Positions 1-64,000 of a DNA stretch of 64,000 nt are shown here, piece after piece; the first letter of the stretch is position 1, and every line of letters starts with the position of its first letter. A model generated the notes under the pieces. It was given only the letters and a program-made list of their open reading frames with translations, had not been told where the DNA came from and did not search any database. The stretch is from contig JAJYNP010000005.1 in the NCBI GenBank assembly GCA_021786265.1, positions 100,650 to 164,649 of the forward strand. The letters are read 5' to 3'. The translations under genes were made by a program, and so were the position numbers. The stretch is from Chloroflexota bacterium. Its GTDB lineage: Bacteria; Chloroflexota; Limnocylindria; Limnocylindrales; CSP1-4.

Positions 1-7
1 GCGCGAC

Positions 8-316
8 GTGACGGAGAACACGCCTGTCGTGACGGGTGACGGCGAGACCGTCGGGCACGTGTCCGAAGTGCTCGGGTCCCAGGAGGAGGACGTCTTCCAC
101 GGCATAGAGGTCCATCTCGGCAGGCTGGGTCATCGCGTGTTCGTTCCCCCCGACGAGATCGCCGAGATGACGACAACAGGCCTGACCCTGACACTCACGA
201 GCGGCCAGGTTCACGCGCTTCCCGAGCACACCGAAGAGCGTGCGTTCGAGCTCGGGTGGACCGGCCGATTCCGGAAGCACATTGGGTGGGTCAAGGAGAA
301 GGACTGGGACCGATAG
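8..316 (+). CDS. PRC-barrel / DUF2171-like small protein (possibly 5'-partial)
   Basis: This 102-residue protein begins at a GTG only seven bases from the window edge, so the true start may lie upstream. The first half (VVTGDGETVGHVSEVLG, then HGIEVHLGRLGHRVFVPPDEI) reads like a PRC-barrel: a short beta-rich domain in which a 'quality' residue pattern is followed by a 'cross into storage' strand. DUF2171 proteins have the same layout and size. The last 20 residues are basic and tryptophan-rich (HIGWVKEKDWDR). There is no signal peptide or membrane segment, so it should be cytoplasmic. The family is generally stress or storage related with no defined reaction. The family call is from pattern only. 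Confidence 0.6.
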   Translation: MTENTPVVTGDGETVGHVSEVLGSQEEDVFHGIEVHLGRLGHRVFVPPDEIAEMTTTGLTLTLTSGQVHALPEHTEERAFELGWTGRFRKHIGWVKEKDWDR

Positions 317-600
317 AACGCGCTCCCGGGACCGCACGTCGCTCTGCGCCAGTGTTGGCGAATATACCCAGAGACGGCAGGCCCGGTCGCAGCGGCTCGC
401 GCTGGCCAGTCGTCGCCGGATCGTCGTCCGCACGCTGAGCAGGAGTGAGCGGTTGACGGCCCGGCGTCGGCTCGATCCCGACTGCCGGGCCGTTAGTCCT
501 GTCGTTGGTCGGCTGACCGGTGGCGGCTCCTCTCCGGACGACGTCGCCGCGCCGCCTCATGCGTGGCACGCCGGACGGCGAGCGGGTGGTCGACTGACTG

Positions 601-1185
601 TCACTCGACGAGGAACTTGCGCCCCCAGCTCCGGTGGAAGTACCCGGTGAAGGCCCCGCCCTGGTTCGCGGGCGTCAACGTGGCGCAGTAGCCCGTGAGC
701 GGCCACGCGTGCGCCGTGATCCAGGGCCCGCCGTCGTACTGGAAGTAGGCGGCCGTGTCAGCGACCTCGGCCTTCGCGTTGGCCACCGTGGTCGCGGTCA
801 TGTCCCAAAACATCATGCTCTGGTACAGCGTGCTCTGCGCCGGGTTGATGGTGTAGTCCAGCACGAGCGTCAGCTGCGGGAGCGACACGACATACCCGCC
901 GAGCGACGCCACCTGGACGTTCCCGGGGTACAGTGGGGCCTCGTCGCTGACGGTGAAGCTCCACGGGCCGTCCGTGAAGTCGAACTCGTCGCCCGGGTAC
1001 GTGTCGACGATCCGGATCGAGTACGTGTGGACGCCGGACGACCAGAAGCCCGATGGGAACTGGATGGTCCACTGGTTGATCATCGTCGTCGCGCCGCACG
1101 GACTGCTTGATGCGGCGACGGCGCCGGGCAAGATGAAGCCGGCGATCAGGGCGACCGCCGCCGCCAAGGAGAACACCGGTCGCAT
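601..1185 (-). CDS. Secreted hypothetical protein with Sec signal peptide
   Basis: A 194-residue protein. The chosen ATG at 1185 follows a GGGAGG ribosome site at seven bases; an ATG 28 codons upstream would add a proline/arginine-rich stretch and is not favoured. The N-terminus (MRPVFSLAAAVALIAGFILPGAVA) is a clear signal peptide, cleaved near residues 24-26. The mature part is rich in aromatic residues and beta-strand-like segments (YSIRIVDTYPG, GPWSFTVSDEAP), carries two widely spaced cysteines that could form a disulfide, and has no membrane anchor. It looks like an exported beta-sandwich protein. I do not recognise the family. It stands alone: upstream genes are unrelated and its 3' end faces an empty 285-base gap. 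Confidence 0.6.
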   Translation of the reverse strand: MRPVFSLAAAVALIAGFILPGAVAASSSPCGATTMINQWTIQFPSGFWSSGVHTYSIRIVDTYPGDEFDFTDGPWSFTVSDEAPLYPGNVQVASLGGYVVSLPQLTLVLDYTINPAQSTLYQSMMFWDMTATTVANAKAEVADTAAYFQYDGGPWITAHAWPLTGYCATLTPANQGGAFTGYFHRSWGRKFLVE

Positions 1186-1556
1186 AGACCCGCCTCCCGG
1201 GACGCTCCCCCCGCGGGTCGGTCTCGCCAGTAGCTCGGCGTGGTCCCGGCGGCCCGGAGTATGGGCCACGCGTCGTCGCTCCCCGTGGCAGCGTGATCAT
1301 TCGCCTCCCTAACCGCTTCGTAAGTGCCGAACGGCATGACCAACGCGCGGGGGTGGTGTCAGCGCGCACCAGCGTGCAAGAGAACTGATGCCTGTTTGAG
1401 CGAGGCTGGTCTCACTGGAAGGCACTTCGCATTCCCGTTGGCCGCATGCCCCCGGCACCTCGGGCCCGGTGCCGGCCTACCGCGTCGGTATACTTGGCCT
1501 CCAACCGTCCCTGCCTGCTCGCCGCCGTGGCGGACGGCCCGCGCCAGAGGCCAGCC

Positions 1557-2849
1557 ATGCTCGAGACTCCCACCTCCACACCCGAGTTCGTGACTCTCGC
1601 GCAGGAGCACATGTCGCCGGTCCTGGGCCTCAAGGCGGAACGGGCGATCGCGCGGGGCGAGGGACACCGCCTCCACGGCGTCGACGGGCGCGCCTACCTC
1701 GACTTCGTGTGCGGCATCGCGACGAGCGTGCTGGGCCATGGGCACCCCGCCGTCACCGAGGCGATCCACCGCCAGGTCGACACCCTCGTCCACATCAACG
1801 GCGCAGGGTTCGCCGAGCCGACCGCTCGCCTGGCCGCCGAGATCGCTGCCGCCCTCCCCGACCCGCTCGACACCCTGTTCTTCTCGAACGCCGGCACGGA
1901 GGTGATCGAGGGCGCCATCAAGCTCGCCCGGCGCGTGACCGGCCGGCCGGGCGTCGTGGCCTTCCGGGGCGGCTTCCACGGGCGGACCATGGGCTCGGTT
2001 GCCCTCACCAGTACGAACCTGAACTACCGATCGGGGTACGAGCCGCTCCTGCCCTCCGTCTACCATGCGCCGTTCCCGGACGCGTACCGGATGGGCGGCG
2101 ATGAGGAGGCGAGCCGCCGGGCGCTGGCCGCGCTGCGGGACCTGCTGACGAGCGAGATCCCGGGCCGGTCGGTGGCGGCGCTCGTGCTCGAGGCCGAGCA
2201 GGGCGAGGGCGGGTACCGGCCGGCGCCCGCCAGCTTCCTGCGGGGCGTGCGCCAGATCTGCGACGAGTACGGGATCCTCTGGGTGGCCGACGAGATCCAG
2301 TGCGGCTACGGGCGCACCGGGAAGATGTGGGGCTTCGAGCACGGCGGCGTGGTGCCCGACGTGGTCTGCCTGGCCAAGGCGATCGCCAACGGACTCCCGC
2401 TGTCGGCCCTCGTCACGAGCCGCGAACTCCAGGAGCGCTGGGGCGTGGGCGCGCACGGGACGACGTTCGGGGGCAACCCGGTGTCGTGCGCGGCGGGGCT
2501 CGCGGTCCTGAAGACGATCCGCGAGGAGGGGCTGGTGGCCAACGCGGCGGCGAGGGGCGCCGAGCTGCGGGCCGGCCTCGAGCAGCTGCAGGCCCGGGAC
2601 GAGCGCATCGGCGACGTGCGCGGGTACGGTCTGATGATCGGGGTCGAGTTCGTCACCGACCCGCAGTCGAAGGTGCCCGACGAGGCGCGCACGAGCCGGG
2701 TGCTTGCGAAGGCGGCGGACCTCGGGCTGCTGCTCCTCAACTGCGGCACGGACCACAACGTGATCCGCTGGATCCCGCCGCTCAACGTGACGAGCGCGGA
2801 GATCGGCGAGGCGCTGGACATCTTCGGGCGGGCACTCGCGCAGGCGTAG
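1557..2849 (+). CDS. Class III PLP aminotransferase (4-aminobutyrate/acetylornithine type)
   Basis: The 430-residue protein has the full fold-type I class III layout: a YLDF strand entering the domain, SNAGTE phosphate-binding loop at 110-115, GGFHGRT at 138-144, the cofactor-ring aspartate in WVADEIQCGYGRTG (242-255), and the Schiff-base lysine K274 in CLAKAIANGLP. Such enzymes move an amino group from an omega- or alpha-amino donor to 2-oxoglutarate or pyruvate. GabT-like 4-aminobutyrate or ornithine-type substrates are most likely, but substrate cannot be read from sequence. The ATG at 1557 is preferred over an upstream in-frame start because homology begins soon after it and AGAGG lies upstream. 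Length is normal for the family. It is monocistronic, converging on the metal transporter gene at 2946. Confidence 0.9.
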   Translation: MLETPTSTPEFVTLAQEHMSPVLGLKAERAIARGEGHRLHGVDGRAYLDFVCGIATSVLGHGHPAVTEAIHRQVDTLVHINGAGFAEPTARLAAEIAAALPDPLDTLFFSNAGTEVIEGAIKLARRVTGRPGVVAFRGGFHGRTMGSVALTSTNLNYRSGYEPLLPSVYHAPFPDAYRMGGDEEASRRALAALRDLLTSEIPGRSVAALVLEAEQGEGGYRPAPASFLRGVRQICDEYGILWVADEIQCGYGRTGKMWGFEHGGVVPDVVCLAKAIANGLPLSALVTSRELQERWGVGAHGTTFGGNPVSCAAGLAVLKTIREEGLVANAAARGAELRAGLEQLQARDERIGDVRGYGLMIGVEFVTDPQSKVPDEARTSRVLAKAADLGLLLLNCGTDHNVIRWIPPLNVTSAEIGEALDIFGRALAQA

Positions 2850-2945
2850 GCCGCCTCGTCCTCGCGCCCTGGTCGTCCAGCCGGGCGACCGCCCCCCGCC
2901 CGCCGGCGCCGGGGCAGTCTGGCGCGGACCCCGATCGCCGTTCGG

Positions 2946-4079
2946 CTACCGCACCGCGGTGCCGACCAGGTGGCCGATGCCGAACGTCACCGCGGCGGCG
3001 GCCAGCCCGAACACCACCTGGCGGAGGCCGGAGCGCAGTGCGCTCTGGCCCGTCACGATCGTGATCGCCGCCCCCACCCCGAACAGCGCGAAGCCGCTCA
3101 GGACCAGGGCCACGACGACGGCCGGCGCCCCGCTCGAAACGAGGAACGGCAGCAACGGCACGAGCGCCCCCGACCCGAATAGCAGGAACGAGGTGAACGC
3201 GGCCTCGTAGGCAGAGCCGCCAAGCCCCTCCGGGTCGATCCCCAGCTCCTCGCGCGACAGCGTGTCCAGCGCGACCCGGGGATCTCCCTGGATGATCTGC
3301 TTCGCGATCCGGCGGGCCTGGTCCTCGGGCACGCCCTTGGATTCGTAGATCAGCGCGAGCTCGACCTCCTCTTCCTCGGGGATTGCCTCGAGCTCCTCGC
3401 GCTCGACCCGGATCTGGTGCGAGTAGAGCTCGCGTGCGCTCTGCACCGACAGCCACTCGCCGAGCCCCATCGAGAACGCGCCGGCGAGCAGCCCGGCGAG
3501 CCCCGCGACGACCACGGCACCGTTGCCGACCGCTGCGCCGGCCACCCCCATGATCAGGCTCGTATTCGACAGGACGCCGTCGCTCGCCCCCAGCACGGCG
3601 GCGCGCAGCGCGTTGCCGCCGGTCGACCGGTGCCGCCCTTCGATCCGCGCCAGCTCCGCGCCCGCCAGCCCCTTGCCGCCCGCGAGCTCCCGGAAGAGGC
3701 GCGCATGCGATCGCTCGTCCTGGGGCAGGCTGGTCCCCGCCGCCTCGGGTTGCGTGTCGTACATGCCCTGGGAGCGTCCTTCCTGCTCGGCGACGGTCGG
3801 CGCGATGACCCCGGCCCCCAGCCGGCGGGCCATGGCGCCGAGCACCCGGGCCCGCCAGGACGGTCGCATGTGCGAGATGTCGATGCCCGCATCCCGCAGC
3901 CGCTGCTCCCAGACCGCGCCGTGCCGGCGTTCGGTCTCCGCGAGCCGCCGGTACAGCTCCTTCAGCGGCGGAGCCTCCTCGCCGTCCGCCATCGCGAGAT
4001 AGATAGATGCCCCGTCTATCTCGCCCTGCAGGTTCTCCCGGTAGCGCTTGATGTCGTCTGGCGTGGCTGCTGTGGGCAT
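2946..4079 (-). CDS. VIT1/CCC1 iron-manganese transporter with N-terminal ferritin-like domain
   Basis: A 377-residue fusion. Residues 1 to about 130 form a rubrerythrin/ferritin-like four-helix domain with di-iron-type ligands (EIDGASIYLAM, ETERRHGAVWE, QDERSHARLFREL). Residues about 150-377 are a VIT1/CCC1 transporter: GASDGVLSNTSLIMG in the first membrane helix, the GEWLSVQSARELY segment, a glutamate-rich cytosolic loop (EREELEAIPEEEEVELALIYESKG) that in VIT1 proteins handles metal, and three further hydrophobic helices at the C-terminus. MbfA-type proteins with this fusion export iron across the inner membrane. The ferritin-like domain is expected to sense or deliver Fe(II). The ATG at 4079 is chosen because the next upstream start adds a basic, non-homologous tail. 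No iron box was recognised upstream. Confidence 0.9.
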   Translation of the reverse strand: MPTAATPDDIKRYRENLQGEIDGASIYLAMADGEEAPPLKELYRRLAETERRHGAVWEQRLRDAGIDISHMRPSWRARVLGAMARRLGAGVIAPTVAEQEGRSQGMYDTQPEAAGTSLPQDERSHARLFRELAGGKGLAGAELARIEGRHRSTGGNALRAAVLGASDGVLSNTSLIMGVAGAAVGNGAVVVAGLAGLLAGAFSMGLGEWLSVQSARELYSHQIRVEREELEAIPEEEEVELALIYESKGVPEDQARRIAKQIIQGDPRVALDTLSREELGIDPEGLGGSAYEAAFTSFLLFGSGALVPLLPFLVSSGAPAVVVALVLSGFALFGVGAAITIVTGQSALRSGLRQVVFGLAAAAVTFGIGHLVGTAVR

Positions 4080-4143
4080 GCGGCAAGTGTAGGACGGGCG
4101 CGCGACAGCCGGGACCGCGGGTTGCGCGGCAATGGCGCGGCCG

Positions 4144-4671
4144 CTACGCGGAGGCCGATCCCTGCACGTCGTGGTCCGCGAAGTAGCCACGCCACGGGCC
4201 ACTTCCCACGATGAACGGCTGCAGGATCGCCCGCTCCGCCTGGACCGTGTGCATCAGGTCGTGGCCAGCCCACTCGTTGAGCATCTGCTCGAGCGTCACC
4301 GGGCCCAGCTCCGCGTGGCGCACCGTCCGGCGGAGATCCGCGGGCTCGAGACCGGTGATCAGCGGCAGGCTCCGCGCCCGCAACTCCTCGAACTCCGCGA
4401 CCAGCTCGCCCGGATCGTCGGGACCTGCCGTGGCGCCGGCCGCGTCGGGGTCGTAGGCCGCGAAGTCGTGCCCCTCGAGGAAGGCCCGCACACGCACCGG
4501 GAACACCTCGCGCTCGATCGCCACCAGGTGCCGGAGGCAGTCGATCGCCGACCATTCCCCGGGCGCCGGAACCCGCGCCAGCAGGTCGCCCTGTACCGTG
4601 CCGGCCAGTGCGTGCCAGCGTTCGGGGGTCGTCGACAGGACTGCCAGCACGTGCTCCACCAGGTCGTCCAT
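4144..4671 (-). CDS. DinB-family metal-binding four-helix protein
   Basis: The 175-residue protein shows the DinB/YfiT signature of three histidines placed to bind a metal: H48 in DCLRHLVAIE, then H137 and H141 in WAGHDLMHTVQ. It begins MDDLVEHVLAVL, a typical amphipathic first helix. DinB_2 proteins are soluble bundles that in characterised cases act as thiol transferases or nickel-dependent hydrolases; most have no assigned reaction. The gene sits 64 bases upstream of the VIT1 gene on the same strand and could share its transcript. No signal peptide is visible. Substrate unknown. Confidence 0.8.
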   Translation of the reverse strand: MDDLVEHVLAVLSTTPERWHALAGTVQGDLLARVPAPGEWSAIDCLRHLVAIEREVFPVRVRAFLEGHDFAAYDPDAAGATAGPDDPGELVAEFEELRARSLPLITGLEPADLRRTVRHAELGPVTLEQMLNEWAGHDLMHTVQAERAILQPFIVGSGPWRGYFADHDVQGSASA

Positions 4672-4897
4672 CGCTCGCTCCCCTCTGCTGTCGACGCGGT
4701 CAGCCGGACACCACTCGACGGCGTGTCACGTGGTCAGCGTAGCAGGGGTCGCCCCGAGGGTCCGCTTCTCCATCCCACACCTCCGTCGCGACGCTCCCGG
4801 TGCCTCCGTGCGCCGCGTCCCCGTACCCCGGCCATGCCCCGGCGGGAGCGGGATTCGGCCCCCTGCCGGCACATGCGGCACGCTTCACCCGCCACGT

Positions 4898-6004
4898 ATG
4901 CTCGAACGCGTGAGCCACCTCCTGCGACGCCGGACGCGAAACGCCGATGCCGCGTCGCTGCTCGAGACGTTCCTCGTGGCCGCGGTGTGCTCCTTCCTCG
5001 GGATCCGGGCGTTTCTCGCCCTGACGGGGTACCCGCGGATCGGCGGCGGCGGTCTCCACGTGGCGCACATGCTGTGGGGCGGCCTGTTGATGCTCGTCGC
5101 GCTGGGCATGCTGCTGCTCTTCCTCGACCGGTCCGTCCAGCACGCCGCGGCCATCGTCGCCGGGCTCGGGTTCGGGACCTTCATCGACGAGATCGGGAAG
5201 TTCCTCACGGCCGACAACGACTACTTCTTCCGGCCGGCGGTCGCGCTGGTCTACGTCGTCTTCGTGGCCCTGTTCCTGGTGGGGCGGGCCGTCGTGGGGC
5301 GGCGCCCGCTCACGCCACGCGAGTCGTTCGCGAACGCGCTCGATCTGCTGGAGGGGCACCTCGAGCGACCGATCCACCCCGCCGAGCGGGCCAGGATCCG
5401 GGCCCTGCTCCGGCACTCCCCCGGGGATTCCTCGCTCGTCCCCGACGTGCGCCGCTACCTCGACGATCTGCCAGTGGCGGTGGGGCACGACTCGTGGATC
5501 GAGGCGCTCCCAGCGCGCCTGGCGGGCACCTACGAGCGACTCGCGGCCAACGCGTGGTTCGATCGCGCGCTCGTGGTTGCCGTCGTCGCGTACACGGCCG
5601 CAGCGGTCGCCGGCGTGCTCGCGCTGGCGCTCACGACCGGTTCGTCATCCAGCCCGGACACCTGGACCGTGTCGCACGTCGGCGAGAGCCTGTCGACCCT
5701 GGTGGGCGCGGCGCTCGTTGGGCGTGGCGTCCTCGCGCTGCCCGGCTCCAGGGCGGCCGCCTACCACTGGTTCCTGCGCGGCCTGCTGGTCTGGATCCTG
5801 GTCACCCAGGTGTTCGTGTTCTACGGCTCCCAGCTCGCCGGTCTGGGCGGGCTCGCCATCGACCTGCTGGCGTACGTCAGCCTCCGATTGGCGCTCGCCG
5901 GGGAAGCCACGGCAGGACGCGACGAGCGTGGGGAGCATGGCCGGCGGTCGAGCGACCGGGGTGGGACTGCCGCCGGGGCGGCACCGATGGGAGGCGAGGC
6001 ATGA
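4898..6004 (+). CDS. Multi-pass integral membrane protein of unknown function
   Basis: A 368-residue protein with about seven hydrophobic segments: one near residues 20-40, a cluster between 55 and 135, and a second cluster between 225 and 345. Notable soluble motifs are GLGFGTFIDEIGKFLTADNDY between membrane segments and a helical middle region (ESFANALDLLEGHLERPIHPAERARIR). The ATG at 4898 is chosen because it leads straight into LLRRRTRNADAASLLETFLVAAVCSF; the reading frame stays open upstream but the added sequence is arginine-rich and looks non-coding. The stop overlaps the cupin gene start by four bases (ATGA), so the two are translationally coupled. I do not recognise a function; the conserved-looking DEIGKF acidic motif is the best handle. 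Confidence 0.7.
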   Translation: MLERVSHLLRRRTRNADAASLLETFLVAAVCSFLGIRAFLALTGYPRIGGGGLHVAHMLWGGLLMLVALGMLLLFLDRSVQHAAAIVAGLGFGTFIDEIGKFLTADNDYFFRPAVALVYVVFVALFLVGRAVVGRRPLTPRESFANALDLLEGHLERPIHPAERARIRALLRHSPGDSSLVPDVRRYLDDLPVAVGHDSWIEALPARLAGTYERLAANAWFDRALVVAVVAYTAAAVAGVLALALTTGSSSSPDTWTVSHVGESLSTLVGAALVGRGVLALPGSRAAAYHWFLRGLLVWILVTQVFVFYGSQLAGLGGLAIDLLAYVSLRLALAGEATAGRDERGEHGRRSSDRGGTAAGAAPMGGEA

Positions 6005-6459
6005 TCGACACGTTGACGGCCGCCCGGGTCGTCGAGGTCCTCGGGCTGACCCCGCTCGTGCCGGAGGGCGGGCACGTCGCGCAGACGTGGCACGACGAAC
6101 GGTCGAGCGCCATCTACTACCTGCTGGAGCACCCGGACTTCTCCGGGCTCCACCGGCTCGAGGATCTCGAGATCTGGGCCCACCACCTCGGCGCTCCTGT
6201 CCGGATGCTGCTCATCGACGCCGCCGGGACGGTGAGCGAGCCGGTCCTGGGCCCGGATCTCGAAGCCGGACAGCGCCCCCAGGTCGTGGTCCCGCCCGGC
6301 ACCTGGCAGGCGGCCGAGCCGCTCGGGCCGTGGAGCCTCGTGTCGACCTTCATGGCGCCGCCGTACACGGACGCCGGCGTGTCCTTCGCGCGATGGGCGG
6401 ACCTCGAGGGGCGGTACCCTGCGCACGACGAACGCCTCAGGCGCCTGTGCCGGTTCTGA
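6001..6459 (+). CDS. Cupin_5 (DUF985) family protein
   Basis: A 152-residue single-domain protein. The hallmark features of the DUF985/cupin_5 family are present: EGGHVAQTWHDERSSAIYYLLEHPDFSGLHRL, where histidines and a glutamate sit in the cupin barrel, LEIWAHHLGAPVRMLLID, and RPQVVVPPGTWQAAEPLGPWSLVSTFMAPPY near the end. This family resembles sugar-binding or isomerase cupins but has no firmly established reaction. The ATG overlaps the upstream membrane protein's stop by four bases and the SDR gene follows 19 bases later, so the three genes probably form one operon. The final residues (GRYPAHDERLRRLCRF) are family-typical, so the gene is complete. Confidence 0.85.
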   Translation: MIDTLTAARVVEVLGLTPLVPEGGHVAQTWHDERSSAIYYLLEHPDFSGLHRLEDLEIWAHHLGAPVRMLLIDAAGTVSEPVLGPDLEAGQRPQVVVPPGTWQAAEPLGPWSLVSTFMAPPYTDAGVSFARWADLEGRYPAHDERLRRLCRF

Positions 6460-6478
6460 CCAGGGAAGGAGGACCACC

Positions 6479-7285
6479 ATGGCCCCGGCCGTCCCCCCGC
6501 CCGAGCCGCCCCCGGTCGATCGCCTGGTCGACCTGGCGGGGTCGGTCGCGCTCGTGACGGGCGCGAGCCGCGGGATCGGCGCCGCCATCGCCGGCCGGCT
6601 CGCGGAGGCCGGCGCCGCGGTCGCGGTGGCCGCCCGCTCGGCCGACGAGGCACCCGGCAGCACAGTCGCGCGGATCCGCGAACGCGGGGGCGCAGCCGTC
6701 GCGCTGGCCCTCGACGTGACGGACGAGGCGCAGGTGGGGCGGGCGATCGACGCGGCCGTGGCCGCGCTCGGCCGGCTCGACATCCTCGTCAACTGCGCGG
6801 GCATCCAGCCGTCGCGGGTGCTCACCGAACAGTCGGTCGACGAGTGGGACGCCCTGCTCGACACGAACCTGCGGGGTGTCTTCCTCTGCACGCGAGAGGC
6901 CGCGCGGGTCTTCCTTGCCCAGGGTGGCGGGGGCGCGATCGTCAACGTCGCGTCGATCGAGGGGTTGCAGCCGGCGTGGGCCCACAGCCACTACGCGGCA
7001 AGCAAGGCGGGCGTGCTCATGCACACGCGGGCGGCGGCACTCGAGCTGGGGACGCACGGAATCCGCGTGAACTCGGTGTCGCCCGGGTTGACCTGGAACG
7101 CGGCTCTGGAGCGGGACTGGCCCGACGGCGTCCGTCGCTGGCTGGCGCACGTGCCGCTCGGCCGCCTCGGGCTGCCGGACGACGTCGCCGACGCGGTACT
7201 GTTCCTGGCCTCGCCGATGGCCCGGTTCGTGACCGGGGCCAACCTGGTGGTCGACGGAGGGATGCTGGCGCATCCGACCTGGTAG
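6479..7285 (+). CDS. SDR-family NAD(P)-dependent oxidoreductase
   Basis: The 268-residue protein is a classical short-chain dehydrogenase: TGASRGIG nucleotide-binding motif at 27-34, DV at 79-80 contacting the adenine, NCAG at 105-108, and the catalytic set S159, Y172 and K176 (YAASK). The C-terminal VTGANLVVDGGM segment is the usual strand and loop of tetrameric FabG-like enzymes. It reduces or oxidises a carbonyl/alcohol; substrate is not predictable. The first 17 residues are proline-rich and may be a flexible tail. AAGGAGG eight bases before the ATG is a strong ribosome site and fixes the start. It is the third gene of the membrane protein-cupin-SDR group. Confidence 0.92.
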   Translation: MAPAVPPPEPPPVDRLVDLAGSVALVTGASRGIGAAIAGRLAEAGAAVAVAARSADEAPGSTVARIRERGGAAVALALDVTDEAQVGRAIDAAVAALGRLDILVNCAGIQPSRVLTEQSVDEWDALLDTNLRGVFLCTREAARVFLAQGGGGAIVNVASIEGLQPAWAHSHYAASKAGVLMHTRAAALELGTHGIRVNSVSPGLTWNAALERDWPDGVRRWLAHVPLGRLGLPDDVADAVLFLASPMARFVTGANLVVDGGMLAHPTW

Positions 7286-7305
7286 GGGGCGACCCGGGCG
7301 GCGCC

Positions 7306-7935
7306 TTACGGTGCAGGCGGCGCAGGCGGCGCAGGCAGGGTCTCCGCCGTCAGGGTCTCCGCCGGGCGATCGCGTCCCGCGTCGCCCTGGTCCGCTCGGC
7401 GTGCCGGCTCGGCAGCCCGCGCCGCACCCACCTGCGGGTTGGCCGCCTCCCAGCGCAGCACGCCGGCCTCCCCTTCCACCGCCCGCATCGAGCTCGCCAG
7501 TTCGCGGTTGATCAGCAGGGTCGGCACTTCGTCGGTCACCCCGGCCGGCCCGCTGCCATAGGTGATCCTGACATCGGTGAGCGGCACCCAGGCGGGCCGG
7601 CGCAGGACCATGCCGAGGGGGTCGCTGGCCGGGAGACCGTGCAGCGCCCCCTCCACGTGGTACGGCCCCAGCTCCACGCGCACGCGGGTCATGCGTGTCC
7701 GGACCCGCCGGGCGGCGTCTCCGCGCGGGCCGCTGGCCACCACCGCGTACAGCTCGTCCAGCGCGACGGTGAGCTCGGGCACCGCCACCTCGTGGTCGTC
7801 CGCGAGGCTCGTGAGCCGCGCGTCCCGGATCAGCACTTCTGATGCGGCGTTGAGCAGGTCGGTCAGGCGCGCGTCACCGAGGCTGACGCTGCCGTACACG
7901 CGGCAGTCGGCGGCGTAGGCCTCGAACTCGACCAT
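7306..7935 (-). CDS. Hypothetical protein with proline-rich C-terminal tail
   Basis: A 209-residue acidic, soluble protein starting MVEFEAYAADCRVYG. The first 130 residues look like a compact alpha/beta domain (regular charged/hydrophobic alternation: LTDLLNAASEVLIRDARL, HEVAVPELTVALDELYAV, VRVELGPYHVEGALHGLP). The tail becomes alanine/arginine-rich and ends in short proline-alanine repeats (PAPPAPPAP) encoded by GGCGCAGGC-like repeats, probably disordered and prone to length change. No catalytic motif is visible and I do not recognise the family. It converges with the SDR gene, 20 bases away, and is divergent from the Crp-like remnant. Confidence 0.55.
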   Translation of the reverse strand: MVEFEAYAADCRVYGSVSLGDARLTDLLNAASEVLIRDARLTSLADDHEVAVPELTVALDELYAVVASGPRGDAARRVRTRMTRVRVELGPYHVEGALHGLPASDPLGMVLRRPAWVPLTDVRITYGSGPAGVTDEVPTLLINRELASSMRAVEGEAGVLRWEAANPQVGAARAAEPARRADQGDAGRDRPAETLTAETLPAPPAPPAP

Positions 7936-7965
7936 TGCCGTAATGCTACGGGCGCCGTCCACAGC

Positions 7966-8143
7966 TCCGGCGCTCGATCTCCGAAGGGAGATCGAGCGAG
8001 CGCAGTTCGTTTCGACACGAGAGGCGACCCGCCGCGAACGGGGCTGATCGTGGCCGGGCTCGTCCGGATCTACCTCACGTCCGCTGAGGGCCGCCAGGTC
8101 ACGGTGCGCTATGCGCGGCCGGGTGCCACGGTCGGAATCCCGA
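7966..8143 (+). pseudogene. Remnant of a Crp/Fnr-type cyclic-nucleotide-binding domain
   Basis: One frame reads FDTRGDPPRTGLIVAGLVR followed by IYLTSAEGRQVTVRYARPG. This is the beta-roll core of Crp/Fnr regulators: the 'GDPP.TGL..VL.GLVRVYL' strand pair, then 'GRQVTVRYARPGD', where the next residues would be the phosphate-binding cassette. Sequence homology stops abruptly after RYARPGATVGIP, where a metallo-beta-lactamase remnant begins in another frame. No start codon or helix-turn-helix remains. This is a fragment of about 60 residues of a protein normally around 220 long, and should not be functional. Confidence 0.55.
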
Positions 8144-8540
8144 TCCCACCTCCACGAGGACCACATCGGCGGCATCCCGTACCTGCCCGGCACCGAGTTC
8201 ATCGTCGCCGACGCCGAGCGGCAGGCGATGGAGCAGCCTCGGCCCGAGCTGCGCGGCTTCCTGCGCAAGCACATCGACCTGCCGGGCGTCCGCTACCGCC
8301 GGATCGAGTTCGCACCGACCCACGACCCGGCCGTGGCGCCATTCACGGCGGCGTATGACGTCATGGGCAACGGTTCACTCCTCCTGCTGCCCACACCCGG
8401 GCACACGCCGGGCTCGATGTCGCTGCTCGTCCGTCGCCCGGGCAAGCCGCCGTTGCTCCTGGTGGGCGACCTGGCCATCCTGCCGGCGCACGATCCCGGC
8501 GCGGCCGAGCGACTGCGCCGCGCGAATGGCGGCGCTCCTC
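8141..8540 (+). pseudogene. Truncated MBL-fold hydrolase (lactonase-like) remnant
   Basis: The frame opens directly at the metal motif SHLHEDHIGG (HxHxDH), continues through GTEFIVADAERQAME, and reaches LLPTPGHTPGSMSLLV with the next metal histidine and VGDLAILPA with the bridging aspartate. This is the core of an N-acyl-homoserine-lactonase-like metallo-beta-lactamase. The first 80-100 residues that normally precede HxHxDH are missing and are replaced by a Crp-like fragment in a different frame. The C-terminus, including the last metal histidine, is lost where the convergent VOC gene begins at 8544. It is therefore a fused carcass of two genes created by deletion, with no plausible start. 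Confidence 0.6.
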
Positions 8541-8543
8541 AGT

Positions 8544-8909
8544 TCAGCCCCTTCGCGGCTCGAACAGCGCGAACGCGTTCCCCTCGCTGTCGGTCACGCC
8601 GATCCACCACCCCATCCCGGGGACCTCTTGCCTGTCCCCGCTCACGCCGCCGCCCAGCTCGCGGATCCTGGTGAGCGAGGCCTCGATCGAGTCGACCTCG
8701 ACGTAGTTCACGATCGTCAGGGCGACGTTGACGTTCCTGCGCCCGATCCCGCCTCCCACCGGATGGTCGCCGGTGGTGCGGTAGACGAGGTAGTCATTGA
8801 AGCCCCCCATCGCGTCGATGTTCCACCCGAACGCTCCCGAGTAGAAGCGGCGGGCGCGATCCAGGTCGTCGGCCGGGATCTCGATGTGTGTGTACTCGCC
8901 GTGCGCCAT
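8544..8909 (-). CDS. VOC-family (glyoxalase/bleomycin-resistance fold) protein
   Basis: A 121-residue single VOC module. It opens MAHGEYTHIEIPADDLDRARRFYSGAFGW, the standard first beta-alpha unit with H at the metal position, passes LTIVNYVEVDSIEASLTRIRELGG in the second unit, and ends GVTDSEGNAFALFEP, where the glutamate of the final metal ligand is expected. The ATG at 8909 is preferred; it is preceded by a G-rich ribosome site and homology starts at once, whereas the in-frame start 32 codons upstream adds an unrelated tail. Family members bind small electrophiles or act as dioxygenase-like enzymes; the specific role is unknown. It is flanked on both sides by gene remnants. Confidence 0.85.
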   Translation of the reverse strand: MAHGEYTHIEIPADDLDRARRFYSGAFGWNIDAMGGFNDYLVYRTTGDHPVGGGIGRRNVNVALTIVNYVEVDSIEASLTRIRELGGGVSGDRQEVPGMGWWIGVTDSEGNAFALFEPRRG

Positions 8910-9025
8910 CGTCGACAGCCCCCCTGTACGGGACGTTGGCCTGGCATGCCGGGCGGATGCCGGCTCGTCGCCGTCGATGCTACGCCACGGGTCACGCCGG
9001 TCCACCGCGGACCGCGCATCGATCG

Positions 9026-9208
9026 GACTCCCGCGGGGAATCGCGCCTGCGCGCCGCGCATCGGCTCGAACGGCGTGCCGCCCAACGTCTCCAGCTCCGC
9101 ACGATCATCCTCGGGCAGCCGCAGCATGATCTGCTCGTTGAATGTCCCGCAGCACAGGTTGCCGTTCACGAACGCGGCCGGGAAACCGAACATCTTGCGC
9201 CGCGTCAC
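9026..9208 (-). pseudogene. TfoX N-terminal domain remnant
   Basis: From a GTG at 9208 the frame reads VTRRKMFGFPAAFVNGNL, then GTFNEQIMLRLPEDDRAELE and GGTPFEPMRG. These are the consecutive strands of the small TfoX_N domain, which in full-length proteins runs about 100-110 residues. Homology ends about 60 residues in, and the frame continues for 100 codons of arginine/threonine-rich sequence that runs into the VOC gene in another frame. The N-terminal helix that usually precedes RRKMFG is also absent. I read it as a decayed gene; a short functional protein is unlikely. Confidence 0.5.
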
Positions 9209-9488
9209 GTCAGTTCCTCGGGGGGCGATCTGTCGGCCGTGCGGGCCCTCCGGAGCATGGCCACAGTCGCGTCGGCCGGCGCGCCCCACCCTCGTCGCGG
9301 TTCCCGCCGGGCATCCGGCCAGATGCCCTCCATCGCTCCTCCCGTGGCGATGACGAGGACGATACCCTGACGGTCGCCCGGCGCGGCGATCTCCCGGGGT
9401 GGTCGGGATCCGAAGAGGTCTCTGCGGCCTCCTGCCCTCCTCGTTCCCGCCCGGTCGCCTGCGCTATCGTCGCCGGGGGCGTGCCGAA

Positions 9489-11654
9489 ATGAAAATGAAC
9501 CGAGAAGAGCCCGTAGGGGTGTCACCGTTCGTCGCTGCTCGGTCTGGGGCGCCGCGGACGTCGCTCGAGGTGTTGCTGGCTGATCTCGACCCGGAGCAGC
9601 GCGAGGCGGTGCAGCTCACCCAGGGCCCCCTCGTCGTCCACGCCGGCGCAGGCACGGGCAAGACGCGGGTCATCACGCGGCGCGTGGCCTATGCCGCCGC
9701 GTGCGGTGCCCACGCGCCACGTCACGCGCTGGTCGTGACGTTCACCGAGCGTGCCGCGCGCGAGATGAAAGACCGCCTGCGCGCGCTCGGCGTGCCGGGC
9801 GTGGCGGCCTCGACCTTCCACGCCGCCGCGCTGCGCCAGCTGACCTACTTCTGGCCACAGGTGAGCGATCGCCCGCTCCCCGAGATCCTCGCCTCCAAGG
9901 CCCCGCTCGTGACCCGCCTGGCACGGGCGCTGCCCGGCGGGTACCGCTTCCGTCCGGCCAAGGACCTCGCCGACGAGATCGAGTGGGCCAAGGTGCGCCG
10001 GCTCACGCCCGCCACCTACGGGGCGGATCCGCTCGTCGTGGCGGGGCGCGTCGGGCCTCTGCCACCCGCCCTCTTCGCGTCGTTCTGGCGCGACTACGAG
10101 CGCGCCAAGGAGCGCGCCGGGGCCATCGACTTCGAGGACATGCTGGGGCGCACGCTCGAGCTGATCGAGTCGAACGACGCGGTCGCGGCGCAGGTGCGCG
10201 AGCGCTACCGCTGGTTCACGGTCGACGAGTTCCAGGACACGAACGCGCTGAGCCACGCGCTGCTGCTGGCCTGGCTGGGCGATCGCCGCGACCTGTGCGT
10301 CGTGGGCGACGAGGATCAGACGATCTACTCGTTCACCGGCGCGACCAGCGCGTACCTGCGCGACTTCGGGGCGCGCTTCCCCGGTGCCCGCGAGGTGACG
10401 CTCTCGCGCAACTACCGCTCGAGCCCCCAGGTGCTCGATCTGGCGAACCGGCTGCTCGCGTCCGAGGGGCGCGCCAAGCGCCTCGTGGCCACCCGGCCCG
10501 CCGGGCCTGCCCCTGGGATCCACGCGTTCCCCTCGGCCGACGCCGAGCTCGCCGCGCTGGTCGCCGAGGCGCGGCGTCACCTGCAGGCGGGGATCGCGCC
10601 CGCCGAGATCGCGGTCCTCGTGCGGACGAACGCCCAGCTCGTGCCGCTCGAGGCGGCGCTGGTCGCCGCCGGCATCCCGTACCAGGTCATCGGCACCGGG
10701 TTCTACGCCCGGCCCGAGGTCAGGCAGGCGATCGCGGAGCTGCGGCGCGCCGCCCGGCGCGAGCTGCCCGGCACGGCGACGGAGCCGAGCGCCGATCGAC
10801 TCCAGGCGGGCATCGGGGCCGTTCTCGAGCGCGTGTTCGCGCCGGCCGATGACGCCGAACAGGCGGTCGGAGAGGAAGCACGCCAGCGGGTCGCCTCCGG
10901 CGAGACGCTCCGGGCCATCGCAGAGGCGTATGTGACCGCGCACCCCGACGGCACGCTCGCTACCTTCGCCGACGACCTGGCCGCGCGCGCCGCCGAGGAG
11001 GGACGAACGCGCGGTGCGGGCGGCGTCGAACTCCTCACCTTGCATCGCGCGAAGGGGCTCGAATGGGACGCCGTCCTGCTGCCGGGGCTCGAGGAGGGGA
11101 CACTCCCGATCCGCCAGGCGTTGGCGGACCCCGACGCGCTGGCCGAGGAGCGCCGCCTGCTCTACGTCGGGCTGACGCGGGCGAGGCGCGCGTTGTGGCT
11201 CGGCTGGGCACACCGGCGGGCGGCCTCGAACGGGCGCGACAGCGCGAGGCCAGGCTCGCGGTTCCTCGCGCCGTTGGTTCCGCCGCCCGTGCGCCGGCCG
11301 GCATCGCCCGTGGGCGCCGAGCTACCGGGGGCGGGCCCGACCCGCGCGCGGGGCGCGGTCTCGCCGATCGTCCGGATTCTCACCGGTGCCGCGCCCTCGC
11401 AGACGCCCGCTGACGCGCCCGCTCCCTCCGCCGCCGACGAGCGGCTCACTGCCAGCCTCCGGGCCTGGCGCCTGGAGCGTGCGCGGCACGACGGCGTGCC
11501 CGCCTACGTCGTGTTCCCGGATGCGACCATCGCCGCGCTCGTCGCGGCCCGCCCGCACGACGAAGCGGACCTGGCTGCGGTTCGCGGCTTCGGCCCGCAG
11601 CGGCTGCGGTACTACGGCCCTGCGATCCTCGATCTCATCCGGCAGTCGGCATGA
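9489..11654 (+). CDS. uvrD2: ATP-dependent DNA helicase UvrD2-like with C-terminal HRDC domain
   Basis: A 721-residue SF1A helicase. Motifs in order: Q-motif DPEQREAV near 34-41, Walker A GAGTGKT at 53-59, Ia VVTFTERAAREM, II FTVDEFQDTN, III VVGDEDQTIYSFTGA, IV LSRNYRSSPQVLDLANRLL, V LLTLHRAKGLEWD, and VI LLYVGLTRARRALWL. The 2B domain is shorter than in UvrD/PcrA. A proline-rich linker leads to a C-terminal HRDC-like domain (VPAYVVFPDATIAALVAARPHDEADLAAVRGFGPQRLRYYG). That architecture matches mycobacterial UvrD2, a 3'-5' translocase in repair. The ATG at 9489 follows a G-rich site; an ATG two codons downstream is an alternative. It is monocistronic and probably essential-type housekeeping. 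Confidence 0.9.
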   Translation: MKMNREEPVGVSPFVAARSGAPRTSLEVLLADLDPEQREAVQLTQGPLVVHAGAGTGKTRVITRRVAYAAACGAHAPRHALVVTFTERAAREMKDRLRALGVPGVAASTFHAAALRQLTYFWPQVSDRPLPEILASKAPLVTRLARALPGGYRFRPAKDLADEIEWAKVRRLTPATYGADPLVVAGRVGPLPPALFASFWRDYERAKERAGAIDFEDMLGRTLELIESNDAVAAQVRERYRWFTVDEFQDTNALSHALLLAWLGDRRDLCVVGDEDQTIYSFTGATSAYLRDFGARFPGAREVTLSRNYRSSPQVLDLANRLLASEGRAKRLVATRPAGPAPGIHAFPSADAELAALVAEARRHLQAGIAPAEIAVLVRTNAQLVPLEAALVAAGIPYQVIGTGFYARPEVRQAIAELRRAARRELPGTATEPSADRLQAGIGAVLERVFAPADDAEQAVGEEARQRVASGETLRAIAEAYVTAHPDGTLATFADDLAARAAEEGRTRGAGGVELLTLHRAKGLEWDAVLLPGLEEGTLPIRQALADPDALAEERRLLYVGLTRARRALWLGWAHRRAASNGRDSARPGSRFLAPLVPPPVRRPASPVGAELPGAGPTRARGAVSPIVRILTGAAPSQTPADAPAPSAADERLTASLRAWRLERARHDGVPAYVVFPDATIAALVAARPHDEADLAAVRGFGPQRLRYYGPAILDLIRQSA

Positions 11655-11791
11655 CCGCCTGGCGCGCTGCTACGCTACGGAGATCGATCCCCTCTGCGTC
11701 GAGGCGGCGCTGGGAGGGGTTCGGCGGCAGGAAAAGGTGCGAGTCGATGGCTGAGATCGCTGTGCTCGCCACCCGGCCACCGCGACGGCCG

Positions 11792-12019
11792 CTAGCCGAC
11801 CCTCAGGACGATCTCCTCGACCCCGTCGACCTCGCCGCGCTCGATCCGGACGTGGGCGTTGAAGATCGCGCTCACATCGTCGGCCAGACGCTCGCGATCG
11901 TCGATGCGCCGCGCGTCGCGAGTGACGCGATCGAAGAGGCGCTCGTGGTCGCCCGGCACATCAGCAACAACGATGCGGACGCGCCGGCCCCCCGACCAGA
12001 CGAAGACGCGTTCGTCCAT
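11792..12019 (-). CDS. Small hypothetical protein
   Basis: A possible 75-residue protein starting MDERVFVWSGGRRVRIVV and ending VDGVEEIVLRVG. It shows alternating hydrophobic and charged residues consistent with a small alpha/beta fold, with an acidic, arginine-balanced middle (FDRVTRDARRIDDRERLADDV). No motif is recognised. The ribosome site is weak. It lies in a remnant-rich stretch between uvrD2 and metY, so it could be non-functional. It is retained because composition and start placement look more protein-like than the overlapping frames. Confidence 0.35.
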   Translation of the reverse strand: MDERVFVWSGGRRVRIVVADVPGDHERLFDRVTRDARRIDDRERLADDVSAIFNAHVRIERGEVDGVEEIVLRVG

Positions 12020-12096
12020 GACTCCATGGTAGGCAGGCGCAGGTTCGAAGGACAGAACCGAATGGCCATCGCCGCCGCCTTCCCCGAGTGGCTGTC

Positions 12097-12300
12097 ATGA
12101 CCGCCGAGCGTCGGCTGAGCGTCATCGAAACCTCGCTCTCCCCGACCCAACTCGTCCTGCGCTGGCTCGACCAGGCGCACGCCTTCGGGGATCTCGAGTC
12201 CTGCGTGCGCTCACTGCTCGACGCCGAAGCTGCCGACCTTCCACTCGACCGGCTGTGCCGAGAGGCGAAGAGCGGCGTCCTGGCCGGGCTCCGCGGGACG
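12097..12300 (+). pseudogene. N-terminal fragment of an unrecognised protein
   Basis: From the ATG at 12097 the first 65 or so residues (TAERRLSVIETSLSPTQLVL, then WLDQAHAFGDLESCVRSLLD and DLPLDRLCREA) are helical and protein-like. After about position 12300 the composition switches to arginine/proline-rich sequence lying antisense to the subtilase remnant. This is what a gene truncated by a deletion or rearrangement at that point would look like. I cannot name the family. Confidence 0.3.
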
Positions 12301-12336
12301 CGGCGCGCGGTCGCGCACAAGGCGATCCGGCGCCCT

Positions 12337-12624
12337 GCGCGAGCTGGCGTACGTGGAGAGCACGTAGCCTCTCGACCCGTCCCCGGGGTCCTGGAACCTC
12401 CGATCCCCACCGGGCGCGACGACATCGGCCACGCCGACGCCGTAGCTCGAGTAGTACGCCTTCTGCGGCAGGGACCCGTTGGCCGTGACGCCCTTCGACT
12501 GCGCGTAGCGGATCGCTCGCTGCTCGGCCTTCCAGATCGCGCGCTGCTCGGGATCGTTGCGGCAGTTGAAGTGGGCCGCAACGGTACACGGGCTTGCCAG
12601 GGCACCGGGCGTTGCCCCATACTC
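12337..12624 (-). pseudogene. Subtilisin-like (S8) serine peptidase remnant with internal deletion
   Basis: One minus-strand frame reads FNCRNDPEQRAIWKAEQRAI then RYAQSKGV, the helix leading into the 'VVASAGN' oxyanion region of extracellular S8 peptidases. It then jumps straight to KAYYSSYGVGVADVVAPGGD, the conserved 'YSNYG..VDVAAPGGD' region that lies about 60-70 residues further on in intact enzymes. The intervening oxyanion-hole asparagine block is gone. Homology continues through GSRGYVLSTYASS and then fails before the catalytic GTSMA serine. The N-terminal two-thirds (signal peptide, Asp and His catalytic regions) are absent. It is an internally deleted carcass of an exported protease. 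Confidence 0.6.
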
Positions 12625-12759
12625 CCGCCACCGTGAGCCACACCGCCGTCACCCGGAACATGTGTATGCGCTGGCGGCCCCGCCGTGCGGAGGATGGGGT
12701 CTGAGGCCACGCGCAGCCTGAACCACAGGTGACGCCGGGGCCGCAGATCGGTCCCGGGG

Positions 12760-12798
12760 CCGCAGTTCCGAAGGCGGAGCTGCGGCTTCTTGATTCTT
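12760..12798 (+). terminator. Hairpin with T-rich tail upstream of metY (terminator or attenuator)
   Basis: CCGCAGTTCCG and CGGAGCTGCGG form an 11-pair stem (one G-T) around a four-base AAGG loop at 12760-12785, followed by CTTCTTGATTCTT. The arrangement is that of a Rho-independent terminator, 93 bases before the metY start. A second copy of GGGGCCGCAG sits just upstream and could pair alternatively with the 3' arm, so transcription attenuation is possible. I looked for known SAM riboswitch cores in 12640-12760 and did not recognise one. Confidence 0.45.
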
Positions 12799-12818
12799 CC
12801 GACGGACACGACGGGTAG

Positions 12819-14200
<1,382 letters not shown>

Positions 14201-14201
<1 letters not shown>

Positions 14202-15301
14202 TGGCCACCGACGAGCTCGAGCGCGCGCCCGTTCAAGCACCAGGACTGCGGCCGGTCCCCACGGGCCCGCCACTCGGCACCGGGCGGGTCGAGTCCGCCC
14301 CACTCGGGGCGTTCCAGCTCGAGGGCGGGGTCACGCTCCCCGCCCTCACCGTCGCCTATCGCCACGACGGGCCGCCTCCGCCGGCGCCGCAGGTGCTCGT
14401 CGTCCACGCGCTCACTGGCTCGGCCGACGCCGCCGGGGACTGGTGGGCGCCCCTCATCGGTCCAGGCCAGGCGCTCGACACCGGTCGCGTCGGCGTGCTC
14501 TGCGCCAACCTGTTGGGCGGTCGCTACGGCACCACGGGTCCCCGCTCCCCCGACCCGCTGACCGATACGCCGTATGACGGGCGCTTCCCCCCGGTCAGCG
14601 TCCGCGACCAGGCCCGCGCGCAATGGGCGCTCCTCGACGCGCTCGGGATCGGGACACTGGCCCTCGCGGTGGGCGGGTCGCTTGGCGGGATGGTGGCGCT
14701 CGAGGTGGCGCTCGAGCGATCAGGCACCGTTGACGCCGTCATGTCCATCGCCGCGCCGGCCGCCACGGGGCCGCTCGCCCTCGCCTGGAACCACCTCCAG
14801 CTCGAACTCATCGAGCGACTGGGTGTCGACGGGCTCGACCTCGCCCGGCGCCTGGCCATGACGACCTACCGCAGCGAGGTCGACTTCGGCGAACGGTTCG
14901 GCCGCCGCCGCGAGGCCGACGGACGGTACGCCGTGACGAGCTACCTCGAGCACCAGGGGCGCAAGCTCGTCGATCGGTTCGATGTCGACACGTATCGCGT
15001 GCTCGTGCGGGCGATGGACGGCCACGACATCGGGCGGGGCCGTGGCGACCCGCGCAAGGCCCTCCGCCAGCTCGCCATCGGAGCGACCCGGCTCCTGGGG
15101 GTGGGGATCGCGGGCGACATCCTCTACGGGCCCGACCAGGTGCGGGAGCTGGTACGCCTTGCCGAGGCGGCAGGGGTCGACGCGACCTACCGCGAGATCC
15201 GCTCGACCAAGGGCCACGACGCGTTCCTGGTCGAGTGGGAGCAGGTCGGTCGGCTGCTGGCCGAGGGCATACCCCTCACCCGGTCGGCGGCGACGTCATG
15301 A
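14201..15301 (+). CDS. metX: Homoserine O-acetyltransferase
   Basis: A 366-residue alpha/beta-hydrolase-fold acyltransferase. The N-terminal QLEGGVTLPALTVAYRHDG strand, VLVVHALTGSADAAGDWW oxyanion region, NLLGGRYGTTGPRSPDPLT loop, nucleophile S160 in VGGSLGGMVALE, and H339 in KGHDAFLVEW are all in place. MetX proteins usually have GPSMGG; this one has GGSLGG, a modest variant. It acetylates homoserine from acetyl-CoA and so supplies MetY, encoded immediately upstream with a one-base overlap. Acetyl versus succinyl preference cannot be proved from sequence, though linkage to metY supports acetyl. An ATG overlaps its stop (ATGA at 15298) but opens only a short broken frame. Confidence 0.92.
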
Positions 15302-15804
15302 ACATGGATGTGGCCGGGGCCGAAGGCCTCGTCGTCGGTCCGGTCGCCAGGGCCACGCGTCCGCGGCGCCCTGACCTGCGCCACCGGCCGCGTGCACGGC
15401 GTCACCCCCTCGGCGGTTGCGTCCGCCGCCGCGAGCGCGGCGCCGATGCCATCGGGCCGCCCGCAGCACCTCGACCGCGGCGGCCGGTTCGCCCTGCTCG
15501 CCGACCCGCCAGATGACCCGGATCGCGAACGCGGCGAGCGCGCCGTCGGTCAGCCAGGGCTCCACGCCCTCGATCGCCCGCCGCATCTTCAACGGCCACC
15601 TGTCCGACACGAGATCGACCTGCTGTGCCTGATCGATGGCGAGGCGCTTGGCGCGCCCCTCGGACGCTCGCAGGGGAATCGAGCGTCGTTCGATCTCCGG
15701 CACGCACTCGAGAGGCGTTCGGCATGTTGCGACTCTCCCACCGGGCGACAGACCAGCGCCCACCACGGCACGATCGTGCCCAGGCGACGCAGCCCAGCCT
15801 GGCT
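15302..15804. other. Gene-poor stretch downstream of metX
   Basis: About 500 bases without an intact gene. An ATG overlapping the metX stop starts MNMDVAGAEGLVVGPVARA, which quickly degenerates into arginine/proline-rich sequence. On the minus strand, 15458-15766 carries a protein-like fragment described separately. I see no hairpin with a T-tract and no recognisable promoter. Confidence 0.5.
15458..15766 (-). pseudogene. Fragment of an unrecognised protein
   Basis: The frame contains a coherent stretch (EIERRSIPLRASEGRAKRLA, then VDLVSDRWPLKMRRAIEGVE and WLTDGALAAFAIRVIWRVGE) with the residue pattern of a folded helical protein. It breaks near 15455 into arginine-rich sequence, while a different frame picks up DGIGAALAAADATAEGV. 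That suggests a frameshifted or truncated gene oriented toward metX. The product is not recognised. Confidence 0.3.
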
Positions 15805-16473
15805 TCAGCCGCGGAGCGGTATCCCCAGTTCGTCGAGCGAGTCGAGCAGCTCCTGCGGATCGCGGTAGACACGGAAGGCCCCCGCCCGCGTCAGCTCATC
15901 GGCGCCGTACCCACCGCTCAGGAGCCCCACGCTGAGCATGCCGGCCCGCCGCGCGGCGAGCAGGTCCCAGACGGCGTCGCCGACGACGTAGACATCCTCG
16001 CGGCGGACACCCAGGCGCTCCTGGCAGGCCAGGAAGAGGTCCGGCTCGGGTTTGGCGCGCAGCACGTCGCCCCGCTCGACGACGACGAGGTCGGCGGGCA
16101 GGCCCAGCACCTCGAGCGAGGCGTCGATCTCGGGGCGCCGCCCGGAGGTGGCGATCCCGAAGGGCACGCCCTGCTCGTGCAGCCAGCGCACCAGCTCACG
16201 CGCGCCGGGCAGCGGCCGGCGTTCGGGGAGCAAGGCGCGGAAGATCTCACCGTGGCGGCGCTGCAGGCGCTCCTGCTCGTCCGCCGAGAGGGGCCGCCCG
16301 ATCTCGCGGGCCAGGGCGCGGGTGAACAGGCCGCCGCTCATCCCGACGCGCCGGTGGATGCGCCAGCCCTCGACGTTGAGCCCCGCCTCCGCGAGCGCCT
16401 GCTGCCAGGCCAGCACGTGGGCGTAGACGGTGTCGACGAGGGTGCCGTCGAGATCGAAGATGAAGGCGCGCAT
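15805..16473 (-). CDS. HAD-superfamily hydrolase (phosphoglycolate phosphatase/beta-phosphoglucomutase type)
   Basis: A 222-residue HAD enzyme of subfamily IA with all four motifs: FDLDGTLVDT (nucleophile aspartate and acid/base aspartate) at the N-terminus, GIATSGR (motif II serine/threonine), the lysine in AKPEPDLFLAC (motif III), and VVGDAVWDLLAARRAGM (motif IV acidic pair). A helical cap (residues about 15-80) lies between motifs I and II. It removes phosphate from a small phosphorylated metabolite, or isomerises a sugar phosphate; substrate unknown. The ATG at 16473 starts directly at MRAFIFDLDG and is unambiguous. It is divergent from the SOS promoter of the imuA remnant, 173 bases away. 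Confidence 0.9.
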   Translation of the reverse strand: MRAFIFDLDGTLVDTVYAHVLAWQQALAEAGLNVEGWRIHRRVGMSGGLFTRALAREIGRPLSADEQERLQRRHGEIFRALLPERRPLPGARELVRWLHEQGVPFGIATSGRRPEIDASLEVLGLPADLVVVERGDVLRAKPEPDLFLACQERLGVRREDVYVVGDAVWDLLAARRAGMLSVGLLSGGYGADELTRAGAFRVYRDPQELLDSLDELGIPLRG

Positions 16474-16645
16474 ACAGTCAGTGTGGCAGGTCCACGGCCG
16501 GGGCAAACGAACCGGCGCGCCGGCACAAGGCATCCCTGGCCAAGCGGCGTGGCCGCCCATCGCGACCGGCACCTGACCCGACCGGGTCACGGTGTGCCGA
16601 GCCGTGCGACCGTTCGGCTCCGTCCACAGACCGTTCGGCTCCGTC

Positions 16646-16673
16646 TTGACAGATAGAACGTCTGTTCTATCAT
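16646..16673 (+). promoter_or_regulatory. Sigma-70 promoter with LexA (SOS) box in the spacer
   Basis: TTGACA at 16646-16651 and TATCAT at 16668-16673 are separated by 16 bases. Within and just beyond the spacer, ATAGAACGTCTGTTCTAT (16653-16670) is a perfect inverted repeat with 7-base arms around GTCT. GAAC-N4-GTTC is the core of the LexA operator used by Bacillus, actinobacteria and many other non-proteobacteria. Its position over the promoter would block RNA polymerase until LexA is cleaved. It drives the imuA-imuB-dnaE2 remnants immediately downstream, exactly the genes expected to be SOS-controlled. Confidence 0.8.
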
Positions 16674-16684
16674 TGCGTCGGGCG

Positions 16685-17575
16685 ATACAGCCCCCCGCCG
16701 AACCCCTGGCCGCCGCCCTCGCCCGTCTCGAACACCGCTGGGGGCAGGCCGCGGTCCGCCTCGGGGACGGCCGCCCGGTGGGGACCTCGATCTCCCGCGA
16801 GGGCGCCCTGGCGCCGATCCTCCTCCCGGTACAGGAACCCCCGACCGAGGCCGAGCTGGTCTCGACCGGCTTCGCCGCCCTCGACGCGATCCTCGGAGGC
16901 GGGCTCGTGCGCGCGGCCAGCGTGACGCTCCGGGGGGCTGCGTCGAGCGGGAAGACGACGCTCGCCCTGCGGCTCGTGGCGGAGGCCCAGCGGCGCGGCG
17001 CGATCGCGGCCTACCTCGACCTGGGGCGCTCCTTCGACCCCCTGGAGGCCGTCACGCGCGGGGTCGACCTCGCCTGGCTGCTCGTCCTCCGGCCGATCGA
17101 CCCGACCGAGGGCCTGCGGCTCGCCGGCGCGCTCCTGGGCGGGCGGGCCGTCGACCTGCTCGTGGTCGACCTGCCCGCCCGCCTGGCCCCGGCGCGGGAG
17201 GGACTCCTGCGCCGGCGAGCCGCCCGCGCGCGGCCCGCGGACGCCCGGCTCGTCGTCCTGGAGCCGCCCGAGCTGGCCCCCCGCTCCGGGCGGCACTCGC
17301 CGAGACGGCCGGCGTGGGCCTCGAGCTGGAGCGCCAGGGCTGGATCTATCTCGGGCGCGACGTGGTCGGGCAGCGCACGCGCGTCAGCGTCACCCGCAAC
17401 CGCTTCGGGCCGCCGGGCCGGCGGGTCGAGCTGGAGATCCGCTACGCCGATGAGGGGGACCGGACGCGCGGCGTGGGCCAGCTGCTCGATGCCGGTCCAC
17501 CGGGCGCGCCGGCGGTCGCTTCCCGCCCCATCGAGCGCGTCCACCGCAGCCCCCCTGATCCCGAGACCACCGAGC
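16685..17575 (+). pseudogene. imuA: Frameshifted ImuA-like RecA-fold mutagenesis protein
   Basis: The first frame has LAAALARLEHRWGQAAVRLG, then LVSTGFAALDAILGGGLVR, the Walker A-like RGAASSGKTTLALRLVAEAQ, and a Walker B-like DLLVVDLPARLAP. At a run of six C's near 17278-17283 the frame is lost. The missing C-terminus continues in another frame as VGLELERQGWIYLGRDVVGQ, RTRVSVTRNRFGPPGRRVEL and EIRYADEG. ImuA is a RecA-like accessory of the ImuB/DnaE2 translesion polymerase. No normal start codon follows the promoter; an ATA at 16685 sits where a start would be expected. Together these point to a pseudogene, unless the frameshift is an assembly error. Confidence 0.65.
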
Positions 17576-17576
17576 G

Positions 17577-17740
17577 ATGCGACTCCTCCACCTCACCTGG
17601 CCCCACCTGCCGCTCCGCCTCGAACGGGCCGCCGAGCCGCTCCCCGGCGAGCTGGTCGTGCTGGGCGGGTGTCCCCCGGAGGCAGGGACGGTCCTCGACT
17701 GCAGTCCCGCTGCGCACCGTCAGGGCGTGCGACGGGGGAT
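17577..17740 (+). pseudogene. imuB: N-terminal fragment of ImuB-like Y-family polymerase homologue
   Basis: From the ATG at 17577 the frame reads MRLLHLTWPHLPLRLERAAE, then GELVVLGGCPPEAGTVLDCS and PAAHRQGVRRGM. This is the first 50 or so residues of ImuB/DinB-type proteins: the 'lyvPhlpl' strand, 'lvv.g.....v.d.s..A...GvrpGM'. The rest of the roughly 500-residue protein is missing. The sequence after VRRGM becomes GGC/GCC repeats and a set of CACT-n-CAAGTG repeat elements. The gene order imuA-imuB-dnaE2 is nonetheless preserved. Fragment only; no activity expected. Confidence 0.6.
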
Positions 17741-18374
17741 GGGCGGCGGGCGGCGGGCGGCAGCTCTGCCGCCCGCATCCTGGACCCGATGCCGCCCCGT
17801 CGCGGCACGTCGGACGACGAGGGAGGCCCGGGCGACACCCCGGTCAGCGTGGCGTGGCTGCGCGGGGATGGCCCCACCTCCGCTCCCGCATCACTACCGA
17901 CCGGCGGCCGACCCTTCCCTGCCCACGCCGCCCCCGCATCACTACAAGTGTTGCCGGGCCGACTTCGTGGGGAGGAGGGGTTGACCGTGACGAAGCTGCA
18001 GGCCGACGCATCACTACAAGAGTTGCCGGGCCGACTTCGTGGGACTCGGTTGGAGGAGTGCGGTGGATGGGACGAGTCTTCCTCTCCAGGCGCCGCAGAT
18101 GACGCGGCGCGTGACGCAGCACGGCAGGGGTTTCGCGGCGCCTACGAGACGGTCCCCGCCGTGAGCGGGGGCGCAGGTGCTCGGTTGATCCGGGATGAAG
18201 GCCCGCCGCGCCCGGTTCCGCGGCCGCTCAACATTACAAGTGATACGGCCCGCGGGAGCGTCTCCGCCGGCGAACGGCCGGTCTCGGCCCACCCAGCCTC
18301 CCACCCGAGCGTCGCCCGCCTCGAGCCCGAGCCGCCGCCCGAGCGCCGGCCCGGCTCCACCGCCGGTCTGTCGC
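17741..18374. repeat. Repeat-filled gap inside the mutasome cassette (CACT-n-CAAGTG elements)
   Basis: This 630-base stretch sits where ImuB and the N-terminal half of DnaE2 should be. It holds a perfect 10-base inverted repeat (GCGGGCGGCA/TGCCGCCCGC, 17753-17776). It also holds two near-identical copies of a 37-base element, 17936-17972 and 18008-18044: both begin GCATCACTACAAG and continue TTGCCGGGCCGACTTCGTGG, with one mismatch between them. A partial copy (GCATCACTAC) lies at 17888. A diverged copy, ATTACAAGTGATACGGCCCG, lies at about 18233-18252. No protein-coding frame is credible here. Confidence 0.6.
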
Positions 18375-20303
18375 CCTGGGAGCGCTGGCTGGAGCTCTGT
18401 GCCCGCATCGACGGCTGCCGAGGCACCTGGGCACCCACGTCGGCGGCATGCTCGTCACCGCCGCCCCCCTCGTCGAGATCGCGCCGCTCGAGCGCGCGAC
18501 GATGCCCGGCCGCGTCGTGGTCCAGTTCGACAAGCGCGACGTCGAGACGATGCAGCTCATCAAGCTCGACCTGCTCGGCCTGCGCATGCTCTCGGCGATG
18601 GACGACGCGCTGCGCGACATCACCGCCGACTGCGGCGTGGTGCTCGACCTGGACCGCCTGCCGGAGGACCTGCCCGACGTCTTCCGCATGATCCGCGCGG
18701 CCGACACCACCGGCGTCTTCCAGATCGAGTCGCGGGCCCAGATGCAGACCCTCCCGAAGTCCGCGCCGTCCACCCTCGACGACCTGGTGGTGGAGGTCGC
18801 GATCATCCGGCCGGGCCCCATCCAGGGGAACGCCGTCCACCCGTACCTGCGCCGCCGGCAGGGGCTCAAGCCGGTCGCGTACCTGCATCCCGCGCTCGAA
18901 CCCATCCTGCGCGAGACGCTCGGCGTGATCCTCTACCAGGAGCAGGTGATGGAGATCGCCATCCGGGTGGCGGGGTTCAGCGCGGCCGAGTCGGACGGCC
19001 TCCGGCGGGCCATGGGGACCTGGCGCTCGAGCCGCGAGATGGAGACGCTCCACCGGGCCTTCGTGGAGGGCTGCGAGCGCGTGAGCGGCCTGGCCGAGGA
19101 GCAGGCGGAAGAGCTCTTCCGGCATGTGGCCGCCTTCGCGAGCTTCGGCTTCAACAAGAGCCACGCGGCGGCGTTCGCCCGGACCGCGTACGAGTCGGCG
19201 TTCCTGAAGCTCTCCTACCCCGCGCAGTTCACCGCGGGGCTCATCAACAACCAGCCCATGAGCTTCTACCCGGTGGAGGTGCTGGTCAACGACGCGAAGC
19301 GCCACGGCGTGGCCGTGCTGCCCGTGGACCTGAACCGCAGCCGCTACCGCAGCACGACCGAATGGGCGGGGATGCCTGGCGAGCCGCTCCCCGAGGGCTG
19401 CGGGATCGCCCGGCGACCGGAGGTCGTGCGCTCGTCGGGGTGTGTCGTGCCGGACAGGCAGGCACGGCGGCAGCTGGCGGCCGAGCCGGCGCAGGGGTAC
19501 GGGGTACGGCTCGGGCTGCACCTGGTCAAGGGGATCGGCGAGGAGCATGCCGAGCGGCTGGACGGGGAGCTGGGGCGGGGCCCGTACCGCTCGCTGGCGG
19601 ATGTCGTGGCGCGGACGGGCCTGGCCGAGGAGGTGGTCGAGCGGCTGATCCGGGCGGGTGCACTCGACTCGCTGGGCCGGCCGCGGCGGGAGCTGTTCTG
19701 GCAACTCCGCGAGGTGGCGGCGTCGACGGGCCGGCAGACGATGGGGCGCGCGCGTCCGGCGCAGACGGCCATCCCGCTCGATCTCCGCCTTCCCCCCCCA
19801 CCGAGGCGCCCGAGCTGCCTCCACCCTCCGAGCTGGAGCGTCTGGCCGACAGCTACGCGATCCTCTCGCTCGATGCGCGACGCCAGGTGGTGGAGCTGTT
19901 CCGCCCGACCCTCGAGCGACTGGGGGCACGGCCGATCGCCCGACTCTCGGAGCACCCGCCGGGGCGCGTCCGGATCGGCGGCCTCGTCGTGACGCGCCAG
20001 CATCCGATGACCGCCAGGGGCACGGTCTTCCTGGCCCTCGAGGACGAGACAGCCATGGCGAACGTCACTCTCTGGCCGGACACCTGGGCTAGGCTGGGCG
20101 GCGTTGTCCGGCGGCACGCGCTCCTCTTCGTGGAGGGCGAGCTGCAGCGCGAGGGGAGCGTGGTCAACCTAGTGGCGCGGCAGGTCTGGCCGCTCCCCGA
20201 GATGGCCCGGGGCGTCGGCGGATCGGGGCGACCCGCAGGCGTACGGCAGCTCGGCTACGCGGGGACGCGGGGACGCAGGGACGCAGGGACGCGGCGAGGG
20301 TGA
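18375..20303 (+). pseudogene. dnaE2: 5'-truncated, frameshifted error-prone DNA polymerase III alpha (DnaE2)
   Basis: Homology starts at PWERWLELCARIDG (18378), shifts frame by one base at GGCTGCCGAGG near 18418, and continues RHLGTHVGGMLVTAAPLVEI. A long clean stretch follows: GRVVVQFDKRDVETMQLIKL, GLRMLSAMDDAL, TGVFQIESRAQM, VEVAIIRPGPIQGNAVHPYL, LGVILYQEQVMEIA and FGFNKSHAAAFARTAYESA. A run of eight C's (19792-19799) causes another shift. The OB-fold end then reads on as ELERLADSYAILSLDARRQV and RGTVFLALEDETAMANVTLW. The PHP domain and first palm aspartates (about 450 residues) are missing. DnaE2 is the SOS mutagenic polymerase; this copy cannot be a full enzyme. Confidence 0.8.
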
Positions 20304-20682
20304 AATGCGTGGACGGCGAGCGCCTCCGGGGTCGAGACGAGCACCACCCAGGCGATCATGTCGACCGTGGTCTGTTCGGACCCCAGGCCGCAGGCCACCG
20401 CGCATCGGTGACCACCCTGGCCTTCTGCGCCGACTTCGGCGGGCCCTGGCGGGCCCACACCTCGACGAGGATCGGCGGATCGGCGGAGGCTCCGTCCACG
20501 GTCACCTGGACGCCTCCGTCGAGGGGGAAACGCTTCACCAGAAGTGGGACGTCGAGCTCGCGAGCGAGTGCGGCCAGGATGATCGCCTCCGCCTCGCGCT
20601 GTTCAGCACTGTCGCCGGGCAGCAGTGTGGAGCCATCCGCTTGCCGGTGGTTCAGTCCCGGCCCCTGGCCTCCGGCGCTCAC
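20255..20682 (-). pseudogene. Frameshifted conserved hypothetical protein, third gene of a coupled module
   Basis: A GTG at 20682 overlaps the upstream 56-residue gene's stop by four bases (GTGA). The frame reads GDSAEQREAEAIILAALARE, LDVPLLVKRFPLDGGVQVTV and DGASADPPILVEVWARQGPP, then KSAQKARVVTDA. One base later the continuation is in the next frame: ACGLGSEQTTVDMIAWVVLV and STPEALAVHAFHP. The product resembles a small widespread hypothetical with 'PPILVE..AHQGPPK.AQ..KV..DALKL'. The shift near 20410 should truncate it, so it is called a pseudogene; a single-base assembly error would restore it. Confidence 0.5.
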
Positions 20683-20849
20683 CGCCCCCACAGCAAACGC
20701 CAGAAACCACCGCGGGCGAGCGCCCGCCCGACGATGCGGTTCTTCGCCCGGCGAGCCATGCGGTGCGGGTTGCCCGATGTGAGGGCCGAGACGTCGTTCG
20801 CCAGTCGGGCCGTCCGGTACAGCTGCGACACGAGCCCCCGTCCCCTCAT
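20679..20849 (-). CDS. 56-residue basic conserved small protein
   Basis: The ATG at 20849 overlaps the stop of the upstream 86-residue gene by four bases (ATGA), and its own TGA overlaps the next gene's GTG, so three genes are coupled in a row. The product begins MRGRGLVSQLYRTARLANDV and continues SALTSGNPHRMARRAKNRIV, ending ARGGFWRLLWGR. It is strongly basic, helical, and ends in a tryptophan-rich segment. It resembles short phage- or nucleoid-like basic proteins, but I cannot assign a function. Overlap at both ends is the main reason to accept such a short gene. Confidence 0.6.
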   Translation of the reverse strand: MRGRGLVSQLYRTARLANDVSALTSGNPHRMARRAKNRIVGRALARGGFWRLLWGR

Positions 20850-21106
20850 GCCAGCGCCTCCTCGATGAACGCTGCGGCATCCTCGGCGAGCGCGGCGCGC
20901 TCCGCCTCCTCGGCCTCGATCAGCTCCAGGAGGCGTCGGGCCTGATGAGGGCGCTCCAGGCCGATCGTCAGGCCGAGGCTCAACCAGTAATCGGCCGTCT
21001 CCAGGGCGTCCGGGCGGACGTCCTCGGGGAACTCTGTGAGCGCCTCGGCCATCGCCCGATGCAGGGCGCGACCGTAGCGCTCCCAGTCATCCTCGCTCGT
21101 CGCCAT
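20846..21106 (-). CDS. Hypothetical 86-residue acidic helical protein
   Basis: The ATG at 21106 is preceded by AGGAGGAGG, one of the strongest ribosome sites in the window, and a start further upstream would add a non-homologous basic tail. The product (MATSEDDWERYGRALHRAMA..., ending ALAEDAAAFIEEALA) is acidic and almost entirely helical, with tryptophan and tyrosine in the first 60 residues (DYWLSLGLTIGLERPHQARR). It is followed by a basic 56-residue protein in a four-base overlap, an acidic/basic pairing that would suit a small complex. No family recognised. Confidence 0.65.
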   Translation of the reverse strand: MATSEDDWERYGRALHRAMAEALTEFPEDVRPDALETADYWLSLGLTIGLERPHQARRLLELIEAEEAERAALAEDAAAFIEEALA

Positions 21107-21365
21107 GGCTCCCCTCCTCCTGGGTCCGGTGGAGATCGTCGACCATCGCCTCCGCGTGCGGTATCGGAGCAGGGCGTCGCGCCCGGTGGAAACGACCATC
21201 GGCGTGCAGTGTACGGGCGCGCATCCACGCGTCCAGTCTCCCGCACGATCAGTGGATGGCGCCTCTCCCGCTGCCGCGACCAGGGAAGCGCCCGTGTGCG
21301 ATCGGTCGTACCCGCCGATCAGGTCCCTTGACGGCGGACCGACCGCGACCAATAGTCGCTGCGAC

Positions 21366-21929
21366 ATGGTCGCCACGAACGGACCCAGACCCCACGCCGC
21401 TCAGCCGACGACGGGCGCCAGCCGGGATGGGGAGCCCGTGCTCAGCGCCGCGGAAGCCGCGGCCCGGATCGGCCGCCTCTTCCCTGAGGTCTACCGCCGC
21501 TACCACTACGCACAGCGGCTGCACCACGGGGCCGACCTCCCGGTCACGAGGCAGGCGCTCCGGGTACTCCAGCACCTGTCCGCGAGCGGGCCGCTCACCG
21601 TCGGGGAGCAGGCGGTCCACCTGGGTCTGCGGCGCAACTCGGTCTCGGAGCTGCTCCAACGGCTCGAGGTCAAGGGCCTGGTCGCCCGGGTCCGCGACGA
21701 GCGGGACGAGCGACGGGTCCTGGTCTGGCTCACCGATGCGGGTCGCGCGGTCATCGCCCGCGTGGGCGAGGTGCTTGCGCCGGACTTGCTCGGGGATGCG
21801 CTGGCGGCTCTCTCGCCGGCCGAGCGGGCCACGGTGGTCCGCGGCTTCGAGCTGCTCGCTGCTCATCAGCCAGCCCAACTTCATGCTCCGCCCCGCCCGG
21901 GGCCGGTCCACGAAAGGACACCACGATGA
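21366..21929 (+). CDS. MarR-family transcriptional regulator
   Basis: A 187-residue regulator. The winged helix is clear: LPVTRQALRVLQHLSASGPL, then TVGEQAVHLGLRRNSVSELL (recognition helix), QRLEVKGLVARVRDERDERR, and the wing VLVWLTDAGRAVIARVGEVL. Helices at both ends form the MarR dimer interface. The first 40 residues are probably disordered. MarR proteins bind palindromes near their own promoters and release on binding phenolics, drugs or oxidants. The ATG of the zinc-ribbon gene overlaps its stop by four bases, so that protein is probably its co-expressed partner or first target. Confidence 0.9.
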   Translation: MVATNGPRPHAAQPTTGASRDGEPVLSAAEAAARIGRLFPEVYRRYHYAQRLHHGADLPVTRQALRVLQHLSASGPLTVGEQAVHLGLRRNSVSELLQRLEVKGLVARVRDERDERRVLVWLTDAGRAVIARVGEVLAPDLLGDALAALSPAERATVVRGFELLAAHQPAQLHAPPRPGPVHERTPR

Positions 21930-22171
21930 CCGTCGCCGCCTGCGAGTCCTGCGGCATGCCCCTGGCCACCGACACCGACCACGCCCTGGCCGACCCGGCC
22001 ATCCCGTACTGCCACTACTGCGCCCCGGAGGGCACTCTGCCGGCCCCTGAAGAGCGCCTGGAGCGCTTCATCCAGTGGACCATGCGCCAGGAGGGCCTGG
22101 ACCACGATGTGGCCCGGGCGAAGGCGCTGGCCTACATGAAGACGATGCCGGCCTGGAAGGACGCCTTCTAG
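21926..22171 (+). CDS. Putative zinc-ribbon protein (Zn_ribbon_2 type)
   Basis: An 81-residue protein. The zinc ribbon is formed by CESCGMPL (two cysteines, residues 6 and 9) and YCHYCAPEG (two cysteines, about 29 and 32). A helical tail follows (EERLERFIQWTMRQEGLDHD, then ARAKALAYMKTMPAWK). This matches the small 'putative zinc ribbon domain' family often found beside transcription regulators. The start overlaps the MarR stop (ATGA), so the two proteins are made together. It may bind the regulator or a small ligand; that is inference. Confidence 0.85.
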   Translation: MTVAACESCGMPLATDTDHALADPAIPYCHYCAPEGTLPAPEERLERFIQWTMRQEGLDHDVARAKALAYMKTMPAWKDAF

Positions 22172-22205
22172 GTCTCAACCCCGTCCACCCCGCCGTCGCA
22201 GCGGC

Positions 22206-22544
22206 TCATGGCCTGGATGGATCCTCGCGCGACAGCAGATAGAGGGCCATCACGAGCGGCGTGCGTGCGAGCACGCTGTGCCTGGTGTCGGCGGGGATCC
22301 GGAGCCACGTTCCCGGGACCGCGGCGTAGGCATCGTCCCCGGCGGTGAGGTCGCCCTCCCCGGACAGGATGTGGATGATCGCCGGGCGGGCCGAGGTGTG
22401 CTCGGAGAGCCGCTCGCCCGCGGCGAAGGCGAACAGGACGAGTTCGACCCCGGCCTCGTTTGAGAGGGTCTGGCTGTGGATCCCGCGGGCCGGCACGGGG
22501 GCTTCGGCGATCAGGTCCCGGAAGAACGTGCGGGTCGTGCTCAT
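22206..22544 (-). CDS. Single-domain cupin protein
   Basis: A 112-residue cupin_2-type beta-barrel. Motif 1 is diverged (FAFAAGERLSEHTSARPAIIHILSGEGDL, with H and E positions), and motif 2 appears as PGTWLRIPADTRHSVLA with its histidine. The ATG at 22544 directly precedes the STTRTFFRDLIAEAPV helix. Such small cupins bind a metal and often act as sugar or quercetin-type sensors or isomerases; no specific role can be read. It faces the zinc-ribbon gene in convergent orientation. Confidence 0.85.
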   Translation of the reverse strand: MSTTRTFFRDLIAEAPVPARGIHSQTLSNEAGVELVLFAFAAGERLSEHTSARPAIIHILSGEGDLTAGDDAYAAVPGTWLRIPADTRHSVLARTPLVMALYLLSREDPSRP

Positions 22545-22760
22545 GGCTCCACGATAGCGCGCGCGAGGCGAGCAAGCGGGCCTGACCGTCGGCCCGACCT
22601 CCGGCATCTGGAGACGGCGGCTGTACCGGCCTGCCTGATCTGGCCTCAGCGCCCGGGCTCCTCCCCTCGGCGCGCGCCTCGTCCGGTGGGATGGGCGGGC
22701 CCGATCACCATCAATGCGGCGGCGAGCCTGAGGGTATCCGCCACTCCGGCCGTTCGGCGC

Positions 22761-23555
22761 CTAGCGACGGAGGTGCAGCGCCACTGCCCGCGCCTGCTCT
22801 TCGAGGACATCGTCGAGCGGCGCGAACGGGACCTCGCCATAGCGCCGCCGGAGCGCGAGCCGGACCAGGTGGTCGGCAAGCGCCGGGTTCTTGGGCAGGA
22901 CGGGTCCGTGGAGGTAGGTGCCGTAGGCGTTCTGGAAGACGGCACCTTCGGTGTGGTCCTTGCCGTTGTTGCCGGCGCCCACGACGACGCGCCCGAGCGG
23001 TCGAGCCCCCGCACCGAGATAGGTCCGACCGCCGTGGTTCTCGAAGCCGACGAGTGTCCGGCCCTCCCACTCCACGACCACGTTGCCGACCATCCGCCCG
23101 CGCCCCGCGCTCGTGATGTCCCGGATGGGGACCTTCTCCTCGGCCGCCCAGTGGATCGTCTCGGCATCGAAGATCCCGAGGCCCTCGAGGTCGTCGCCGC
23201 GGAAGGGACGGTAGCGGCGGCCCCACATCTGGTAGCCCGCGCAGATGAGGAGCGCGACGCTGCCTGCGTCGATGGCCTCGCGGATGGCGTCGCCCTTCGC
23301 CACCACGAGGTCCCGGGCGATCAGGCGCTGCTGCGAGTCGGCGCCCCCGCCCATGAAGAAGAGATCGACGGCGTGCGGTTCGATCGGCGTGCCGGCCTCG
23401 AGCGGCAGGATCTCGACGTCGATGCCCCGCCAGCGGCAGCGCTGCTGCAGACACAGCACGTTCCCCCAGTCGCCGTACTGACTCAAGACGCTGGGATAGA
23501 GGTAGCCGATCGTCAGCTTGACCGCGCTCGGGGAAGACGCGCCGGGCGTGCTCAC
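22761..23555 (-). CDS. gatD: Lipid II isoglutaminyl synthase, glutamine amidotransferase subunit GatD
   Basis: A 264-residue CobB/CobQ-like class I glutaminase. The nucleophile is C105 in ALLICAGYQMWGRRY, and the catalytic histidine is H216 in YGTYLHGPVLPKN; FENHGGRTYLG is also typical of GatD. With MurT it amidates the alpha-carboxylate of D-glutamate in lipid II, a step of Gram-positive-type peptidoglycan synthesis. The GTG at 23555 is chosen because it lies 28 bases after the MurT stop and leads to AVKLTIGYLYPSVLSQYGDWGN at the fold's first strand. It is the third gene of a methyltransferase-MurT-GatD operon. Confidence 0.93.
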   Translation of the reverse strand: MSTPGASSPSAVKLTIGYLYPSVLSQYGDWGNVLCLQQRCRWRGIDVEILPLEAGTPIEPHAVDLFFMGGGADSQQRLIARDLVVAKGDAIREAIDAGSVALLICAGYQMWGRRYRPFRGDDLEGLGIFDAETIHWAAEEKVPIRDITSAGRGRMVGNVVVEWEGRTLVGFENHGGRTYLGAGARPLGRVVVGAGNNGKDHTEGAVFQNAYGTYLHGPVLPKNPALADHLVRLALRRRYGEVPFAPLDDVLEEQARAVALHLRR

Positions 23556-23583
23556 GACCGTGGGTCTCCCGTGCCGCAGGCGC

Positions 23584-25002
23584 TCACGCCTGCCAGAAGG
23601 GGACGAGGTGCCCGCGCCGCACGAACCCCTCTCGCAGCGCCCACATCGCCGTGTACGTCGCGATGATCGTGAGCTCCTCGCCGGGCGGGGTCCGGCGCAG
23701 GCCCTCGGCGACGGCATCCGCCAGGGCGGGGATCGTCGACAGCGTGGGACGGCCGTCCGGCGGACCCTCGAGGACCCCCGCGTACTTGAGCCGTACCGCC
23801 AGATCGGCGGCGCGGTGGCCCGAGGCGATCACCCACTCGAGGCGGCCGCAGAGCTGCTCGAAGGCGACGTCCCAGATCCACGAGACGTCGCGGCTGTCCT
23901 GCGTGTTGTCGTTGAGCGCGAGGACGAGCCGCAGCGTGCTGCGGGTGCGGAGCAGGATCTCTGTGACCTGGTCGAAGCTGCTGGGGTTCTTCACCAGCGC
24001 GAGCAGCACCCGCCGACCATCGACCTCGAACCGCTCCAGCCGGCCGAAGGCCCCCGGCACGTCCCCCACCGCCTCCCTCACGACGTCGGGTCGGACACCG
24101 AGACTGTACGCGGTCGCCGCCGCCGCGATCGCGTTGTACGCGTTGAAGATGCCGGGCAGCGGCACCGCGAGGGTCTGCGGCCCCCAGGGCGTCTGCAGCT
24201 TGATCGTGGAGCCCTCGAGCCCCCCGACCTCGACGTGCCACGCCGAGAGGCGGGGCGTCGGCCGGTGCCAGCCGCAGGAGGCGCACGCATAGTGCCCCAG
24301 GTGTGCGTAGAAGGAGAGGCTGTACTGGAGGTCGCTCGCACAGCGCGGGCAGCGGCGCGAGTCGGCGCTGTGCTGCAGGCGCGACCGGCCCCAGCGTCCG
24401 TCCTCCAGCCCGTAGTAGAGCACCGGGTTCGAGACGGACTCCCCGAGATAGGCCACCAGCGGGTCGTCGGCGTTGAGGATCAGCGTCGTGGAGGCCGGGA
24501 GCCGCTGGAGCGCCGTCGCCCACAGCGACGCCACGAAATCGACCTCGAAGTAGCGGTCGAGCTGGTCGCGGAAGAGGTTCGTGATGAGGATCATCCGGGG
24601 CGCCAGCCCGTCGATCACCGCGGGCAGATGGCCTTCGTCCACCTCGAAGATCCCGATCAGGTGCTCGCTCGCCGGAAGCCGTCCCCGCCAGCTGGCCTCG
24701 GCCAGCAGCGTGGTCGTGATGCCGCGCAGCATGTTCGACCCCTCACGGTTCGTGAGTGGGGTGAGGCCGGCGCCCCGGACCGCCGCCACGATCATCCGTG
24801 TGCTGGTGGTCTTGCCGTTGGTACCGGTGATGAGGAGCGAGCCGTTCGGGATGTGCTGCGCCAGCTCACCGGCCAGCCGCGGATAGATCCGCTCGGCGAC
24901 GAGACCGGGGAGCGAGGTCCCACCGCGGCCCGACCGGCGCAGCAGCCAGCGGGTCCCCTTGCCCGCCTCGAGGGCGACCAGCCCGGCGGCGTTGGGAGAC
25001 AC
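23584..25002 (-). CDS. murT: Lipid II isoglutaminyl synthase, Mur ligase subunit MurT
   Basis: A 472-residue Mur-ligase homologue. It has the ATP loop GTNGKTT at 60-66, the DUF1727 C-terminal domain, and the MurT-specific zinc ribbon C218-x2-C221 ... C240-x2-C243 inserted in the central domain. The LNADDP (176-181) and FNAYNAIAAAATAY motifs follow the family. MurT activates the D-glutamate carboxylate of lipid II with ATP and receives ammonia from GatD, encoded 28 bases downstream. It starts with a GTG at 25002, 16 bases after the methyltransferase stop, so the three genes are co-transcribed. Presence of the pair implies amidated, monoderm-type peptidoglycan. Confidence 0.95.
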   Translation of the reverse strand: MSPNAAGLVALEAGKGTRWLLRRSGRGGTSLPGLVAERIYPRLAGELAQHIPNGSLLITGTNGKTTSTRMIVAAVRGAGLTPLTNREGSNMLRGITTTLLAEASWRGRLPASEHLIGIFEVDEGHLPAVIDGLAPRMILITNLFRDQLDRYFEVDFVASLWATALQRLPASTTLILNADDPLVAYLGESVSNPVLYYGLEDGRWGRSRLQHSADSRRCPRCASDLQYSLSFYAHLGHYACASCGWHRPTPRLSAWHVEVGGLEGSTIKLQTPWGPQTLAVPLPGIFNAYNAIAAAATAYSLGVRPDVVREAVGDVPGAFGRLERFEVDGRRVLLALVKNPSSFDQVTEILLRTRSTLRLVLALNDNTQDSRDVSWIWDVAFEQLCGRLEWVIASGHRAADLAVRLKYAGVLEGPPDGRPTLSTIPALADAVAEGLRRTPPGEELTIIATYTAMWALREGFVRRGHLVPFWQA

Positions 25003-25018
25003 GGACCGACAGCCCCGC

Positions 25019-25957
25019 TCAGGCGCGCTTCTGCGCGAGGAGCGAGATCCAGTACGGGCGCACGATCATCTCGAGGACTCCGCACTGCTGGGCGAAGGAG
25101 AGCCGCTTGACGCGCCGGACGAACCCCGGGCTGGCCGAGTGCTCGGCCACATCGAGCGGGATCTCCTGGTCGTAGTAGTCGGTGAGGCGCAGCACCGCCA
25201 TGCCGTTCGCCTCGAGCCACGCCACGATGTCGGCGAGCTGCAGGTGGTTCTCCCAGACGTGGAGGAACTCGTCCACCACCCAGTCGTCATCGTGGAGGTC
25301 GACCGGCGGCGCCGTGTAGTAGTTCTTGAAGTTGCGGTCCCCGGTGGCCCATTCCCGCACGATCGTGAGCTTGCGGTCGAAGTCGAGCGGATCGCAGTCC
25401 CAGGCCAGGGTCCGGAGCATCTCCTGCTGCACGCGGCGCTCCCAGTTGCCGTAGTAGCCGTAGATGCCGGCGCGCAGCACGCCGCCTGGCTGCAGCGCAC
25501 GGGCCAGGATTGCCACGCCCTCGGCGGGATCCGGCAGGTGGTGGATGGTGCCCCAGGAGACGATGTAGGCGAAGCGGTCCTGGTCCTCCATCTGCATGAT
25601 GTCCTGGACCAGGGCGCGCGCATTCGGCACGTGCTCCGCCGCCAGCGTCGCGTTGGCGCGCTGGACCGACACCGGTGACAGGTCGTAGCCGAGGAACCTC
25701 GTGTCGGGGAACTCCTGCGCGTAGTCGAGCATCATCAGCCCGGTGCCGCAGGCGAAGTCGCCGAACTCCTGCCCTCTCGCGTCGACGCCCATCTGCTCGA
25801 GGAAGCGCCGGACGTAGGCCGCGTGGTTGCGGTACGTGTGCTTCCGCTGGGCGGGCGGGAAAGGATGCTGACGGTACATCTCCCGGACGCGCGCGATGAT
25901 CTCGTCCCGCGTGACCGCCTGGTCGCTCGGGGGCACAGATCGCGAGCCGACGGTCAT
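25019..25957 (-). CDS. SAM-dependent methyltransferase
   Basis: A 312-residue class I methyltransferase. EFGDFACGTGLMMLDYAQEF is motif I with the SAM-binding glycines, FLGYDLSPVSVQRA is motif II with the acidic ribose contact, and AYIVSWGTIHHLPDPAEGVA is the post-motif region. The N-terminal helix (RVREMYRQHPFPPAQRKHTY) and the long C-terminal domain (DDDWVVDEFLHVWENHLQLA) are typical of methyltransferases acting on small or lipid-linked substrates. GGGAGGGAG before the ATG at 25957 sets the start. Its place ahead of murT-gatD suggests, without proof, a role in cell-envelope chemistry. Confidence 0.85.
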   Translation of the reverse strand: MTVGSRSVPPSDQAVTRDEIIARVREMYRQHPFPPAQRKHTYRNHAAYVRRFLEQMGVDARGQEFGDFACGTGLMMLDYAQEFPDTRFLGYDLSPVSVQRANATLAAEHVPNARALVQDIMQMEDQDRFAYIVSWGTIHHLPDPAEGVAILARALQPGGVLRAGIYGYYGNWERRVQQEMLRTLAWDCDPLDFDRKLTIVREWATGDRNFKNYYTAPPVDLHDDDWVVDEFLHVWENHLQLADIVAWLEANGMAVLRLTDYYDQEIPLDVAEHSASPGFVRRVKRLSFAQQCGVLEMIVRPYWISLLAQKRA

Positions 25958-26245
25958 CTGCCGCTCCCTCCCGCCAGCGCACATCCAGGCCTGCTGCCCC
26001 GTCCTGCTGGCGCCCGGACCACCGCCACCACCTCCCCAACGTGGCGGCGCGGCCACCGTACTGAGCGGCCCGCGCCGTGTCAAGGTTGGGGGCTCGACTG
26101 TGGGGGTCCGGAGGATCCCATCCACGTCCGCTGGCTGGAGCGTCGCGCCGCCTCCGCAGCCAGGGAGCCCCCGGCGGCGGGGGCCGCGGATGCCCCCGCC
26201 GATGCTCTACCCTGTGCACCGTAGACCTGCTCGAAGGAGACCGCG

Positions 26246-26302
26246 GTGGCCAAGGACAAGAAGCCGAAGAACAAGCCGGGGAAGGGCAAGAAGGGCAAGT
26301 AG
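26246..26302 (+). CDS. 18-residue lysine/glycine-rich micro-ORF
   Basis: GAAGGAG lies five bases before a GTG that opens VAKDKKPKNKPGKGKKGK and a TAG. The product is 18 residues, with nine lysines plus glycine/proline spacers and no hydrophobic residues apart from the start. A 12-pair perfect hairpin follows 22 bases after the stop. Strong ribosome site, short basic frame and hairpin suggest either a real micropeptide (nucleic acid- or ribosome-binding) or a leader-type regulatory unit for the lipoprotein gene downstream. Nothing else in the region explains the arrangement. Function unknown. Confidence 0.45.
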   Translation: MAKDKKPKNKPGKGKKGK

Positions 26303-26324
26303 CTCGCGCGACGCACGACGTGCC

Positions 26325-26356
26325 CGATGGCCCCGGACAGCCGACCGGGGCCATCG
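26325..26356 (+). terminator. Perfect 12-base-pair hairpin after the micro-ORF
   Basis: CGATGGCCCCGG (26325-26336) and CCGGGGCCATCG (26345-26356) pair perfectly around an eight-base ACAGCCGA loop. No T-tract follows on the plus strand. The stem ends 20 bases before the lipoprotein ATG, so it could terminate the micro-ORF transcript or regulate the downstream start. Confidence 0.5.
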
Positions 26357-26376
26357 CTGTCGATCGGGCGCACCGA

Positions 26377-27432
26377 ATGGGCCTGCCAGCGCGTCCCTGG
26401 GCCGGCGTCGCGTCGGTCCTGGGCCTTGCCGCTCTTGTGCTGCTCGGCTGCGGCTCCCTCCCTGCCCCCAGCGGCGCGGCCAGCGCGTCACCGGTGGCCA
26501 GGCCGACGGCCGGGGCCGCCGCGAGCGCGGCGGTGGATCAGGACGGCAACGCCACACCGCCCAGCCCGGGCGAGGTCCTTCCCGCTCCCGCGCCGACGAC
26601 CCGTTCCGCTGTGGCTGGCGGTGGTCGGCTGCCCGGCGAACCCGACCCCCGCCTCACCCCAGGGGCGTTCAACCCGGCCGTTACGCAGGCCTCGATCGGC
26701 TCCACGATCTGCGTCTCAGGCTGGACGGCCACCGTGCGTCCGCCGCCCAGCTACACGTCCGCCCTCAAGGTCCAGCAGATCGGCGAGTACGGCTATACAA
26801 CCACGTCGACGGCCGTCTACGAAGAGGACCACCTCATCCCGCTCGAGCTCGGGGGCGCCCCGAGCGACCCGCGCAACCTCTGGCCGGAGCCGTACTCCGT
26901 CAACCTCGCCGACGGCACGCCGGTCGGGGCGCGGGTCAAGGACGCCTACGAAACGCTGCTCAGGCAAGCGGTCTGCGCGGGGACGATCAGCCTGGCGGCG
27001 GCGCGCGCTCGCATCGGCGACCAGTGGGTCCACTCCTACCTCGGCATCCCCATGGCCTCCACTCCCACGCCCACGCCCGCAACGCTCTCGGCAGCCCCAG
27101 GGGCGCGGGCCACGCCGCGGCCCACGATAGCCGCCGGTCGCCTCAGCGTGACCCTGACCGCGGTGCCAATCTCCGTGCCCGCCGGCTCGAGCGCGACCGT
27201 CGCCGCCCGTTCTCTCCCCGCCGCCGTCTGCACGATCACCCTCACACTGCCGTCGGGGCGGATCTCCACGGTCGCCGCGCTGCTCCAGTCGCACTCCGCA
27301 GACGCCAGCGGCGCCGTCTCCTGGACCTGGACGATCGCCGCCAACACGAAGCCCGGGACCGCGACGGTGACCGTGCACTGCGAAGCGAACGGAGCCTCGG
27401 CGACGGCGTCCCATCCGTTCGCCATCACCTGA
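26377..27432 (+). CDS. Lipoprotein with HNH-like EDHLIPLELGG motif and C-terminal beta domain
   Basis: A 351-residue protein. The N-terminus (GVASVLGLAALVLLGCGS) is a lipoprotein signal with the modified cysteine at C25. A 60-residue alanine/proline-rich spacer follows. Residues about 95-210 hold the core: TSTAVYEEDHLIPLELGGAP then SDPRNLWPEPY. The D-H pair at 151-152 and the asparagine in NLW resemble an HNH/beta-beta-alpha metal nuclease core, a form seen in secreted proteins of high-GC bacteria. The C-terminal 100 residues (LSVTLTAVPISVPAGSSATV... TVTVHCEANG) are an Ig-like beta domain. It could be an extracellular nuclease; the activity is inferred. Confidence 0.7.
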   Translation: MGLPARPWAGVASVLGLAALVLLGCGSLPAPSGAASASPVARPTAGAAASAAVDQDGNATPPSPGEVLPAPAPTTRSAVAGGGRLPGEPDPRLTPGAFNPAVTQASIGSTICVSGWTATVRPPPSYTSALKVQQIGEYGYTTTSTAVYEEDHLIPLELGGAPSDPRNLWPEPYSVNLADGTPVGARVKDAYETLLRQAVCAGTISLAAARARIGDQWVHSYLGIPMASTPTPTPATLSAAPGARATPRPTIAAGRLSVTLTAVPISVPAGSSATVAARSLPAAVCTITLTLPSGRISTVAALLQSHSADASGAVSWTWTIAANTKPGTATVTVHCEANGASATASHPFAIT

Positions 27433-27687
27433 GCGCCAGCCGCGGGGCCGCCCGGCAGCAGAGCCGATCAGGCGCTGGCCAGCCGGCAGAGCGGGGCGAT
27501 GCGTTCGTCCTCGACCCGCGTGCCGCCGGCACATCCCGGCGGGGGACACAGAGCCTCGCCGGCCGGCCGGAGCGGCGGCGGCGCGAGCGTGGCACCCGAG
27601 CGGCGCCAACACGACAGGGGGCCACGGTGCTGGCCGGACCTGCCTCGCAGGAGCGACTGAACAAGCAGCAGCGAACCGAGGTTGCCG

Positions 27688-28845
27688 CTACCCCCCGGTC
27701 GTGACCCGCTCAGGTTCCTGCAGCAGCCCCACCACGGTCGCCAGGAATGCCGCGGCGGGCGCCCCGTCCAGGACCCGATGGTCGAACGTCAGGCTGAGCA
27801 CCATGAGTGTGCGTACCGCGATAGCGCCGCCCACCACGGCGGGTCGCGGGCGGGCCCGGCCGAGCCCAAGGATGGCTGTCTGCGGTGGGTTCAACAACGG
27901 CGTGAAGGCATCGACGCCGTAGCCGCCGAGGTTGGTGACGCTGAAGATGCCGCCTTCGGTCTCCGCGGTTGCCAGCCGAGCCGTGCGCGCGCGCTCGGCC
28001 ACCTCGGCGATCTCGCGGCCGAGGGCCTCGAGGCTCTTGCTGTCGGCCGCGCGGACGACCGGCACGACCAGGCCGTCATCGAGCGCCACGGCGACGCCGA
28101 TGTCGATCTGGTCAGGAAGGATCAGGCCTTCCTCGGTCCAGCGGGCACCCACCCGCGGGTGCTCACGGATGGCGAGCGCGCAGGCCCGCACCGCCGCCTC
28201 CGTGTACGAGACGCGGCGACCCCACTCGACGGTGAGCCGCTCGAGGTGCTCACCGAGCGCGGTGACGTCGGCCTCTGCGGTGAGCGTGAGCTGCGCCGTC
28301 GAGGCCAGGCCCTGGTGGAGCCGTTCGGCGATCGTGCGGCGCATCGGCGTGATCGGTTCGACGCGACCCGCGCGCGCTGCTGCGGGCGCTCCGCCCGGAG
28401 CGGGCAGTCCGCTTGCGGTCGCGCGGATGTCGGACTCGACGATACGGCCGCCGGGACCCGTGCCCACCACGGTCGCGAGGTCCACGCCCAGCTCGCGCGC
28501 CAGCCGCTTCGCGGCGGGCGACGCGGGCCCGCCCGGTTCCGCCGCGACGGCTGCGGGCGCGGCGGCTTCTGCCGCGGCAGCAGGGGCAGCAGGGGCTTCC
28601 TCGCCGGCCGCAGCCTCGATGACCACGAGGACGGCGCCCTGGGCAACCACACCGCCGGGCGCGACGCGCAGCTCCCCGAGGCGGCCGGCGGCCGGCGCGT
28701 GAACCTCCGCGCTCATCTTCTCCACCTGGACCTCGGCGACCAGGTCGCCCTCGCGCACCGTCGCCCCGGGCTCGACGAACCAGGCGACCACGATCCCCTC
28801 CTCGGTCGTGTCTGACAGGTGGGGCATCAGGACCTGATGTGGCAT
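27688..28845 (-). CDS. 2-oxoacid dehydrogenase E2 component (dihydrolipoamide acyltransferase)
   Basis: A 385-residue E2. An N-terminal lipoyl domain covers 1-80 (lysine in AEVQVEKMSAEVHAP is the expected lipoylation site). An alanine/proline linker leads to a peripheral subunit-binding domain (SPAAKRLARELGVDLATVVG, then TGPGGRIVESDI). The catalytic domain ends with SLTFDHRVLDGAPAA, whose H and D are the active-site pair. The ATG at 28845 has a GGAGGAGG ribosome site. Co-directional with E1beta, E1alpha and lipoate ligase genes upstream, it completes an acetoin/pyruvate dehydrogenase-type complex; no E3 is nearby. The lipoyl lysine context VEKM differs from the usual ETDKA. Confidence 0.93.
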   Translation of the reverse strand: MPHQVLMPHLSDTTEEGIVVAWFVEPGATVREGDLVAEVQVEKMSAEVHAPAAGRLGELRVAPGGVVAQGAVLVVIEAAAGEEAPAAPAAAAEAAAPAAVAAEPGGPASPAAKRLARELGVDLATVVGTGPGGRIVESDIRATASGLPAPGGAPAAARAGRVEPITPMRRTIAERLHQGLASTAQLTLTAEADVTALGEHLERLTVEWGRRVSYTEAAVRACALAIREHPRVGARWTEEGLILPDQIDIGVAVALDDGLVVPVVRAADSKSLEALGREIAEVAERARTARLATAETEGGIFSVTNLGGYGVDAFTPLLNPPQTAILGLGRARPRPAVVGGAIAVRTLMVLSLTFDHRVLDGAPAAAFLATVVGLLQEPERVTTGG

Positions 28846-28956
28846 GTGTGCCTCCTCCGACCCGCGGCCCGGGCCTCTGCTGACGCCACAGGCCAGGCGA
28901 GACGGCGGGGGAGACCGGGGCGCAGGAGCTCCCCCGCCACCCGACACGGCCTCGGG

Positions 28957-29976
28957 CTAACCCTCGACCAACTGGCGTGCCGCGGCTGCGATCTTCTCGC
29001 GGTCGGGCAGGCAGAACTGCTCCAGAGGGCGGCTGAACGGGACCGGCACGTCCGGGTAGGCCAGGCGGGCCGGCGGTGCGTCAAGATGGTCGAAGGCGCC
29101 CTCGATGGCCGCCGTGATCACCTCGCCGCTCATGCCGAAGCTTCGGTAGTCCTCGTCGACCACCAGCAGCCGATGGGTCCGGCGCACCGACTCGACGATG
29201 GCCTCACGGTCGAGTGGAACGAGCGAGCGCAGGTCGAGCACCTCCGCTTCGATCCCCTCCTTCGCCAGGTCGCCGGCCGCGTCGAGCGCGCGATGGACCA
29301 TGAGCGACACCGTGACGATCGTCACGTCCCGGCCAGCGCGCTTCACGTCGGCCTTGCCGATCGGGACGGTGTAGGCCTCCTCGGGGACCTCGCCGGTGGC
29401 GCGCGGGTTTGGCGTCATCCAGCCGAGTCCCATGATCCCCTTGTGGAAGAAGTAGAGGACCGGGTTGTCGTCCCGGATCGCGGAGATCATCAGGCCCTTG
29501 GCGTCGTAGGGCGTCGAGGGGATGACAATCTTCATGCCGGGGAGATGGGCGAAGAGGCCGTAGAGCGTCTGGGAATGCTGGGCGGCGTCACCGTAGCCGC
29601 CGCCGATGGCGGTGGTGATGACGACGGGCACCTTGACGTTCCCGCCTGACTCGTAGTGGATCTTCGCCATGTGGTTGTAGATCTGGTCCATGCAGACGCC
29701 GAAGAAGTCGACGAACATCAGCTCGGCGATCGGCCGCATGCCGGAGATGGCGGCGCCGATGGCCGCCCCGATAAACGCCGTCTCCGAGATCGGCGTGTCC
29801 ATGATCCTCGTGGGCCCGAACTTCGCGAGCAGGCCCTCGGTCGCCCCAAAGATGCCTCCGTAGACCCCGACATCCTCGCCCATGACGAAGACGCTCGGGT
29901 CGCGCTCCATCTCCTGGGCGATCGCCTCCGAGATGGCCTTCGACGTCGTCAGCAGACGCCTGGTCTCGACAACCAT
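28957..29976 (-). CDS. 2-oxoacid dehydrogenase E1 beta subunit (acetoin/pyruvate dehydrogenase type)
   Basis: A 339-residue transketolase-like E1 beta. The N-terminal LTTSKAISEAIAQEMERDPS and VFVMGEDVGVYGGIFGATEG segments, the phosphate-handling region, VVITTAIGGGYGDAAQHSQT with the conserved HSQ, and the C-terminal VTVSLMVHRALDAAGDLAKE and DEDYRSFGMSGEVITAAIEG all follow acetoin/branched-chain-type E1 beta subunits. It supplies half the thiamine pyrophosphate site in an alpha2-beta2 E1. It lies 16 bases after the E1 alpha gene and about 110 bases before the E2 gene, so one operon is likely. Substrate (acetoin, pyruvate or a branched-chain oxoacid) is not settled by sequence. Confidence 0.93.
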   Translation of the reverse strand: MVVETRRLLTTSKAISEAIAQEMERDPSVFVMGEDVGVYGGIFGATEGLLAKFGPTRIMDTPISETAFIGAAIGAAISGMRPIAELMFVDFFGVCMDQIYNHMAKIHYESGGNVKVPVVITTAIGGGYGDAAQHSQTLYGLFAHLPGMKIVIPSTPYDAKGLMISAIRDDNPVLYFFHKGIMGLGWMTPNPRATGEVPEEAYTVPIGKADVKRAGRDVTIVTVSLMVHRALDAAGDLAKEGIEAEVLDLRSLVPLDREAIVESVRRTHRLLVVDEDYRSFGMSGEVITAAIEGAFDHLDAPPARLAYPDVPVPFSRPLEQFCLPDREKIAAAARQLVEG

Positions 29977-29992
29977 CGTGCGGCTCCTTCAG

Positions 29993-30976
29993 CTACGCGA
30001 ACACATGCAGGAGGGCCGCCTCGGGCACGGGGTACGGGCTCGAGCGGGCGAACTCGACCGCGCCGGCGACCTCGGCCCGCGCGAGCTCCCAGGCTCCCTC
30101 GACGTCGGCCTGCGTCATGGCCCCCGACTCGATCAGCTGGCGCTCGAAGCGTCGGATCGCGTCGCGCTGCGTGATGGCCTCCATCTCCTCCTTCGTGCGG
30201 TACAGCTGCGGGTCGCCCTCGAAGTGGCCGAGCAGCCGGTCGGTCTTGATCTCGATCAGCGAAGGCCCTCCGCCGCGGCGGGCCCGGGCGACCGCCTCGC
30301 CGGCCGCCTCGTACACGGCGACCGGGTCGTTGTCGGGGATGAGCACGCCAGGCATCCCGTAGGCGGAGGCCCGGTCGCTGTTGTTGGCTATCGCGGTCGC
30401 CCTGTCCTTCGGCACGCTGATGGCCCAGGCGTTGTCCTCGCAGACAAATACGACCCCCAGCTTCCACAGGGCCGCAAGGTTGAGCGATTCGTGGAAGGCG
30501 CCCTGGTTCGCGGCCCCCTCGCCGAAGAACGAGACGGCGATGTCGTCGCGTCCGAGCTTCTTGAAGGCCAGCGCGTGCCCGACCGCCGTGGGCATGCCCT
30601 CCGCGATGATCCCGCTGCAGCCGAAGTTGGTGGCGGGATCGAACAGGTGCATGTGACCGCCCTTGCCGTGCCCCAACCCGGTCTCCTTGCCGAAGATCTC
30701 CGCGGCAAGCCGCTTCATATCCATGCCGTGGGCGAGGGCGACGTGGTGCGGTCGGTGCGTCGCAGTGACGGCATCGGTGGGTCGAAGATGGGCACAGACG
30801 CCCGCGGCCACCGGCTCCTGCCCGGCGGCCAGGTGCATCTCCCCGGGAACGGGCCCGGCCGCGATGTCGAAGGCCGGCGTCTTGCCCTCGAAGTAGATCT
30901 TCTGGAGCGTCTCCTCGAAGACGCGGATGCGCACCATCTGGTGGTGCAGTGCACGGAGTGTCTCGTTGCTCGGCAT
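29993..30976 (-). CDS. 2-oxoacid dehydrogenase E1 alpha subunit (acetoin/pyruvate dehydrogenase type)
   Basis: A 327-residue thiamine pyrophosphate-dependent subunit. The diphosphate motif FFGEGAANQGAFHESLNLAA (GDG-like start to N) and HMHLFDPATNFGCSGIIAEG with the conserved H are present, as are ATHRPHHVALAHGMDMKRLA and GKETGLGHGKGGHMH. The enzyme decarboxylates the 2-oxo acid (or cleaves acetoin) and passes the product to the lipoyl group of E2. The short subunit length favours the AcoA/PdhA-type over branched-chain E1. It is the second gene of a lipoate ligase-E1alpha-E1beta-E2 cluster. It begins with ATG at 30976 (MPSNETLRALHHQMVRIR), 30 bases after the ligase stop. Confidence 0.93.
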   Translation of the reverse strand: MPSNETLRALHHQMVRIRVFEETLQKIYFEGKTPAFDIAAGPVPGEMHLAAGQEPVAAGVCAHLRPTDAVTATHRPHHVALAHGMDMKRLAAEIFGKETGLGHGKGGHMHLFDPATNFGCSGIIAEGMPTAVGHALAFKKLGRDDIAVSFFGEGAANQGAFHESLNLAALWKLGVVFVCEDNAWAISVPKDRATAIANNSDRASAYGMPGVLIPDNDPVAVYEAAGEAVARARRGGGPSLIEIKTDRLLGHFEGDPQLYRTKEEMEAITQRDAIRRFERQLIESGAMTQADVEGAWELARAEVAGAVEFARSSPYPVPEAALLHVFA

Positions 30977-31006
30977 CGTCTGTCCTCCGTCATGGCGGTG
31001 ATCCGG

Positions 31007-31858
31007 TCAGGAGCCGACTGGGTGCTCTGTCTCACCTCCCCTCGGGGTCTCCCCGGTGGCATGCCACGCGGGGTGCGCATAGCGCTGGACGAAGAGGCGG
31101 TCGGCCATCGTGCGCTCCTCGGTGGTCAGGCTCCCGGGCGCGGTGCGGCCGCCGGTGAACGCCGTTACGATCGCCGTCTCGATCGCCGCCGCGTCAGGCG
31201 GCAGGATCCCCTCAAGGGCGAGCGATGTGACCGGCGCGCGGCGGCTCCGGGTGCGCTGCCAGCGCGGGTCGTCGGGGGCGCCGGGTCCCGCAAGGACGCG
31301 CTCGAGCGCCCGGAGATCGGCGTCCACCAGGAGCGTCGCGTGGACCAGAACCGCTCGGGGGCCGAGCCACGCGGCAGCGCCGCTCACTTTGCGCTTCCCG
31401 ATCCAGATGCCGCGGTCGTTCGCCACGGCTGTCACCCCGATCCGGCGCATGGCTGCGACCAGGGGTTCGAGGACGGCGCCGTAGAGGCGCGGCAGCAGAC
31501 CGTGGCCGGGCCGAGCACGCACGAGTGGATGCTCGGGGTCGACCACGAGCGTGACGTTGAGGTTCCCCGGGTCGTGGTACACGGCCCCGCCGCCGGTGAA
31601 CCGGCGCAGGACCACCACGCCGAGATCGCGGCACGCACGCGCGTCAACCTCCGCCTCCGCGAGCTGCGAGCGCCCGAGCACGACCGAGCGGTCGCTGCGC
31701 CACAGGCGCAGGGTCGGTGAGCCGTCGGCACAGCGGGCGAGGGCTTCATCCCGCGCGAGGTTGACTCTCGGCTCACGCTGTCCGTCGTCGGGCAGGACGC
31801 GCCAGGGGACCCGCGCTGTCCGCCGCGTCTCACGATGGGGCTCCTTCGCGGCCGTCAT
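31007..31858 (-). CDS. lplA: Lipoate-protein ligase A-type enzyme
   Basis: A 283-residue protein of the biotin/lipoate ligase fold. Signature segments: NLARDEALARCADGSPTLRL, WRSDRSVVLGRSQLAEAEVD (RSD..V.iGr), VVLRRFTGGGAVYHDPGNLN (RR.tGGGAVyHD.GNl), and GIWIGKRKVSGAAAWLGPRA, carrying the K for lipoyl-AMP. It activates free lipoate with ATP and attaches it to lipoyl domains, here most likely the E2 encoded three genes downstream. The C-terminal accessory domain is short. The start is uncertain: ATG codons at 31864 and 31858, or GTG at 31933, are all in frame; the domain starts soon after 31858. A regulatory partner may be broken upstream. Confidence 0.88.
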   Translation of the reverse strand: MTAAKEPHRETRRTARVPWRVLPDDGQREPRVNLARDEALARCADGSPTLRLWRSDRSVVLGRSQLAEAEVDARACRDLGVVVLRRFTGGGAVYHDPGNLNVTLVVDPEHPLVRARPGHGLLPRLYGAVLEPLVAAMRRIGVTAVANDRGIWIGKRKVSGAAAWLGPRAVLVHATLLVDADLRALERVLAGPGAPDDPRWQRTRSRRAPVTSLALEGILPPDAAAIETAIVTAFTGGRTAPGSLTTEERTMADRLFVQRYAHPAWHATGETPRGGETEHPVGS

Positions 31859-31945
31859 ATGCATCGCCCGCGGCCAGAGATCGCGTCGAACCCCGCGTGC
31901 CGTCCCGCCGGCGAGCGGCAACGGTCCCAACACGACCGTCCGGGG

Positions 31946-32293
31946 TCACCGCGAGGCCCCCACCCGCGACCTCCCGCAGCAGCCCTGCCGCATCGAGGAT
32001 GTGCAGGCGCACACAGGGGCGAACGTGACGGGGACAGCACGACCGGCCGCAGCCGCGGGACCGTCCGAGCCGAGCGGCAGATACGCGCTGGCCAGCTCCT
32101 CAACGGCACGCTCCACGACCCGATAGGCCTCGGGCATGTAGTCGATCGTGGCGACGTTCGTGGCGCCCAGTCCGCGCAGGACTCGGGCCACGGTGTCGAC
32201 GCGCTCGTGGACATCGACCGTGCGGGCCAGGGACATCGAACGCCGCACATCCTGCGAGGCGGCCGGGTCCACGATGAGTCCGACGCTGACCAT
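31946..32293 (-). CDS. Hypothetical protein, possibly frameshifted at its 3' end
   Basis: From an ATG at 32293 the frame reads MVSVGLIVDPAASQDVRRSM, SLARTVDVHERVDTVARVLR and GLGATNVATIDYMPEAYRVV, a compact alpha/beta pattern, ending in cysteine/serine-rich residues at 31946. A neighbouring frame continues VRLHILDAAGLLREVAGGGL then AVTPDGRVG from about 32010, which looks like the natural C-terminus. A single-base change near 32005-32015 would join them. It is upstream of lplA on the same strand. Function not recognised. Confidence 0.35.
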   Translation of the reverse strand: MVSVGLIVDPAASQDVRRSMSLARTVDVHERVDTVARVLRGLGATNVATIDYMPEAYRVVERAVEELASAYLPLGSDGPAAAAGRAVPVTFAPVCACTSSMRQGCCGRSRVGASR

Positions 32294-32528
32294 CGCACCC
32301 TCGGGGGCCATTCCCCGAACGGATCGTTGGCGGCAGGCACCTGCCCGCCAGGCGTCCACGATCGGCCGGGCCACTTCCCCACGTGGTCCGAGTCCGAGGC
32401 TCGGGCCACGACCCTGCGCCGGTCGCGCAACAAACCCATCATACGCGCTCGCCTGCGTCCGAGGCAGCTGCTGGCCTCCGCACCATCAAGTGATGGCGTT
32501 GGGTCCCGGGAGTTGTCGCGCGCCGACC

Positions 32529-34148
32529 TCAGACCACTCCGTCGCCCAGGCGGTTGAGCAGGTTGGCGGTCATGACGGCGACCCGCCGGTCGAGCGGGGT
32601 CCGGAGGCCCGCGTATGAGCGAACACCGAAGCCATCGAGCGCCCAGGACCACTGGTAGGTACCGGCCGCGAACACGGTGGCACCGGAGGCGGCCCGGTAC
32701 ATGGTGGCCGTGTGGAGCGCGGGGATGGTCGGGTCCACGCAGTTCGGCTGCACCGGGCTGCGGGCGAGCAGGATGGTCAGTGGCGGCGCGTACTCGGGGA
32801 AGAACGTGTCGTATTCCTGTCCCACCAGGTTGGTCAGCCGATCGCCATCGTGGAGCCCGGTCCCGTCATAGAGCCAGTGGTCGGCCCGTTCCACGCGCCA
32901 GTCGGCCGGCCGCTCCACCACGTGCGCGTACATCTGGCCAATCAGCGTAGCCTCGGGCTCGCGCAGGGGTGCGGCGCGCCAGGGCACGCTCGTGAGGCGC
33001 GGGTCCGTTGCGGCGATCGGGTCGGCCGCCGCCGACTTGTAGCACACCACCCGGCGGGCCGTGCCCACGGCAGAGTCCTCGAAGCGGACCTGCTGGTACA
33101 GCTCGTTGGCCGAGAGGAAAAGGACACTGGTGCCCCCGGCGATGGCGCCCTCGAGCGCCTCGCGCATGCCGCGCGACCAGTACTCGTGGTGCCCCGCGAA
33201 GATCAGCAGGCGCCGGCCGGCCAGCAACTCCGGGTGCAGCACCAGGTCCACGTCGGCAATGTATTCGACGTCGCGCCGCTGGCGCTCCTGCCAGCGCACG
33301 AACTGGAGCTCCCAGAAGAAGAGGAGTCCGGCACCCTGCTGCAGCAGGTACGGCCGATCGAAGCTCACCGCCACCGCGCGGGTCGTGTCGAGCGGCATCG
33401 TGATCCCCGACGAGTTGTAGCCGTACAGGCTCTTGCCGCCCCAGCCGTTGTAGGCCTGCCAGGTTGTGGCGGCGTTCACGAACAGGACCGGGGCGGGGCC
33501 GTTGGGCTGCGCGGTCTCCGCGGCGGGCCGCACCACGAACGGCACGTAGCCGGCGTCCCCCTGTTCGGGTCGGAGGACCGCGAGGTACATCCCGCTCGTC
33601 CAGTCAGGGCCGGGCTGCAGCTCCAGCGAGGGCGCCCAGCCGGCCTCCACGAGGCCGGTGGCGGGATCCGGTGCCGGCCGCAGCAGCGCCCCGGGCCGGA
33701 GGTCGGCGTCGTGGCGCACGAGGCGGCCCCCGGCCCCGCCGTACCAGCCCAGGCGATACCAGTCGACGTCGACCCGCGGGGCGCCCGAGGCCACCTGGAG
33801 CGTGATCTGCTCCCCGGGACCCACCGAGGCGCGCGAGAGGTAGCCCTGCGCCGCCGCGTCGCCATAGGTGCCGGCAAACCAGGCGCCGGTGCCGGGGAGG
33901 GCGGACTCACGGGCGAGCGGGTAGTCGGCCCGGCGGGCCAGCACCGGCGGCGGCTCCGAGGGGTCGGGGATGGCTGCGGCGGGCGATGCGGGCGCCGGTG
34001 CCGGTGTGCGGGATGCCGCGGTGCCGGGCGTCGCGGCAGGCCGGACCGGGCGGGCCGCGGCGGGGGTGCAGGACGCGAGCGCCGACGTAGCGACCGCGGC
34101 GGCCCCGGTGCGAGCGACGTTCACGAGGAACTGGCGTCGAGTCAGCAC
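32529..34148 (-). CDS. Tat-exported lipoprotein of the N,N-dimethylformamidase beta-subunit-like family
   Basis: A 539-residue protein starting VLTRRQFLVNVARTGAAAVA: twin-arginine motif, then a lipobox-like ALASC at residues 23-27, so it is probably folded in the cytoplasm and anchored outside by lipid. An alanine/proline spacer leads to a large domain: FAGTYGDAAAQGYLSRASVG, VDWYRLGWYGGAGGRLV, PVLFVNAATTWQAYNGWGGK, and LIFAGHHEYWSRGMREALEG, the DMFase-like C-terminal domain with its histidine-rich loop. The first GTG at 34148 overlaps the Rrf2-like gene stop by seven bases. Natural substrate unknown; amidase activity is a family-level inference. Confidence 0.8.
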   Translation of the reverse strand: MLTRRQFLVNVARTGAAAVATSALASCTPAAARPVRPAATPGTAASRTPAPAPASPAAAIPDPSEPPPVLARRADYPLARESALPGTGAWFAGTYGDAAAQGYLSRASVGPGEQITLQVASGAPRVDVDWYRLGWYGGAGGRLVRHDADLRPGALLRPAPDPATGLVEAGWAPSLELQPGPDWTSGMYLAVLRPEQGDAGYVPFVVRPAAETAQPNGPAPVLFVNAATTWQAYNGWGGKSLYGYNSSGITMPLDTTRAVAVSFDRPYLLQQGAGLLFFWELQFVRWQERQRRDVEYIADVDLVLHPELLAGRRLLIFAGHHEYWSRGMREALEGAIAGGTSVLFLSANELYQQVRFEDSAVGTARRVVCYKSAAADPIAATDPRLTSVPWRAAPLREPEATLIGQMYAHVVERPADWRVERADHWLYDGTGLHDGDRLTNLVGQEYDTFFPEYAPPLTILLARSPVQPNCVDPTIPALHTATMYRAASGATVFAAGTYQWSWALDGFGVRSYAGLRTPLDRRVAVMTANLLNRLGDGVV

Positions 34149-34780
34149 GGGATGCGCTCGCCGTCGGTGGGCGGTACGGCGCCCGGCGCTGGAAGGTTCG
34201 GGCGGTCCGCCGGCAGATCGGCCGCCGGCGCGGGAGCGGGCAGGCCATCCTCGGGGTCCTCGACCACCCGGGCAGAGACGGTTGGGATCCCGGGCGCGGG
34301 GCCATTCGGCGCCGGCAGGGGCGCCGTCGACAAGTCGGGCGCGGGCGCGAGGTGGGGCGCGCCAGGGATCGGCCGTGCCCACGCACCCGTCCCGACCAGC
34401 ACGGTCGCGGCCAGCGCGTTGGAGGTCAGCTGCCGCGTCCAGGCGTGGTGCTGGCCGCACACCGGCGCGCTCCGCAGCGCGCCGCATGACGCGCCCGGAT
34501 GCAACACGCAATCGTCGATGGGCGTGGCGCCCTCGATCGCCTCGATTAGCTCCTGCAGGGTCGGCGGGGGCACCGGGTGCAGGAAGTGGACGACGTCGCT
34601 CGCGCCCTCCTCGCGGCGCACCCATCCGGCGTGCTGGAGCGGTCCAAGCACCTCAAGCAGCCGATCCGGTGGGGTGTCCATTGCGGACGCGAGCCGCTCG
34701 ACGGGTAGGCCCGACGCCGCGCCGGCGAGCGCGCGCAATGCGCCGAGGGCGAGCTGAACCTGGGGACTGACCGATGGCAC
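34142..34780 (-). CDS. Rrf2-type transcriptional regulator
   Basis: A 212-residue protein. The N-terminal 65 residues are a winged helix (SPQVQLALGALRALAGAASG, LPVERLASAMDTPPDRLLEV, LGPLQHAGWVRREEGAS). A cysteine cluster follows in Rrf2 style: DDCVLHPGASCGALRSAPVC, then GQHHAWTR. Rrf2 proteins such as IscR and NsrR use such cysteines for a [2Fe-2S] or [4Fe-4S] cluster. The C-terminal 70 residues are proline-rich and unusual for the family. The stop overlaps the start of the Tat lipoprotein gene by seven bases, so the regulator is made together with its likely target. The start is a GTG at 34780. Confidence 0.75.
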   Translation of the reverse strand: MPSVSPQVQLALGALRALAGAASGLPVERLASAMDTPPDRLLEVLGPLQHAGWVRREEGASDVVHFLHPVPPPTLQELIEAIEGATPIDDCVLHPGASCGALRSAPVCGQHHAWTRQLTSNALAATVLVGTGAWARPIPGAPHLAPAPDLSTAPLPAPNGPAPGIPTVSARVVEDPEDGLPAPAPAADLPADRPNLPAPGAVPPTDGERIPC

Positions 34781-34869
34781 GCGCCGCAGGATACGCGATG
34801 GGGCGACCGCGGGGCAGGTCCGAAGGACCCACGGCTGCGGCGGCAGGCCCGGCCCGACCACCTGCCGCC

Positions 34870-35165
34870 CGTGCCGGACCTGCCCGAACGCGGCGATGGC
34901 GGCGGCGAGCGGGAGGGCGAGCTGCGCCGCGGCCAGGGCCCGGTCGCGCGCGACCACAGCAGCGCCACGCCGACGGGGATGACGGCGAGGAGCGTGATGG
35001 GGCGGGCCAGAAACGCGAGCCCGTACGGGGCGCCCTGCACGAGCGGACGTCGGGAGCCGGCCCGGTCGAGCAGCGCGAGATCAGGAACAGGCACGCCTCG
35101 GCGTGCGCGAGGCGCGTGCGCGAGGTAGCAGAGGCTGCCCAGGACCGAGACGCTCAGCAGCGAGC
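34870..35165 (-). pseudogene. Remnant of a multi-pass membrane protein (glycosyltransferase-like)
   Basis: One frame reads LLSVSVLGSLCYLAHAP, ALLDRAGSRRPLVQGAPYGL and AFLARPITLLAVIPVGVALL. A neighbouring frame continues ARDRALAAAQLALPLAAAIA then AFGQVRHGRQ. The LAFLARPITLLAV pattern is typical of ArnT/PMT-type GT-C membrane enzymes. No intact frame spans it, and the ends merge into non-coding sequence. Broken gene. Confidence 0.4.
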
Positions 35166-35350
35166 GCCGGTCTGCCGCCCGATCACGGTCTCAGCGTCGG
35201 CGCCCCATTGCGACGACACAACCAGGTCGCGGGCGCTCACGGCGAGCCGGTCGAGGAGGTGCCACAGCACGGAGTGCCGTGGCTGGCCAGCCCCTACCGC
35301 GGACGCCCGCGACGCGGGCACGTGTCGGGTCGGAGGATATCCAACAGTAG

Positions 35351-35443
35351 CCACTTGACCGTCTTACACCAGGAGTGGTATCAACCAGCTACCATCATGC
35401 CCGCCGCAGTAGCCGAATCCAAGAGCCACTTGTGGCCAAGTGG
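35351..35443 (+). promoter_or_regulatory. Candidate MocR operator: CCACTTG half-site and an 18-base palindrome
   Basis: CCACTTGTGGCCAAGTGG at 35426-35443 has perfect 6-base arms (CCACTT/AAGTGG) around GTGGCC. The same CCACTTG word occurs at 35351-35357, 75 bases upstream. MocR/PdxR regulators bind direct or inverted repeats beside their own genes. The palindrome ends six bases before the chosen MocR ATG at 35450 and would overlap or follow the promoter, consistent with autorepression. An alternative start, a GTG at 35432, would lie inside it. Confidence 0.5.
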
Positions 35444-35449
35444 ATCGAA

Positions 35450-36931
35450 ATGGTGAAGACGGACCACGGCCCAGCCCTGGCCGATGCCCTGGGGACCTGG
35501 GCGGGCGGTCCAGGCCCGCTCTACGCGCAGCTGGCGTACGCGCTCCAGCGGCGGCTCGAAGGCGGGCTCCTGCCGCCGGGTGCCCGGCTCCCCTCGGAGC
35601 GCGCCCTCGGCACTGCCCTTGGCGTGAGCCGGACGACCGTGGTGGCCGCCTACGATCAGCTACGCGCCGCGGGCTGGCTGCGCAGCTATCGCGGGAGCGG
35701 CACCCGCGTCGCGCACGGGCTCCGCGCCTCGGCCTCCCCGGCCGAGCTCGGGGGCGCGGGCGGGGCCGTCGAGCCCCTGGAGGAAGGGCCGTTCGCCTTC
35801 GAACCCCCGCCCGAGGACATCGAGCTGACCGTCGGCGCGCTGCCGGGCGCCGCGGTGATCGCAGCGGAGGCACGGCGCGTCGCTGAGGAGGACCTGCCCG
35901 GGCTGCTCCGCTCGTTCGGCTACCTGCCCTTCGGGCTGCCGGCCCTGCGCCAGGCGGTGGCGGCCCACCTGCGCGAGCTCGGCGTGCCTTCCGTCGCCGA
36001 GGAGGTTCTCATCACGAGCGGGGCGCAGCAGGCGATCGATCTCCTCGCCCGTCACTTCGGCGGGCCGGGCATATCGGTCATCCTCGAGAACCCCACCTAC
36101 CCGCCGGCGATCGATGTCTTCCGCGCCTCCGGGGCGCGCCTCATTCCGGTGCCGCTCGATGAGGAGGGCATCCGCACCGACCTGCTACGTGTCCAGGCCC
36201 AGCACAGCCGGGCGCAGCTCCTCTTCCTCAACCCGATCTGCCACAACCCGACCGGGACGACGCTGTCCGAGTCGCGCCGACGCGACATTGCCCGCCTCGC
36301 GGCCGACTTCGGATTGACCGTGATCGACGACCTCACCAGTGCCTATCTCACCTTCGACGAGCAGCCGCCGGTGCCCATCGCGGCGGCGGGTGAGCGGGAG
36401 CGCGTGATCACCATCGGTTCGTTGAGCAAGGTGGCCTGGGGCGGCCTGCGTGTCGGGTGGATTCGGGCCCCACGCTCGCTCATCGCCGGGCTTGCGGCCC
36501 GCAAAGTCGACATGGACCTCTCGACGAGCCTCTTCAGCCAGGCCCTGGCGGTGCGACTCCTCGCGCGCTTCGACGAGCTCGTCCCGCTCGCGCAGGGGGC
36601 CGCGCGCGTCCGCCTCGACGCGCTCGAGCAGGCCCTGCGTCGGGAACTGCCGAGCTGGAGCTGGGTCCGTCCCGCCGGCGGCCTCTGTCTGTGGGTTCAC
36701 CTGCCCGCCGGCGATGCGGCGGCCTTCTCACACCTCGCCGCGGACCATGCCGTGATCGTCCGGCCGGGCCCGCAGTTCTCGGCGGACGGCTCCTGTCGGG
36801 ACCGCCTGCGCCTGGCCTACGGCCACGAGCCCGTGTTGCTCGCGGAGGCCGTGACGCGCCTCGCGGCCGCCTGGTCGAACTTCCGGCCGGCGAGCCTGCG
36901 GAGCCCTCGTGGCGTCACCATTACCGTGTAG
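35450..36931 (+). CDS. MocR-type regulator (GntR winged helix fused to class I aminotransferase domain)
   Basis: A 493-residue protein. Residues about 20-90 form a GntR winged helix (LYAQLAYALQRRLEGGLLPP, GARLPSERALGTALGVSRTT, VAAYDQLRAAGWLRSYRGSG). Residues about 130-480 are an aminotransferase fold with NPICHNPTGT, DDLTSAYLTF (D that contacts the pyridine), and IGSLSKVAWGGLRVGW containing the Schiff-base lysine. MocR proteins sense pyridoxal phosphate or an amino acid adduct and usually control adjacent metabolic genes. No such gene follows directly; the next downstream DNA is a peptidase remnant on the other strand. The ATG at 35450 is chosen over the GTG at 35432 because a palindrome occupies the latter. 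Confidence 0.88.
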   Translation: MVKTDHGPALADALGTWAGGPGPLYAQLAYALQRRLEGGLLPPGARLPSERALGTALGVSRTTVVAAYDQLRAAGWLRSYRGSGTRVAHGLRASASPAELGGAGGAVEPLEEGPFAFEPPPEDIELTVGALPGAAVIAAEARRVAEEDLPGLLRSFGYLPFGLPALRQAVAAHLRELGVPSVAEEVLITSGAQQAIDLLARHFGGPGISVILENPTYPPAIDVFRASGARLIPVPLDEEGIRTDLLRVQAQHSRAQLLFLNPICHNPTGTTLSESRRRDIARLAADFGLTVIDDLTSAYLTFDEQPPVPIAAAGERERVITIGSLSKVAWGGLRVGWIRAPRSLIAGLAARKVDMDLSTSLFSQALAVRLLARFDELVPLAQGAARVRLDALEQALRRELPSWSWVRPAGGLCLWVHLPAGDAAAFSHLAADHAVIVRPGPQFSADGSCRDRLRLAYGHEPVLLAEAVTRLAAAWSNFRPASLRSPRGVTITV

Positions 36932-36997
36932 CAACACTGATCGGCGTGGGTTTGCGAAGGCGGACCGAGCCCCGTGGCGGATCAGGTCCGGGGCGAA

Positions 36998-37468
36998 GCG
37001 GCACCATCCGCGCATGGTACTGATCGGCGTGCTGCCCGCCGGCAGGGCGTTCTGCCAGCCTGGCTTCGGGAAGACCTGGCTGAAGCCGCCGCCGGAGAAG
37101 GTCCAGGCCACCTCGGCCGCGCCACCGAAGGCGGGATTGGAGCATCTGGCGCCCACCCCGGAAACGATGTAGGGGGTCCTGGCTTCGCTGGTGGTGGCCG
37201 TCGGATCGGTGCACAGATAGGTGCCGCCAACCCCCGTCACCAGCGGATCGGAGGCCGGCCACTCCACGCTGGGATACGGGAGCAGGAAGCCACCCCTGGC
37301 CACCGGCTGCTTGGTGCCGTTGGCCGTCCCGCTGTCGCCCGAGGCCGCCAGGACGGTGACGCCGCTCTGCGCCGCCGAGATGAAGGCGTGCCGCAGGGTC
37401 ATCAGGGACTGGACGCTGCCGAAGGATGTCGGGTCCGGCCGGCGGCCAGAAGACCGATCGGCGAACAA
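36998..37468 (-). pseudogene. Sedolisin (S53) serine peptidase remnant
   Basis: The frame reads SFGSVQSLMTLRHAFISAAQ, SGVTVLAASGDSGTANGTKQ, LPYPSVEWPASDPLVTGVGG and SGGGFSQVFPKPGW. These are the S53 regions around the conserved 'VTV.AsSGDSG' and 'P.S.P.vtgVGGT', which in active enzymes precede the catalytic SGTS serine. Homology ends about 36998 in STPISTMRG, before the serine block. The first 300 residues (prodomain, Glu and Asp of the triad) are not found in any frame, although a protein-like segment (IPPMSYVALSVADRGVLGVP, about 37650-37700) lies upstream. Probably a broken exported protease. Confidence 0.55.
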
Positions 37469-37838
37469 GAGCTCTGTCAGAGCCCCGACAATCGTGGTCG
37501 GCGCGCCCCCAGCAGCTCGCGGTTCCGTCGTTCACGATCGAGACCTGGTGGGCGCGACTACCCGGCCACGATGCCGGAACCGCCCTGCTCTGGTCCAGCG
37601 AGCGGCGAGGCCAGTCGGCTGCCGGACGTGGGTGAAGATGCACGGCACCCCCAGGACCCCTCGGTCGGCAACGGACAACGCGACGTACGACATCGGCGGG
37701 ATGATCCCGTGGTCGGCACCGGCGAAGCCGAGCGCGCCGGTGCTGGCGATGACCGCACCCGACCGGCGGCGCCCCGCCCGGCTGCGCAGCGTGCGCTGCT
37801 CGTTGGCGAGGCCGCGCAAGCCCGATCACGCAGAGCGA

Positions 37839-38228
37839 CTATCCCGTGGCGGCCGGCGGCTCACCTTGCCATGCATGCGCGGTGATCGCGAGGCAGGCGG
37901 CGCCGCCAGCGAGAGCGATCGCGCCACCCGTGAGACCCCAGCTTCCGGGGTTGCCGGGCACGGCGATTGCCGCCACGCCCAGATAGAGGAGACAGGCGCC
38001 GACCAGGAGCGCCAGCTCGTCGGCACCCCGGACCTGCGCGTGCAAAGCCTGCCACACGAGCGGGACGAAGCAGGCACCGGCGACGACTGCGAGGGCGAGC
38101 AGGGGCCAGTCGATGGGCCTCCGCCAGAACGGCGCCAGCAGCCGTCGCGGTTCGGGATAGACGAGCAGCAGGAGCAGCGATGCGCAGGCGAGGAGGACCT
38201 GCGGGTCGAACGGGAGATTCGCCACCAC
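37839..38228 (-). CDS. Small hydrophobic membrane protein, possibly 5'-truncated
   Basis: About 129 residues from a GTG at 38228, with four hydrophobic segments (LLACASLLLLLVYPEP, WPLLALAVVAGACFVPLVWQ, LALLVGACLLYLGVAAIAVP, WGLTGGAIALAGGAACLAIT). The reading frame continues upstream without a stop through the tRNA-Arg gene region, so the N-terminus may have been lost. The family is not recognised; short loops and strong hydrophobicity suggest a four-helix membrane bundle. Its 3' end faces the S53 remnant. Confidence 0.4.
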   Translation of the reverse strand: MVANLPFDPQVLLACASLLLLLVYPEPRRLLAPFWRRPIDWPLLALAVVAGACFVPLVWQALHAQVRGADELALLVGACLLYLGVAAIAVPGNPGSWGLTGGAIALAGGAACLAITAHAWQGEPPAATG

Positions 38229-38362
38229 GTCCGCGACAAGCGCGAACGTCCAGCGCCGGACCTCCGGGTGCGGCCTGGGCCCACGCCCAGACGAGCGGCG
38301 ACAGGGTCGGGAGCGTCCTCGCCATCGAGGTCGGCAGGCTGCTCTGGTCACGGGAGCTGTGG

Positions 38363-38435
38363 CGTCCCCGGCAGGATTCGAACCTGCGACCGACCGCTTA
38401 GAAGGCGGTTGCTCTGTCCACTGAGCTACGGGGAC
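38363..38435 (-). tRNA. tRNA-Arg (anticodon TCT)
   Basis: Read on the minus strand the sequence folds as a complete cloverleaf: acceptor GTCCCCG with CGGGGAC, D arm GCTC-AGTGGACA-GAGC, anticodon stem ACCGC/GCGGT with loop CTTCTAA (anticodon TCT), a short variable loop, T arm GCAGG-TTCGAAT-CCTGC, and discriminator G. CCA is not encoded. It lies between two protein genes. Such tRNA 3' ends are common integration sites, but no integrase is present in the window. Confidence 0.95.
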
Positions 38436-38531
38436 CCGGGCGAATCGTACCGTGCCATGCGAACGCGACCGTCGTGTCCCTGCGAACGTGACCGGCGCGC
38501 GCGGCCAACCGGGTGCTAGATTCGTGGCTCC

Positions 38532-39908
38532 GTGCCCGGCGTGGGCGCCGACGAGGGCCTGGCAGTGACGCTCGCGCGGCGTCCCGAGCCCGCGCATCGC
38601 CCCCGGTCGCAGGCCGCGCCGTCGATCCCGGACGAGCTGCCGCCGTTCCCGATCGAGCTCGAGTGGAAGACGCAGCGGCGGCTCTGGGGTCACGCCTTCC
38701 ACCCCATGTGCAGCTACCTGGCGTCGTTCCCGGCCGGGCTCGCGCACGCGTTCATCGGGCGATATACGCGCCCGGGCGACGTGGTGCTCGATCCGTTCAG
38801 CGGCCGCGGCACCACGCCGCTGCAGGCGTGCGCCGAGGGTCGCCTGGGTGTCGGAAACGACCTGTACCCGCTCGCCCACCTGCTGACCGCGGCCAAGGTC
38901 GACCCACCCGAACCTCCCGAGCTGTTCGACCGCCTGGACGAGCTCCGCGCGGGGTGGATGGCACGGGCCGCGGGCCGCCCCGGCCGCGCGTCCGACGAGT
39001 CGCCCGAGGTCGCCCTTGCCTTCCACCCACGGACGCTCGACCAGCTCCTCTACCTGCGCTCGACGCTCGATCCGGCGGATCGGGCAGACCGGTTCCTGAC
39101 GGCGACGACCGCGGGCATCCTCCACGGCCGCGGCAACGCATTCCTGTCGACCCTGATGCCGAACGCGTTCGCGCTGCCGCCGTCGTACGTGCGCCGGTAC
39201 GCAGCGGCGAGCGGCTTCGTGCCGGAGGAGCGCGACGTTTTCGACGCTCTCCGCGCGAAGACGCGGCGGCTGCTGCGGGACTCACGTCCGCCGGTGCGGG
39301 GACTGGCGCTCCTGGGGGACGCGCGGGACGCCGGCACCCGCACGCGCGATGCGCTCCGCGAGCGCTCTCTGCCGGGACGTGCACGCCTGGTGGTCACCAG
39401 CCCGCCATACCTGCGCGTGGTCCGGTACGGGGCGTTCAACTGGCTCCGGCTCTGGTTCCTGGGGCTCGTGCCCGAGGAGGTCGACGCCACGCTCGATCAC
39501 GCGCACCGGCCGCAGGCCTACCTGGGGTTTCTTCGGGAGGTCCTGGCGGGTCTGCGCGTCGTGCTGGCCGACGACGCCGTCGTCGTGCTCGTGCTCGGCG
39601 ACGTCGAGTCGGACGGGGGCCACCGGCTCCCGCGCGAGATCGACCTGGCGGCACGGGCGTGGGAGGAGGCGGCCCAGCCGGAGGGATACCGGCTCGCCGG
39701 CATCGCCGTCGACGAGATCGCAGCCCATCGCAAGTCGACGAAGCTCTGGGGAGACGAGGCGGGGCGGGCCACGCGGATCGATCGCCTGCTGGTGATCGCG
39801 CCCACGGAACTCGGGAGGCGCCGGGCGCTGGCGGCCGCGGCGTTCCCGATCGACTGGACCTGGCCTCCCCCGACCCGGCCCGGTCTGGTCGCTCAGGGCA
39901 GCCGGTAG
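38532..39908 (+). CDS. Site-specific DNA methyltransferase (N4-cytosine/N6-adenine class)
   Basis: A 458-residue protein. Motif I (SAM binding) is DVVLDPFSGRGTTPLQAC at 83-100 and motif IV is TSPPYLR at 289-295; SPPY is typical of N4-cytosine or N6-adenine amino methyltransferases. The N-terminal IELEWKTQRRLWGHAFHPMC and the middle FHPRTLDQLLYLRSTLDPAD match the 'DNA methylase N-4/N-6' group lacking a clear target domain. Motif I precedes motif IV, an alpha- or gamma-like order. No restriction endonuclease or specificity subunit lies nearby, so it is a solitary methyltransferase (epigenetic or protective). The GTG at 38532 is the first start in frame. Its 3' end overlaps the convergent glycosyltransferase gene by 16 bases. 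Confidence 0.85.
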   Translation: MPGVGADEGLAVTLARRPEPAHRPRSQAAPSIPDELPPFPIELEWKTQRRLWGHAFHPMCSYLASFPAGLAHAFIGRYTRPGDVVLDPFSGRGTTPLQACAEGRLGVGNDLYPLAHLLTAAKVDPPEPPELFDRLDELRAGWMARAAGRPGRASDESPEVALAFHPRTLDQLLYLRSTLDPADRADRFLTATTAGILHGRGNAFLSTLMPNAFALPPSYVRRYAAASGFVPEERDVFDALRAKTRRLLRDSRPPVRGLALLGDARDAGTRTRDALRERSLPGRARLVVTSPPYLRVVRYGAFNWLRLWFLGLVPEEVDATLDHAHRPQAYLGFLREVLAGLRVVLADDAVVVLVLGDVESDGGHRLPREIDLAARAWEEAAQPEGYRLAGIAVDEIAAHRKSTKLWGDEAGRATRIDRLLVIAPTELGRRRALAAAAFPIDWTWPPPTRPGLVAQGSR

Positions 39909-41380
39909 AGGCAGGTCTCGCCCGGGCCCCAGGCCACGCACAGCTCCCTGGTGCGCGCCTCCCATGCCGCCCGGTGGAGCGCCGCCCACTCGGGAGCCGG
40001 ACCCGGCGTCAACACCCACCGGACGCCGCGCGTCTCGTACAGGTCGCCGGGGTTCACGCTGGTCGCGGGCCGCGACACGATGGTCGTCGCGCGCGCCTGC
40101 ATGGCGAGCACCGGCGCGAGGTCCCCCTGGATCACGGATCCCGGGGGCACCAGGGCGGCGATCCGTGCCTGGACAGCGGGCAGCGTCGAGGGCGTGGAGG
40201 TCACCCAGCCGAGGTCGAGGGCCACGCCGGGCGCGACGAGGGCGATGGCGAGCGCGAGGCCGGCACCCGCGGCGAGGATCCGTCGCTCTCCCGCCCACCG
40301 CACGGCCAGCGCGAACCCGAGGCCGGCGAGCACGGCCAGCGGCGGCAGGAGCGGGACCAGGTACCGGTTCGGGCGGTACGGGACGACCAGCAGGACGCCC
40401 ATCCCGACGGCGAACCAGCCGACGCACGCCGCGGCGAGGCGCCGCTGCTCCGCCGTCAGGTCGGCGCGGCGCACGAGGACCAGGAACAGCCCACCGGCAC
40501 CCGCGACCAGCAGCGGCAGCGCGAGCGGAATGCCGCCGTCGCTGCGGGTCGGGTACGACGTGATCCGACGGATGAGCTCGGTGACACTGTGCGGCAGCGG
40601 CTCCGGGGCCCAGATCCGGAGGTCGGTGGCCAGCGCGGCCGGCTGCGGGAGGGCGAAGACGGCCGCCCACGCGAGCGCCACGACGAGCAGGCCGAGGACG
40701 GCGCCCGCGACCGCGCGGCGGATTCCGGCTTCCCTCCACCCGGCCAGCGCCACACCACCGAGCATCCCCGCGGCCGCGAACCCCGCGCTGGCCTTGGTGG
40801 CGATCGCCAGCGCCAGCGCGACCCCCGCGAGGACGCCGGTCGCCAGCGAGGGACGGGATCGCGCGAGGAGCGCCAGCGCGGCGATCAGCCAGAGCATCAC
40901 CAGCGGTTCCAGGTAGGCCAGCCGGCCGTAGTAGAGCAGCAGCGCCGAGCCACCGAGCGCGGCGGCGGCGAGCGACGCGCCGACCGCGCCCAGCTGCCGT
41001 CGCAGCCCGACGCCGAGCGTGGCCAGCGCGACCGCCACGCAGGCGATCACGAGGAGGCGCGCCTGCACGATCCCGACCCCGGCGATCGCCAGCCACGCGG
41101 CCTCCAGCGCGCTGAACGGGAAGTTCAGCATGTACATCCGCCAGTCGTCGGTGGCCCACGCCCCGAACAGCACCAGGTTGCGCGCGTTCGCGACGTTCCA
41201 GCCCTCATCGGTGTACGGGCTGGTGCTGGCGGTCACGCCTCGGGCCGGATCGACGGCCACGGCAGTCACGAGCAGCACGAGGAAGGTCAGTGCGATCAGC
41301 ACCGGGACCGCGATACCGGGCGAACGGAAGGGCCCCGGGCGCAGTCCAGGACGGCGGCCCGGGGAGCGGAGCGCCGGCAC
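39893..41380 (-). CDS. GT-C family membrane glycosyltransferase (ArnT/PMT-like)
   Basis: A 495-residue protein with about eleven membrane helices. The signature acidic pair of GT39/GT83 enzymes occurs in the first extracellular loop, YTDEGWNVANARNLVLFGAW (D-E). GRLAYLEPLVMLWLIAALAL is the next conserved loop. The C-terminal 100 residues (VLAMQARATTIVSRPATSVN and GVRWVLTPGPAPEW) are extracellular. Such enzymes transfer a sugar from a polyprenyl-phosphate donor to protein, lipid or cell-wall glycan. It starts with a GTG at 41380, eight bases after the small upstream gene's stop, so the pair is co-transcribed. Confidence 0.82.
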   Translation of the reverse strand: MPALRSPGRRPGLRPGPFRSPGIAVPVLIALTFLVLLVTAVAVDPARGVTASTSPYTDEGWNVANARNLVLFGAWATDDWRMYMLNFPFSALEAAWLAIAGVGIVQARLLVIACVAVALATLGVGLRRQLGAVGASLAAAALGGSALLLYYGRLAYLEPLVMLWLIAALALLARSRPSLATGVLAGVALALAIATKASAGFAAAGMLGGVALAGWREAGIRRAVAGAVLGLLVVALAWAAVFALPQPAALATDLRIWAPEPLPHSVTELIRRITSYPTRSDGGIPLALPLLVAGAGGLFLVLVRRADLTAEQRRLAAACVGWFAVGMGVLLVVPYRPNRYLVPLLPPLAVLAGLGFALAVRWAGERRILAAGAGLALAIALVAPGVALDLGWVTSTPSTLPAVQARIAALVPPGSVIQGDLAPVLAMQARATTIVSRPATSVNPGDLYETRGVRWVLTPGPAPEWAALHRAAWEARTRELCVAWGPGETCLYRLP

Positions 41381-41388
41381 GCCCTCGG

Positions 41389-41616
41389 CTACGAGCGGAT
41401 CTCCCGCCTCGCCATCTCGCCCTCGATCTGCCGCTCGGCCTCCACGTACCGGTCGATCTGGTCGCGCACCTGGTTGGCCTCCGGCGTGTAGAGATGCACC
41501 TGCTGCTGGAGGATGTAGCTGAGGCGGCGGCTCGTCATCCGGACGTGGTCCAGGTTCTTCATCAGGACGAGCGGATCCATCGAGGCGAGATCGTCGGGGT
41601 GGTACATCTGGCGCAT
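41389..41616 (-). CDS. Small helical protein encoded before the glycosyltransferase
   Basis: A 75-residue protein, MRQMYHPDDLASMDPLVLMK... ending GEMARREIRS. It is charged and fully helical, with a glutamine/arginine-rich C-terminal half (RVRDQIDRYVEAERQIEGEM-like pattern) compatible with a short coiled coil. It lacks a signal or membrane segment. The stop lies eight bases before the glycosyltransferase GTG, so it may be a cytoplasmic partner or regulator of that enzyme. Family not recognised; an in-frame ATG nine codons upstream would lengthen it slightly. Confidence 0.55.
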   Translation of the reverse strand: MRQMYHPDDLASMDPLVLMKNLDHVRMTSRRLSYILQQQVHLYTPEANQVRDQIDRYVEAERQIEGEMARREIRS

Positions 41617-41664
41617 CGGGGCCGAGTATAGGGGCGGCGGCACGACGGTGCCGACCGACGCCAG

Positions 41665-41695
41665 AACGCCCCGCCGGTCTCCCGGACGGGGCGTT
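41665..41695 (-). terminator. Long GC hairpin between the 107-residue gene and the GT operon
   Basis: AACGCCCCG (41665-41673) pairs with CGGGGCGTT (41687-41695), and inside it CCGG pairs with CCGG around TCTC, giving a 13-pair stem with one bulged A. There is no clear T-tract on the minus strand and a short one (TTCCTCC) on the plus. It likely terminates transcription of the gene ending at 41746. Confidence 0.5.
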
Positions 41696-41745
41696 CCTCC
41701 GCGGCGATGATCGCCGTCACGATGGCAGTCGGTGGCCGGCCCTTC

Positions 41746-42069
41746 CTAACCCGCCCCCACTGGCTCGGGTGCCGGGCGTCGCGCCGCCCCCCTCCGCGCC
41801 GCGGCCCTCCGTTCCGCCGCGCGGGCGCACTCCGCTTGCACGAGGCTGCTCACCAGCGCCGCGAGTGCGGGCAGATCCGGCAGCGTGAACCGGATCCCGT
41901 GGTCCGCCAGCTCCATGTATCCCCACCCGCGGTAGAGGCCCCGGGCCGCCACCGCGCTCATCTCGTCGTACAGCTGCGGCCAGGAGACCGGGTGGCGTGC
42001 GTAGCAGAAGCGCACGAAGTCCACCGCCTCGGCGGTCGCTCCCGCACTGCGGGACCCGGCAGGCTCCAT
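41746..42069 (-). CDS. Hypothetical protein with aromatic SWPQLYDEM motif
   Basis: A 107-residue protein. The ATG at 42069 follows AAAGGAGGG, a very strong ribosome site. The core (DFVRFCYARHPVSWPQLYDE, MSAVAARGLYRGWGYMELAD, HGIRFTLPDLPALAALVSSL) is helical with conserved-looking aromatic residues. The C-terminal 25 residues are arginine/alanine-rich (AAERRAAARRGAARRPAPEP) and probably disordered or nucleic-acid binding. I do not recognise the family. It stands between the epimerase operon and the GT operon on the same strand, isolated by a hairpin downstream. Confidence 0.6.
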   Translation of the reverse strand: MEPAGSRSAGATAEAVDFVRFCYARHPVSWPQLYDEMSAVAARGLYRGWGYMELADHGIRFTLPDLPALAALVSSLVQAECARAAERRAAARRGAARRPAPEPVGAG

Positions 42070-42257
42070 CAATACAGACTCCCTCCTTTCCCCTACGCGG
42101 AACGCCCCGCTCCACGGGCGCGATCCAGCCCTCCAACGGCGTCCGCCCCGTGCCCCCACAGGCCACCGGGGTCTTCGGTGGGACATCCTAGGAGCGGTGG
42201 CCGGGTCGAGGAAGGGGTTCTGTCCACGACGTTGTCCACCAACTTGTCCACACGCGG

Positions 42258-43331
42258 TCAGGCCCGCAGGCGAACCCCCAGGCCAGGCGCGTCGGTCAGT
42301 CGCCAGCGACAGTCGTCGGACAGCTCCAGCCCCTCGTACGGGTCGGCCGCGAGCAGGAGCGAGCCGTCCAGGTCCACCCAGTCGGCCAGCGAGGCGACGG
42401 CCGCGGAGGCCGCGATCCCGACGCTCGTCTCCTCCATGCAGCCCAGGAACCGGCGGAGGCCCAGCTCCCGCGCCCGCTCCAGCATCCGTTTTGCCGGACC
42501 CACGCCCCCGCACTTCGCCAGCTTCACGTTCACGCCCTGGACCACGCCGACCAGCCCCTCCAGGTCGTCGTAGACCACGCAGCTCTCGTCGGCGACGATC
42601 GGCAGGCTCGAGCGTTCCTGCAGCCAGCGGAGCTGGTCGAGCCGGTGGGCGGGGAACGGTTGCTCGATCAGCTCGACCCCCAGCCGCTCCAGCTCGGGCA
42701 CCAGCCGGACCGCCTGTTCGGGCGGCCAGCCGGTGTTGGCGTCCACCCGGATCGGCCCGCCGTACACCGCGCGCACCGCCTCCAGCGTCTCGAGGTCCGC
42801 CGGGCCGCCGACCTTGATCTTGAGCGCCGGGAACCGGGTCGCCCGGGCCGCCCGCCGGCCCACCACGTCGGGCGTGTCGATGCCGATCGTGAAGTCGGTC
42901 GGAGGGATGCCGGGCGGCAGCTCGAGCAGCTGGTACACCGGCACGCCCAGGCGCTTGGCCGCCAGGTCGTGCAGCGCGATGTCGACCGCGCACTTCGCCG
43001 CCCCATGGTGGCGGATCGCCGCGTCCATGGCCGCCGAGGCCGCCTCGAGCGCGATCCGTGTCTCCGCCAGGTCCCGTCCCACCCGCTCCTCGAACGGGTC
43101 GACCGCGTCGAGGAGCAACGGCATGACGGCCGCGATCGTGTCGGGGTTCTCGCCGTAGTAGGTGTCCGGGAACCCCTCGCCCAGGCCGCTGCGGCCGGCC
43201 TCGCGATCTGCCGCTGCCGACAGCTCGGCGACCACGGTCACGGCGACCTCGCCGCTCATGTCGCGGGCGATGCGGAACGGGTCGCGGAACGGGATCCGGA
43301 GCGTGTCGGTGCCGACGCGCAGGCTGCTCAT
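42258..43331 (-). CDS. Dipeptide epimerase-like enolase-superfamily enzyme
   Basis: A 357-residue enolase-superfamily protein. The capping domain covers the first 110 residues. The barrel holds catalytic FPALKIKVGG (K-x-K), metal ligands IRVDANTGW (D), LIEQPFPAHRLDQ (E) and PIVADESCVV (D/E), and VNVKLAKCGGVGPA with the second catalytic lysine. This pattern fits L-Ala-D/L-Glu or other dipeptide epimerases, which invert the alpha-carbon of a peptide residue. The ATG at 43331 overlaps the DUF1611 stop by four bases (ATGA), so the two proteins act together. In the D-glutamate pathway (DgcN/DgcA-type) these same two families pair; substrate here is inferred from that. Confidence 0.85.
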   Translation of the reverse strand: MSSLRVGTDTLRIPFRDPFRIARDMSGEVAVTVVAELSAAADREAGRSGLGEGFPDTYYGENPDTIAAVMPLLLDAVDPFEERVGRDLAETRIALEAASAAMDAAIRHHGAAKCAVDIALHDLAAKRLGVPVYQLLELPPGIPPTDFTIGIDTPDVVGRRAARATRFPALKIKVGGPADLETLEAVRAVYGGPIRVDANTGWPPEQAVRLVPELERLGVELIEQPFPAHRLDQLRWLQERSSLPIVADESCVVYDDLEGLVGVVQGVNVKLAKCGGVGPAKRMLERARELGLRRFLGCMEETSVGIAASAAVASLADWVDLDGSLLLAADPYEGLELSDDCRWRLTDAPGLGVRLRA

Positions 43332-44422
43332 GCGGTGACCTCCGAACGATCGACCCAGGGAAGCGCCTCCACGCGCTCGCGGAGGCCGGCAAACAGCGGC
43401 CCGCCGCCGAAGCGGAACGGATCGTCGCAGGGCAGCCCCGTTGCGGCCGCCGTCCGCGCGATCTCCCGTCGCGCCGAGTCCTCGTCGAGCAACGAGGTGT
43501 TGAGCGCGACGGCCACCACCCGGCTGGGCGCCACGAGCCCCGCGATCTCCTCGTGGATCCGGATCATCTCGGGGAGCGGATGGAGCGGGAACGAACGCTC
43601 CGGCAGATGGTCGAAGTCGTGCGCCGCCAGCCCCGGCTTGTGCACGAGCACCATCGCGTGGGGGGTGAAGCCGTGGATCAGCCCCAGCGTGACCGAGCTG
43701 TACGCGGGGTGGTCCAGCGAGCCCTGCCCCTCGACGAAGACCCAGTCGCCACCGGCCTCGCCCTCCTCGCTCATCCACTCGCAGGTGCCCTGCACGAAGT
43801 CGCTCACGACACGGTCGATCGCGACGCCCCAGCCCTCGATCATGATCCCGGTCTGGCCGGTGGCGACGAAGGACGTCGAGAGCCCGGCCTCCCGCGCCGC
43901 GCGGTGCAGCTCGAGCGCCACGCTCATCTTGCCGATGGCGCAGTCGGTGCCGACGGTCAGGATCACCCGCGACCCGGTCCGGTGGAGCCGTCCCACCGAC
44001 GTCTCCATGCGTTCGGGCGGCTTCCGGTAGTCGACCAGGTCGACCCCGGCGCGGGCCGCCGCCGCGACGAACTCCGGGTCGTCGGACACGAACGTGTGGA
44101 GACCGGAGAGGACGTCGAGGCCGGCGTGGATCGCCCGCAGGATCATCGTGCGCCAGGATGGCGGCAGGCGCCCACCGGTCGGCGCGATCCCGATCAGAAG
44201 CGCCGTCGGGCCCAGTGCGAGCACCTCGTCGAGGGTCGCCACGACCGGCACGTCGAAGTCCGGGCCGAGCAGGTCGCTGGCGTTGCGCCCGGCCCGTGTC
44301 GAATCGATGATCGCGAGGACCGGGTCGGGGCCGTACCGGATGACACCGAGGGCCGTCTTCGCGGCGTGTGGCCGGAACTCGCCCTCGGCGAGGACGACGA
44401 GCCGGCGTGGGCTCCTGGACAT
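43328..44422 (-). CDS. DUF1611 (DgcN-type) P-loop protein
   Basis: A 364-residue protein of the DUF1611 family: an N-terminal Rossmann-like domain (RRLVVLAEGEFRPHAAKTAL, DPVLAIIDSTRAGRNA) and a C-terminal P-loop domain with VGTDCAIGKMSVALELHRAA, the phosphate-binding GTDCAIGK. The motif FVATGQTGIMIEGWGVAIDR and EGQGSLDHPAYSSVTLGLIH are family hallmarks. Relatives include DgcN, a D-glutamate N-acetyltransferase, and proteins paired with dipeptide epimerases. The downstream epimerase is coupled by an ATGA overlap. The ATG at 44422 is preferred over the upstream frame, which runs through the tRNA-Glu gene. Confidence 0.88.
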   Translation of the reverse strand: MSRSPRRLVVLAEGEFRPHAAKTALGVIRYGPDPVLAIIDSTRAGRNASDLLGPDFDVPVVATLDEVLALGPTALLIGIAPTGGRLPPSWRTMILRAIHAGLDVLSGLHTFVSDDPEFVAAAARAGVDLVDYRKPPERMETSVGRLHRTGSRVILTVGTDCAIGKMSVALELHRAAREAGLSTSFVATGQTGIMIEGWGVAIDRVVSDFVQGTCEWMSEEGEAGGDWVFVEGQGSLDHPAYSSVTLGLIHGFTPHAMVLVHKPGLAAHDFDHLPERSFPLHPLPEMIRIHEEIAGLVAPSRVVAVALNTSLLDEDSARREIARTAAATGLPCDDPFRFGGGPLFAGLRERVEALPWVDRSEVTA

Positions 44423-44542
44423 GCGACCTCCGCTGCAGCGCGACGGGACGCGGGGCCCCCCTGAGAAGACGAGTGTATCGGCCGGCGCGCGAGGGCATGA
44501 ATCCAGGCGCCCCCGGGGGATCGGGGGCGCGGCAGTGGGCGG

Positions 44543-44619
44543 TGGTACCGCATATCGGATTCGAACCGATGATCTCCGCCTTGAGAGGGCGGTGTCCTGG
44601 GCCTCTAGACGAATGCGGC
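44543..44619 (-). tRNA. tRNA-Glu (anticodon CTC)
   Basis: On the minus strand the cloverleaf is complete: acceptor GCCGCAT with ATGCGGT (G-T at 1-72), D arm GTC-TAGAGGCCCAG-GAC, anticodon stem CCGCC/GGCGG with loop CTCTCAA (anticodon CTC), and T arm ATCGG-TTCGAAT-CCGAT. Discriminator A is followed by an encoded CCA (44543-44545), unlike the tRNA-Arg gene in this window. It is 120 bases upstream of the DUF1611 operon. Confidence 0.93.
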
Positions 44620-44683
44620 ACGGACGTCGTCGCGGGGCGCGGCGAAGCGGCGCGAATGGTACCACAGCAGGCCGGCCGGCCCG

Positions 44684-45417
44684 GACCACTGGCCCAGGCG
44701 GGATGAACGCGGCGCGCCGCCGGGGGTTGCGCCGCCGGGCGTCCGCGGCCGCCAGGTCTCCGCCGCCGGGGGTTGCGCCGCCGGGCGTCCGCCGCCGGGG
44801 GTTGCGCCGCCGGGCGTCCGCGGCCGACCCTCCGCAGCCGACCCTCCGCGGCCGGGCGTCCGCGGCCGACCCTCCGCGGCCGACCCTCCGCGGCCGGGCG
44901 TCCGCGCATCACTTCAAGTGTTGCCCGGCCATCTGGTCGGGCGCAGTTGGCGGCGCGCGGTCAGCCGCACGGGACCTTCCCGGCCACCGCCGCAGTCGAC
45001 GCGGAACAGCGGGCACTGCGAGACACCCAAACGTCGGTGCCGCGGGCCCACGGGCCCGGGGCGCGTGCTGCGACCGATGCTGACGCTCGTCCGCGCCGCT
45101 TCACCCCGCTGGCGAACACTTCAAGTGATACGGCGGCCCGCTGGTCGAGGGTGGGCTCGGGGACCTGCTGTTCCGCCACGCCATCAGTGGCGCGAGACCC
45201 TGGGCGCCCGCGAGACCCCCAAGCGCGGAAAGACCTCGAGCGCCGGCACGGCCGAAGTCGCCGGTGGGGCATCCGGCACGGCCGAAGCCTCCGGCGGGGA
45301 CCACCGGCCCAGGCGGGATGAACGCGGCGCGCCGCCGGGGATCGGCCGCCAGGTCTCCGCCGCCGGGGGTTGCGCCGCCGGGGGTTGCGCCGCCGGGGGT
45401 TGCGCCGCCGGCGCAGC
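44684..45417. repeat. Low-complexity duplicated repeat block with CACT-n-CAAGTG elements
   Basis: No gene is credible in these 730 bases. A module of about 110 bases is duplicated: both copies contain GGCCCAGGCGGGATGAACGC, GGCGCGCCGCCGGGG and GCCGCCAGGTCTCCGCCGCC (starts near 44692 and 45308). The first copy is followed by several GTTGCGCCGCCGGGCGTCCG units and four GCCGACCCTCCGCG-like units. The second is followed by three GCCGCCGGGGGTTGC units. Between them, CACTTCAAGTGTTGCCCGGC (from 44910) and CACTTCAAGTGATACGGCGG (from 45117) are near-palindromic copies of the element also found inside the mutasome cassette. Confidence 0.6.
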
Positions 45418-46242
45418 CTACAGCCGGTGCGACTCCAGGAAGAGCCGGACGGCCTCCGCCACCTGCGTGAAGCTCTCGGACCCGATCACCAGACCGTAAT
45501 GCGAGTGGGCACCGAACGGCTCGTACTGCGCGCCCAGCCACGCCGCGAGCCGCTCGCTGTCGGACTCCGGGAACCAGCGGTCGAGGCCGCCACCGATCAC
45601 CAGAATCGGCACGTTCGCGAGGCGCTCGCGATCGACCGACACGCCCCGCAGCATGGCGCGCCGCGCGGCTCCTGACTCGCGCCCCATCAGGTGCTGGACC
45701 CGCAGGACGTCCTCGATCGTGAGGTCGGGGTTCTGGCGGCGCAGCTGTTCAGGGAGGGACTGCCAGCCGACCAGCTCGCGGCCGAACGCGTCCGGGATCT
45801 CCCGGATCACGTGGGATCGCGGCGCGGCCCAGAGTTGTGCCGGCAGTGCGGCGCTGAGCAGGACGAGCCCGGCCACATGCCGTTCCTCGGCCGCGCGCAT
45901 CGCGATCAGGCCGCCCATCCCGTGTCCGACCAGCACCGGGTTGGGCGGGAGGTGGTCGAAGGCCGCCAGGACGTCCGAGACGTACGCGTTGAAGTCGATC
46001 CCCGACACCTCGGTGGTGTCCGACCAGTAGTGGCCGCGCAGGTTGACCGCGTGGCCCTCCCAGCCGCGGTGCGCAAAGTAGCCGAGGAACCGCTCCCACA
46101 GCCACGACCCACCGAGCTCGCCGTGCACGAGCAGCAGTGGCCGCCTCCTGGACCGCCGCTCCGGCAGCCAGGATTCGATGTAGACACCACGATCCTCGAG
46201 GACGACCTCGTCCTTGCGGATCGGGCGCTCCGACGGGTTCAC
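45418..46242 (-). CDS. Alpha/beta-hydrolase-fold protein lacking the nucleophile serine
   Basis: A 274-residue alpha/beta hydrolase: LLLVHGELGGSWLWERFLGY (oxyanion HG), GWEGHAVNLRGHYWSD, and the elbow NPVLVGHGMGGLIAMRAAEE at 101-120. The elbow should be GHSMGG; G108 occupies the serine position, so hydrolysis by the usual mechanism is impossible. The acid (VIGGGLDRWFPESD) and histidine (GAHSHYGLV) regions are kept. It may bind a ligand or act by another mechanism, as a few glycine-elbow relatives do. A GTG at 46242 overlaps the DUF1015 gene stop by four bases (GTGA), so they are coupled. Confidence 0.8.
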   Translation of the reverse strand: MNPSERPIRKDEVVLEDRGVYIESWLPERRSRRRPLLLVHGELGGSWLWERFLGYFAHRGWEGHAVNLRGHYWSDTTEVSGIDFNAYVSDVLAAFDHLPPNPVLVGHGMGGLIAMRAAEERHVAGLVLLSAALPAQLWAAPRSHVIREIPDAFGRELVGWQSLPEQLRRQNPDLTIEDVLRVQHLMGRESGAARRAMLRGVSVDRERLANVPILVIGGGLDRWFPESDSERLAAWLGAQYEPFGAHSHYGLVIGSESFTQVAEAVRLFLESHRL

Positions 46243-47582
46243 CACTCGTGCGGGTTCAGTACCAGGCCGGTGACCTGCTTGGGGTAGAAGTATGTCGACT
46301 TCTGCGGCATCACCTCGCCGGCGGCCGCGACGCTCAGCACGTCGTCGACCAGCGTGGGATCGAGCAGGAGCGCCGCGACGCCCTCCCCTCGGTCGACCAT
46401 CGCGAGCGCCTCGTCGGCGTCCTTCGTGTACGCGATCCGGCCGCCTCCGGCGGTGGCGGCGCGGTCCACGTCGAGCAGCCGTTCGAGGGCGACCGCCAGC
46501 AGGTTCACGTCGAGCCAGCGCAGCGCCGAGGACGCGGCGGGATCGAGCAGCGGCTCGAACGCGGCGGGGCGCACGTGAAGGATCGCGGCCTGGCCGCCGG
46601 TCCAGAGTCCGAAGCGATGCGGACGCGATTCCGGCGATCCCGCACCCTGGCCGGCAGCCTGGCCGGTCCGGGCGGGTCCGAACGCCTCGATCAGCGCGTC
46701 GGGAGTCGGAAGACGCTCCACGTCGAACAAGTCGGCGGCGGCTGCCAGCAGGGCCTCGCCGGCGAGCCCGTCCCGTACCACCCGGTGCGTGGGCAGCACG
46801 GTCAGGGGCTGGTCGACCGGGAGCAGCAGCGCGAGCAGGTAGTCGAAGGGCGCAAGCTCGCAGAGCGCACGATCGCGATGGCGCTCGTCGTGGTAGCGGA
46901 GGGCGGTCTCGTAGCGGTGGTGCCCGTCGGCGATGGTCAGAGGTCCGGCAGAGCCCGCCCGCAGCAGCTCGTCCGCCAGCGGGCCGAGGGTCGGGTCCTC
47001 GGCCGGGAGCTGCCAGAGCCGGTGCCGCACCCCGCCGTCGTCGGTGAGATCCACCTGCGGGTCCGTGCGGCACACGGCCTCCAGTGCGCGTATCGCGGCA
47101 CCGTCCGGGTCGGCGAACATCAGCACGACCGGGCTTGCGTTCATCCCCGTCGCGCGAAGCAGCCGGTACCGATCCTCCTTGGGCGCGCTCAGGGTTCGCT
47201 CGTGGGGCAGCACGCCGGACGCCGGGCCGAGCTCCTCCACGCGGAGCCGGGCGAAGAAACCGCGCTGTACCCGGTGCTCCGACGTCCCGGGCACGGTGTA
47301 GGCCTCCTCGTACGCGTACACCGACGGCTGGCGTTCCCTGCGGAGGGTGCCGTCCGACCGCCAGGTCGCCAGGTCGCGGGCCGCGCGGCGGTATCGCTCG
47401 TCCGGCGGGTCACCGGGCTCGTCGAGCGGGAGGTCGAGGCGGACGACGTTCCTGGGGTGCCGGCGGGCGAGGGCACGCTGCTGCGCCGGCGAGATCACGT
47501 CATACGGCGGGCTCACCAGGTCGCGCGGGTCGCCGGCACCGGCGTCGTACCGGAGCGCACGGAAGGGTCGGAGTTCGGGCAC
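46239..47582 (-). CDS. DUF1015 family protein
   Basis: A 447-residue protein of the DUF1015 family, recognised by the N-terminal PFRALRYDAGAGDPRDLVSP and PPYDVISPAQQRAL, LTIADGHHRYETALRYHDER in the centre (histidine and tyrosine of a probable active or binding site) and DVLSVAAAGEVMPQKSTYFY at the C-terminus. The MPQKST..FYPK sequence is the diagnostic end of the family. Some members (SerK-like free serine kinase) phosphorylate serine with ADP or ATP; whether this one does cannot be told. It starts with a GTG at 47582. The hydrolase-fold gene is coupled downstream. Confidence 0.88.
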   Translation of the reverse strand: MPELRPFRALRYDAGAGDPRDLVSPPYDVISPAQQRALARRHPRNVVRLDLPLDEPGDPPDERYRRAARDLATWRSDGTLRRERQPSVYAYEEAYTVPGTSEHRVQRGFFARLRVEELGPASGVLPHERTLSAPKEDRYRLLRATGMNASPVVLMFADPDGAAIRALEAVCRTDPQVDLTDDGGVRHRLWQLPAEDPTLGPLADELLRAGSAGPLTIADGHHRYETALRYHDERHRDRALCELAPFDYLLALLLPVDQPLTVLPTHRVVRDGLAGEALLAAAADLFDVERLPTPDALIEAFGPARTGQAAGQGAGSPESRPHRFGLWTGGQAAILHVRPAAFEPLLDPAASSALRWLDVNLLAVALERLLDVDRAATAGGGRIAYTKDADEALAMVDRGEGVAALLLDPTLVDDVLSVAAAGEVMPQKSTYFYPKQVTGLVLNPHEW

Positions 47583-47622
47583 GGGACGTCATGGTACGAC
47601 ACGCGGTGGTAGCCTCGCGCCG

Positions 47623-48129
47623 ATGACGCGGAGCGAGCCGCCCGATCGGTGGCCGGGCAGCCGCGGACGCGCGTGGAGCGCGCCCGCGGCCCTGGCCCTC
47701 GGGCTCGCGCTCCTGGTGGGGGCGTGCGCCGGCCCGCCCGTGTCCAACACGCCCGCACCTGCCACGTCCATCTTCCAGGAGCTCGAGATCCTGGGCGGCT
47801 CGACCCTCACCCTGGTCAGCGGCGACCCTGGGTGCAACCAGCCGGACATGATCCCGTACGCCATTCACGCCCAGGTCCGCGTGCCGGCAGGCGCATCCCA
47901 GCCGACGGACGTGTACCTCTTCACCTGGGCCGACCACGACGCATGGAACCGGGGGGCGGTGGCGTTCGACTCGTGCCGCGCCGAGTACGCCGCGTCCCGG
48001 CCGGCCGCCGGTCGCACCGTAGACGAGCTGGACGTCAGCCCGTACCGCGCGTTCGGCGCCGGATGGACCGCCACGCTCAGGAGCGCCCTCCAGCAGGCGA
48101 TGACCGAGGCGGCAGGCAACGGCGGCTGA
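47623..48129 (+). CDS. Small lipoprotein of unknown function
   Basis: A 168-residue protein. The signal (APAALALGLALLVGACAGPP) has a lipobox ending in cysteine near residue 35, so it should be anchored to the outer face of the membrane. The mature part (LEILGGSTLTLVSGDPGCNQ, PDMIPYAIHAQVRVPAGASQ, DVYLFTWADHDAWNRGAVAF) looks beta-rich and holds two further cysteines. No family recognised. The ATG at 47623 lies 41 bases from the divergent DUF1015 start, so the two genes share a short promoter region. Confidence 0.65.
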   Translation: MTRSEPPDRWPGSRGRAWSAPAALALGLALLVGACAGPPVSNTPAPATSIFQELEILGGSTLTLVSGDPGCNQPDMIPYAIHAQVRVPAGASQPTDVYLFTWADHDAWNRGAVAFDSCRAEYAASRPAAGRTVDELDVSPYRAFGAGWTATLRSALQQAMTEAAGNGG

Positions 48130-48176
48130 GCCCGCGAGGTGCCGTCGCGCCCCACGGGGCCGCCGCGATCGCACGC

Positions 48177-48266
48177 CACCGCGCCCGCGCGGCCACGGCG
48201 CCGGGTGGGCAGCGGACCTGCCGGCCGCGCTCGGGCGCACCGCGCCCGCGCGGCCACGGCGCCGGG
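48177..48266. repeat. 29-base direct repeat pair
   Basis: A GC-only element beginning CACCGCGCCCGCGCGGCCAC and ending GGCGCCGGG occurs at 48177-48205 and again, unchanged, at 48238-48266, with 32 bases between. It lies between the lipoprotein stop and the SufR-like regulator start (48288). Confidence 0.7.
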
Positions 48267-48287
48267 CACGGGTGGTAGGCTCCGGCG

Positions 48288-48953
48288 ATGGACGACCGCC
48301 CCTCGGACCAGCGGCACGCCCCGACCCCGCAGGCACTCCTGCTGGCCCTCCGGCGGACGGGCCCCCTGAGCCCGGACGGACTTGCCGCCCAGTTCCGAAT
48401 GAGCCGCACCGCCGTGCTCCAGCAGCTGCGGACGCTCGCCGCGCAGGGCCTCGTCGAACGGCGCAGCATGCGCCACGGCGTGGGCAGGCCCCGGCACCTC
48501 TACGACGTCACGGAGCGCGCCCAGCCGCTCCTGCCCGCCAGTTACGACCGCCTGTCGGTGAGCCTGCTCGGGGCGGTGCGCGAGGTCGGCGGCGCAGACC
48601 TCGTCGACCAGATCTTCGAGGCCCGGCGCGCCACGCAGGCGCAGGCCATCCGCGAACGGTTCGAGGCCCGGGGCCTGTCGGACGCGCCCCTCGCCGACCG
48701 GGCGCGGGAGCTGGCGGTCATCCAGGCCGAGGCGGGCTACGTCTGCGAGCTGCTCGACGACGACGGGCTCCGGCTGGTGGAGCACAACTGCCCGATCCGC
48801 CAGGTCGCCTCTGAGACGGCCGCGGCCTGCGAGGCCGAGGCGCGGCTCTTCAGCGAGGTCCTGGGCGTCGAGGTGGTGCGGGAGCGGCACATCGCGTCGG
48901 GGGCCCGCTGCTGCGAGTACCGGCTGATCGAGGGACCGCCGGGTCGAGACTGA
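48288..48953 (+). CDS. SufR-like (DeoR/ArsR-type) iron-sulfur transcriptional regulator
   Basis: A 221-residue regulator. The N-terminal winged helix reads PTPQALLLALRRTGPLSPDG, LAAQFRMSRTAVLQQLRTLA and QGLVERRSMRHGVGRPRHLY, typical of SufR. The C-terminal domain carries cysteines spaced as in the SufR/Rv1460 group: VEHNCPIRQVA, TAAACEAEARLFSEVLGVEV and HIASGARCCEYRL. In SufR such cysteines bind a [4Fe-4S] or [2Fe-2S] cluster and control the suf operon. No suf gene is in the window, so its target lies elsewhere. The plus-strand ATG at 48288 is 21 bases after the 29-base direct repeat. Confidence 0.82.
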   Translation: MDDRPSDQRHAPTPQALLLALRRTGPLSPDGLAAQFRMSRTAVLQQLRTLAAQGLVERRSMRHGVGRPRHLYDVTERAQPLLPASYDRLSVSLLGAVREVGGADLVDQIFEARRATQAQAIRERFEARGLSDAPLADRARELAVIQAEAGYVCELLDDDGLRLVEHNCPIRQVASETAAACEAEARLFSEVLGVEVVRERHIASGARCCEYRLIEGPPGRD

Positions 48954-49036
48954 CGGCGGGCCCCGGCCCATGAGCCGGTGCCCGGCTCCGCGAACTGCGC
49001 CGGACCCGTGGCCTGCGCCCGATCCCCGGCGGGGCC

Positions 49037-50101
49037 CTACGCCTCCTCGCGCTCGACTGTCCTGCGGGTCGGGGGCCTCACACGGGGCGGGGCGATGTCG
49101 TGCACGCCCTCCACGAACGACGCCTGCCGCGCCCACTCCGCCGCCTGCAGCTGCTCCTCGACCGACAGGATCCCGAGCCGGGACAGCGTGGCCAGCTCGT
49201 CGCGGATGTAGGTCTTGAGCATCTCGGGGCCGTCGGTGTTGATCGTGTACTTGACGCCGTTCCGCCTGAAGGTGTCGAAGATCCAGCGGAACTCGTCCCA
49301 CCCGGACACCACGCCCGTGTTCAGGTTGCTGGTCGGGCAGACCTCGAGCACGATCCCCCGATCGCGGATCATGGCCATGGTCCGGGGGTCGTAGGCGGCC
49401 TTGACGCCGTGTCCGATCCGTGCCGGCTCGAGCTGCTCGATGACCTCCGCGATCTCCTCGACCGGCCCGGCCTCGCCGGTGTGGACCGTGATGCCCAGCC
49501 CCTGGCGGCGGCAGCGAGCGAACAGCCGGCGATACTCGCGCACCTGGAAGGTGGAGGTCTCGGGGCCGGCGACGTCGACGCCCACCACCCCGCGCCCGAA
49601 GTAGGCGATCGCCTTCTCGGCGATGATCTCGTTGAGCTGGTACGGGAACGCCCGGTCCAGGCACAGGATCAGGCCGGGGCGCACCGGGTATTCCAGCACC
49701 GCGCGGTCCATGCCGCGGATCGCCGCGCTGATGATGTGGTCCAGGTCCTGCTCGCCGCCCCGGTTGCGCTTCATGGGGTTGAAGCGCAGCTCGATGGTGG
49801 CCACGTTGTTCTTGCGGTACGCGCCGCCCACCACCTCGTACACCGACCGTTCGATGGCAAGCGGCGACGACTGGATCAACTCGGTCCAGTGGAAGAGCTG
49901 GAGGTAGCCGTCGAAGGAGTGGCCGTGCCGGGGGGAGACCGTGATCATGTCGCGGAACTCCCAGTAGTCCTTGGTCGGCAGCTTGATCCCCTGGGCGTGG
50001 GCGATCCCCCACATGATGGAGGGCGTCACTGCGCCGCCGAGGTGGCAGTGCAGCTCGGCGAGGGGGACGCGGCGCGGGAACGAGGCTGGCATCCGTCTCA
50101 T
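49037..50101 (-). CDS. Adenosine deaminase-like metal-dependent hydrolase
   Basis: A 354-residue amidohydrolase-fold protein. Zinc ligands are H18 and H20 (LAELHCHLGGAV), a later histidine in GITVHTGEAGPVEEI (with the catalytic glutamate), GHGVKAAYDP (H), and the metal aspartate in YTINTDGPEML. Two positions differ from true adenosine deaminases: the D of HLDGS that holds the ribose 5'-OH is G22, and the second aspartate of NTDDP is G. This leaves zinc chemistry but changes the purine/ribose contacts, so the substrate may be a different aminated heterocycle or a modified nucleoside. The ATG at 50101 starts just before homology; ATG 50092 is an alternative. Monocistronic. Confidence 0.83.
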   Translation of the reverse strand: MRRMPASFPRRVPLAELHCHLGGAVTPSIMWGIAHAQGIKLPTKDYWEFRDMITVSPRHGHSFDGYLQLFHWTELIQSSPLAIERSVYEVVGGAYRKNNVATIELRFNPMKRNRGGEQDLDHIISAAIRGMDRAVLEYPVRPGLILCLDRAFPYQLNEIIAEKAIAYFGRGVVGVDVAGPETSTFQVREYRRLFARCRRQGLGITVHTGEAGPVEEIAEVIEQLEPARIGHGVKAAYDPRTMAMIRDRGIVLEVCPTSNLNTGVVSGWDEFRWIFDTFRRNGVKYTINTDGPEMLKTYIRDELATLSRLGILSVEEQLQAAEWARQASFVEGVHDIAPPRVRPPTRRTVEREEA

Positions 50102-50210
50102 CGTAGCCGACCGGCGCGGAGGTGCGGGCCCCAGACGCCCTGGCGCGATCCGGCGCCGGGGTCGGAGGCGCGCTCCCGCGATCGCGCCGGACGGTGATCC
50201 TTGCCTCCTG

Positions 50211-50334
50211 CCCGACAGCCTGGCCGTGTCGCCCGACAGCCTGGCCATATTCCCGCCAGCCTGGCCGTGTCGCCCGACAGCCTGGCCATGTCGCCCGACA
50301 GCCTGGCTGTGTCGCCCGACATCCTGGCCATATT
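50211..50334. repeat. Six-unit minisatellite of 20-21 bases
   Basis: Units begin CCCGACAGCCTGGCC and end GTGTCG, ATGTCG or ATATT. They start at 50211, 50232, 50252, 50273, 50294 and 50315. Units 2 and 6 are 20 bases and the rest 21, so the frame is not maintained throughout. Read on the minus strand the array encodes seven-residue repeats of the type ARLSGDT/ARLSGDM for part of its length. There is no ribosome site. Confidence 0.75.
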
Positions 50335-50579
50335 CCCGCCAACTGACGACTATGCCAGCTGGCGAAGCCGTCGCTCGCCTCCGCTGTTGGGCGCCACCCC
50401 TGGTCCGCGCGTGGGTGCCGCACGTCGCGAGCGTGGACGGAGCGGCCCATGCTCGCCCTGGAGCCCAAGCATGCGTGCGGAGCCGGGAGAGGGCGTCCGC
50501 AGGTGGCATGTGCGACACCTGGCGGGAATCCGGCCAGGTTGGCCTGCCGGGTCGGCGGGCGGCGCGCGACATGGTGGGC

Positions 50580-50690
50580 GCCGCTCAGCGCGGGTAGCGC
50601 GGGGAGCGCGGGCGCCGCTCAGCGCGGGGAGCGCGGGTGCCGCTCAGCGCGGGGAGCGCGGGTGCCGCGACGCGCGAGCACGCCGGCGCC
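50580..50690. repeat. GC-rich minisatellite ending at the FAD oxidoreductase gene
   Basis: Three or more copies of CCGCTCAGCGCGGGGAGCGC followed by GGGTG, the first with an additional TAGCGCGGG insertion. Copies start near 50581, 50615 and 50640. The array ends two bases before the stop codon of the oxidoreductase gene at 50693, so it forms that gene's immediate 3' flank. Confidence 0.7.
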
Positions 50691-50692
50691 GG

Positions 50693-51859
50693 TCAGCGCC
50701 ACATCGGGCGATCCTCGTGCGAGCCCGCCAGCAGCCGTCCCTGGCCGAACCGCTCGAGCCCGAACGCGGAGATGTCGACCGTTGCCGCCCGACCATCGAC
50801 GATGAGCTCAGCCATGCACGCCCCGACTGCCGGGGCCGTCTTGAACCCGGTACCGCTGAACCCGCAGTCCAGGTAGAACCCATCCGGCCCCGCGGCGCAC
50901 AGGATGGGCCGCTGGTCCGGCGTGATGCCGTCCTGGCCCCGCTGCGTGCTCTGGAGCTCACCGTCCGCCATGGCCGGGATCCGCCGGCAGATGCGGTCGA
51001 CGACGCGCCCGACGAACTCGCCGGCCGGGCGCAGTACCTCCTCGGGCTCGCCGCCGATGCCGGCGTCGTCCTCCAGGCCGATCAGCGTGAGGTCGCGCCC
51101 CTCGGGCCGGAAGTACATCGCGTTCCCATCGTCGATCACCGTCGGATGCCCGAGACGCAGCGACCGGGGGCGCCGGATGAACGCCGTGTCGTGGCGCCAC
51201 ACGGTGACGGGCACGTCGAGGCCGACGAGGGCAGCGACGCCCCCCGCCCAGGCCCCCGCCGCGTCGACGACGATCGGCGCCGAAAACGACCCCTTCGTAG
51301 CATCGACACCGACCACCCGCCCGCCATCAACCCGGATGCCAGTCACCGCGCACCCCTGGACGAGCCGCGCACCCCGTTCGCGGGCCGCGTTCAGCAGCGC
51401 CGCCGTCGACCCGGATGGGTCGGCGTAGCCGGATTCCGGCTCGTAGGCCGCCTGGTCGAAGTCGTCGGTCCGGAAGCCCGGGGCAAGACGGGTCACGTCG
51501 TCGGCGGACACCAGCAGCGTCGGGATGCCGACGCGCTGCTGCATCTCGACGTTGGACTTGAGTCGTGCCGCGGCCTCGCGCGGATAGAGCTGCAGGAACC
51601 CCGTCCGCGTGAACCCGCACTCACCGCCCACCCGCGCGTGCCAGTCGCGGAAGTACGTGAACGATGCCCAGGCGAGCCTGGCCTCCGGCTCCAGGTCGTA
51701 GTGCATACGGACCAGGCCGCTGGAGCGGCCGGTCGCGCCGCTCGCCAGCGCGCCCCGTTCGAGGACGAGGGGACGGAGCCCCTTCTCCGCGAGATGGAAC
51801 GCGAGGCTCGCGCCCTGGATGCCTCCTCCGATGACGATGGCGTCCGCGGTCTCGATCAT
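50693..51859 (-). CDS. FAD-dependent oxidoreductase (sarcosine/glycine oxidase-like DAO family)
   Basis: A 388-residue flavoprotein. The dinucleotide fold starts at residue 8: AIVIGGGIQGASLAFHLAEK (GxGxxG) with VLERGALASGATGRSSGLVR. The DAO domain continues to SGYADPSGSTAALLNAARER and the C-terminal FAD clasp DGFYLDCGFSGTGFKTAPAV. Relatives oxidise secondary amines such as sarcosine, proline or N-methyl amino acids, yielding an imine and H2O2. It is divergent from the amino acid ABC transporter operon, about 210 bases away, which could import its substrate; that link is inference. The ATG at 51859 is clean. Confidence 0.88.
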   Translation of the reverse strand: MIETADAIVIGGGIQGASLAFHLAEKGLRPLVLERGALASGATGRSSGLVRMHYDLEPEARLAWASFTYFRDWHARVGGECGFTRTGFLQLYPREAAARLKSNVEMQQRVGIPTLLVSADDVTRLAPGFRTDDFDQAAYEPESGYADPSGSTAALLNAARERGARLVQGCAVTGIRVDGGRVVGVDATKGSFSAPIVVDAAGAWAGGVAALVGLDVPVTVWRHDTAFIRRPRSLRLGHPTVIDDGNAMYFRPEGRDLTLIGLEDDAGIGGEPEEVLRPAGEFVGRVVDRICRRIPAMADGELQSTQRGQDGITPDQRPILCAAGPDGFYLDCGFSGTGFKTAPAVGACMAELIVDGRAATVDISAFGLERFGQGRLLAGSHEDRPMWR

Positions 51860-52070
51860 GCGATGGATGGTAGCGGCGTCTGGGCCGGGGCGGCGCGTCG
51901 CCCGTGCGCGGGGAGACGAGCCGAGGCCGGTGCGACACGTCTTCCCGTGCGTCGGTGGCCGTGTCGTCCGCGCTTCAGGCTGTAGAATGCGCCCACTTCA
52001 CGTCCCCGTGATGCACACAGTGGGGCTCGCGCGGTGGCGCGCAACTACGCAAGGAGGAGGCGTTGACCCC

Positions 52071-53066
52071 ATGAGGCGGTCGATCGTTCCCGCGACGCTG
52101 CTCGTGATCGCGACCCTGGTGGGCGCGTGCAGCACCGCCGCGACCACGGCGCCCACGCAGGCGCCGGCAAGTGCCGCGCCGGCAAGTGCCGCGCCGGCCA
52201 GTGCAGCGCCCGCAAGCGCTGCGCCGGCAAGTGCCGCGCCGGCAAGTGCGGCTCCGGCCAGCCCGATCGCGGCCGTGCCGTCCGGGCAGCTGATCTTTCC
52301 TGGCAAGCTCGTCATCTGCTCGGATATCCCGTATCCGCCGCAGGAGTTCTTCGACGCGAACGGCAACCCGACCGGGTCCGACATCGACATCGGAGCCGAG
52401 ATCGCGACGCGCCTGGGCCTGACCATGGAGGTCCAGAACTCCGTCTTCGACACGATCATCGCGGCGCTCACCGGCGGCAAGTGCGACCTGATCATCTCGG
52501 CCCAGAACATCACGTCCGACCGCATCAAGCAGGTCGACATGATCCCGTACTTCCAGGCCGGCCAGTCGTTCGTGGTGGCCAAGGGCAACCCCAAGAACAT
52601 CACCACCCAGAACGATCTGTGCGGCAAGACGATCGCGGCCGAGAGCGGCACGACCGAGATCGACTACCTGAACGGGACCGGTGACTACAAGGGCCAGGGC
52701 CTGTCGGCGGCGTGCGTCAAGGCGGGCAAGGCCAAGATCAACGTCAAGGAGTACCAGAAGGACAGCGACGCGCTGCTGGCGCTGCAGGCCGGACAGGTCG
52801 ACGCCTACTTCGCGGACTCCCCGGTGGCCGGCTACTACACCGTCCAGCACCCCGACCAGTTCCAGCTGTCCGGGCTGACGCTCGGGGTGGCCGACGAGGG
52901 CATCAGCGTGGCCAAGGGCAACACCGGGCTGCGCGACGCGGTGCAGCAGGCGCTGATCTCGATGATCAACGACGGCACCTACCTCAAGATCCTGAACAAG
53001 TACGGCGACGAATCCGGCGCGATCACCGCCGCGATGGCCGGCAAGCTCAACTACATCGGTCAGTAG
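52071..53066 (+). CDS. Polar amino acid ABC transporter, substrate-binding lipoprotein
   Basis: A 331-residue binding protein. The lipobox TLVGAC puts the anchoring cysteine at C20. An unusual (APASA)n linker of about seven units (encoded by 15-base GCGCCGGCAAGTGCC-like repeats) keeps the domain away from the membrane. The SBP_bac_3 domain begins KLVICSDIPYPPQEFFDANG, includes GSDIDIGAEIATRLGLTMEV, SAQNITSDRIKQVDMIPYFQ, and ends TYLKILNKYGDESGAITAA. AAGGAGGAGG lies 12 bases before the ATG at 52071. The permease gene follows 19 bases after, then the ATPase: a complete importer. Confidence 0.93.
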   Translation: MRRSIVPATLLVIATLVGACSTAATTAPTQAPASAAPASAAPASAAPASAAPASAAPASAAPASPIAAVPSGQLIFPGKLVICSDIPYPPQEFFDANGNPTGSDIDIGAEIATRLGLTMEVQNSVFDTIIAALTGGKCDLIISAQNITSDRIKQVDMIPYFQAGQSFVVAKGNPKNITTQNDLCGKTIAAESGTTEIDYLNGTGDYKGQGLSAACVKAGKAKINVKEYQKDSDALLALQAGQVDAYFADSPVAGYYTVQHPDQFQLSGLTLGVADEGISVAKGNTGLRDAVQQALISMINDGTYLKILNKYGDESGAITAAMAGKLNYIGQ

Positions 53067-53085
53067 CGGCCGGAGGTCGGGAGGC

Positions 53086-53982
53086 ATGGCGACACCCGAC
53101 CGCAGCAGGCAGACTCGAGGACCCCGGACAGCCGTCGCGCTGGCCGGGGTCCTCGCCGTCGTCCTGACGGCCGGCTGCGCATCCGGACAGGGCTCCTACC
53201 AGTACCACTGGTCCTACTTCTTCGACTCGATCTTCCATCCCGACAACCAGATCCTGTACGGGCTCTGGCTGACGCTCTCGATCTCCGTGGTCAGCCAGGT
53301 CATCGGGGTGGTGCTCGGCGTCTTCGGCGCCCTCGGGAGGATGTCGAAGTTCCTTCCGTTCCGTCTCCTGGCGAACTTCTACATCTGGTTCTTCCGGGGA
53401 ACACCGCTCCTCGTCCAGATCACGTTCTTCTTCTTCGGCCTGAGCGTGGCCCGCATCTACATGTGGCCGCCCATCAACCTGTTCGGCTTCAGCATCGAGG
53501 GCGAGATCCAGGCGGGCGTCTTCGCGCTCGGCGTCAACGAGGGCGCGTACATGTCCGAGATCGTGCGCGCCGGCATCATCTCGATCGACCCGGGACAGCT
53601 GGAGGCCGCGAAGTCGCTCGGCATGACCTATGCCCAGGCGATGCGCCGGATCATCCTGCCGCAGGCGGCGCGCGTGATCGTCCCGCCGCTCGGCAACGAG
53701 TTCAACAACATGCTCAAGACCACCTCGCTGCTGGTCATCATCAGCGTCCCCGAGCTGTACACGATCTTCTCGCGCAAGCAGGGCCAGTACTTCGCGCCGT
53801 TCGAGTTCTTCCTCGCTGCGGCCGTCTGGTACCTGCTCCTGACCACCATCTGGGGCATCGTCCAGGCGTGGATCGAGCGAAAGCTGGGAAAGGGCGCCGC
53901 CGGCACGACGACCGGCGAGCCCGGCATCGCGTCGCGGCTCCTCGGTTATCGCTGGCGGACGTCCGGGACGGGCATCCGATGA
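53086..53982 (+). CDS. Polar amino acid ABC transporter permease
   Basis: A 298-residue HisM/GlnP-type permease with five to six membrane helices. The EAA loop is [46 protein letters not shown] in sequence; its core [20 protein letters not shown] contacts the ATPase. The N-terminal 32 residues resemble a lipoprotein signal ([15 protein letters not shown]), which is unusual for a permease and may be a first membrane helix that happens to carry a cysteine. Its stop overlaps the ATPase start by four bases (ATGA). A homodimer is likely because only one permease is encoded. Confidence 0.92.
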
Positions 53983-54797
53983 CCGTCCAGCCTCACGACC
54001 TGCTCGCCGTCATCGGCGGCGTCCCGAAACCGCCTACCGAGATCGTCGTCCAGGCCACCGACGTCAACAAGTGGTTCGGCCGCCTGCACGTCCTGAAGGA
54101 CGTCTCGATGACGGTGAAGCGCCAGGAGGTGGTGGTCGTCATCGGCGCCTCGGGCTCCGGCAAGACCACCTTCATCCGCTGCGTCAACCACCTGGAGAAG
54201 ATCCAGTCCGGCCGCATCTTCGTGAACGGCCACCTGATCGGGTATCGGGAGGTCAACGGCAAGCTCGTCGAGGACAGGGAGTCCAACATCGCGCGGCAGC
54301 GCCAGGAGATCGGCATGGTCTTCCAGCGCTTCAACCTGTTCCCGCACAAGACCGCCCTGGAGAACATCACCGAGGCGCCGGTACTGGTCCGCAAGACGCC
54401 CGCCCCCGAGGCGATCGAGATGGGCAAGGCACTCCTCGCCCGGGTCGGCCTGGCGCAGAAGGCCGACGTGTACCCGTCCCAGCTCTCGGGTGGCCAGCAG
54501 CAGCGCGTGGCGATCGCCCGGGCCCTGGCCATGAAGCCCGCCCTCATGCTCTTCGACGAGCCCACCAGCGCGCTCGACCCCGAGATGATCGGCGAGGTGC
54601 TGGAGGTCATGAAGGAGCTGGCGCGCGAGGGCATGACCATGATCGTGGTGACCCACGAGATGGGCTTCGCGCGCGAGGTGGCCGACCGGGTGGTGATGAT
54701 GGACGAGGGCCAGATCATCGAGGAAGGCACGCCCGAGCACTTCTTCACCAGCCCGCAGCACGAGCGGACGAAGAGCTTCCTCTCGAAGATCCTGTAG
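53979..54797 (+). CDS. Polar amino acid ABC transporter ATPase
   Basis: A 272-residue ABC ATPase: [20 protein letters not shown] (Walker A), [20 protein letters not shown] (Q-loop), [20 protein letters not shown] (signature), [20 protein letters not shown] (Walker B and D-loop), [20 protein letters not shown] (H-loop). The first 20 residues extend beyond the typical GlnQ start. The insertion in [20 protein letters not shown] is common in this subfamily. ATG at 53979 overlaps the permease stop. It powers import by the transporter; the whole operon is 52071-54797. Confidence 0.95.
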
Positions 54798-54803
54798 CCG
54801 CCG

Positions 54804-55637
54804 GTGGCGACGAGCGATCCCGCCGAGGCACGCGACCCGACGCTGACCCGGCGCGCCGTCCCCGCGCCCAACCCCCTGCTCGAGCGCTGGCGGGCGGGCG
54901 GAAGCGTGGTGGCGACGTGGCTCGCGATCCCGGACGTCGTCGTGGCCGAGGTGCTCGCCTCGTCCGGAGCCGACGCTGTCGTGGTGGATCGGCAGCACGG
55001 CGGGGCGACCGATGCGGACCTGGTCGCGCTGTTCATGGCGATCGAGGGCCGGGGTGCGGCACCCATCACCCGGGTGCCGGAGAACACCGTCGCGGCGATC
55101 GGACGGTCGCTCGACGCGGGCGCGCTGGGGATCATCGTCCCGATGGTGGACGCTGCCGAGGAGGCGGCCGCCGCGGTCGCTGCCTGCCGGCACGGTGCCA
55201 CGGGCAGACGCTCGTACGGGCCGCTGCGCGCGCATGCGATGCCGGGACCCGCCGATCCGGCCGACCCCGTCCGGGCGGCCCTGATCCTCCAGATCGAGAC
55301 CGCCGCCGGCCTGGCGAACGTCGAGGCGATCGCCTCCACGCCCGGGGTCGACGCGCTGCTGGTGGGCCCGAACGACCTTGCGCTCTCGCTCGGGATGCCG
55401 GTCGACCCGTCCGCCCGGAGCGCAGACGATGCGCGGCGTCACGCGGAGGCGCTCGATCGCGTCCGCGACGTGTGCGCCGCCCACGGGATCGCGGCCGGCA
55501 TGTACTGCACCGACGGGACCGCCGCTCGCTCGTACCTCGCGAGCGGCTTCCGCTTCGTGTCGGCCGCCACGGACTCCGCGCTCGTCAGGGCCGGCGTGAC
55601 GCGCGAGATAGACAAGGCCAGGGCGCGGGAGGCGTAG
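54804..55637 (+). CDS. HpcH/HpaI-type aldolase (2-dehydro-3-deoxyglucarate aldolase-like)
   Basis: A 277-residue (beta/alpha)8 aldolase. Key motifs: VVVDRQHGG (diverged form of 'DxEHG'), PITRVPENTVAAIGRSLDAG, ALGIIVPMVDAAEEAAAAVA, the metal ligand in ILQIETAAGLANVEAIASTP and VDALLVGPNDLALSLGMPVD. It cleaves 2-oxo-4-hydroxy acids to pyruvate plus an aldehyde with a divalent metal. The start is a GTG six bases after the ABC ATPase stop, so it belongs to the transporter operon and may act on a product of the imported compound. It lacks the usual E in the HG motif (Q-H instead of E-H), which could alter metal binding. Confidence 0.85.
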   Translation: MATSDPAEARDPTLTRRAVPAPNPLLERWRAGGSVVATWLAIPDVVVAEVLASSGADAVVVDRQHGGATDADLVALFMAIEGRGAAPITRVPENTVAAIGRSLDAGALGIIVPMVDAAEEAAAAVAACRHGATGRRSYGPLRAHAMPGPADPADPVRAALILQIETAAGLANVEAIASTPGVDALLVGPNDLALSLGMPVDPSARSADDARRHAEALDRVRDVCAAHGIAAGMYCTDGTAARSYLASGFRFVSAATDSALVRAGVTREIDKARAREA

Positions 55638-55849
55638 AGCTCGAGGCAGATCACGCTGACGCATGCCGGCATCCACCACTGGTGCGTGCCGTCACCGTCC
55701 ACGCGAATGCGGGTCCTTCGGCACTTGCCCCCCGGTGAACAGACCGAATGCTGTTACCGCACGCGGGAGGCGTCGAGGTGTGGCCCATGGCCAGGCCGCC
55801 TCGGACCGCGCCGAGCCACTGGCGAGACCGACCCGGGTGAGGCGTGTCC

Positions 55850-57277
55850 ATGGGCAAGACGCTCGCGATCCTCGCGGCTCTCACCGTTCTCGCGGGATGC
55901 GCCGGCACGACGCCCGCCCCGTCGCGCACAAGTGCCACGCCCGGACAGTCCCCAGCGGCGCCCGTTCTTCGGTGGGTCACAGGCACCGACGGACTGGAGA
56001 TGGCCAGTCTCCAGGTGCCCCGCGACTATGCCCAACCCGCCGGCCCCCAGCTGACGATCGCGCTGGCCCGCCTCCCTGCGGCCGACCCTGCGCAGCGGAT
56101 CGGCTCCATCGTCTTCAACCCCGGCGGCCCGGGCATTTCAGGCATCGACACGATCCGCTACGGCGCGGCCACGCTCTTCACGCCCGCCATGCGCACGCGC
56201 TTCGATATCGTGAGCTTCGATCCCCGCGGCATCGGGCTGAGCAGCCCCCGGATCCGGTGTCTTGCGACCCCGCCGCAGCCCGGTCAGCCCTATCCACGGA
56301 ACGCCTCCGAACGAGCGGAATGGATCGCCACCGCCAGGGAGTTCGACGCCGCATGCCAAACGAACAGCGGCGACCTGCTCCCCTTCGTGGGAACGGAGAA
56401 CGTCGCAAGAGATCTCGAGCAGATCCGCGCGGCGCTCGGCGAGCCGAAGCTCACGTACGTGGGGATGTCGTACGGCGCGCTCATCGGCGCGCTGTATGCG
56501 GAGCGGTTTCCCACGCGGGTCCGGGCGATGATCCTCGACGCCCCGTTCGACCCGGCCCTCGACGCCGCCACCGAGGCGAGCGATCGGGCGGCGGCCCTGC
56601 AGCGACAGCTCGACCTCTTCCTGGCATCGTGCGCAGGCGACCGGACGTGCGCGTTCTGGTCGGAAGGCAGGACGCGGCAGGCGTTCGATGCCCTCATGGC
56701 TCGCTTCGGCGACGCTCCGATCGACGGCATCTCGGCCGCGCAGGCCTGGGACGGCGTCTTGGTGCTGCTCCAGGCGGGCGCGTGGACCGAGCTCGCGCAG
56801 GCTCTTGGAGACGCGCGGCAGGGGGACACGACGATCTTCGGGAATGTCGCAGCCGGCGTCGGCAGTCTCATGGACGCGACCATGGCCGTGTCCTGCATCG
56901 ACTGGCCCCTTCCGCGGGACTCCGAGTGGTACGCCAGGCTGGCCGACGAGCTGCAGTCGACGGCGCCGGACTTCGCGGGGCTGGCTGCCTATTCGGGCCT
57001 CCCGTGCGCCTTCTGGCCCGTGCCGGCCCAGCGCGTGTCTGGGCCGGTCCACGCGAACGGTGCGCCTTCCATCCTGATCTTCGCGGCGACCGGCGATGCC
57101 GCGACGCCCTATCGCTGGGGCGTGTCGCTCTCGCACCAGCTCGCCTCGGGTGTGCTCGTTGCGCGCGACGGCAACGGCCACGGCAGCCTCGGACGGGGCG
57201 ACACGTGTATCAACGCCATCGCGGACGCATACCTGCTCCGCCTGGAGGTGCCTGCATCGGGGCGTGTGTGCCCGTAG
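55850..57277 (+). CDS. Tripeptidyl aminopeptidase-type alpha/beta hydrolase lipoprotein
   Basis: A 475-residue protein. The signal ALTVLAGCAG has the modified cysteine at about residue 17. The hydrolase domain starts RIGSIVFNPGGPGISGIDTI (oxyanion loop), FDIVSFDPRGIGLSSPRIRC, and the nucleophile elbow LTYVGMSYGALIGALYAERF (GxSxG with serine). A lid region follows, and the C-terminal half ends in SILIFAATGDAATPYRWGVS and DGNGHGSLGRGDTC, holding the aspartate and the catalytic histidine; this is the TAP-like C-terminal domain. It removes short peptides from protein N-termini outside the cell. ATG 55850 preferred over GTG 55844. Confidence 0.85.
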   Translation: MGKTLAILAALTVLAGCAGTTPAPSRTSATPGQSPAAPVLRWVTGTDGLEMASLQVPRDYAQPAGPQLTIALARLPAADPAQRIGSIVFNPGGPGISGIDTIRYGAATLFTPAMRTRFDIVSFDPRGIGLSSPRIRCLATPPQPGQPYPRNASERAEWIATAREFDAACQTNSGDLLPFVGTENVARDLEQIRAALGEPKLTYVGMSYGALIGALYAERFPTRVRAMILDAPFDPALDAATEASDRAAALQRQLDLFLASCAGDRTCAFWSEGRTRQAFDALMARFGDAPIDGISAAQAWDGVLVLLQAGAWTELAQALGDARQGDTTIFGNVAAGVGSLMDATMAVSCIDWPLPRDSEWYARLADELQSTAPDFAGLAAYSGLPCAFWPVPAQRVSGPVHANGAPSILIFAATGDAATPYRWGVSLSHQLASGVLVARDGNGHGSLGRGDTCINAIADAYLLRLEVPASGRVCP

Positions 57278-57381
57278 TGGTTCAGAACATCACACCGGCG
57301 ACACGCCCGCGCTCGCGCCCGGGCACTGCCGCGGGGCGCGGCCCTTCGGGTGACATTCCCGCACCCTCGCCCACGGCAGGG

Positions 57382-57780
57382 TTACATGCCAGGTGTGTCT
57401 CCCTCGGCCGGCGACGGGGCGCGACGGTCGGAGGCGTCGACGACGCAGAACCGGTTCCCCTCCGGGTCCTCGAGGATCACGTAGTCGGCGTCCGCGGGCC
57501 TCCCCTTCCACTCGACACGGGACGCACCGAGCCCCACAAGCCGCTCGACCTCGGCAGCCTGGTCGTCGGCGTACAGATCGAGGTGGATCCGCGGCGGCAG
57601 GTGGACGGCCGATCGGACGCGATCGAGCGAGACGTTCGGCCCGGAGCCTGTGCGAGACCGCAGGAGGACGAAGTCGTCGGCGACCCCATCGCGCGGCACA
57701 TAGTCGAGCGCAGCTGTCCAGAACGCGGTCTGGCGGGCGAGGTCGCCGACCCGGATGACGATCGAACCCACGCGAAGCAC
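57382..57780 (-). CDS. VOC-family glyoxalase-like protein
   Basis: A 132-residue VOC domain: VGSIVIRVGDLARQTAFWTA, ALDYVPRDGVADDFVLLRSR, RIHLDLYADDQAAEVERLVG and DADYVILEDPEGNRFCVVDA. It is one paired beta-alpha-beta-beta-beta unit, so a homodimer would be the active form. Histidine in HLDLYA and glutamate near the end occupy metal-ligand positions. The GTG at 57780 fits the start of homology. Enzymatic role unknown (dioxygenase-, epimerase- or lyase-like). Convergent with the TAP-type hydrolase gene. Confidence 0.83.
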   Translation of the reverse strand: MLRVGSIVIRVGDLARQTAFWTAALDYVPRDGVADDFVLLRSRTGSGPNVSLDRVRSAVHLPPRIHLDLYADDQAAEVERLVGLGASRVEWKGRPADADYVILEDPEGNRFCVVDASDRRAPSPAEGDTPGM

Positions 57781-57985
57781 CCCGACAGCATACCGACCGC
57801 ACCGCCGGGGAATGTGGATAACCCTCTGGCACGCAAGCCGCACAGGCTGACACAATCCGCGCCACGGATGGGGGGCGGAACCTCTCAGGGTTCCACCGGC
57901 ACGGCGTCCCAGATGCGGTCGCCCACCCCGTGCCGGATGCCAATGGCGAGACCGACCTCGAGCCGGGAAACAAGGGGGGTGGACC

Positions 57986-58285
57986 ATGGCGATGTTCGTT
58001 GTGCTGGGCAAGTTCACCGACCAGGGCGCGAAGGACATCCAGAACCTCCGTAAAGGCGCGGAGGCGAACATGGCTCGGGGGGAGCGCCTGGGAGTGAAGA
58101 TCCACGGCTGGTACCTCACCCAGGGCCGATACGACATCGTCGTCCTGGCAGAGGCACCGGATGCTGAGACCATGCTGGCGCAGGCTGCGGGTGTCGCGGG
58201 CACCGGCAACACACGTACCGAGACGCTCCGCGCCTTCACGCTCGACGAAGCGGAGCAGGTGATCAAGAGGGTCGGCGGGGCGTAG
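57986..58285 (+). CDS. GYD-domain protein
   Basis: A 99-residue dimeric alpha/beta-barrel protein: FVVLGKFTDQGAKDIQNLRK, GEAN-like helix, KIHGWYLTQGRYDIVVLAEA and TETLRAFTLDEAEQVIKRVG. GYD family members are small ferredoxin-fold proteins with no assigned reaction. GGGGGGTGG six bases upstream of the ATG is a strong ribosome site. It is divergent from the VOC gene at 57780, about 200 bases away, and is followed by a hairpin at 58312. Confidence 0.88.
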   Translation: MAMFVVLGKFTDQGAKDIQNLRKGAEANMARGERLGVKIHGWYLTQGRYDIVVLAEAPDAETMLAQAAGVAGTGNTRTETLRAFTLDEAEQVIKRVGGA

Positions 58286-58311
58286 CGTCACCACGACCCT
58301 GAAGCAGGCGG

Positions 58312-58343
58312 GGATGCCCAAGCTTCTCCAGGCCGGGGCATCC
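58312..58343 (+). terminator. Hairpin after the GYD gene
   Basis: GGATGCCC (58312-58319) and GGGCATCC (58336-58343) form a perfect 8-pair stem with a 16-base loop, 27 bases after the GYD stop. No T-tract follows. It is a plausible terminator-like hairpin separating the GYD gene from the DinB gene. Confidence 0.45.
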
Positions 58344-58459
58344 TCGACCAGCCTGACACCCCTGCGCTGGGAGGACTGTGGGTCGCACCGCCAGGCGCAC
58401 TGGCGACTGAAGTCACCTCTCGAGAGATCCGGCGGGCACCGGGATGCTACCGTGAGCGG

Positions 58460-58969
58460 ATGAGCAGATCCCTCCTGGCGGACGCGTTCGCGCACCACGC
58501 GTGGGCGACGCTGCGGCTGATCGACACGTGCCTCTCACTGAGTCCGGAGCAGCTCGAGACGGCTGTCCCGGGGACCTACGGCTCCATCCTCGAGACGCTG
58601 CGCCATCTCGTCGGGGCCGACTGCTCGTACCTGGCGACCGTGACCCGCGGGCGGGTCTCGCGCATCGACGAGGAGCGCATGGGCCTCCGCGAGCTTCGCG
58701 CCGTGATGGAGGCAAACGGCCCGTCGTGGTCGTCGCTCCTCGAAGAGGACCTGGATCCGGACGCCGTCCTCATCAGGCGCCGCGACGACGGATCCGAGAG
58801 CCACGCCCCGCTGGGCATCCGGCTCGCGCAGGCGCTGCACCACGGGACCGACCATCGGAGCCAGGTGTGCACCGCCCTCACGACGTTGAGGATCGAGCCA
58901 CCGGGGATCGACGCCTGGGACTTCGCGGCACAGGACGGCCGGCTCGTCGAGGTTCGACCCACGTCGTAA
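58460..58969 (+). CDS. DinB-family metal-binding protein
   Basis: A 169-residue four-helix DinB/YfiT-like protein: LADAFAHHAWATLRLIDTCL (H near the N-terminus), TLRHLVGADCSYLATVTRGR (histidine in the second helix) and ALHHGTDHRSQVCTALTTLR (H-x3-H in the fourth helix). Three-histidine metal binding is preserved. It shares the family of the gene at 4144 but is clearly a different subgroup. ATG 58460; the DUF1801 gene follows 31 bases later, and the two may be co-transcribed. No specific reaction can be named. Confidence 0.85.
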   Translation: MSRSLLADAFAHHAWATLRLIDTCLSLSPEQLETAVPGTYGSILETLRHLVGADCSYLATVTRGRVSRIDEERMGLRELRAVMEANGPSWSSLLEEDLDPDAVLIRRRDDGSESHAPLGIRLAQALHHGTDHRSQVCTALTTLRIEPPGIDAWDFAAQDGRLVEVRPTS

Positions 58970-59000
58970 CGGCTGGGGCGCACGCAGCGGAGGGACCGGC

Positions 59001-59366
59001 ATGGCCGCACCAGCCAGCGTCGACGAGTACCTGGCCGCGCTGCCCGGGGAATCCCGCGCGGCACTGGAACTGCTGCGGGCGCAGATCAGGGCGATCGCGC
59101 CGCACGCCACCGAAACGATCAGCTACCAGATGCCCGCCTTCCGGGATCGCGACCGGATGCTGGTCTCCTACGCGGCGTTCAGGGACCACTGCAGCCTCTT
59201 CCCCATGAGCATGGCCGTGATCGAGGCGTTCCGCGACGAGCTGAATCCGTACTGGAACGGGAAGGGAACCATCCATTTCCGCCCGGACAGGCCGCTCCCC
59301 GCCGGGCTCGTCGAGAGGATCGTCCGGGCGCGGCTCGAGGAGAACGCGGCGCGCCGGCGTCGCTGA
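59001..59366 (+). CDS. DUF1801 (YdhG-like) protein
   Basis: A 121-residue protein of the DUF1801 fold: SVDEYLAALPGESRAALELL, ISYQMPAFRDRDRMLVSYAA and KGTIHFRPDRPLPAGLVERI. These small alpha/beta proteins, related to the frataxin-like YdhG fold, are common across bacteria; some are suspected iron-binding or stress proteins, but no reaction is established. The ATG at 59001 is 31 bases after the DinB stop. It converges with the zinc-ribbon membrane protein gene. Confidence 0.85.
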   Translation: MAAPASVDEYLAALPGESRAALELLRAQIRAIAPHATETISYQMPAFRDRDRMLVSYAAFRDHCSLFPMSMAVIEAFRDELNPYWNGKGTIHFRPDRPLPAGLVERIVRARLEENAARRRR

Positions 59367-59403
59367 GCCAGCGGGCGCGGCGGGCGTCGGGTCGGCCGCC
59401 CGG

Positions 59404-60390
59404 CTACGGACGCGCGTGCCCGCGCGACAGGCCGTCGATCAGGGCCATGATCCCGCCCCCCAGGAGCCCGAAGAAGCCGCCCCCCACGATCATGAGCCCG
59501 ATGACGAGCCAGACCTCGCCGATGCCTTCACCCGGGGCCGCCCGGGGCCCTTCGCGGCCGGCGATCATCAGGGCGATGAGGATGCTCCCGATGGCGACCA
59601 CCGCGGCGACCAGGCCAGCGATGAACGAGCCGCGCACCCGGTCCTCGCGATACCCGAGCACGCCGGCGCCGATCAGGAGTAGCGGCCAGCCGGCGAGGAG
59701 CCAGTCGGGGACGGTGAAGGCTCGTCCCGGCTGATCCGGGTACGAGGCCAGAACGGAGAAGACGAACAAGAGGAGACCGGCGGCGAGGAGAGCCGCCAGG
59801 CCGACGGCCTCCCGGCGGACGCGGGCGACAAGGCCTGCCAGACCGGGACCCTCGGTTCCGGATCGGGCCAGCCCTGCTTCGGATGGCTCCGGCGCCCGCC
59901 AGAACGCCGCAGCCAGGAACAGAGCCCCGCCGACCAGGCTCCCGGGGAAGAACCAGAAGGTCCAGTAGAGCCGGGTCGGATCGGTGGCCGTCGTCGCCCC
60001 CACGATCAGCCCCGCGATGAACGTCACGATGCCGATGACGGCGACCAGGATCCCACCGGGCAGAGGCCGGCGCCAGGCGAACACCAGCGCGGCCACGCCC
60101 GCGATCACGACGATCGAGAACCCCAACAGGGTGCCCGGGTCGTTCGATAGAGACGCGAGCGGGCCGAGCGGCGGCAACACGAACGCGAGCGTTGCGAGAA
60201 CCTTGAGAAGCTGCCGTCCAGCAAGGCCGGGCTCCTCGAGCGCCGGTTCTCCGTCGGAACCGCCATGGAACGGGAGCCCGCAGTGGTTGCACAGGCGTTC
60301 GCGATCCGGGGCGACGACCTTCCCACAATGGATGCAGACGCGGTCCGCATCCGTCGATTGGGACTCGGGGACGGAGGGATTGCCGGACAT
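59404..60390 (-). CDS. Multi-pass membrane protein with N-terminal zinc ribbons
   Basis: A 328-residue protein. Two CxxC pairs (RVCIHCGK and RLCNHCGLPF) near residues 19-37 form a zinc ribbon at the N-terminus. After a 25-residue linker, about eight hydrophobic helices follow (e.g. LLKVLATLAFVLPPLGPLAS, LGFSIVVIAGVAALVFAWRR, LVAVIGIVTFIAGLIVGATT). The C-terminal glycine-rich helix VWLVIGLMIVGGGFFGLLGG ends the protein. No transport or enzyme motif is seen. It starts at ATG 60390. Possibly a sensor or envelope protein; unknown. Confidence 0.7.
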   Translation of the reverse strand: MSGNPSVPESQSTDADRVCIHCGKVVAPDRERLCNHCGLPFHGGSDGEPALEEPGLAGRQLLKVLATLAFVLPPLGPLASLSNDPGTLLGFSIVVIAGVAALVFAWRRPLPGGILVAVIGIVTFIAGLIVGATTATDPTRLYWTFWFFPGSLVGGALFLAAAFWRAPEPSEAGLARSGTEGPGLAGLVARVRREAVGLAALLAAGLLLFVFSVLASYPDQPGRAFTVPDWLLAGWPLLLIGAGVLGYREDRVRGSFIAGLVAAVVAIGSILIALMIAGREGPRAAPGEGIGEVWLVIGLMIVGGGFFGLLGGGIMALIDGLSRGHARP

Positions 60391-60531
60391 GGGGTCGCCT
60401 CTTCTTCGTCCATCCTGGCCCCAGGCATCAGCCCTCGCCAGAGTCGGATGACACGGCGACCGAAAGATGTCCCGGTTCCGGCCGCGTCCGAGGCGACGGC
60501 GGCGGGCAGGCCGAACCTGCTCTGGCGGGGC

Positions 60532-60771
60532 CTACTCCCCGCCCGGGCGGGACCACGGCTCACGCTCGAGGGCGGCCTCGAAGTCGGCCCGCCCGTGCAC
60601 CGGCTCGCCGTGCGAGACCAGGACATGCTCGAACGGGAGGTCGAGCAGGGCGCGCAGCGCGGGGAGCGTCCGCTCCTCGAGCGACGGTGTCCACCAGACG
60701 CGGAGCACGCCGCCGGGTGCCGTCATGCCGTCGGCGAACACGAGCGCGCGCGGACCATGACCGGCGCGCGC
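60532..60771 (-). pseudogene. C-terminal fragment of an MBL-fold protein
   Basis: The frame reads HGPRALVFADGMTAPGGVLR, VWWTPSLEERTLPALRALLD and LPFEHVLVSHGEPVHGRADF. This is the last quarter of a metallo-beta-lactamase-fold hydrolase: 'G D' strand, 'LPFDHVLvSHGEPV' with the final metal histidine. The HxHxDH core and everything before it are absent, since the upstream DNA belongs to the VapC gene at 60775. It is a second, independent MBL remnant in this window, complementary in content to the one at 8141. Confidence 0.55.
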
Positions 60772-60774
60772 CGC

Positions 60775-61203
60775 TCACACGGCCAGTGGGTTGCGCCAGC
60801 GGATCTCGGTGAAGCGTGCGAAGTCCGTGTCCGCGGAGCAGATCTCCAGGCCATGCTCGATGGCGAGAGCCGCCAGGTGGGCGTCGGGGACCAGGTTGCC
60901 GGCGAGGTGGTGCCTGCGCAGCAGCCCGCCGAGCACGTCCGCGTGCCGGTCGGTCGGGAGCGGAATCCAGACCGCCGGCACCGCCAGCCACTCCTCGACG
61001 AGGCGCCAGGCCGCATCGGGCTTCACGGGGTGGTCGGACGCCCGCGGATGGGTCGCGATCCGTACGAAGGCGGTGAGCGACTCCCACGGCAGGCCCACGC
61101 GCCGGTTCCCGTTCAGCTGCTCCGCCAGCCACGCCGCAACCCGGCCATGCTGAGGGGCGGCTGAGTCGACGGCATACAGCAGGAGGTTGGCGTCGATCAA
61201 CAT
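60775..61203 (-). CDS. vapC: PIN-domain ribonuclease toxin (VapC-type)
   Basis: A 142-residue PIN domain with the four-acid active site: D4 in MLIDANLLLYA, E41 in LPWESLTAF, D107 in LVPDAHLAALAIEHG and D125/D127 in SADTDFARF. VapC toxins cleave specific RNAs (often tRNA or 23S rRNA) with Mg2+. The antitoxin gene immediately upstream overlaps by one base (TGATG). The length is typical. An MBL remnant follows directly. Confidence 0.9.
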   Translation of the reverse strand: MLIDANLLLYAVDSAAPQHGRVAAWLAEQLNGNRRVGLPWESLTAFVRIATHPRASDHPVKPDAAWRLVEEWLAVPAVWIPLPTDRHADVLGGLLRRHHLAGNLVPDAHLAALAIEHGLEICSADTDFARFTEIRWRNPLAV

Positions 61204-61433
61204 CAGTGCGCTGCCGGGCCGTCGAGCACCTCGAGCGCCTCGGCCACGTTGCTGACGTCGACTTTGAGGCCCAGCCTGACGGTGCGCTGACGGAACGGGG
61301 GCCGGGCCGGCCTGATCGTCAGCCCGCTGCGTACCAGCTGGTTCACCGCCTCGCTGACGCCGACGCCGCGCTCACGCTGCAGCGTGCGCACCGCGGCTGC
61401 CACGTCGTCGTCCAGGGTAACCGTGGTCCTCAT
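61203..61433 (-). CDS. vapB: Ribbon-helix-helix antitoxin (VapB-type)
   Basis: A 76-residue protein. The first 40 residues form a ribbon-helix-helix DNA-binding unit (MRTTVTLDDDVAAAVRTLQR, GVSEAVNQLVRSGL). The C-terminal half (PFRQRTVRLGLKVDVSNVAE, ALEVLDG) would wrap the PIN toxin. Stop and VapC start overlap by one base. Such antitoxins repress their own promoter, which should lie just upstream at about 61434-61470. Confidence 0.85.
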   Translation of the reverse strand: MRTTVTLDDDVAAAVRTLQRERGVGVSEAVNQLVRSGLTIRPARPPFRQRTVRLGLKVDVSNVAEALEVLDGPAAH

Positions 61434-61579
61434 GTGCCAACTCTAGCATCAAGATGCGAAGGAGATCGCATCAATCTGTCGAGTCGGTCGCAGAGTCGGC
61501 GCCGCGCCCTACAATGGGCGCCCCCGGAGGAATGCGAGCGGTCGAGACGTGCACCGCTGCCGCTGCAGAAGGAGGCGCG

Positions 61580-62173
61580 ATGCCAGGCGAGCAGCCCGCG
61601 GACCGGGTCCCGATGACGGAGGACGAGATCCGGCAGGCCTGGGTCACCGAGCCGCCACGCCTCTCCGGCCCGGTCACGATCGTCGACTACGACTCCTCCT
61701 GGCCGGCTCTGTTCGCTCGTGAAGACGGGCGGATCCGGGCAGCCCTGGGGGACCGCGTGGTCCAGCTCGAGCATACCGGCTCCACGTCGGTGCCCGGCCT
61801 GGCTGCGAAGCCGATCATCGACATGCTGCTCGTCGTCGCCGACTCGTCCGCCGAGGACGCCTACGGCCCGCCTTTGCAGGCCGCGGGCTACGTCCTGGTG
61901 ATCCGGGAGCCCGACTGGCACCAGCACCGCGTGTTCAAGGGGCCCGACACCAACGTCAACCTGCACGTCCTGTCGGCCGGCAGCCCAGAGATCGGCCGCA
62001 TCCTCGCGTTCCGCGACTGGCTCCGGACGCACGACGACGACCGCAGACTGTACGAGCGCACCAAGCGCGAGCTGGCGGCCCACAACTGGACGTACGTGCA
62101 GAACTACGCCGACGCGAAGACCGAGGTGGTGGAGGGGATCATCGCCCGGGCCCTGGCGTCCCGGGAGCGCTGA
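61580..62173 (+). CDS. GrpB-family (nucleotidyltransferase-fold) protein
   Basis: A 197-residue protein of the GrpB/UPF0157 family: GPVTIVDYDSSWPALFARED, VVQLEHTGSTSVPGLAAKPI (GS..VpGL.AKPiiD nucleotidyltransferase-like strand and acids), IDMLLVVADSSAEDAYGPPL, and HQHRVFKGPDTNVNLHVLSA. The C-terminal RDWLRTHDDDRRLYERTKRE and NWTYVQNYADAKTEVVEGII are typical. The GrpB fold is a polymerase-beta-like nucleotidyltransferase but activity is not established. GAAGGAGG precedes the ATG at 61580. Divergent from VapBC. Confidence 0.88.
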   Translation: MPGEQPADRVPMTEDEIRQAWVTEPPRLSGPVTIVDYDSSWPALFAREDGRIRAALGDRVVQLEHTGSTSVPGLAAKPIIDMLLVVADSSAEDAYGPPLQAAGYVLVIREPDWHQHRVFKGPDTNVNLHVLSAGSPEIGRILAFRDWLRTHDDDRRLYERTKRELAAHNWTYVQNYADAKTEVVEGIIARALASRER

Positions 62174-62192
62174 CGCTCCACCCGCGACGGCT

Positions 62193-63269
62193 TCAGTCCG
62201 CGAGCGTCGCTCCCGCAGCCTCGGCGGCGGCCCGCAGGGCGGCCCGCTCGAGCGCCCGACGCTCGGAGTCCGGTACCTGGTCCCGGGCGTGGTAGCTGGA
62301 GCGCACCAGCGGCCCCGACTCGACGTGCCGGAACCCCATCGCGAGCGCCGCGGCCTTCAGCTCGGCGAACTCCGCCGGGTGGTAGTAGCGCTCCACCGGC
62401 AGGTGCTGCTCCGACGGTCGCAGGTACTGCCCGATCGTCAGGATGTCGCAGTCGACCGCGCGCAGGTCGCGGAACGTCTGCAGCAGCTCGTCGCGCTCCT
62501 CGCCCAGGCCCACCATGATGCTCGACTTGGTGTGCACGGTGCCGTCCCGCCCGGCGATCTCGCGCGCGTACGCCCTGGCCCGCTCGAGGACACCGAGCGA
62601 GCGATCGTAGCGGGCGCGCTTCCGAACCGGCTTCTGCAGCCGCGCGACCGTCTCGACGTTGTGGTTCAGGATGTCGGGCGCGGCCGCCATCACGGTCCGC
62701 AGGGGCGCCTCCTCGCCGTTGAAGTCGGGGATCAGCACCTCGACGCCCATCCCCGGGCAGCGCGCACGCAGCTCGCGGATGGTCGCCGCGAACGCGCCCG
62801 CGCCGCCGTCGGGCAGGTCGTCGCGGGCGACGCTCGTGACCACGCAGTGGTCGAGGTCCATGGCCGCCACCGCCTCGGCCACGCGGCGCGGCTCGTCGTC
62901 GTCGAACCAGGTGGGACGCCCGGTCTTGATGGCGCAGAACCCGCAGGCGCGGGTGCAGACGTCGCCCAGGATCATGACCGTCGCGGTCCGCTGGTCCCAG
63001 CACTCGCCGATGTTCGGGCAGCGAGCCTCCTCGCAGACGGTGTGGAGTGTCAGGCCGCGCATCAGGCCCTTGAGACCGAAGTAGCGCTCGCCGGTCGGGA
63101 CGCGGGCGCGGATCCAGTCGGGATGGCGCCGCGGCACGGGATGGTTGCCCGGGACCGTGGACGGGGTGACTCCGGGCTCCGGCACGCCCCCCATCGCGAT
63201 GGTCGGCACCTCGAAGGCGTGCGGGTGTCCGGCGGACGGCGGCTGGAGGATCGGCAGGTCGCGACTCAC
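62193..63269 (-). CDS. lipA: Lipoyl synthase
   Basis: A 358-residue radical SAM enzyme with both clusters: CEEARCPNIGECWD (auxiliary [4Fe-4S] cysteines) and CTRACGFCAIKTGRP (radical-SAM CxxxCxxC). Further motifs are SVARDDLPDGGAGAFAATIR, LIPDFNGEEAPLRTVMAAAP and HTKSSIMVGLGEERDELLQT. LipA inserts two sulfurs into octanoyl groups bound to lipoyl domains. It ends in a C-terminal RSSYHARD... segment with the conserved RSSY. It lies four bases after the stop of the E2 gene that extends off the window, so lipoate synthesis and a lipoylated substrate are co-expressed. Confidence 0.95.
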   Translation of the reverse strand: MSRDLPILQPPSAGHPHAFEVPTIAMGGVPEPGVTPSTVPGNHPVPRRHPDWIRARVPTGERYFGLKGLMRGLTLHTVCEEARCPNIGECWDQRTATVMILGDVCTRACGFCAIKTGRPTWFDDDEPRRVAEAVAAMDLDHCVVTSVARDDLPDGGAGAFAATIRELRARCPGMGVEVLIPDFNGEEAPLRTVMAAAPDILNHNVETVARLQKPVRKRARYDRSLGVLERARAYAREIAGRDGTVHTKSSIMVGLGEERDELLQTFRDLRAVDCDILTIGQYLRPSEQHLPVERYYHPAEFAELKAAALAMGFRHVESGPLVRSSYHARDQVPDSERRALERAALRAAAEAAGATLAD

Positions 63270-63273
63270 CGGC

Positions 63274-64000
63274 TCACCAGATCGCCGTCTGCGCGCCGAC
63301 CGACTCGAGCCAGCGCTTGACGTCCTGCACGAAGCGACCCATCTGGGCGCCGTCGGTGGCCCGGTGGTCGAAGCTCGAGCAGATGTACATCATCGGGCGG
63401 ATCGCGATCGCCTCGCCGGCCGGCGTGTCGACCACCACCGGTCGACGCTGGATCGCCTCCATGGTGAGGATGGCGATCTCGGGGACGTTGACGATGGGGG
63501 CGCTGACCACCGACCCGAACCACCCGGTGTTGTCGACAGTGAACGTCCCGCCCTGCAGGTCCTCGAGGCGGAGCCGGTTGCCGCGGGCGCGCTCGGCGAG
63601 CTCGACCACCGCCCGGTTGAGCCCGTTGATGCTGAGCCGGTCCGCATCGTGGATGACCGGCGCGATCAGCCCGTCGTCGACGGCGACGGCCACGCTGACG
63701 TTGATGCGGGCACGGCGCAACAGGCCCTGGTCGGTCCAGTGGCCGTTGATGTCGGGATGGCGGCGCAGGGCCTCGACGGCGGCCTTGGCGACGAACGCGA
63801 CGTAGGAGAGGCCGATCCCCTCGCGCGCCTCGTACTCGCGCTTGACGCCCTCGCGGAGCGCCACGACGCCCGACATGTCGACCTCGAGCGTCAGGTACGC
63901 CATGGGCACCGACACGGCGCGGGCCATCTGCGCGGCGATCCCCCGCCGCATCTGGGTCATGGGCTTGAGCTGGTCGCCCTCGCCAAGGACGGCCGGCGGG
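63274..64000 (-). CDS. 2-oxoacid dehydrogenase E2 component, catalytic domain (5'-partial)
   Basis: The N-terminus lies beyond the window. The visible 240 or so residues are the catalytic domain of an E2: MTQMRRGIAAQMARAVSVPM, GIGLSYVAFVAKAAVEALRR, HWTDQGLLRRARINVSVAVA, VDDGLIAPVIHDADRLSING, GGTFTVDNTGWFGSVVSAPI, and the active-site CSSFDHRATDGAQM (H and D). The E2 of the acetoin-type cluster at 27688 ends differently (HRVLDG), so this is a second complex, probably pyruvate- or branched-chain type. The stop lies four bases before lipA. E1 and E3 genes presumably lie outside the window. Confidence 0.9.
   Translation of the reverse strand, partial: PPAVLGEGDQLKPMTQMRRGIAAQMARAVSVPMAYLTLEVDMSGVVALREGVKREYEAREGIGLSYVAFVAKAAVEALRRHPDINGHWTDQGLLRRARINVSVAVAVDDGLIAPVIHDADRLSINGLNRAVVELAERARGNRLRLEDLQGGTFTVDNTGWFGSVVSAPIVNVPEIAILTMEAIQRRPVVVDTPAGEAIAIRPMMYICSSFDHRATDGAQMGRFVQDVKRWLESVGAQTAIW

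Follow-up and report, generated by a model that had tools for sequence, protein, structure and literature searches.

Introduction

Bacterial MITEs are dispersed multicopy elements with no room for a transposase gene; they have terminal inverted repeats, ends related to those of a transposon of the same genome and, often, a target-site duplication. One example is Chunjie-1 of Geobacter uraniireducens, an element of 235 bp (PMC10969869). PATEs, which are related to IS605-type elements, are characterized in the sections of PMC3119063 used here by end-proximal palindromes, by divergent copies and core deletions, and by the lack of inverted repeats and target duplications. REP sequences, in the definition taken from part of PMC3733652, carry GTAG or CGTC at one end of a stem-loop. 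Limnocylindrales families differ in transposase density and intergenic length, and CSP1-4, a family of the class Limnocylindria, combines a raised transposase density with the longest intergenic spacers of four clades, as given in the portion of PMC13212565 consulted.

A short repeat that a sequence-only reading had taken for an undescribed dispersed repeat was followed up in the window, that is, the whole 64 kb stretch of DNA analysed. Its core positions were found not to be five equal copies, since 17936, 18008 and 44906 are left ends and 18230 and 45115 are right ends, and the repeat is best read as both ends of a DNA element of about 230 bases (Table 1). The earlier proposal stands in that the repeat looks mobile, lies outside intact genes and has no description in the literature searched; the unit had been drawn too small, the motif being the end of a 228–241 bp element. 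As in the bacterial MITEs treated in the cited part of PMC10969869, the length is of this order, an inverted-repeat reading of the ends is possible, there is no gene large enough for a transposase, and one copy is located within a disrupted gene region, the other in an intergenic position; unlike them, no target-site duplication was found here, no parent transposon is known and there are two near-complete copies.

Results

Two sites in the 64 kb, named locus A (18 kb) and locus B (44.9–45.1 kb), together hold two near-complete copies as well as two end fragments. Viewed in six-frame translation, both 228 and 241 bp are too short for a transposase gene.

Table 1. Features of the two loci (positions in the window).
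Feature	Position	Strand	Remarks
imuA RecA-like domain	16844–17188	+	Pfam RecA 2.7e-20, ORF 16592–18691
imuB N-terminal remnant	17577–17742	+	~55 codons in frame; six homologues
A0, shortened left end	17888–17897	+	GCATCACTAC, breaks off within palindrome
A1, additional left end with some inner sequence	17936–17971	+	20/20 pattern match
A2, near-complete copy	18008–18248	+	241 bp; left end 18008–18027, right end 18230–18248
dnaE2 remnant	18307–20258	+	without ~first 465 residues; frame changes
tRNA-Glu (CTC)	44543–44619	−	B on its upstream side
50-bp direct repeat, left of B	44676–44725	+	partner 45291–45340, 94%
B, near-complete copy	44906–45133	+	228 bp; left end 44906–44925, right end 45115–45133
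50-bp direct repeat, right of B	45291–45340	+	partner 44676–44725, 94%

The left-end pattern GCATCACTWCAAGTGTTGCC was matched at 20 of 20 positions at 17936 and 44906 and at 19 of 20 at 18008 (CAAGAG for CAAGTG); 20 first-order Markov shuffles reached 16 at most. For the right-end pattern AACACTTCAAGTGATACGG, 19 of 19 positions agreed at 45115 and 17 of 19 at 18230 (AACATTACAAGTGATACGG), against a best shuffle of 14. On the plus strand CACTWCAAGTG was present three times and in 300 shuffles not once; GCATCACTW gave four matches, all on the plus strand (shuffle mean 0.09, maximum 2), and AAGTGATACGG two on that strand (shuffle maximum 1). With up to one mismatch and on both strands, CACTNCAAGTG yielded eight matches versus 1.49 expected, a count reached by one of 100 shuffles and including two minus-strand readings of locus-B palindromes as well as 12563, which is not a family member. 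The looser palindrome CACTNNNAGTG was less striking (three matches versus a mean of 0.37; equalled in 3 of 300 shuffles). The motif is commoner in the window than in shuffled sequence, as the counts for the end patterns, the core and GCATCACTW show, and a chance origin of the repeat was rejected, the end motifs being far above the shuffle expectation.

The partial copy noted earlier at 17888 proved genuine: 17880–17897 matches 17928–17945 at 94%, the sequence beyond GCATCACTAC is divergent, and GCATCACT, which it contains, is found at exactly four sites in the window, all on the plus strand. A possible site at 32481 (CACCATCAAGTGATGG) found no support, being absent from the best 12 matches listed for each of five patterns, and from the 22 listed matches of an nhmmer scan with an element profile made from two sequences, A2 and B. 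The same profile recovered A1 (E 7.5e-08), which is 93% identical to the left end of A2 across 42 nt. The core had been described as palindromic apart from its centre, which is correct at 44.9–45.1 kb and incorrect at 18 kb, where position 5 is A instead of T. As the earlier reading stated, the five cores and the partial copy in the window all lie in DNA that is non-coding or broken.

Overall A2 and B are 59% identical, with better kept end motifs (18/20 left, 17/19 right). Global alignment of their interiors scored 70.5, whereas shuffles averaged 27.6 ± 10.3 and control pieces of the window 24.7 ± 11.4, with 0 of 500 as high in either set; a further test, based on mononucleotide shuffles, scored 24 against 11.8 ± 3.3 (0/500). 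The interior local alignment score was not significant, 109 of 500 shuffles being equally high. Outside the ends no similarity of A2 and B was detectable in the 25 bases before the left end (p ~0.37) or after the right end (p ~0.50). Because the interiors align above shuffles and similarity is undetectable beyond the ends, A2 and B are interpreted as two diverged copies of one element, with A1 and A0 as an extra and a shortened left end, respectively. Since the DNA between the ends is also related in both copies, the motif is taken as an element end and not as a free-standing REP or a single binding site.

Copy A2 occupies the site at which an eroded imuA-imuB-dnaE2 cassette lacks most of imuB together with some 465 residues of DnaE2. 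The imuA stretch showed 43% identity to a Thermomicrobium roseum protein, and the six homologues of the imuB remnant all carry a precomputed PF00817 (best E 4.2e-15). When the T. roseum protein at the imuB position was used as tblastn query, nothing was found at this remnant. With T. roseum DnaE2 (1059 aa), tblastn placed residues 465–894 at 18307–19719 and residues 910–1056 at 19806–20258, in two frames, and Pfam DNA_pol3_finger was detected in the remnant. Upstream of imuA there was no good left-end, right-end or core match, either among the best matches listed or in exact counts. At locus B, a protein search with the ORF running through the copy gave no hit at E ≤ 1 among 7992 scored candidates.

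All copies had been thought to read in the same direction. The centre base of the core, C on the plus strand in all five cases, agrees with this; the bases adjoining the core, in contrast, make both right ends resemble inverted left ends. The variable core base is A in both ends at locus A and T in both ends at locus B. Left and right cores in direct orientation agree at 9–11 of 11 bases, and this orientation matched better for the core in all six left-right pairs and for the whole local score in four of them, whereas for the 20 flank bases the inverted match was higher (12–13 versus 7–10) in six of six. The left end of B and its inverted right end gave a 26-column alignment containing two mismatches and two gaps, and A1 aligned with the inverted right end of A2 with 8 mismatches in 28 columns; for the left end of A2 against its inverted right end, the best local alignment was a 7-base match elsewhere, not at the end. 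The flank evidence for inversion is weak, since a left end is partly palindromic in its own right: compared with each other in inverted form, the left ends match at 11–12 of 20 bases.

The minimum-energy fold of B pairs both ends with each other, as does the two-sequence consensus fold; relative to shuffles, A2 folded no better (z 0.06) and B slightly better (z −1.58). When four ends (A1, A-right, B-left and B-right) were folded as DNA, seven of the eight strands beat nearly all their own shuffles (0–6 of 200 as good; 50 of 200 for the eighth). Of 3000 random 31-mers from the window, 2–68% were as stable as the individual strands of the five ends (ten in all), so that such hairpins are ordinary here. 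In the hairpin alignment 76% of cells pair versus 36–47% in slid versions, and one pair was altered on both sides against 1.0 in shuffles, which gives no support. The left end of A2 and the right end at locus A fold unlike the others. A conserved hairpin at each end was accordingly set aside, and a structured RNA likewise, Rfam in permissive mode returning sub-threshold scores only (18.4 bits versus 70 and 17.1 versus 45).

Pfam scanning of 48 window ORFs revealed no transposase above cut-off and no Y1 transposase, TnpB or TnpA_REP-type domain; a Zn_ribbon_IS1595 match (19.8 bits, cut-off 25.4) in a MurT ligase was taken as MurT's own zinc ribbon. No target-site duplication, sought as a repeat of 3–12 bases at shared offsets in A2 and B, was found around the copies, whose exact boundaries are uncertain, and the longest flank repeat per copy was within the random range (A2, 4 bases, 300/300 random anchors; B, 6 bases, 138/300).

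A search of 84,980 species genomes for the exact left end CATCACTNCAAGTGTTGCC, with diverged relatives outside its reach, gave five matches (GC 0.37–0.51 around the match), none with a right-end partner within 300 bp (best 10–11 of 19); this is about chance, ~7 being estimated for 18 fixed bases in 257 Gb. Four patterns gave 0, 1, 0 and 0 matches in viral contigs, the single one (L009) being AT-rich and apparently fortuitous. In the plasmid collection, searched in distant mode, the two loci gave only matches covering 8–24% and 9–15% of the query (best E 6e-3 and 3e-2). A coding palindrome of Mollicutes, TGAGACACTTCAAGTGTCTCA, was discarded, its flanks and setting differing in the part of PMC2996958 used.

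Discussion

A2 and B may well be relics of a non-autonomous mobile element (MITE-like) of 228–241 bp in a high-GC, probably Limnocylindrales, bacterium; its mobility is putative, there being just two near-complete copies. Each end comprises about 20 nt around the near-palindrome CACTwcAAGTG, the right end being readable as an inverted left end with the common form CGYATCACTwswAGTGTT. A transposase encoded elsewhere in the genome would have recognized both ends and moved the element, and the copies in the window would be ancient ones in decay. The additional left ends at 18 kb and the imuB/dnaE2 loss would be compatible with subsequent recombination, or imprecise events, between copies or their ends, in an order that we only infer.

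As the ends can be taken either as inverted or as direct, the main rival is a PATE-like reading, a possible but distinctly less probable one, in which the copies would be short IS200/IS605-type derivatives whose two palindromes, one close to either end, would be read as single-strand hairpins on one strand; neither true inverted repeats nor a target duplication would be expected, and solitary ends would be leftovers of deletion between palindromes. The constant centre base, the locus-specific variable base, the direct matches of cores and of most whole local scores, and the seven end strands that fold better than nearly all their shuffles favour it, as do the solitary and shortened ends adjoining A2. 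The published class also fits in its palindromes, divergence and core deletions: like the Haloquadratum PATEs in the sections of PMC3119063 cited, the element has a similar palindrome near each end, a direct core, divergent interiors, solitary ends and no target duplication found. It differs from them in that the inverted flanks are closer, the hairpins are ordinary for the window, no IS605-type gene (Y1 transposase or TnpB domain in the 48 ORFs) was seen, and the host is a probable Chloroflexota instead of an archaeon; the deviating folds of A2-left and A-right count against it, and the pair changes lend it no support. A REP proper is not borne out. Like REPs in the part of PMC3733652 used, the repeat is a short palindrome, lies away from intact genes and might have been mobilized in trans by a transposase; unlike them, its palindromes are paired around a related interior of ~190–200 bp and no consistent tag is present at the ends. 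A search reaching 16 bases from each of the five cores met CGTC only next to B-left (+) and A2-left (−) and GTAG solely within the cores of A1 and A2-left (−); neither a TnpA_REP-type domain nor a RAYT gene, which genomes with REPs often have, was present in the 48 Pfam-scanned ORFs.

An ordinary segmental duplication, in which a non-mobile intergenic stretch of ~230 bp was copied once and its palindrome persisted fortuitously or in some local function, is unlikely: it would suit the number of near-complete copies and the lack of the exact left end in related genomes (exact-match search), and the 59% identity would make it an old event, but conservation is higher in the end motifs than over the full unit, similarity is lost beyond these motifs, and end fragments stand apart at 17888 and 17936. 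Still more improbable is an operator for a dimeric regulator, such as an SOS repressor, or a candidate recombinase site. Although CACTTCAAGTG is palindromic in locus B and locus A lies within an SOS-type mutagenesis cassette, the region upstream of imuA has no good pattern match among those listed or counted exactly, and the interiors are related across the whole unit, which a lone operator does not need.

On present evidence the MITE-like reading amounts to the remnant of an already familiar type of element. Confirmation across the genome would establish a small mobile repeat for Limnocylindrales and connect elements of this sort with the decay of an inducible mutagenesis cassette. A bolder version, an unnamed small mobile-element family of soil Chloroflexota that combines a direct palindromic core with inverted flanks, takes part, through its copies, in deleting the imuB-dnaE2 SOS mutagenesis cassette and possibly moves as ssDNA, is doubtful.

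Two minor features were observed by eye only: an imuB-like stretch in another frame extends up to ~17800, and a second hairpin, not kept in locus A, adjoins the left end of B.

End Motifs and Their Significance

Two motifs of about 20 nt, a left end (GCATCACTWCAAGTGTTGCC) and a right end (AACACTTCAAGTGATACGG), each with the near-palindromic core CACTwcAAGTG, were scored over the window. The matches near 18 kb (locus A) and near 45 kb (locus B) reached 19–20/20 for the left end and 17–19/19 for the right end, as compared with top scores of 16 in 20 shuffles and 14 in shuffles, respectively; the sequence pattern is real, in agreement with the sequence-only reading. GCATCACT occurred at exactly four sites in the window (17888, 17936, 18008 and 44906), all on the plus strand and all within the two clusters, with 0.09 occurrences expected when the following W was included. 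The looser palindrome CACTNNNAGTG showed only a moderate excess (3 vs 0.37; equalled in 3/300 shuffles). A minus-strand match with one mismatch at 12563 (CACTTCAACTG) was absent from the best left-end and right-end matches, and neither pattern scoring nor the nhmmer element-profile scan supported the possible copy at 32481. At 17888–17897 a single partial left end (n = 1) breaks off just past the palindrome centre (CACTAC), as if at a hairpin loop.

Coordinates of the element ends and of other features in the window
Feature	Position	Strand	Remark
Left end A1	17936	+	20/20 match to GCATCACTWCAAGTGTTGCC
Left end A2	18008	+	19/20 match to GCATCACTWCAAGTGTTGCC
Left end B	44906	+	20/20 match to GCATCACTWCAAGTGTTGCC
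Right end A	18230	+	17/19 match to AACACTTCAAGTGATACGG
Right end B	45115	+	19/19 match to AACACTTCAAGTGATACGG
imuA-imuB-dnaE2	16592–20258		Decaying mutagenesis cassette; imuB shortened, dnaE2 without N-terminal part and with frame change
tRNA-Glu	44543–44619	−	
Alpha/beta hydrolase-domain ORF	45418–47073	−	
Repeats around copy B	44676–45415		50-bp direct repeat; GC-rich tandem arrays with 14-, 15-, 30- and 42-bp units
c-di-GMP-II-GAG riboswitch aptamer	1207–1292	−	63.5 bits (gathering score 40)
c-di-GMP-II-GAG riboswitch aptamer	55757–55842	+	65.6 bits (gathering score 40)
tRNA-Arg	38360–38435		Close to ORF 38532–39908
Tandem array	50210–50338		21/41-bp units
Tandem array	52161–52258		15-bp units

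Two Related Copies of One Element

The left and right ends were separated, start to start, by 222 bp in copy A2 (18008–18248) and 209 bp in copy B (44906–45133). Global alignment of the two interiors scored 70.5, whereas shuffles gave 27.6 ± 10.3 and random pieces of the window 24.7 ± 11.4 (0/500 as high in both cases); the reverse-complement control scored 37.5 and was equalled by 130/500 shuffles. The local alignment score was not significant (24 vs 21.3; 109/500 shuffles as high), and the relatedness therefore rests on collinear, gapped similarity. Identical residues were found in 139 of the 235 columns of the A2–B alignment (59%; 13 gap columns), the end motifs shared 18/20 (left) and 17/19 (right) bases, and the likeness dropped to chance level beyond the ends. 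In a window scan with an nhmmer profile built from A2 and B, the sole further above-threshold match was the extra left end A1 (17935–17973, E 7.5e-08), followed by the left end of copy B itself read in reverse (E 0.097).

The pattern thus marks one small palindromic-ended element, present as two diverged copies together with end fragments. The dispersed repeat of the sequence-only reading holds as a real repeat, but its motif forms the ends of a larger unit with related interiors.

Nature of the Element

Most likely the copies are remnants of a non-autonomous mobile element. No transposase, integrase or Y1/TnpB domain scored above cut-off in 48 ORFs scanned, drawn from 223 window ORFs of at least 120 aa, many overlapping. 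No target duplication was found around A2 and B. Among 84,980 species of a genome collection the exact left end was present in five contigs (Bdellovibrionales, Lachnospiraceae, Kuenenia, SAR86 and Cycloclasticus), none with a right end nearby, and viral contigs gave no exact left-end match.

The orientation evidence pulls both ways. Over the 20 core-flanking bases, inverted matching beat direct in 6/6 left-right pairs (12–13 vs 7–10), whereas in the core direct beat inverted in 6/6; the cores, with C at the centre on the plus strand in 5/5, favour the earlier statement that all copies read in the same direction, and the flanks speak against it. Being partly palindromic, left ends also matched each other inverted at 11–12/20 bases. 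Within a locus the two ends carried the same variable core base, A at 18 kb and T at 45 kb. Whole local scores were higher direct in four of the six pairs and inverted in two. As inverted repeats, the ends of B aligned well over 26 columns, those of A2 gave no good alignment, and A1 against the right end of A showed 8 mismatches in 28 columns. Since A and B are relatives, these tests represent few independent events. Two mobile-element readings were therefore kept, a MITE-like one with inverted ends and a PATE-like one with palindromes in direct orientation, the classes, with REP, being taken as defined in PMC10969869, PMC3119063 and PMC3733652 (MITE, PATE and REP, respectively).

The ends of B paired with each other in its minimum-energy fold (z −1.58); the A2 fold was no better than shuffles (z 0.06). 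A consensus fold of the two sequences (n = 2) also paired the ends, with weak support. Single-end hairpins were better than their own shuffles in 7/8 strands folded, yet with all five ends taken on both strands (ten in total), 2–68% of random window 31-mers were as stable. Supporting changes at paired positions were not above shuffles, although 76% of cells paired vs 36–47% in slid versions. Rfam gave no credible family in either locus.

Judged by title, searches with the core strings retrieved no literature on bacterial dispersed repeats except PMC2996958, which concerns a Mollicutes coding palindrome, and none of the papers retrieved for miniature inverted-repeat elements in Chloroflexi dealt, by title, with elements from this phylum. 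PMC13212565 reports that CSP1-4 has an increased density of transposases and, of the four clades compared, the longest spacers between genes.

Genomic Surroundings

Locus A sits between the imuB start and the dnaE2 remnant. In Thermomicrobium roseum the order is a recombinase A-like protein (357 aa), a 416-aa hypothetical protein occupying the imuB position and an error-prone polymerase (1059 aa). The imuB similarity in the window was clear over about 55 codons, as seen with six relatives that all carry a precomputed PF00817 domain, with no match of the T. roseum imuB-position protein at this stretch, and dnaE2 similarity started at T. roseum residue 465, spread over two frames. Compared with the T. 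roseum arrangement, the window therefore lacks about 2.5 kb, as estimated from the protein lengths. The element copies occupy this very junction; the element may have brought about the imuB/dnaE2 loss or, alternatively, inserted into already decaying DNA, and misassembly may also account for the junction.

Locus B lies between tRNA-Glu and the alpha/beta hydrolase-domain ORF, bracketed by a 50-bp direct repeat (94% identical, 615 bp apart). For the protein at 46239–47582, the closest organism-named matches among the best 120 of 3711 came from MAGs labelled Candidatus Limnocylindrales (76% identity) and 'Chloroflexi bacterium' (71%). The GC content of the window was 72%. Judged from this one protein, the window most likely belongs to a Limnocylindrales (Chloroflexota) chromosome or contig.

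The plus-strand aptamer is directly upstream of ORF 55844–57277 (alpha/beta hydrolase and TAP-like domains). ORF 38532–39908 matched only positions 162–211 of 221 in the N6/N4 DNA methylase profile and is possibly a methylase fragment.
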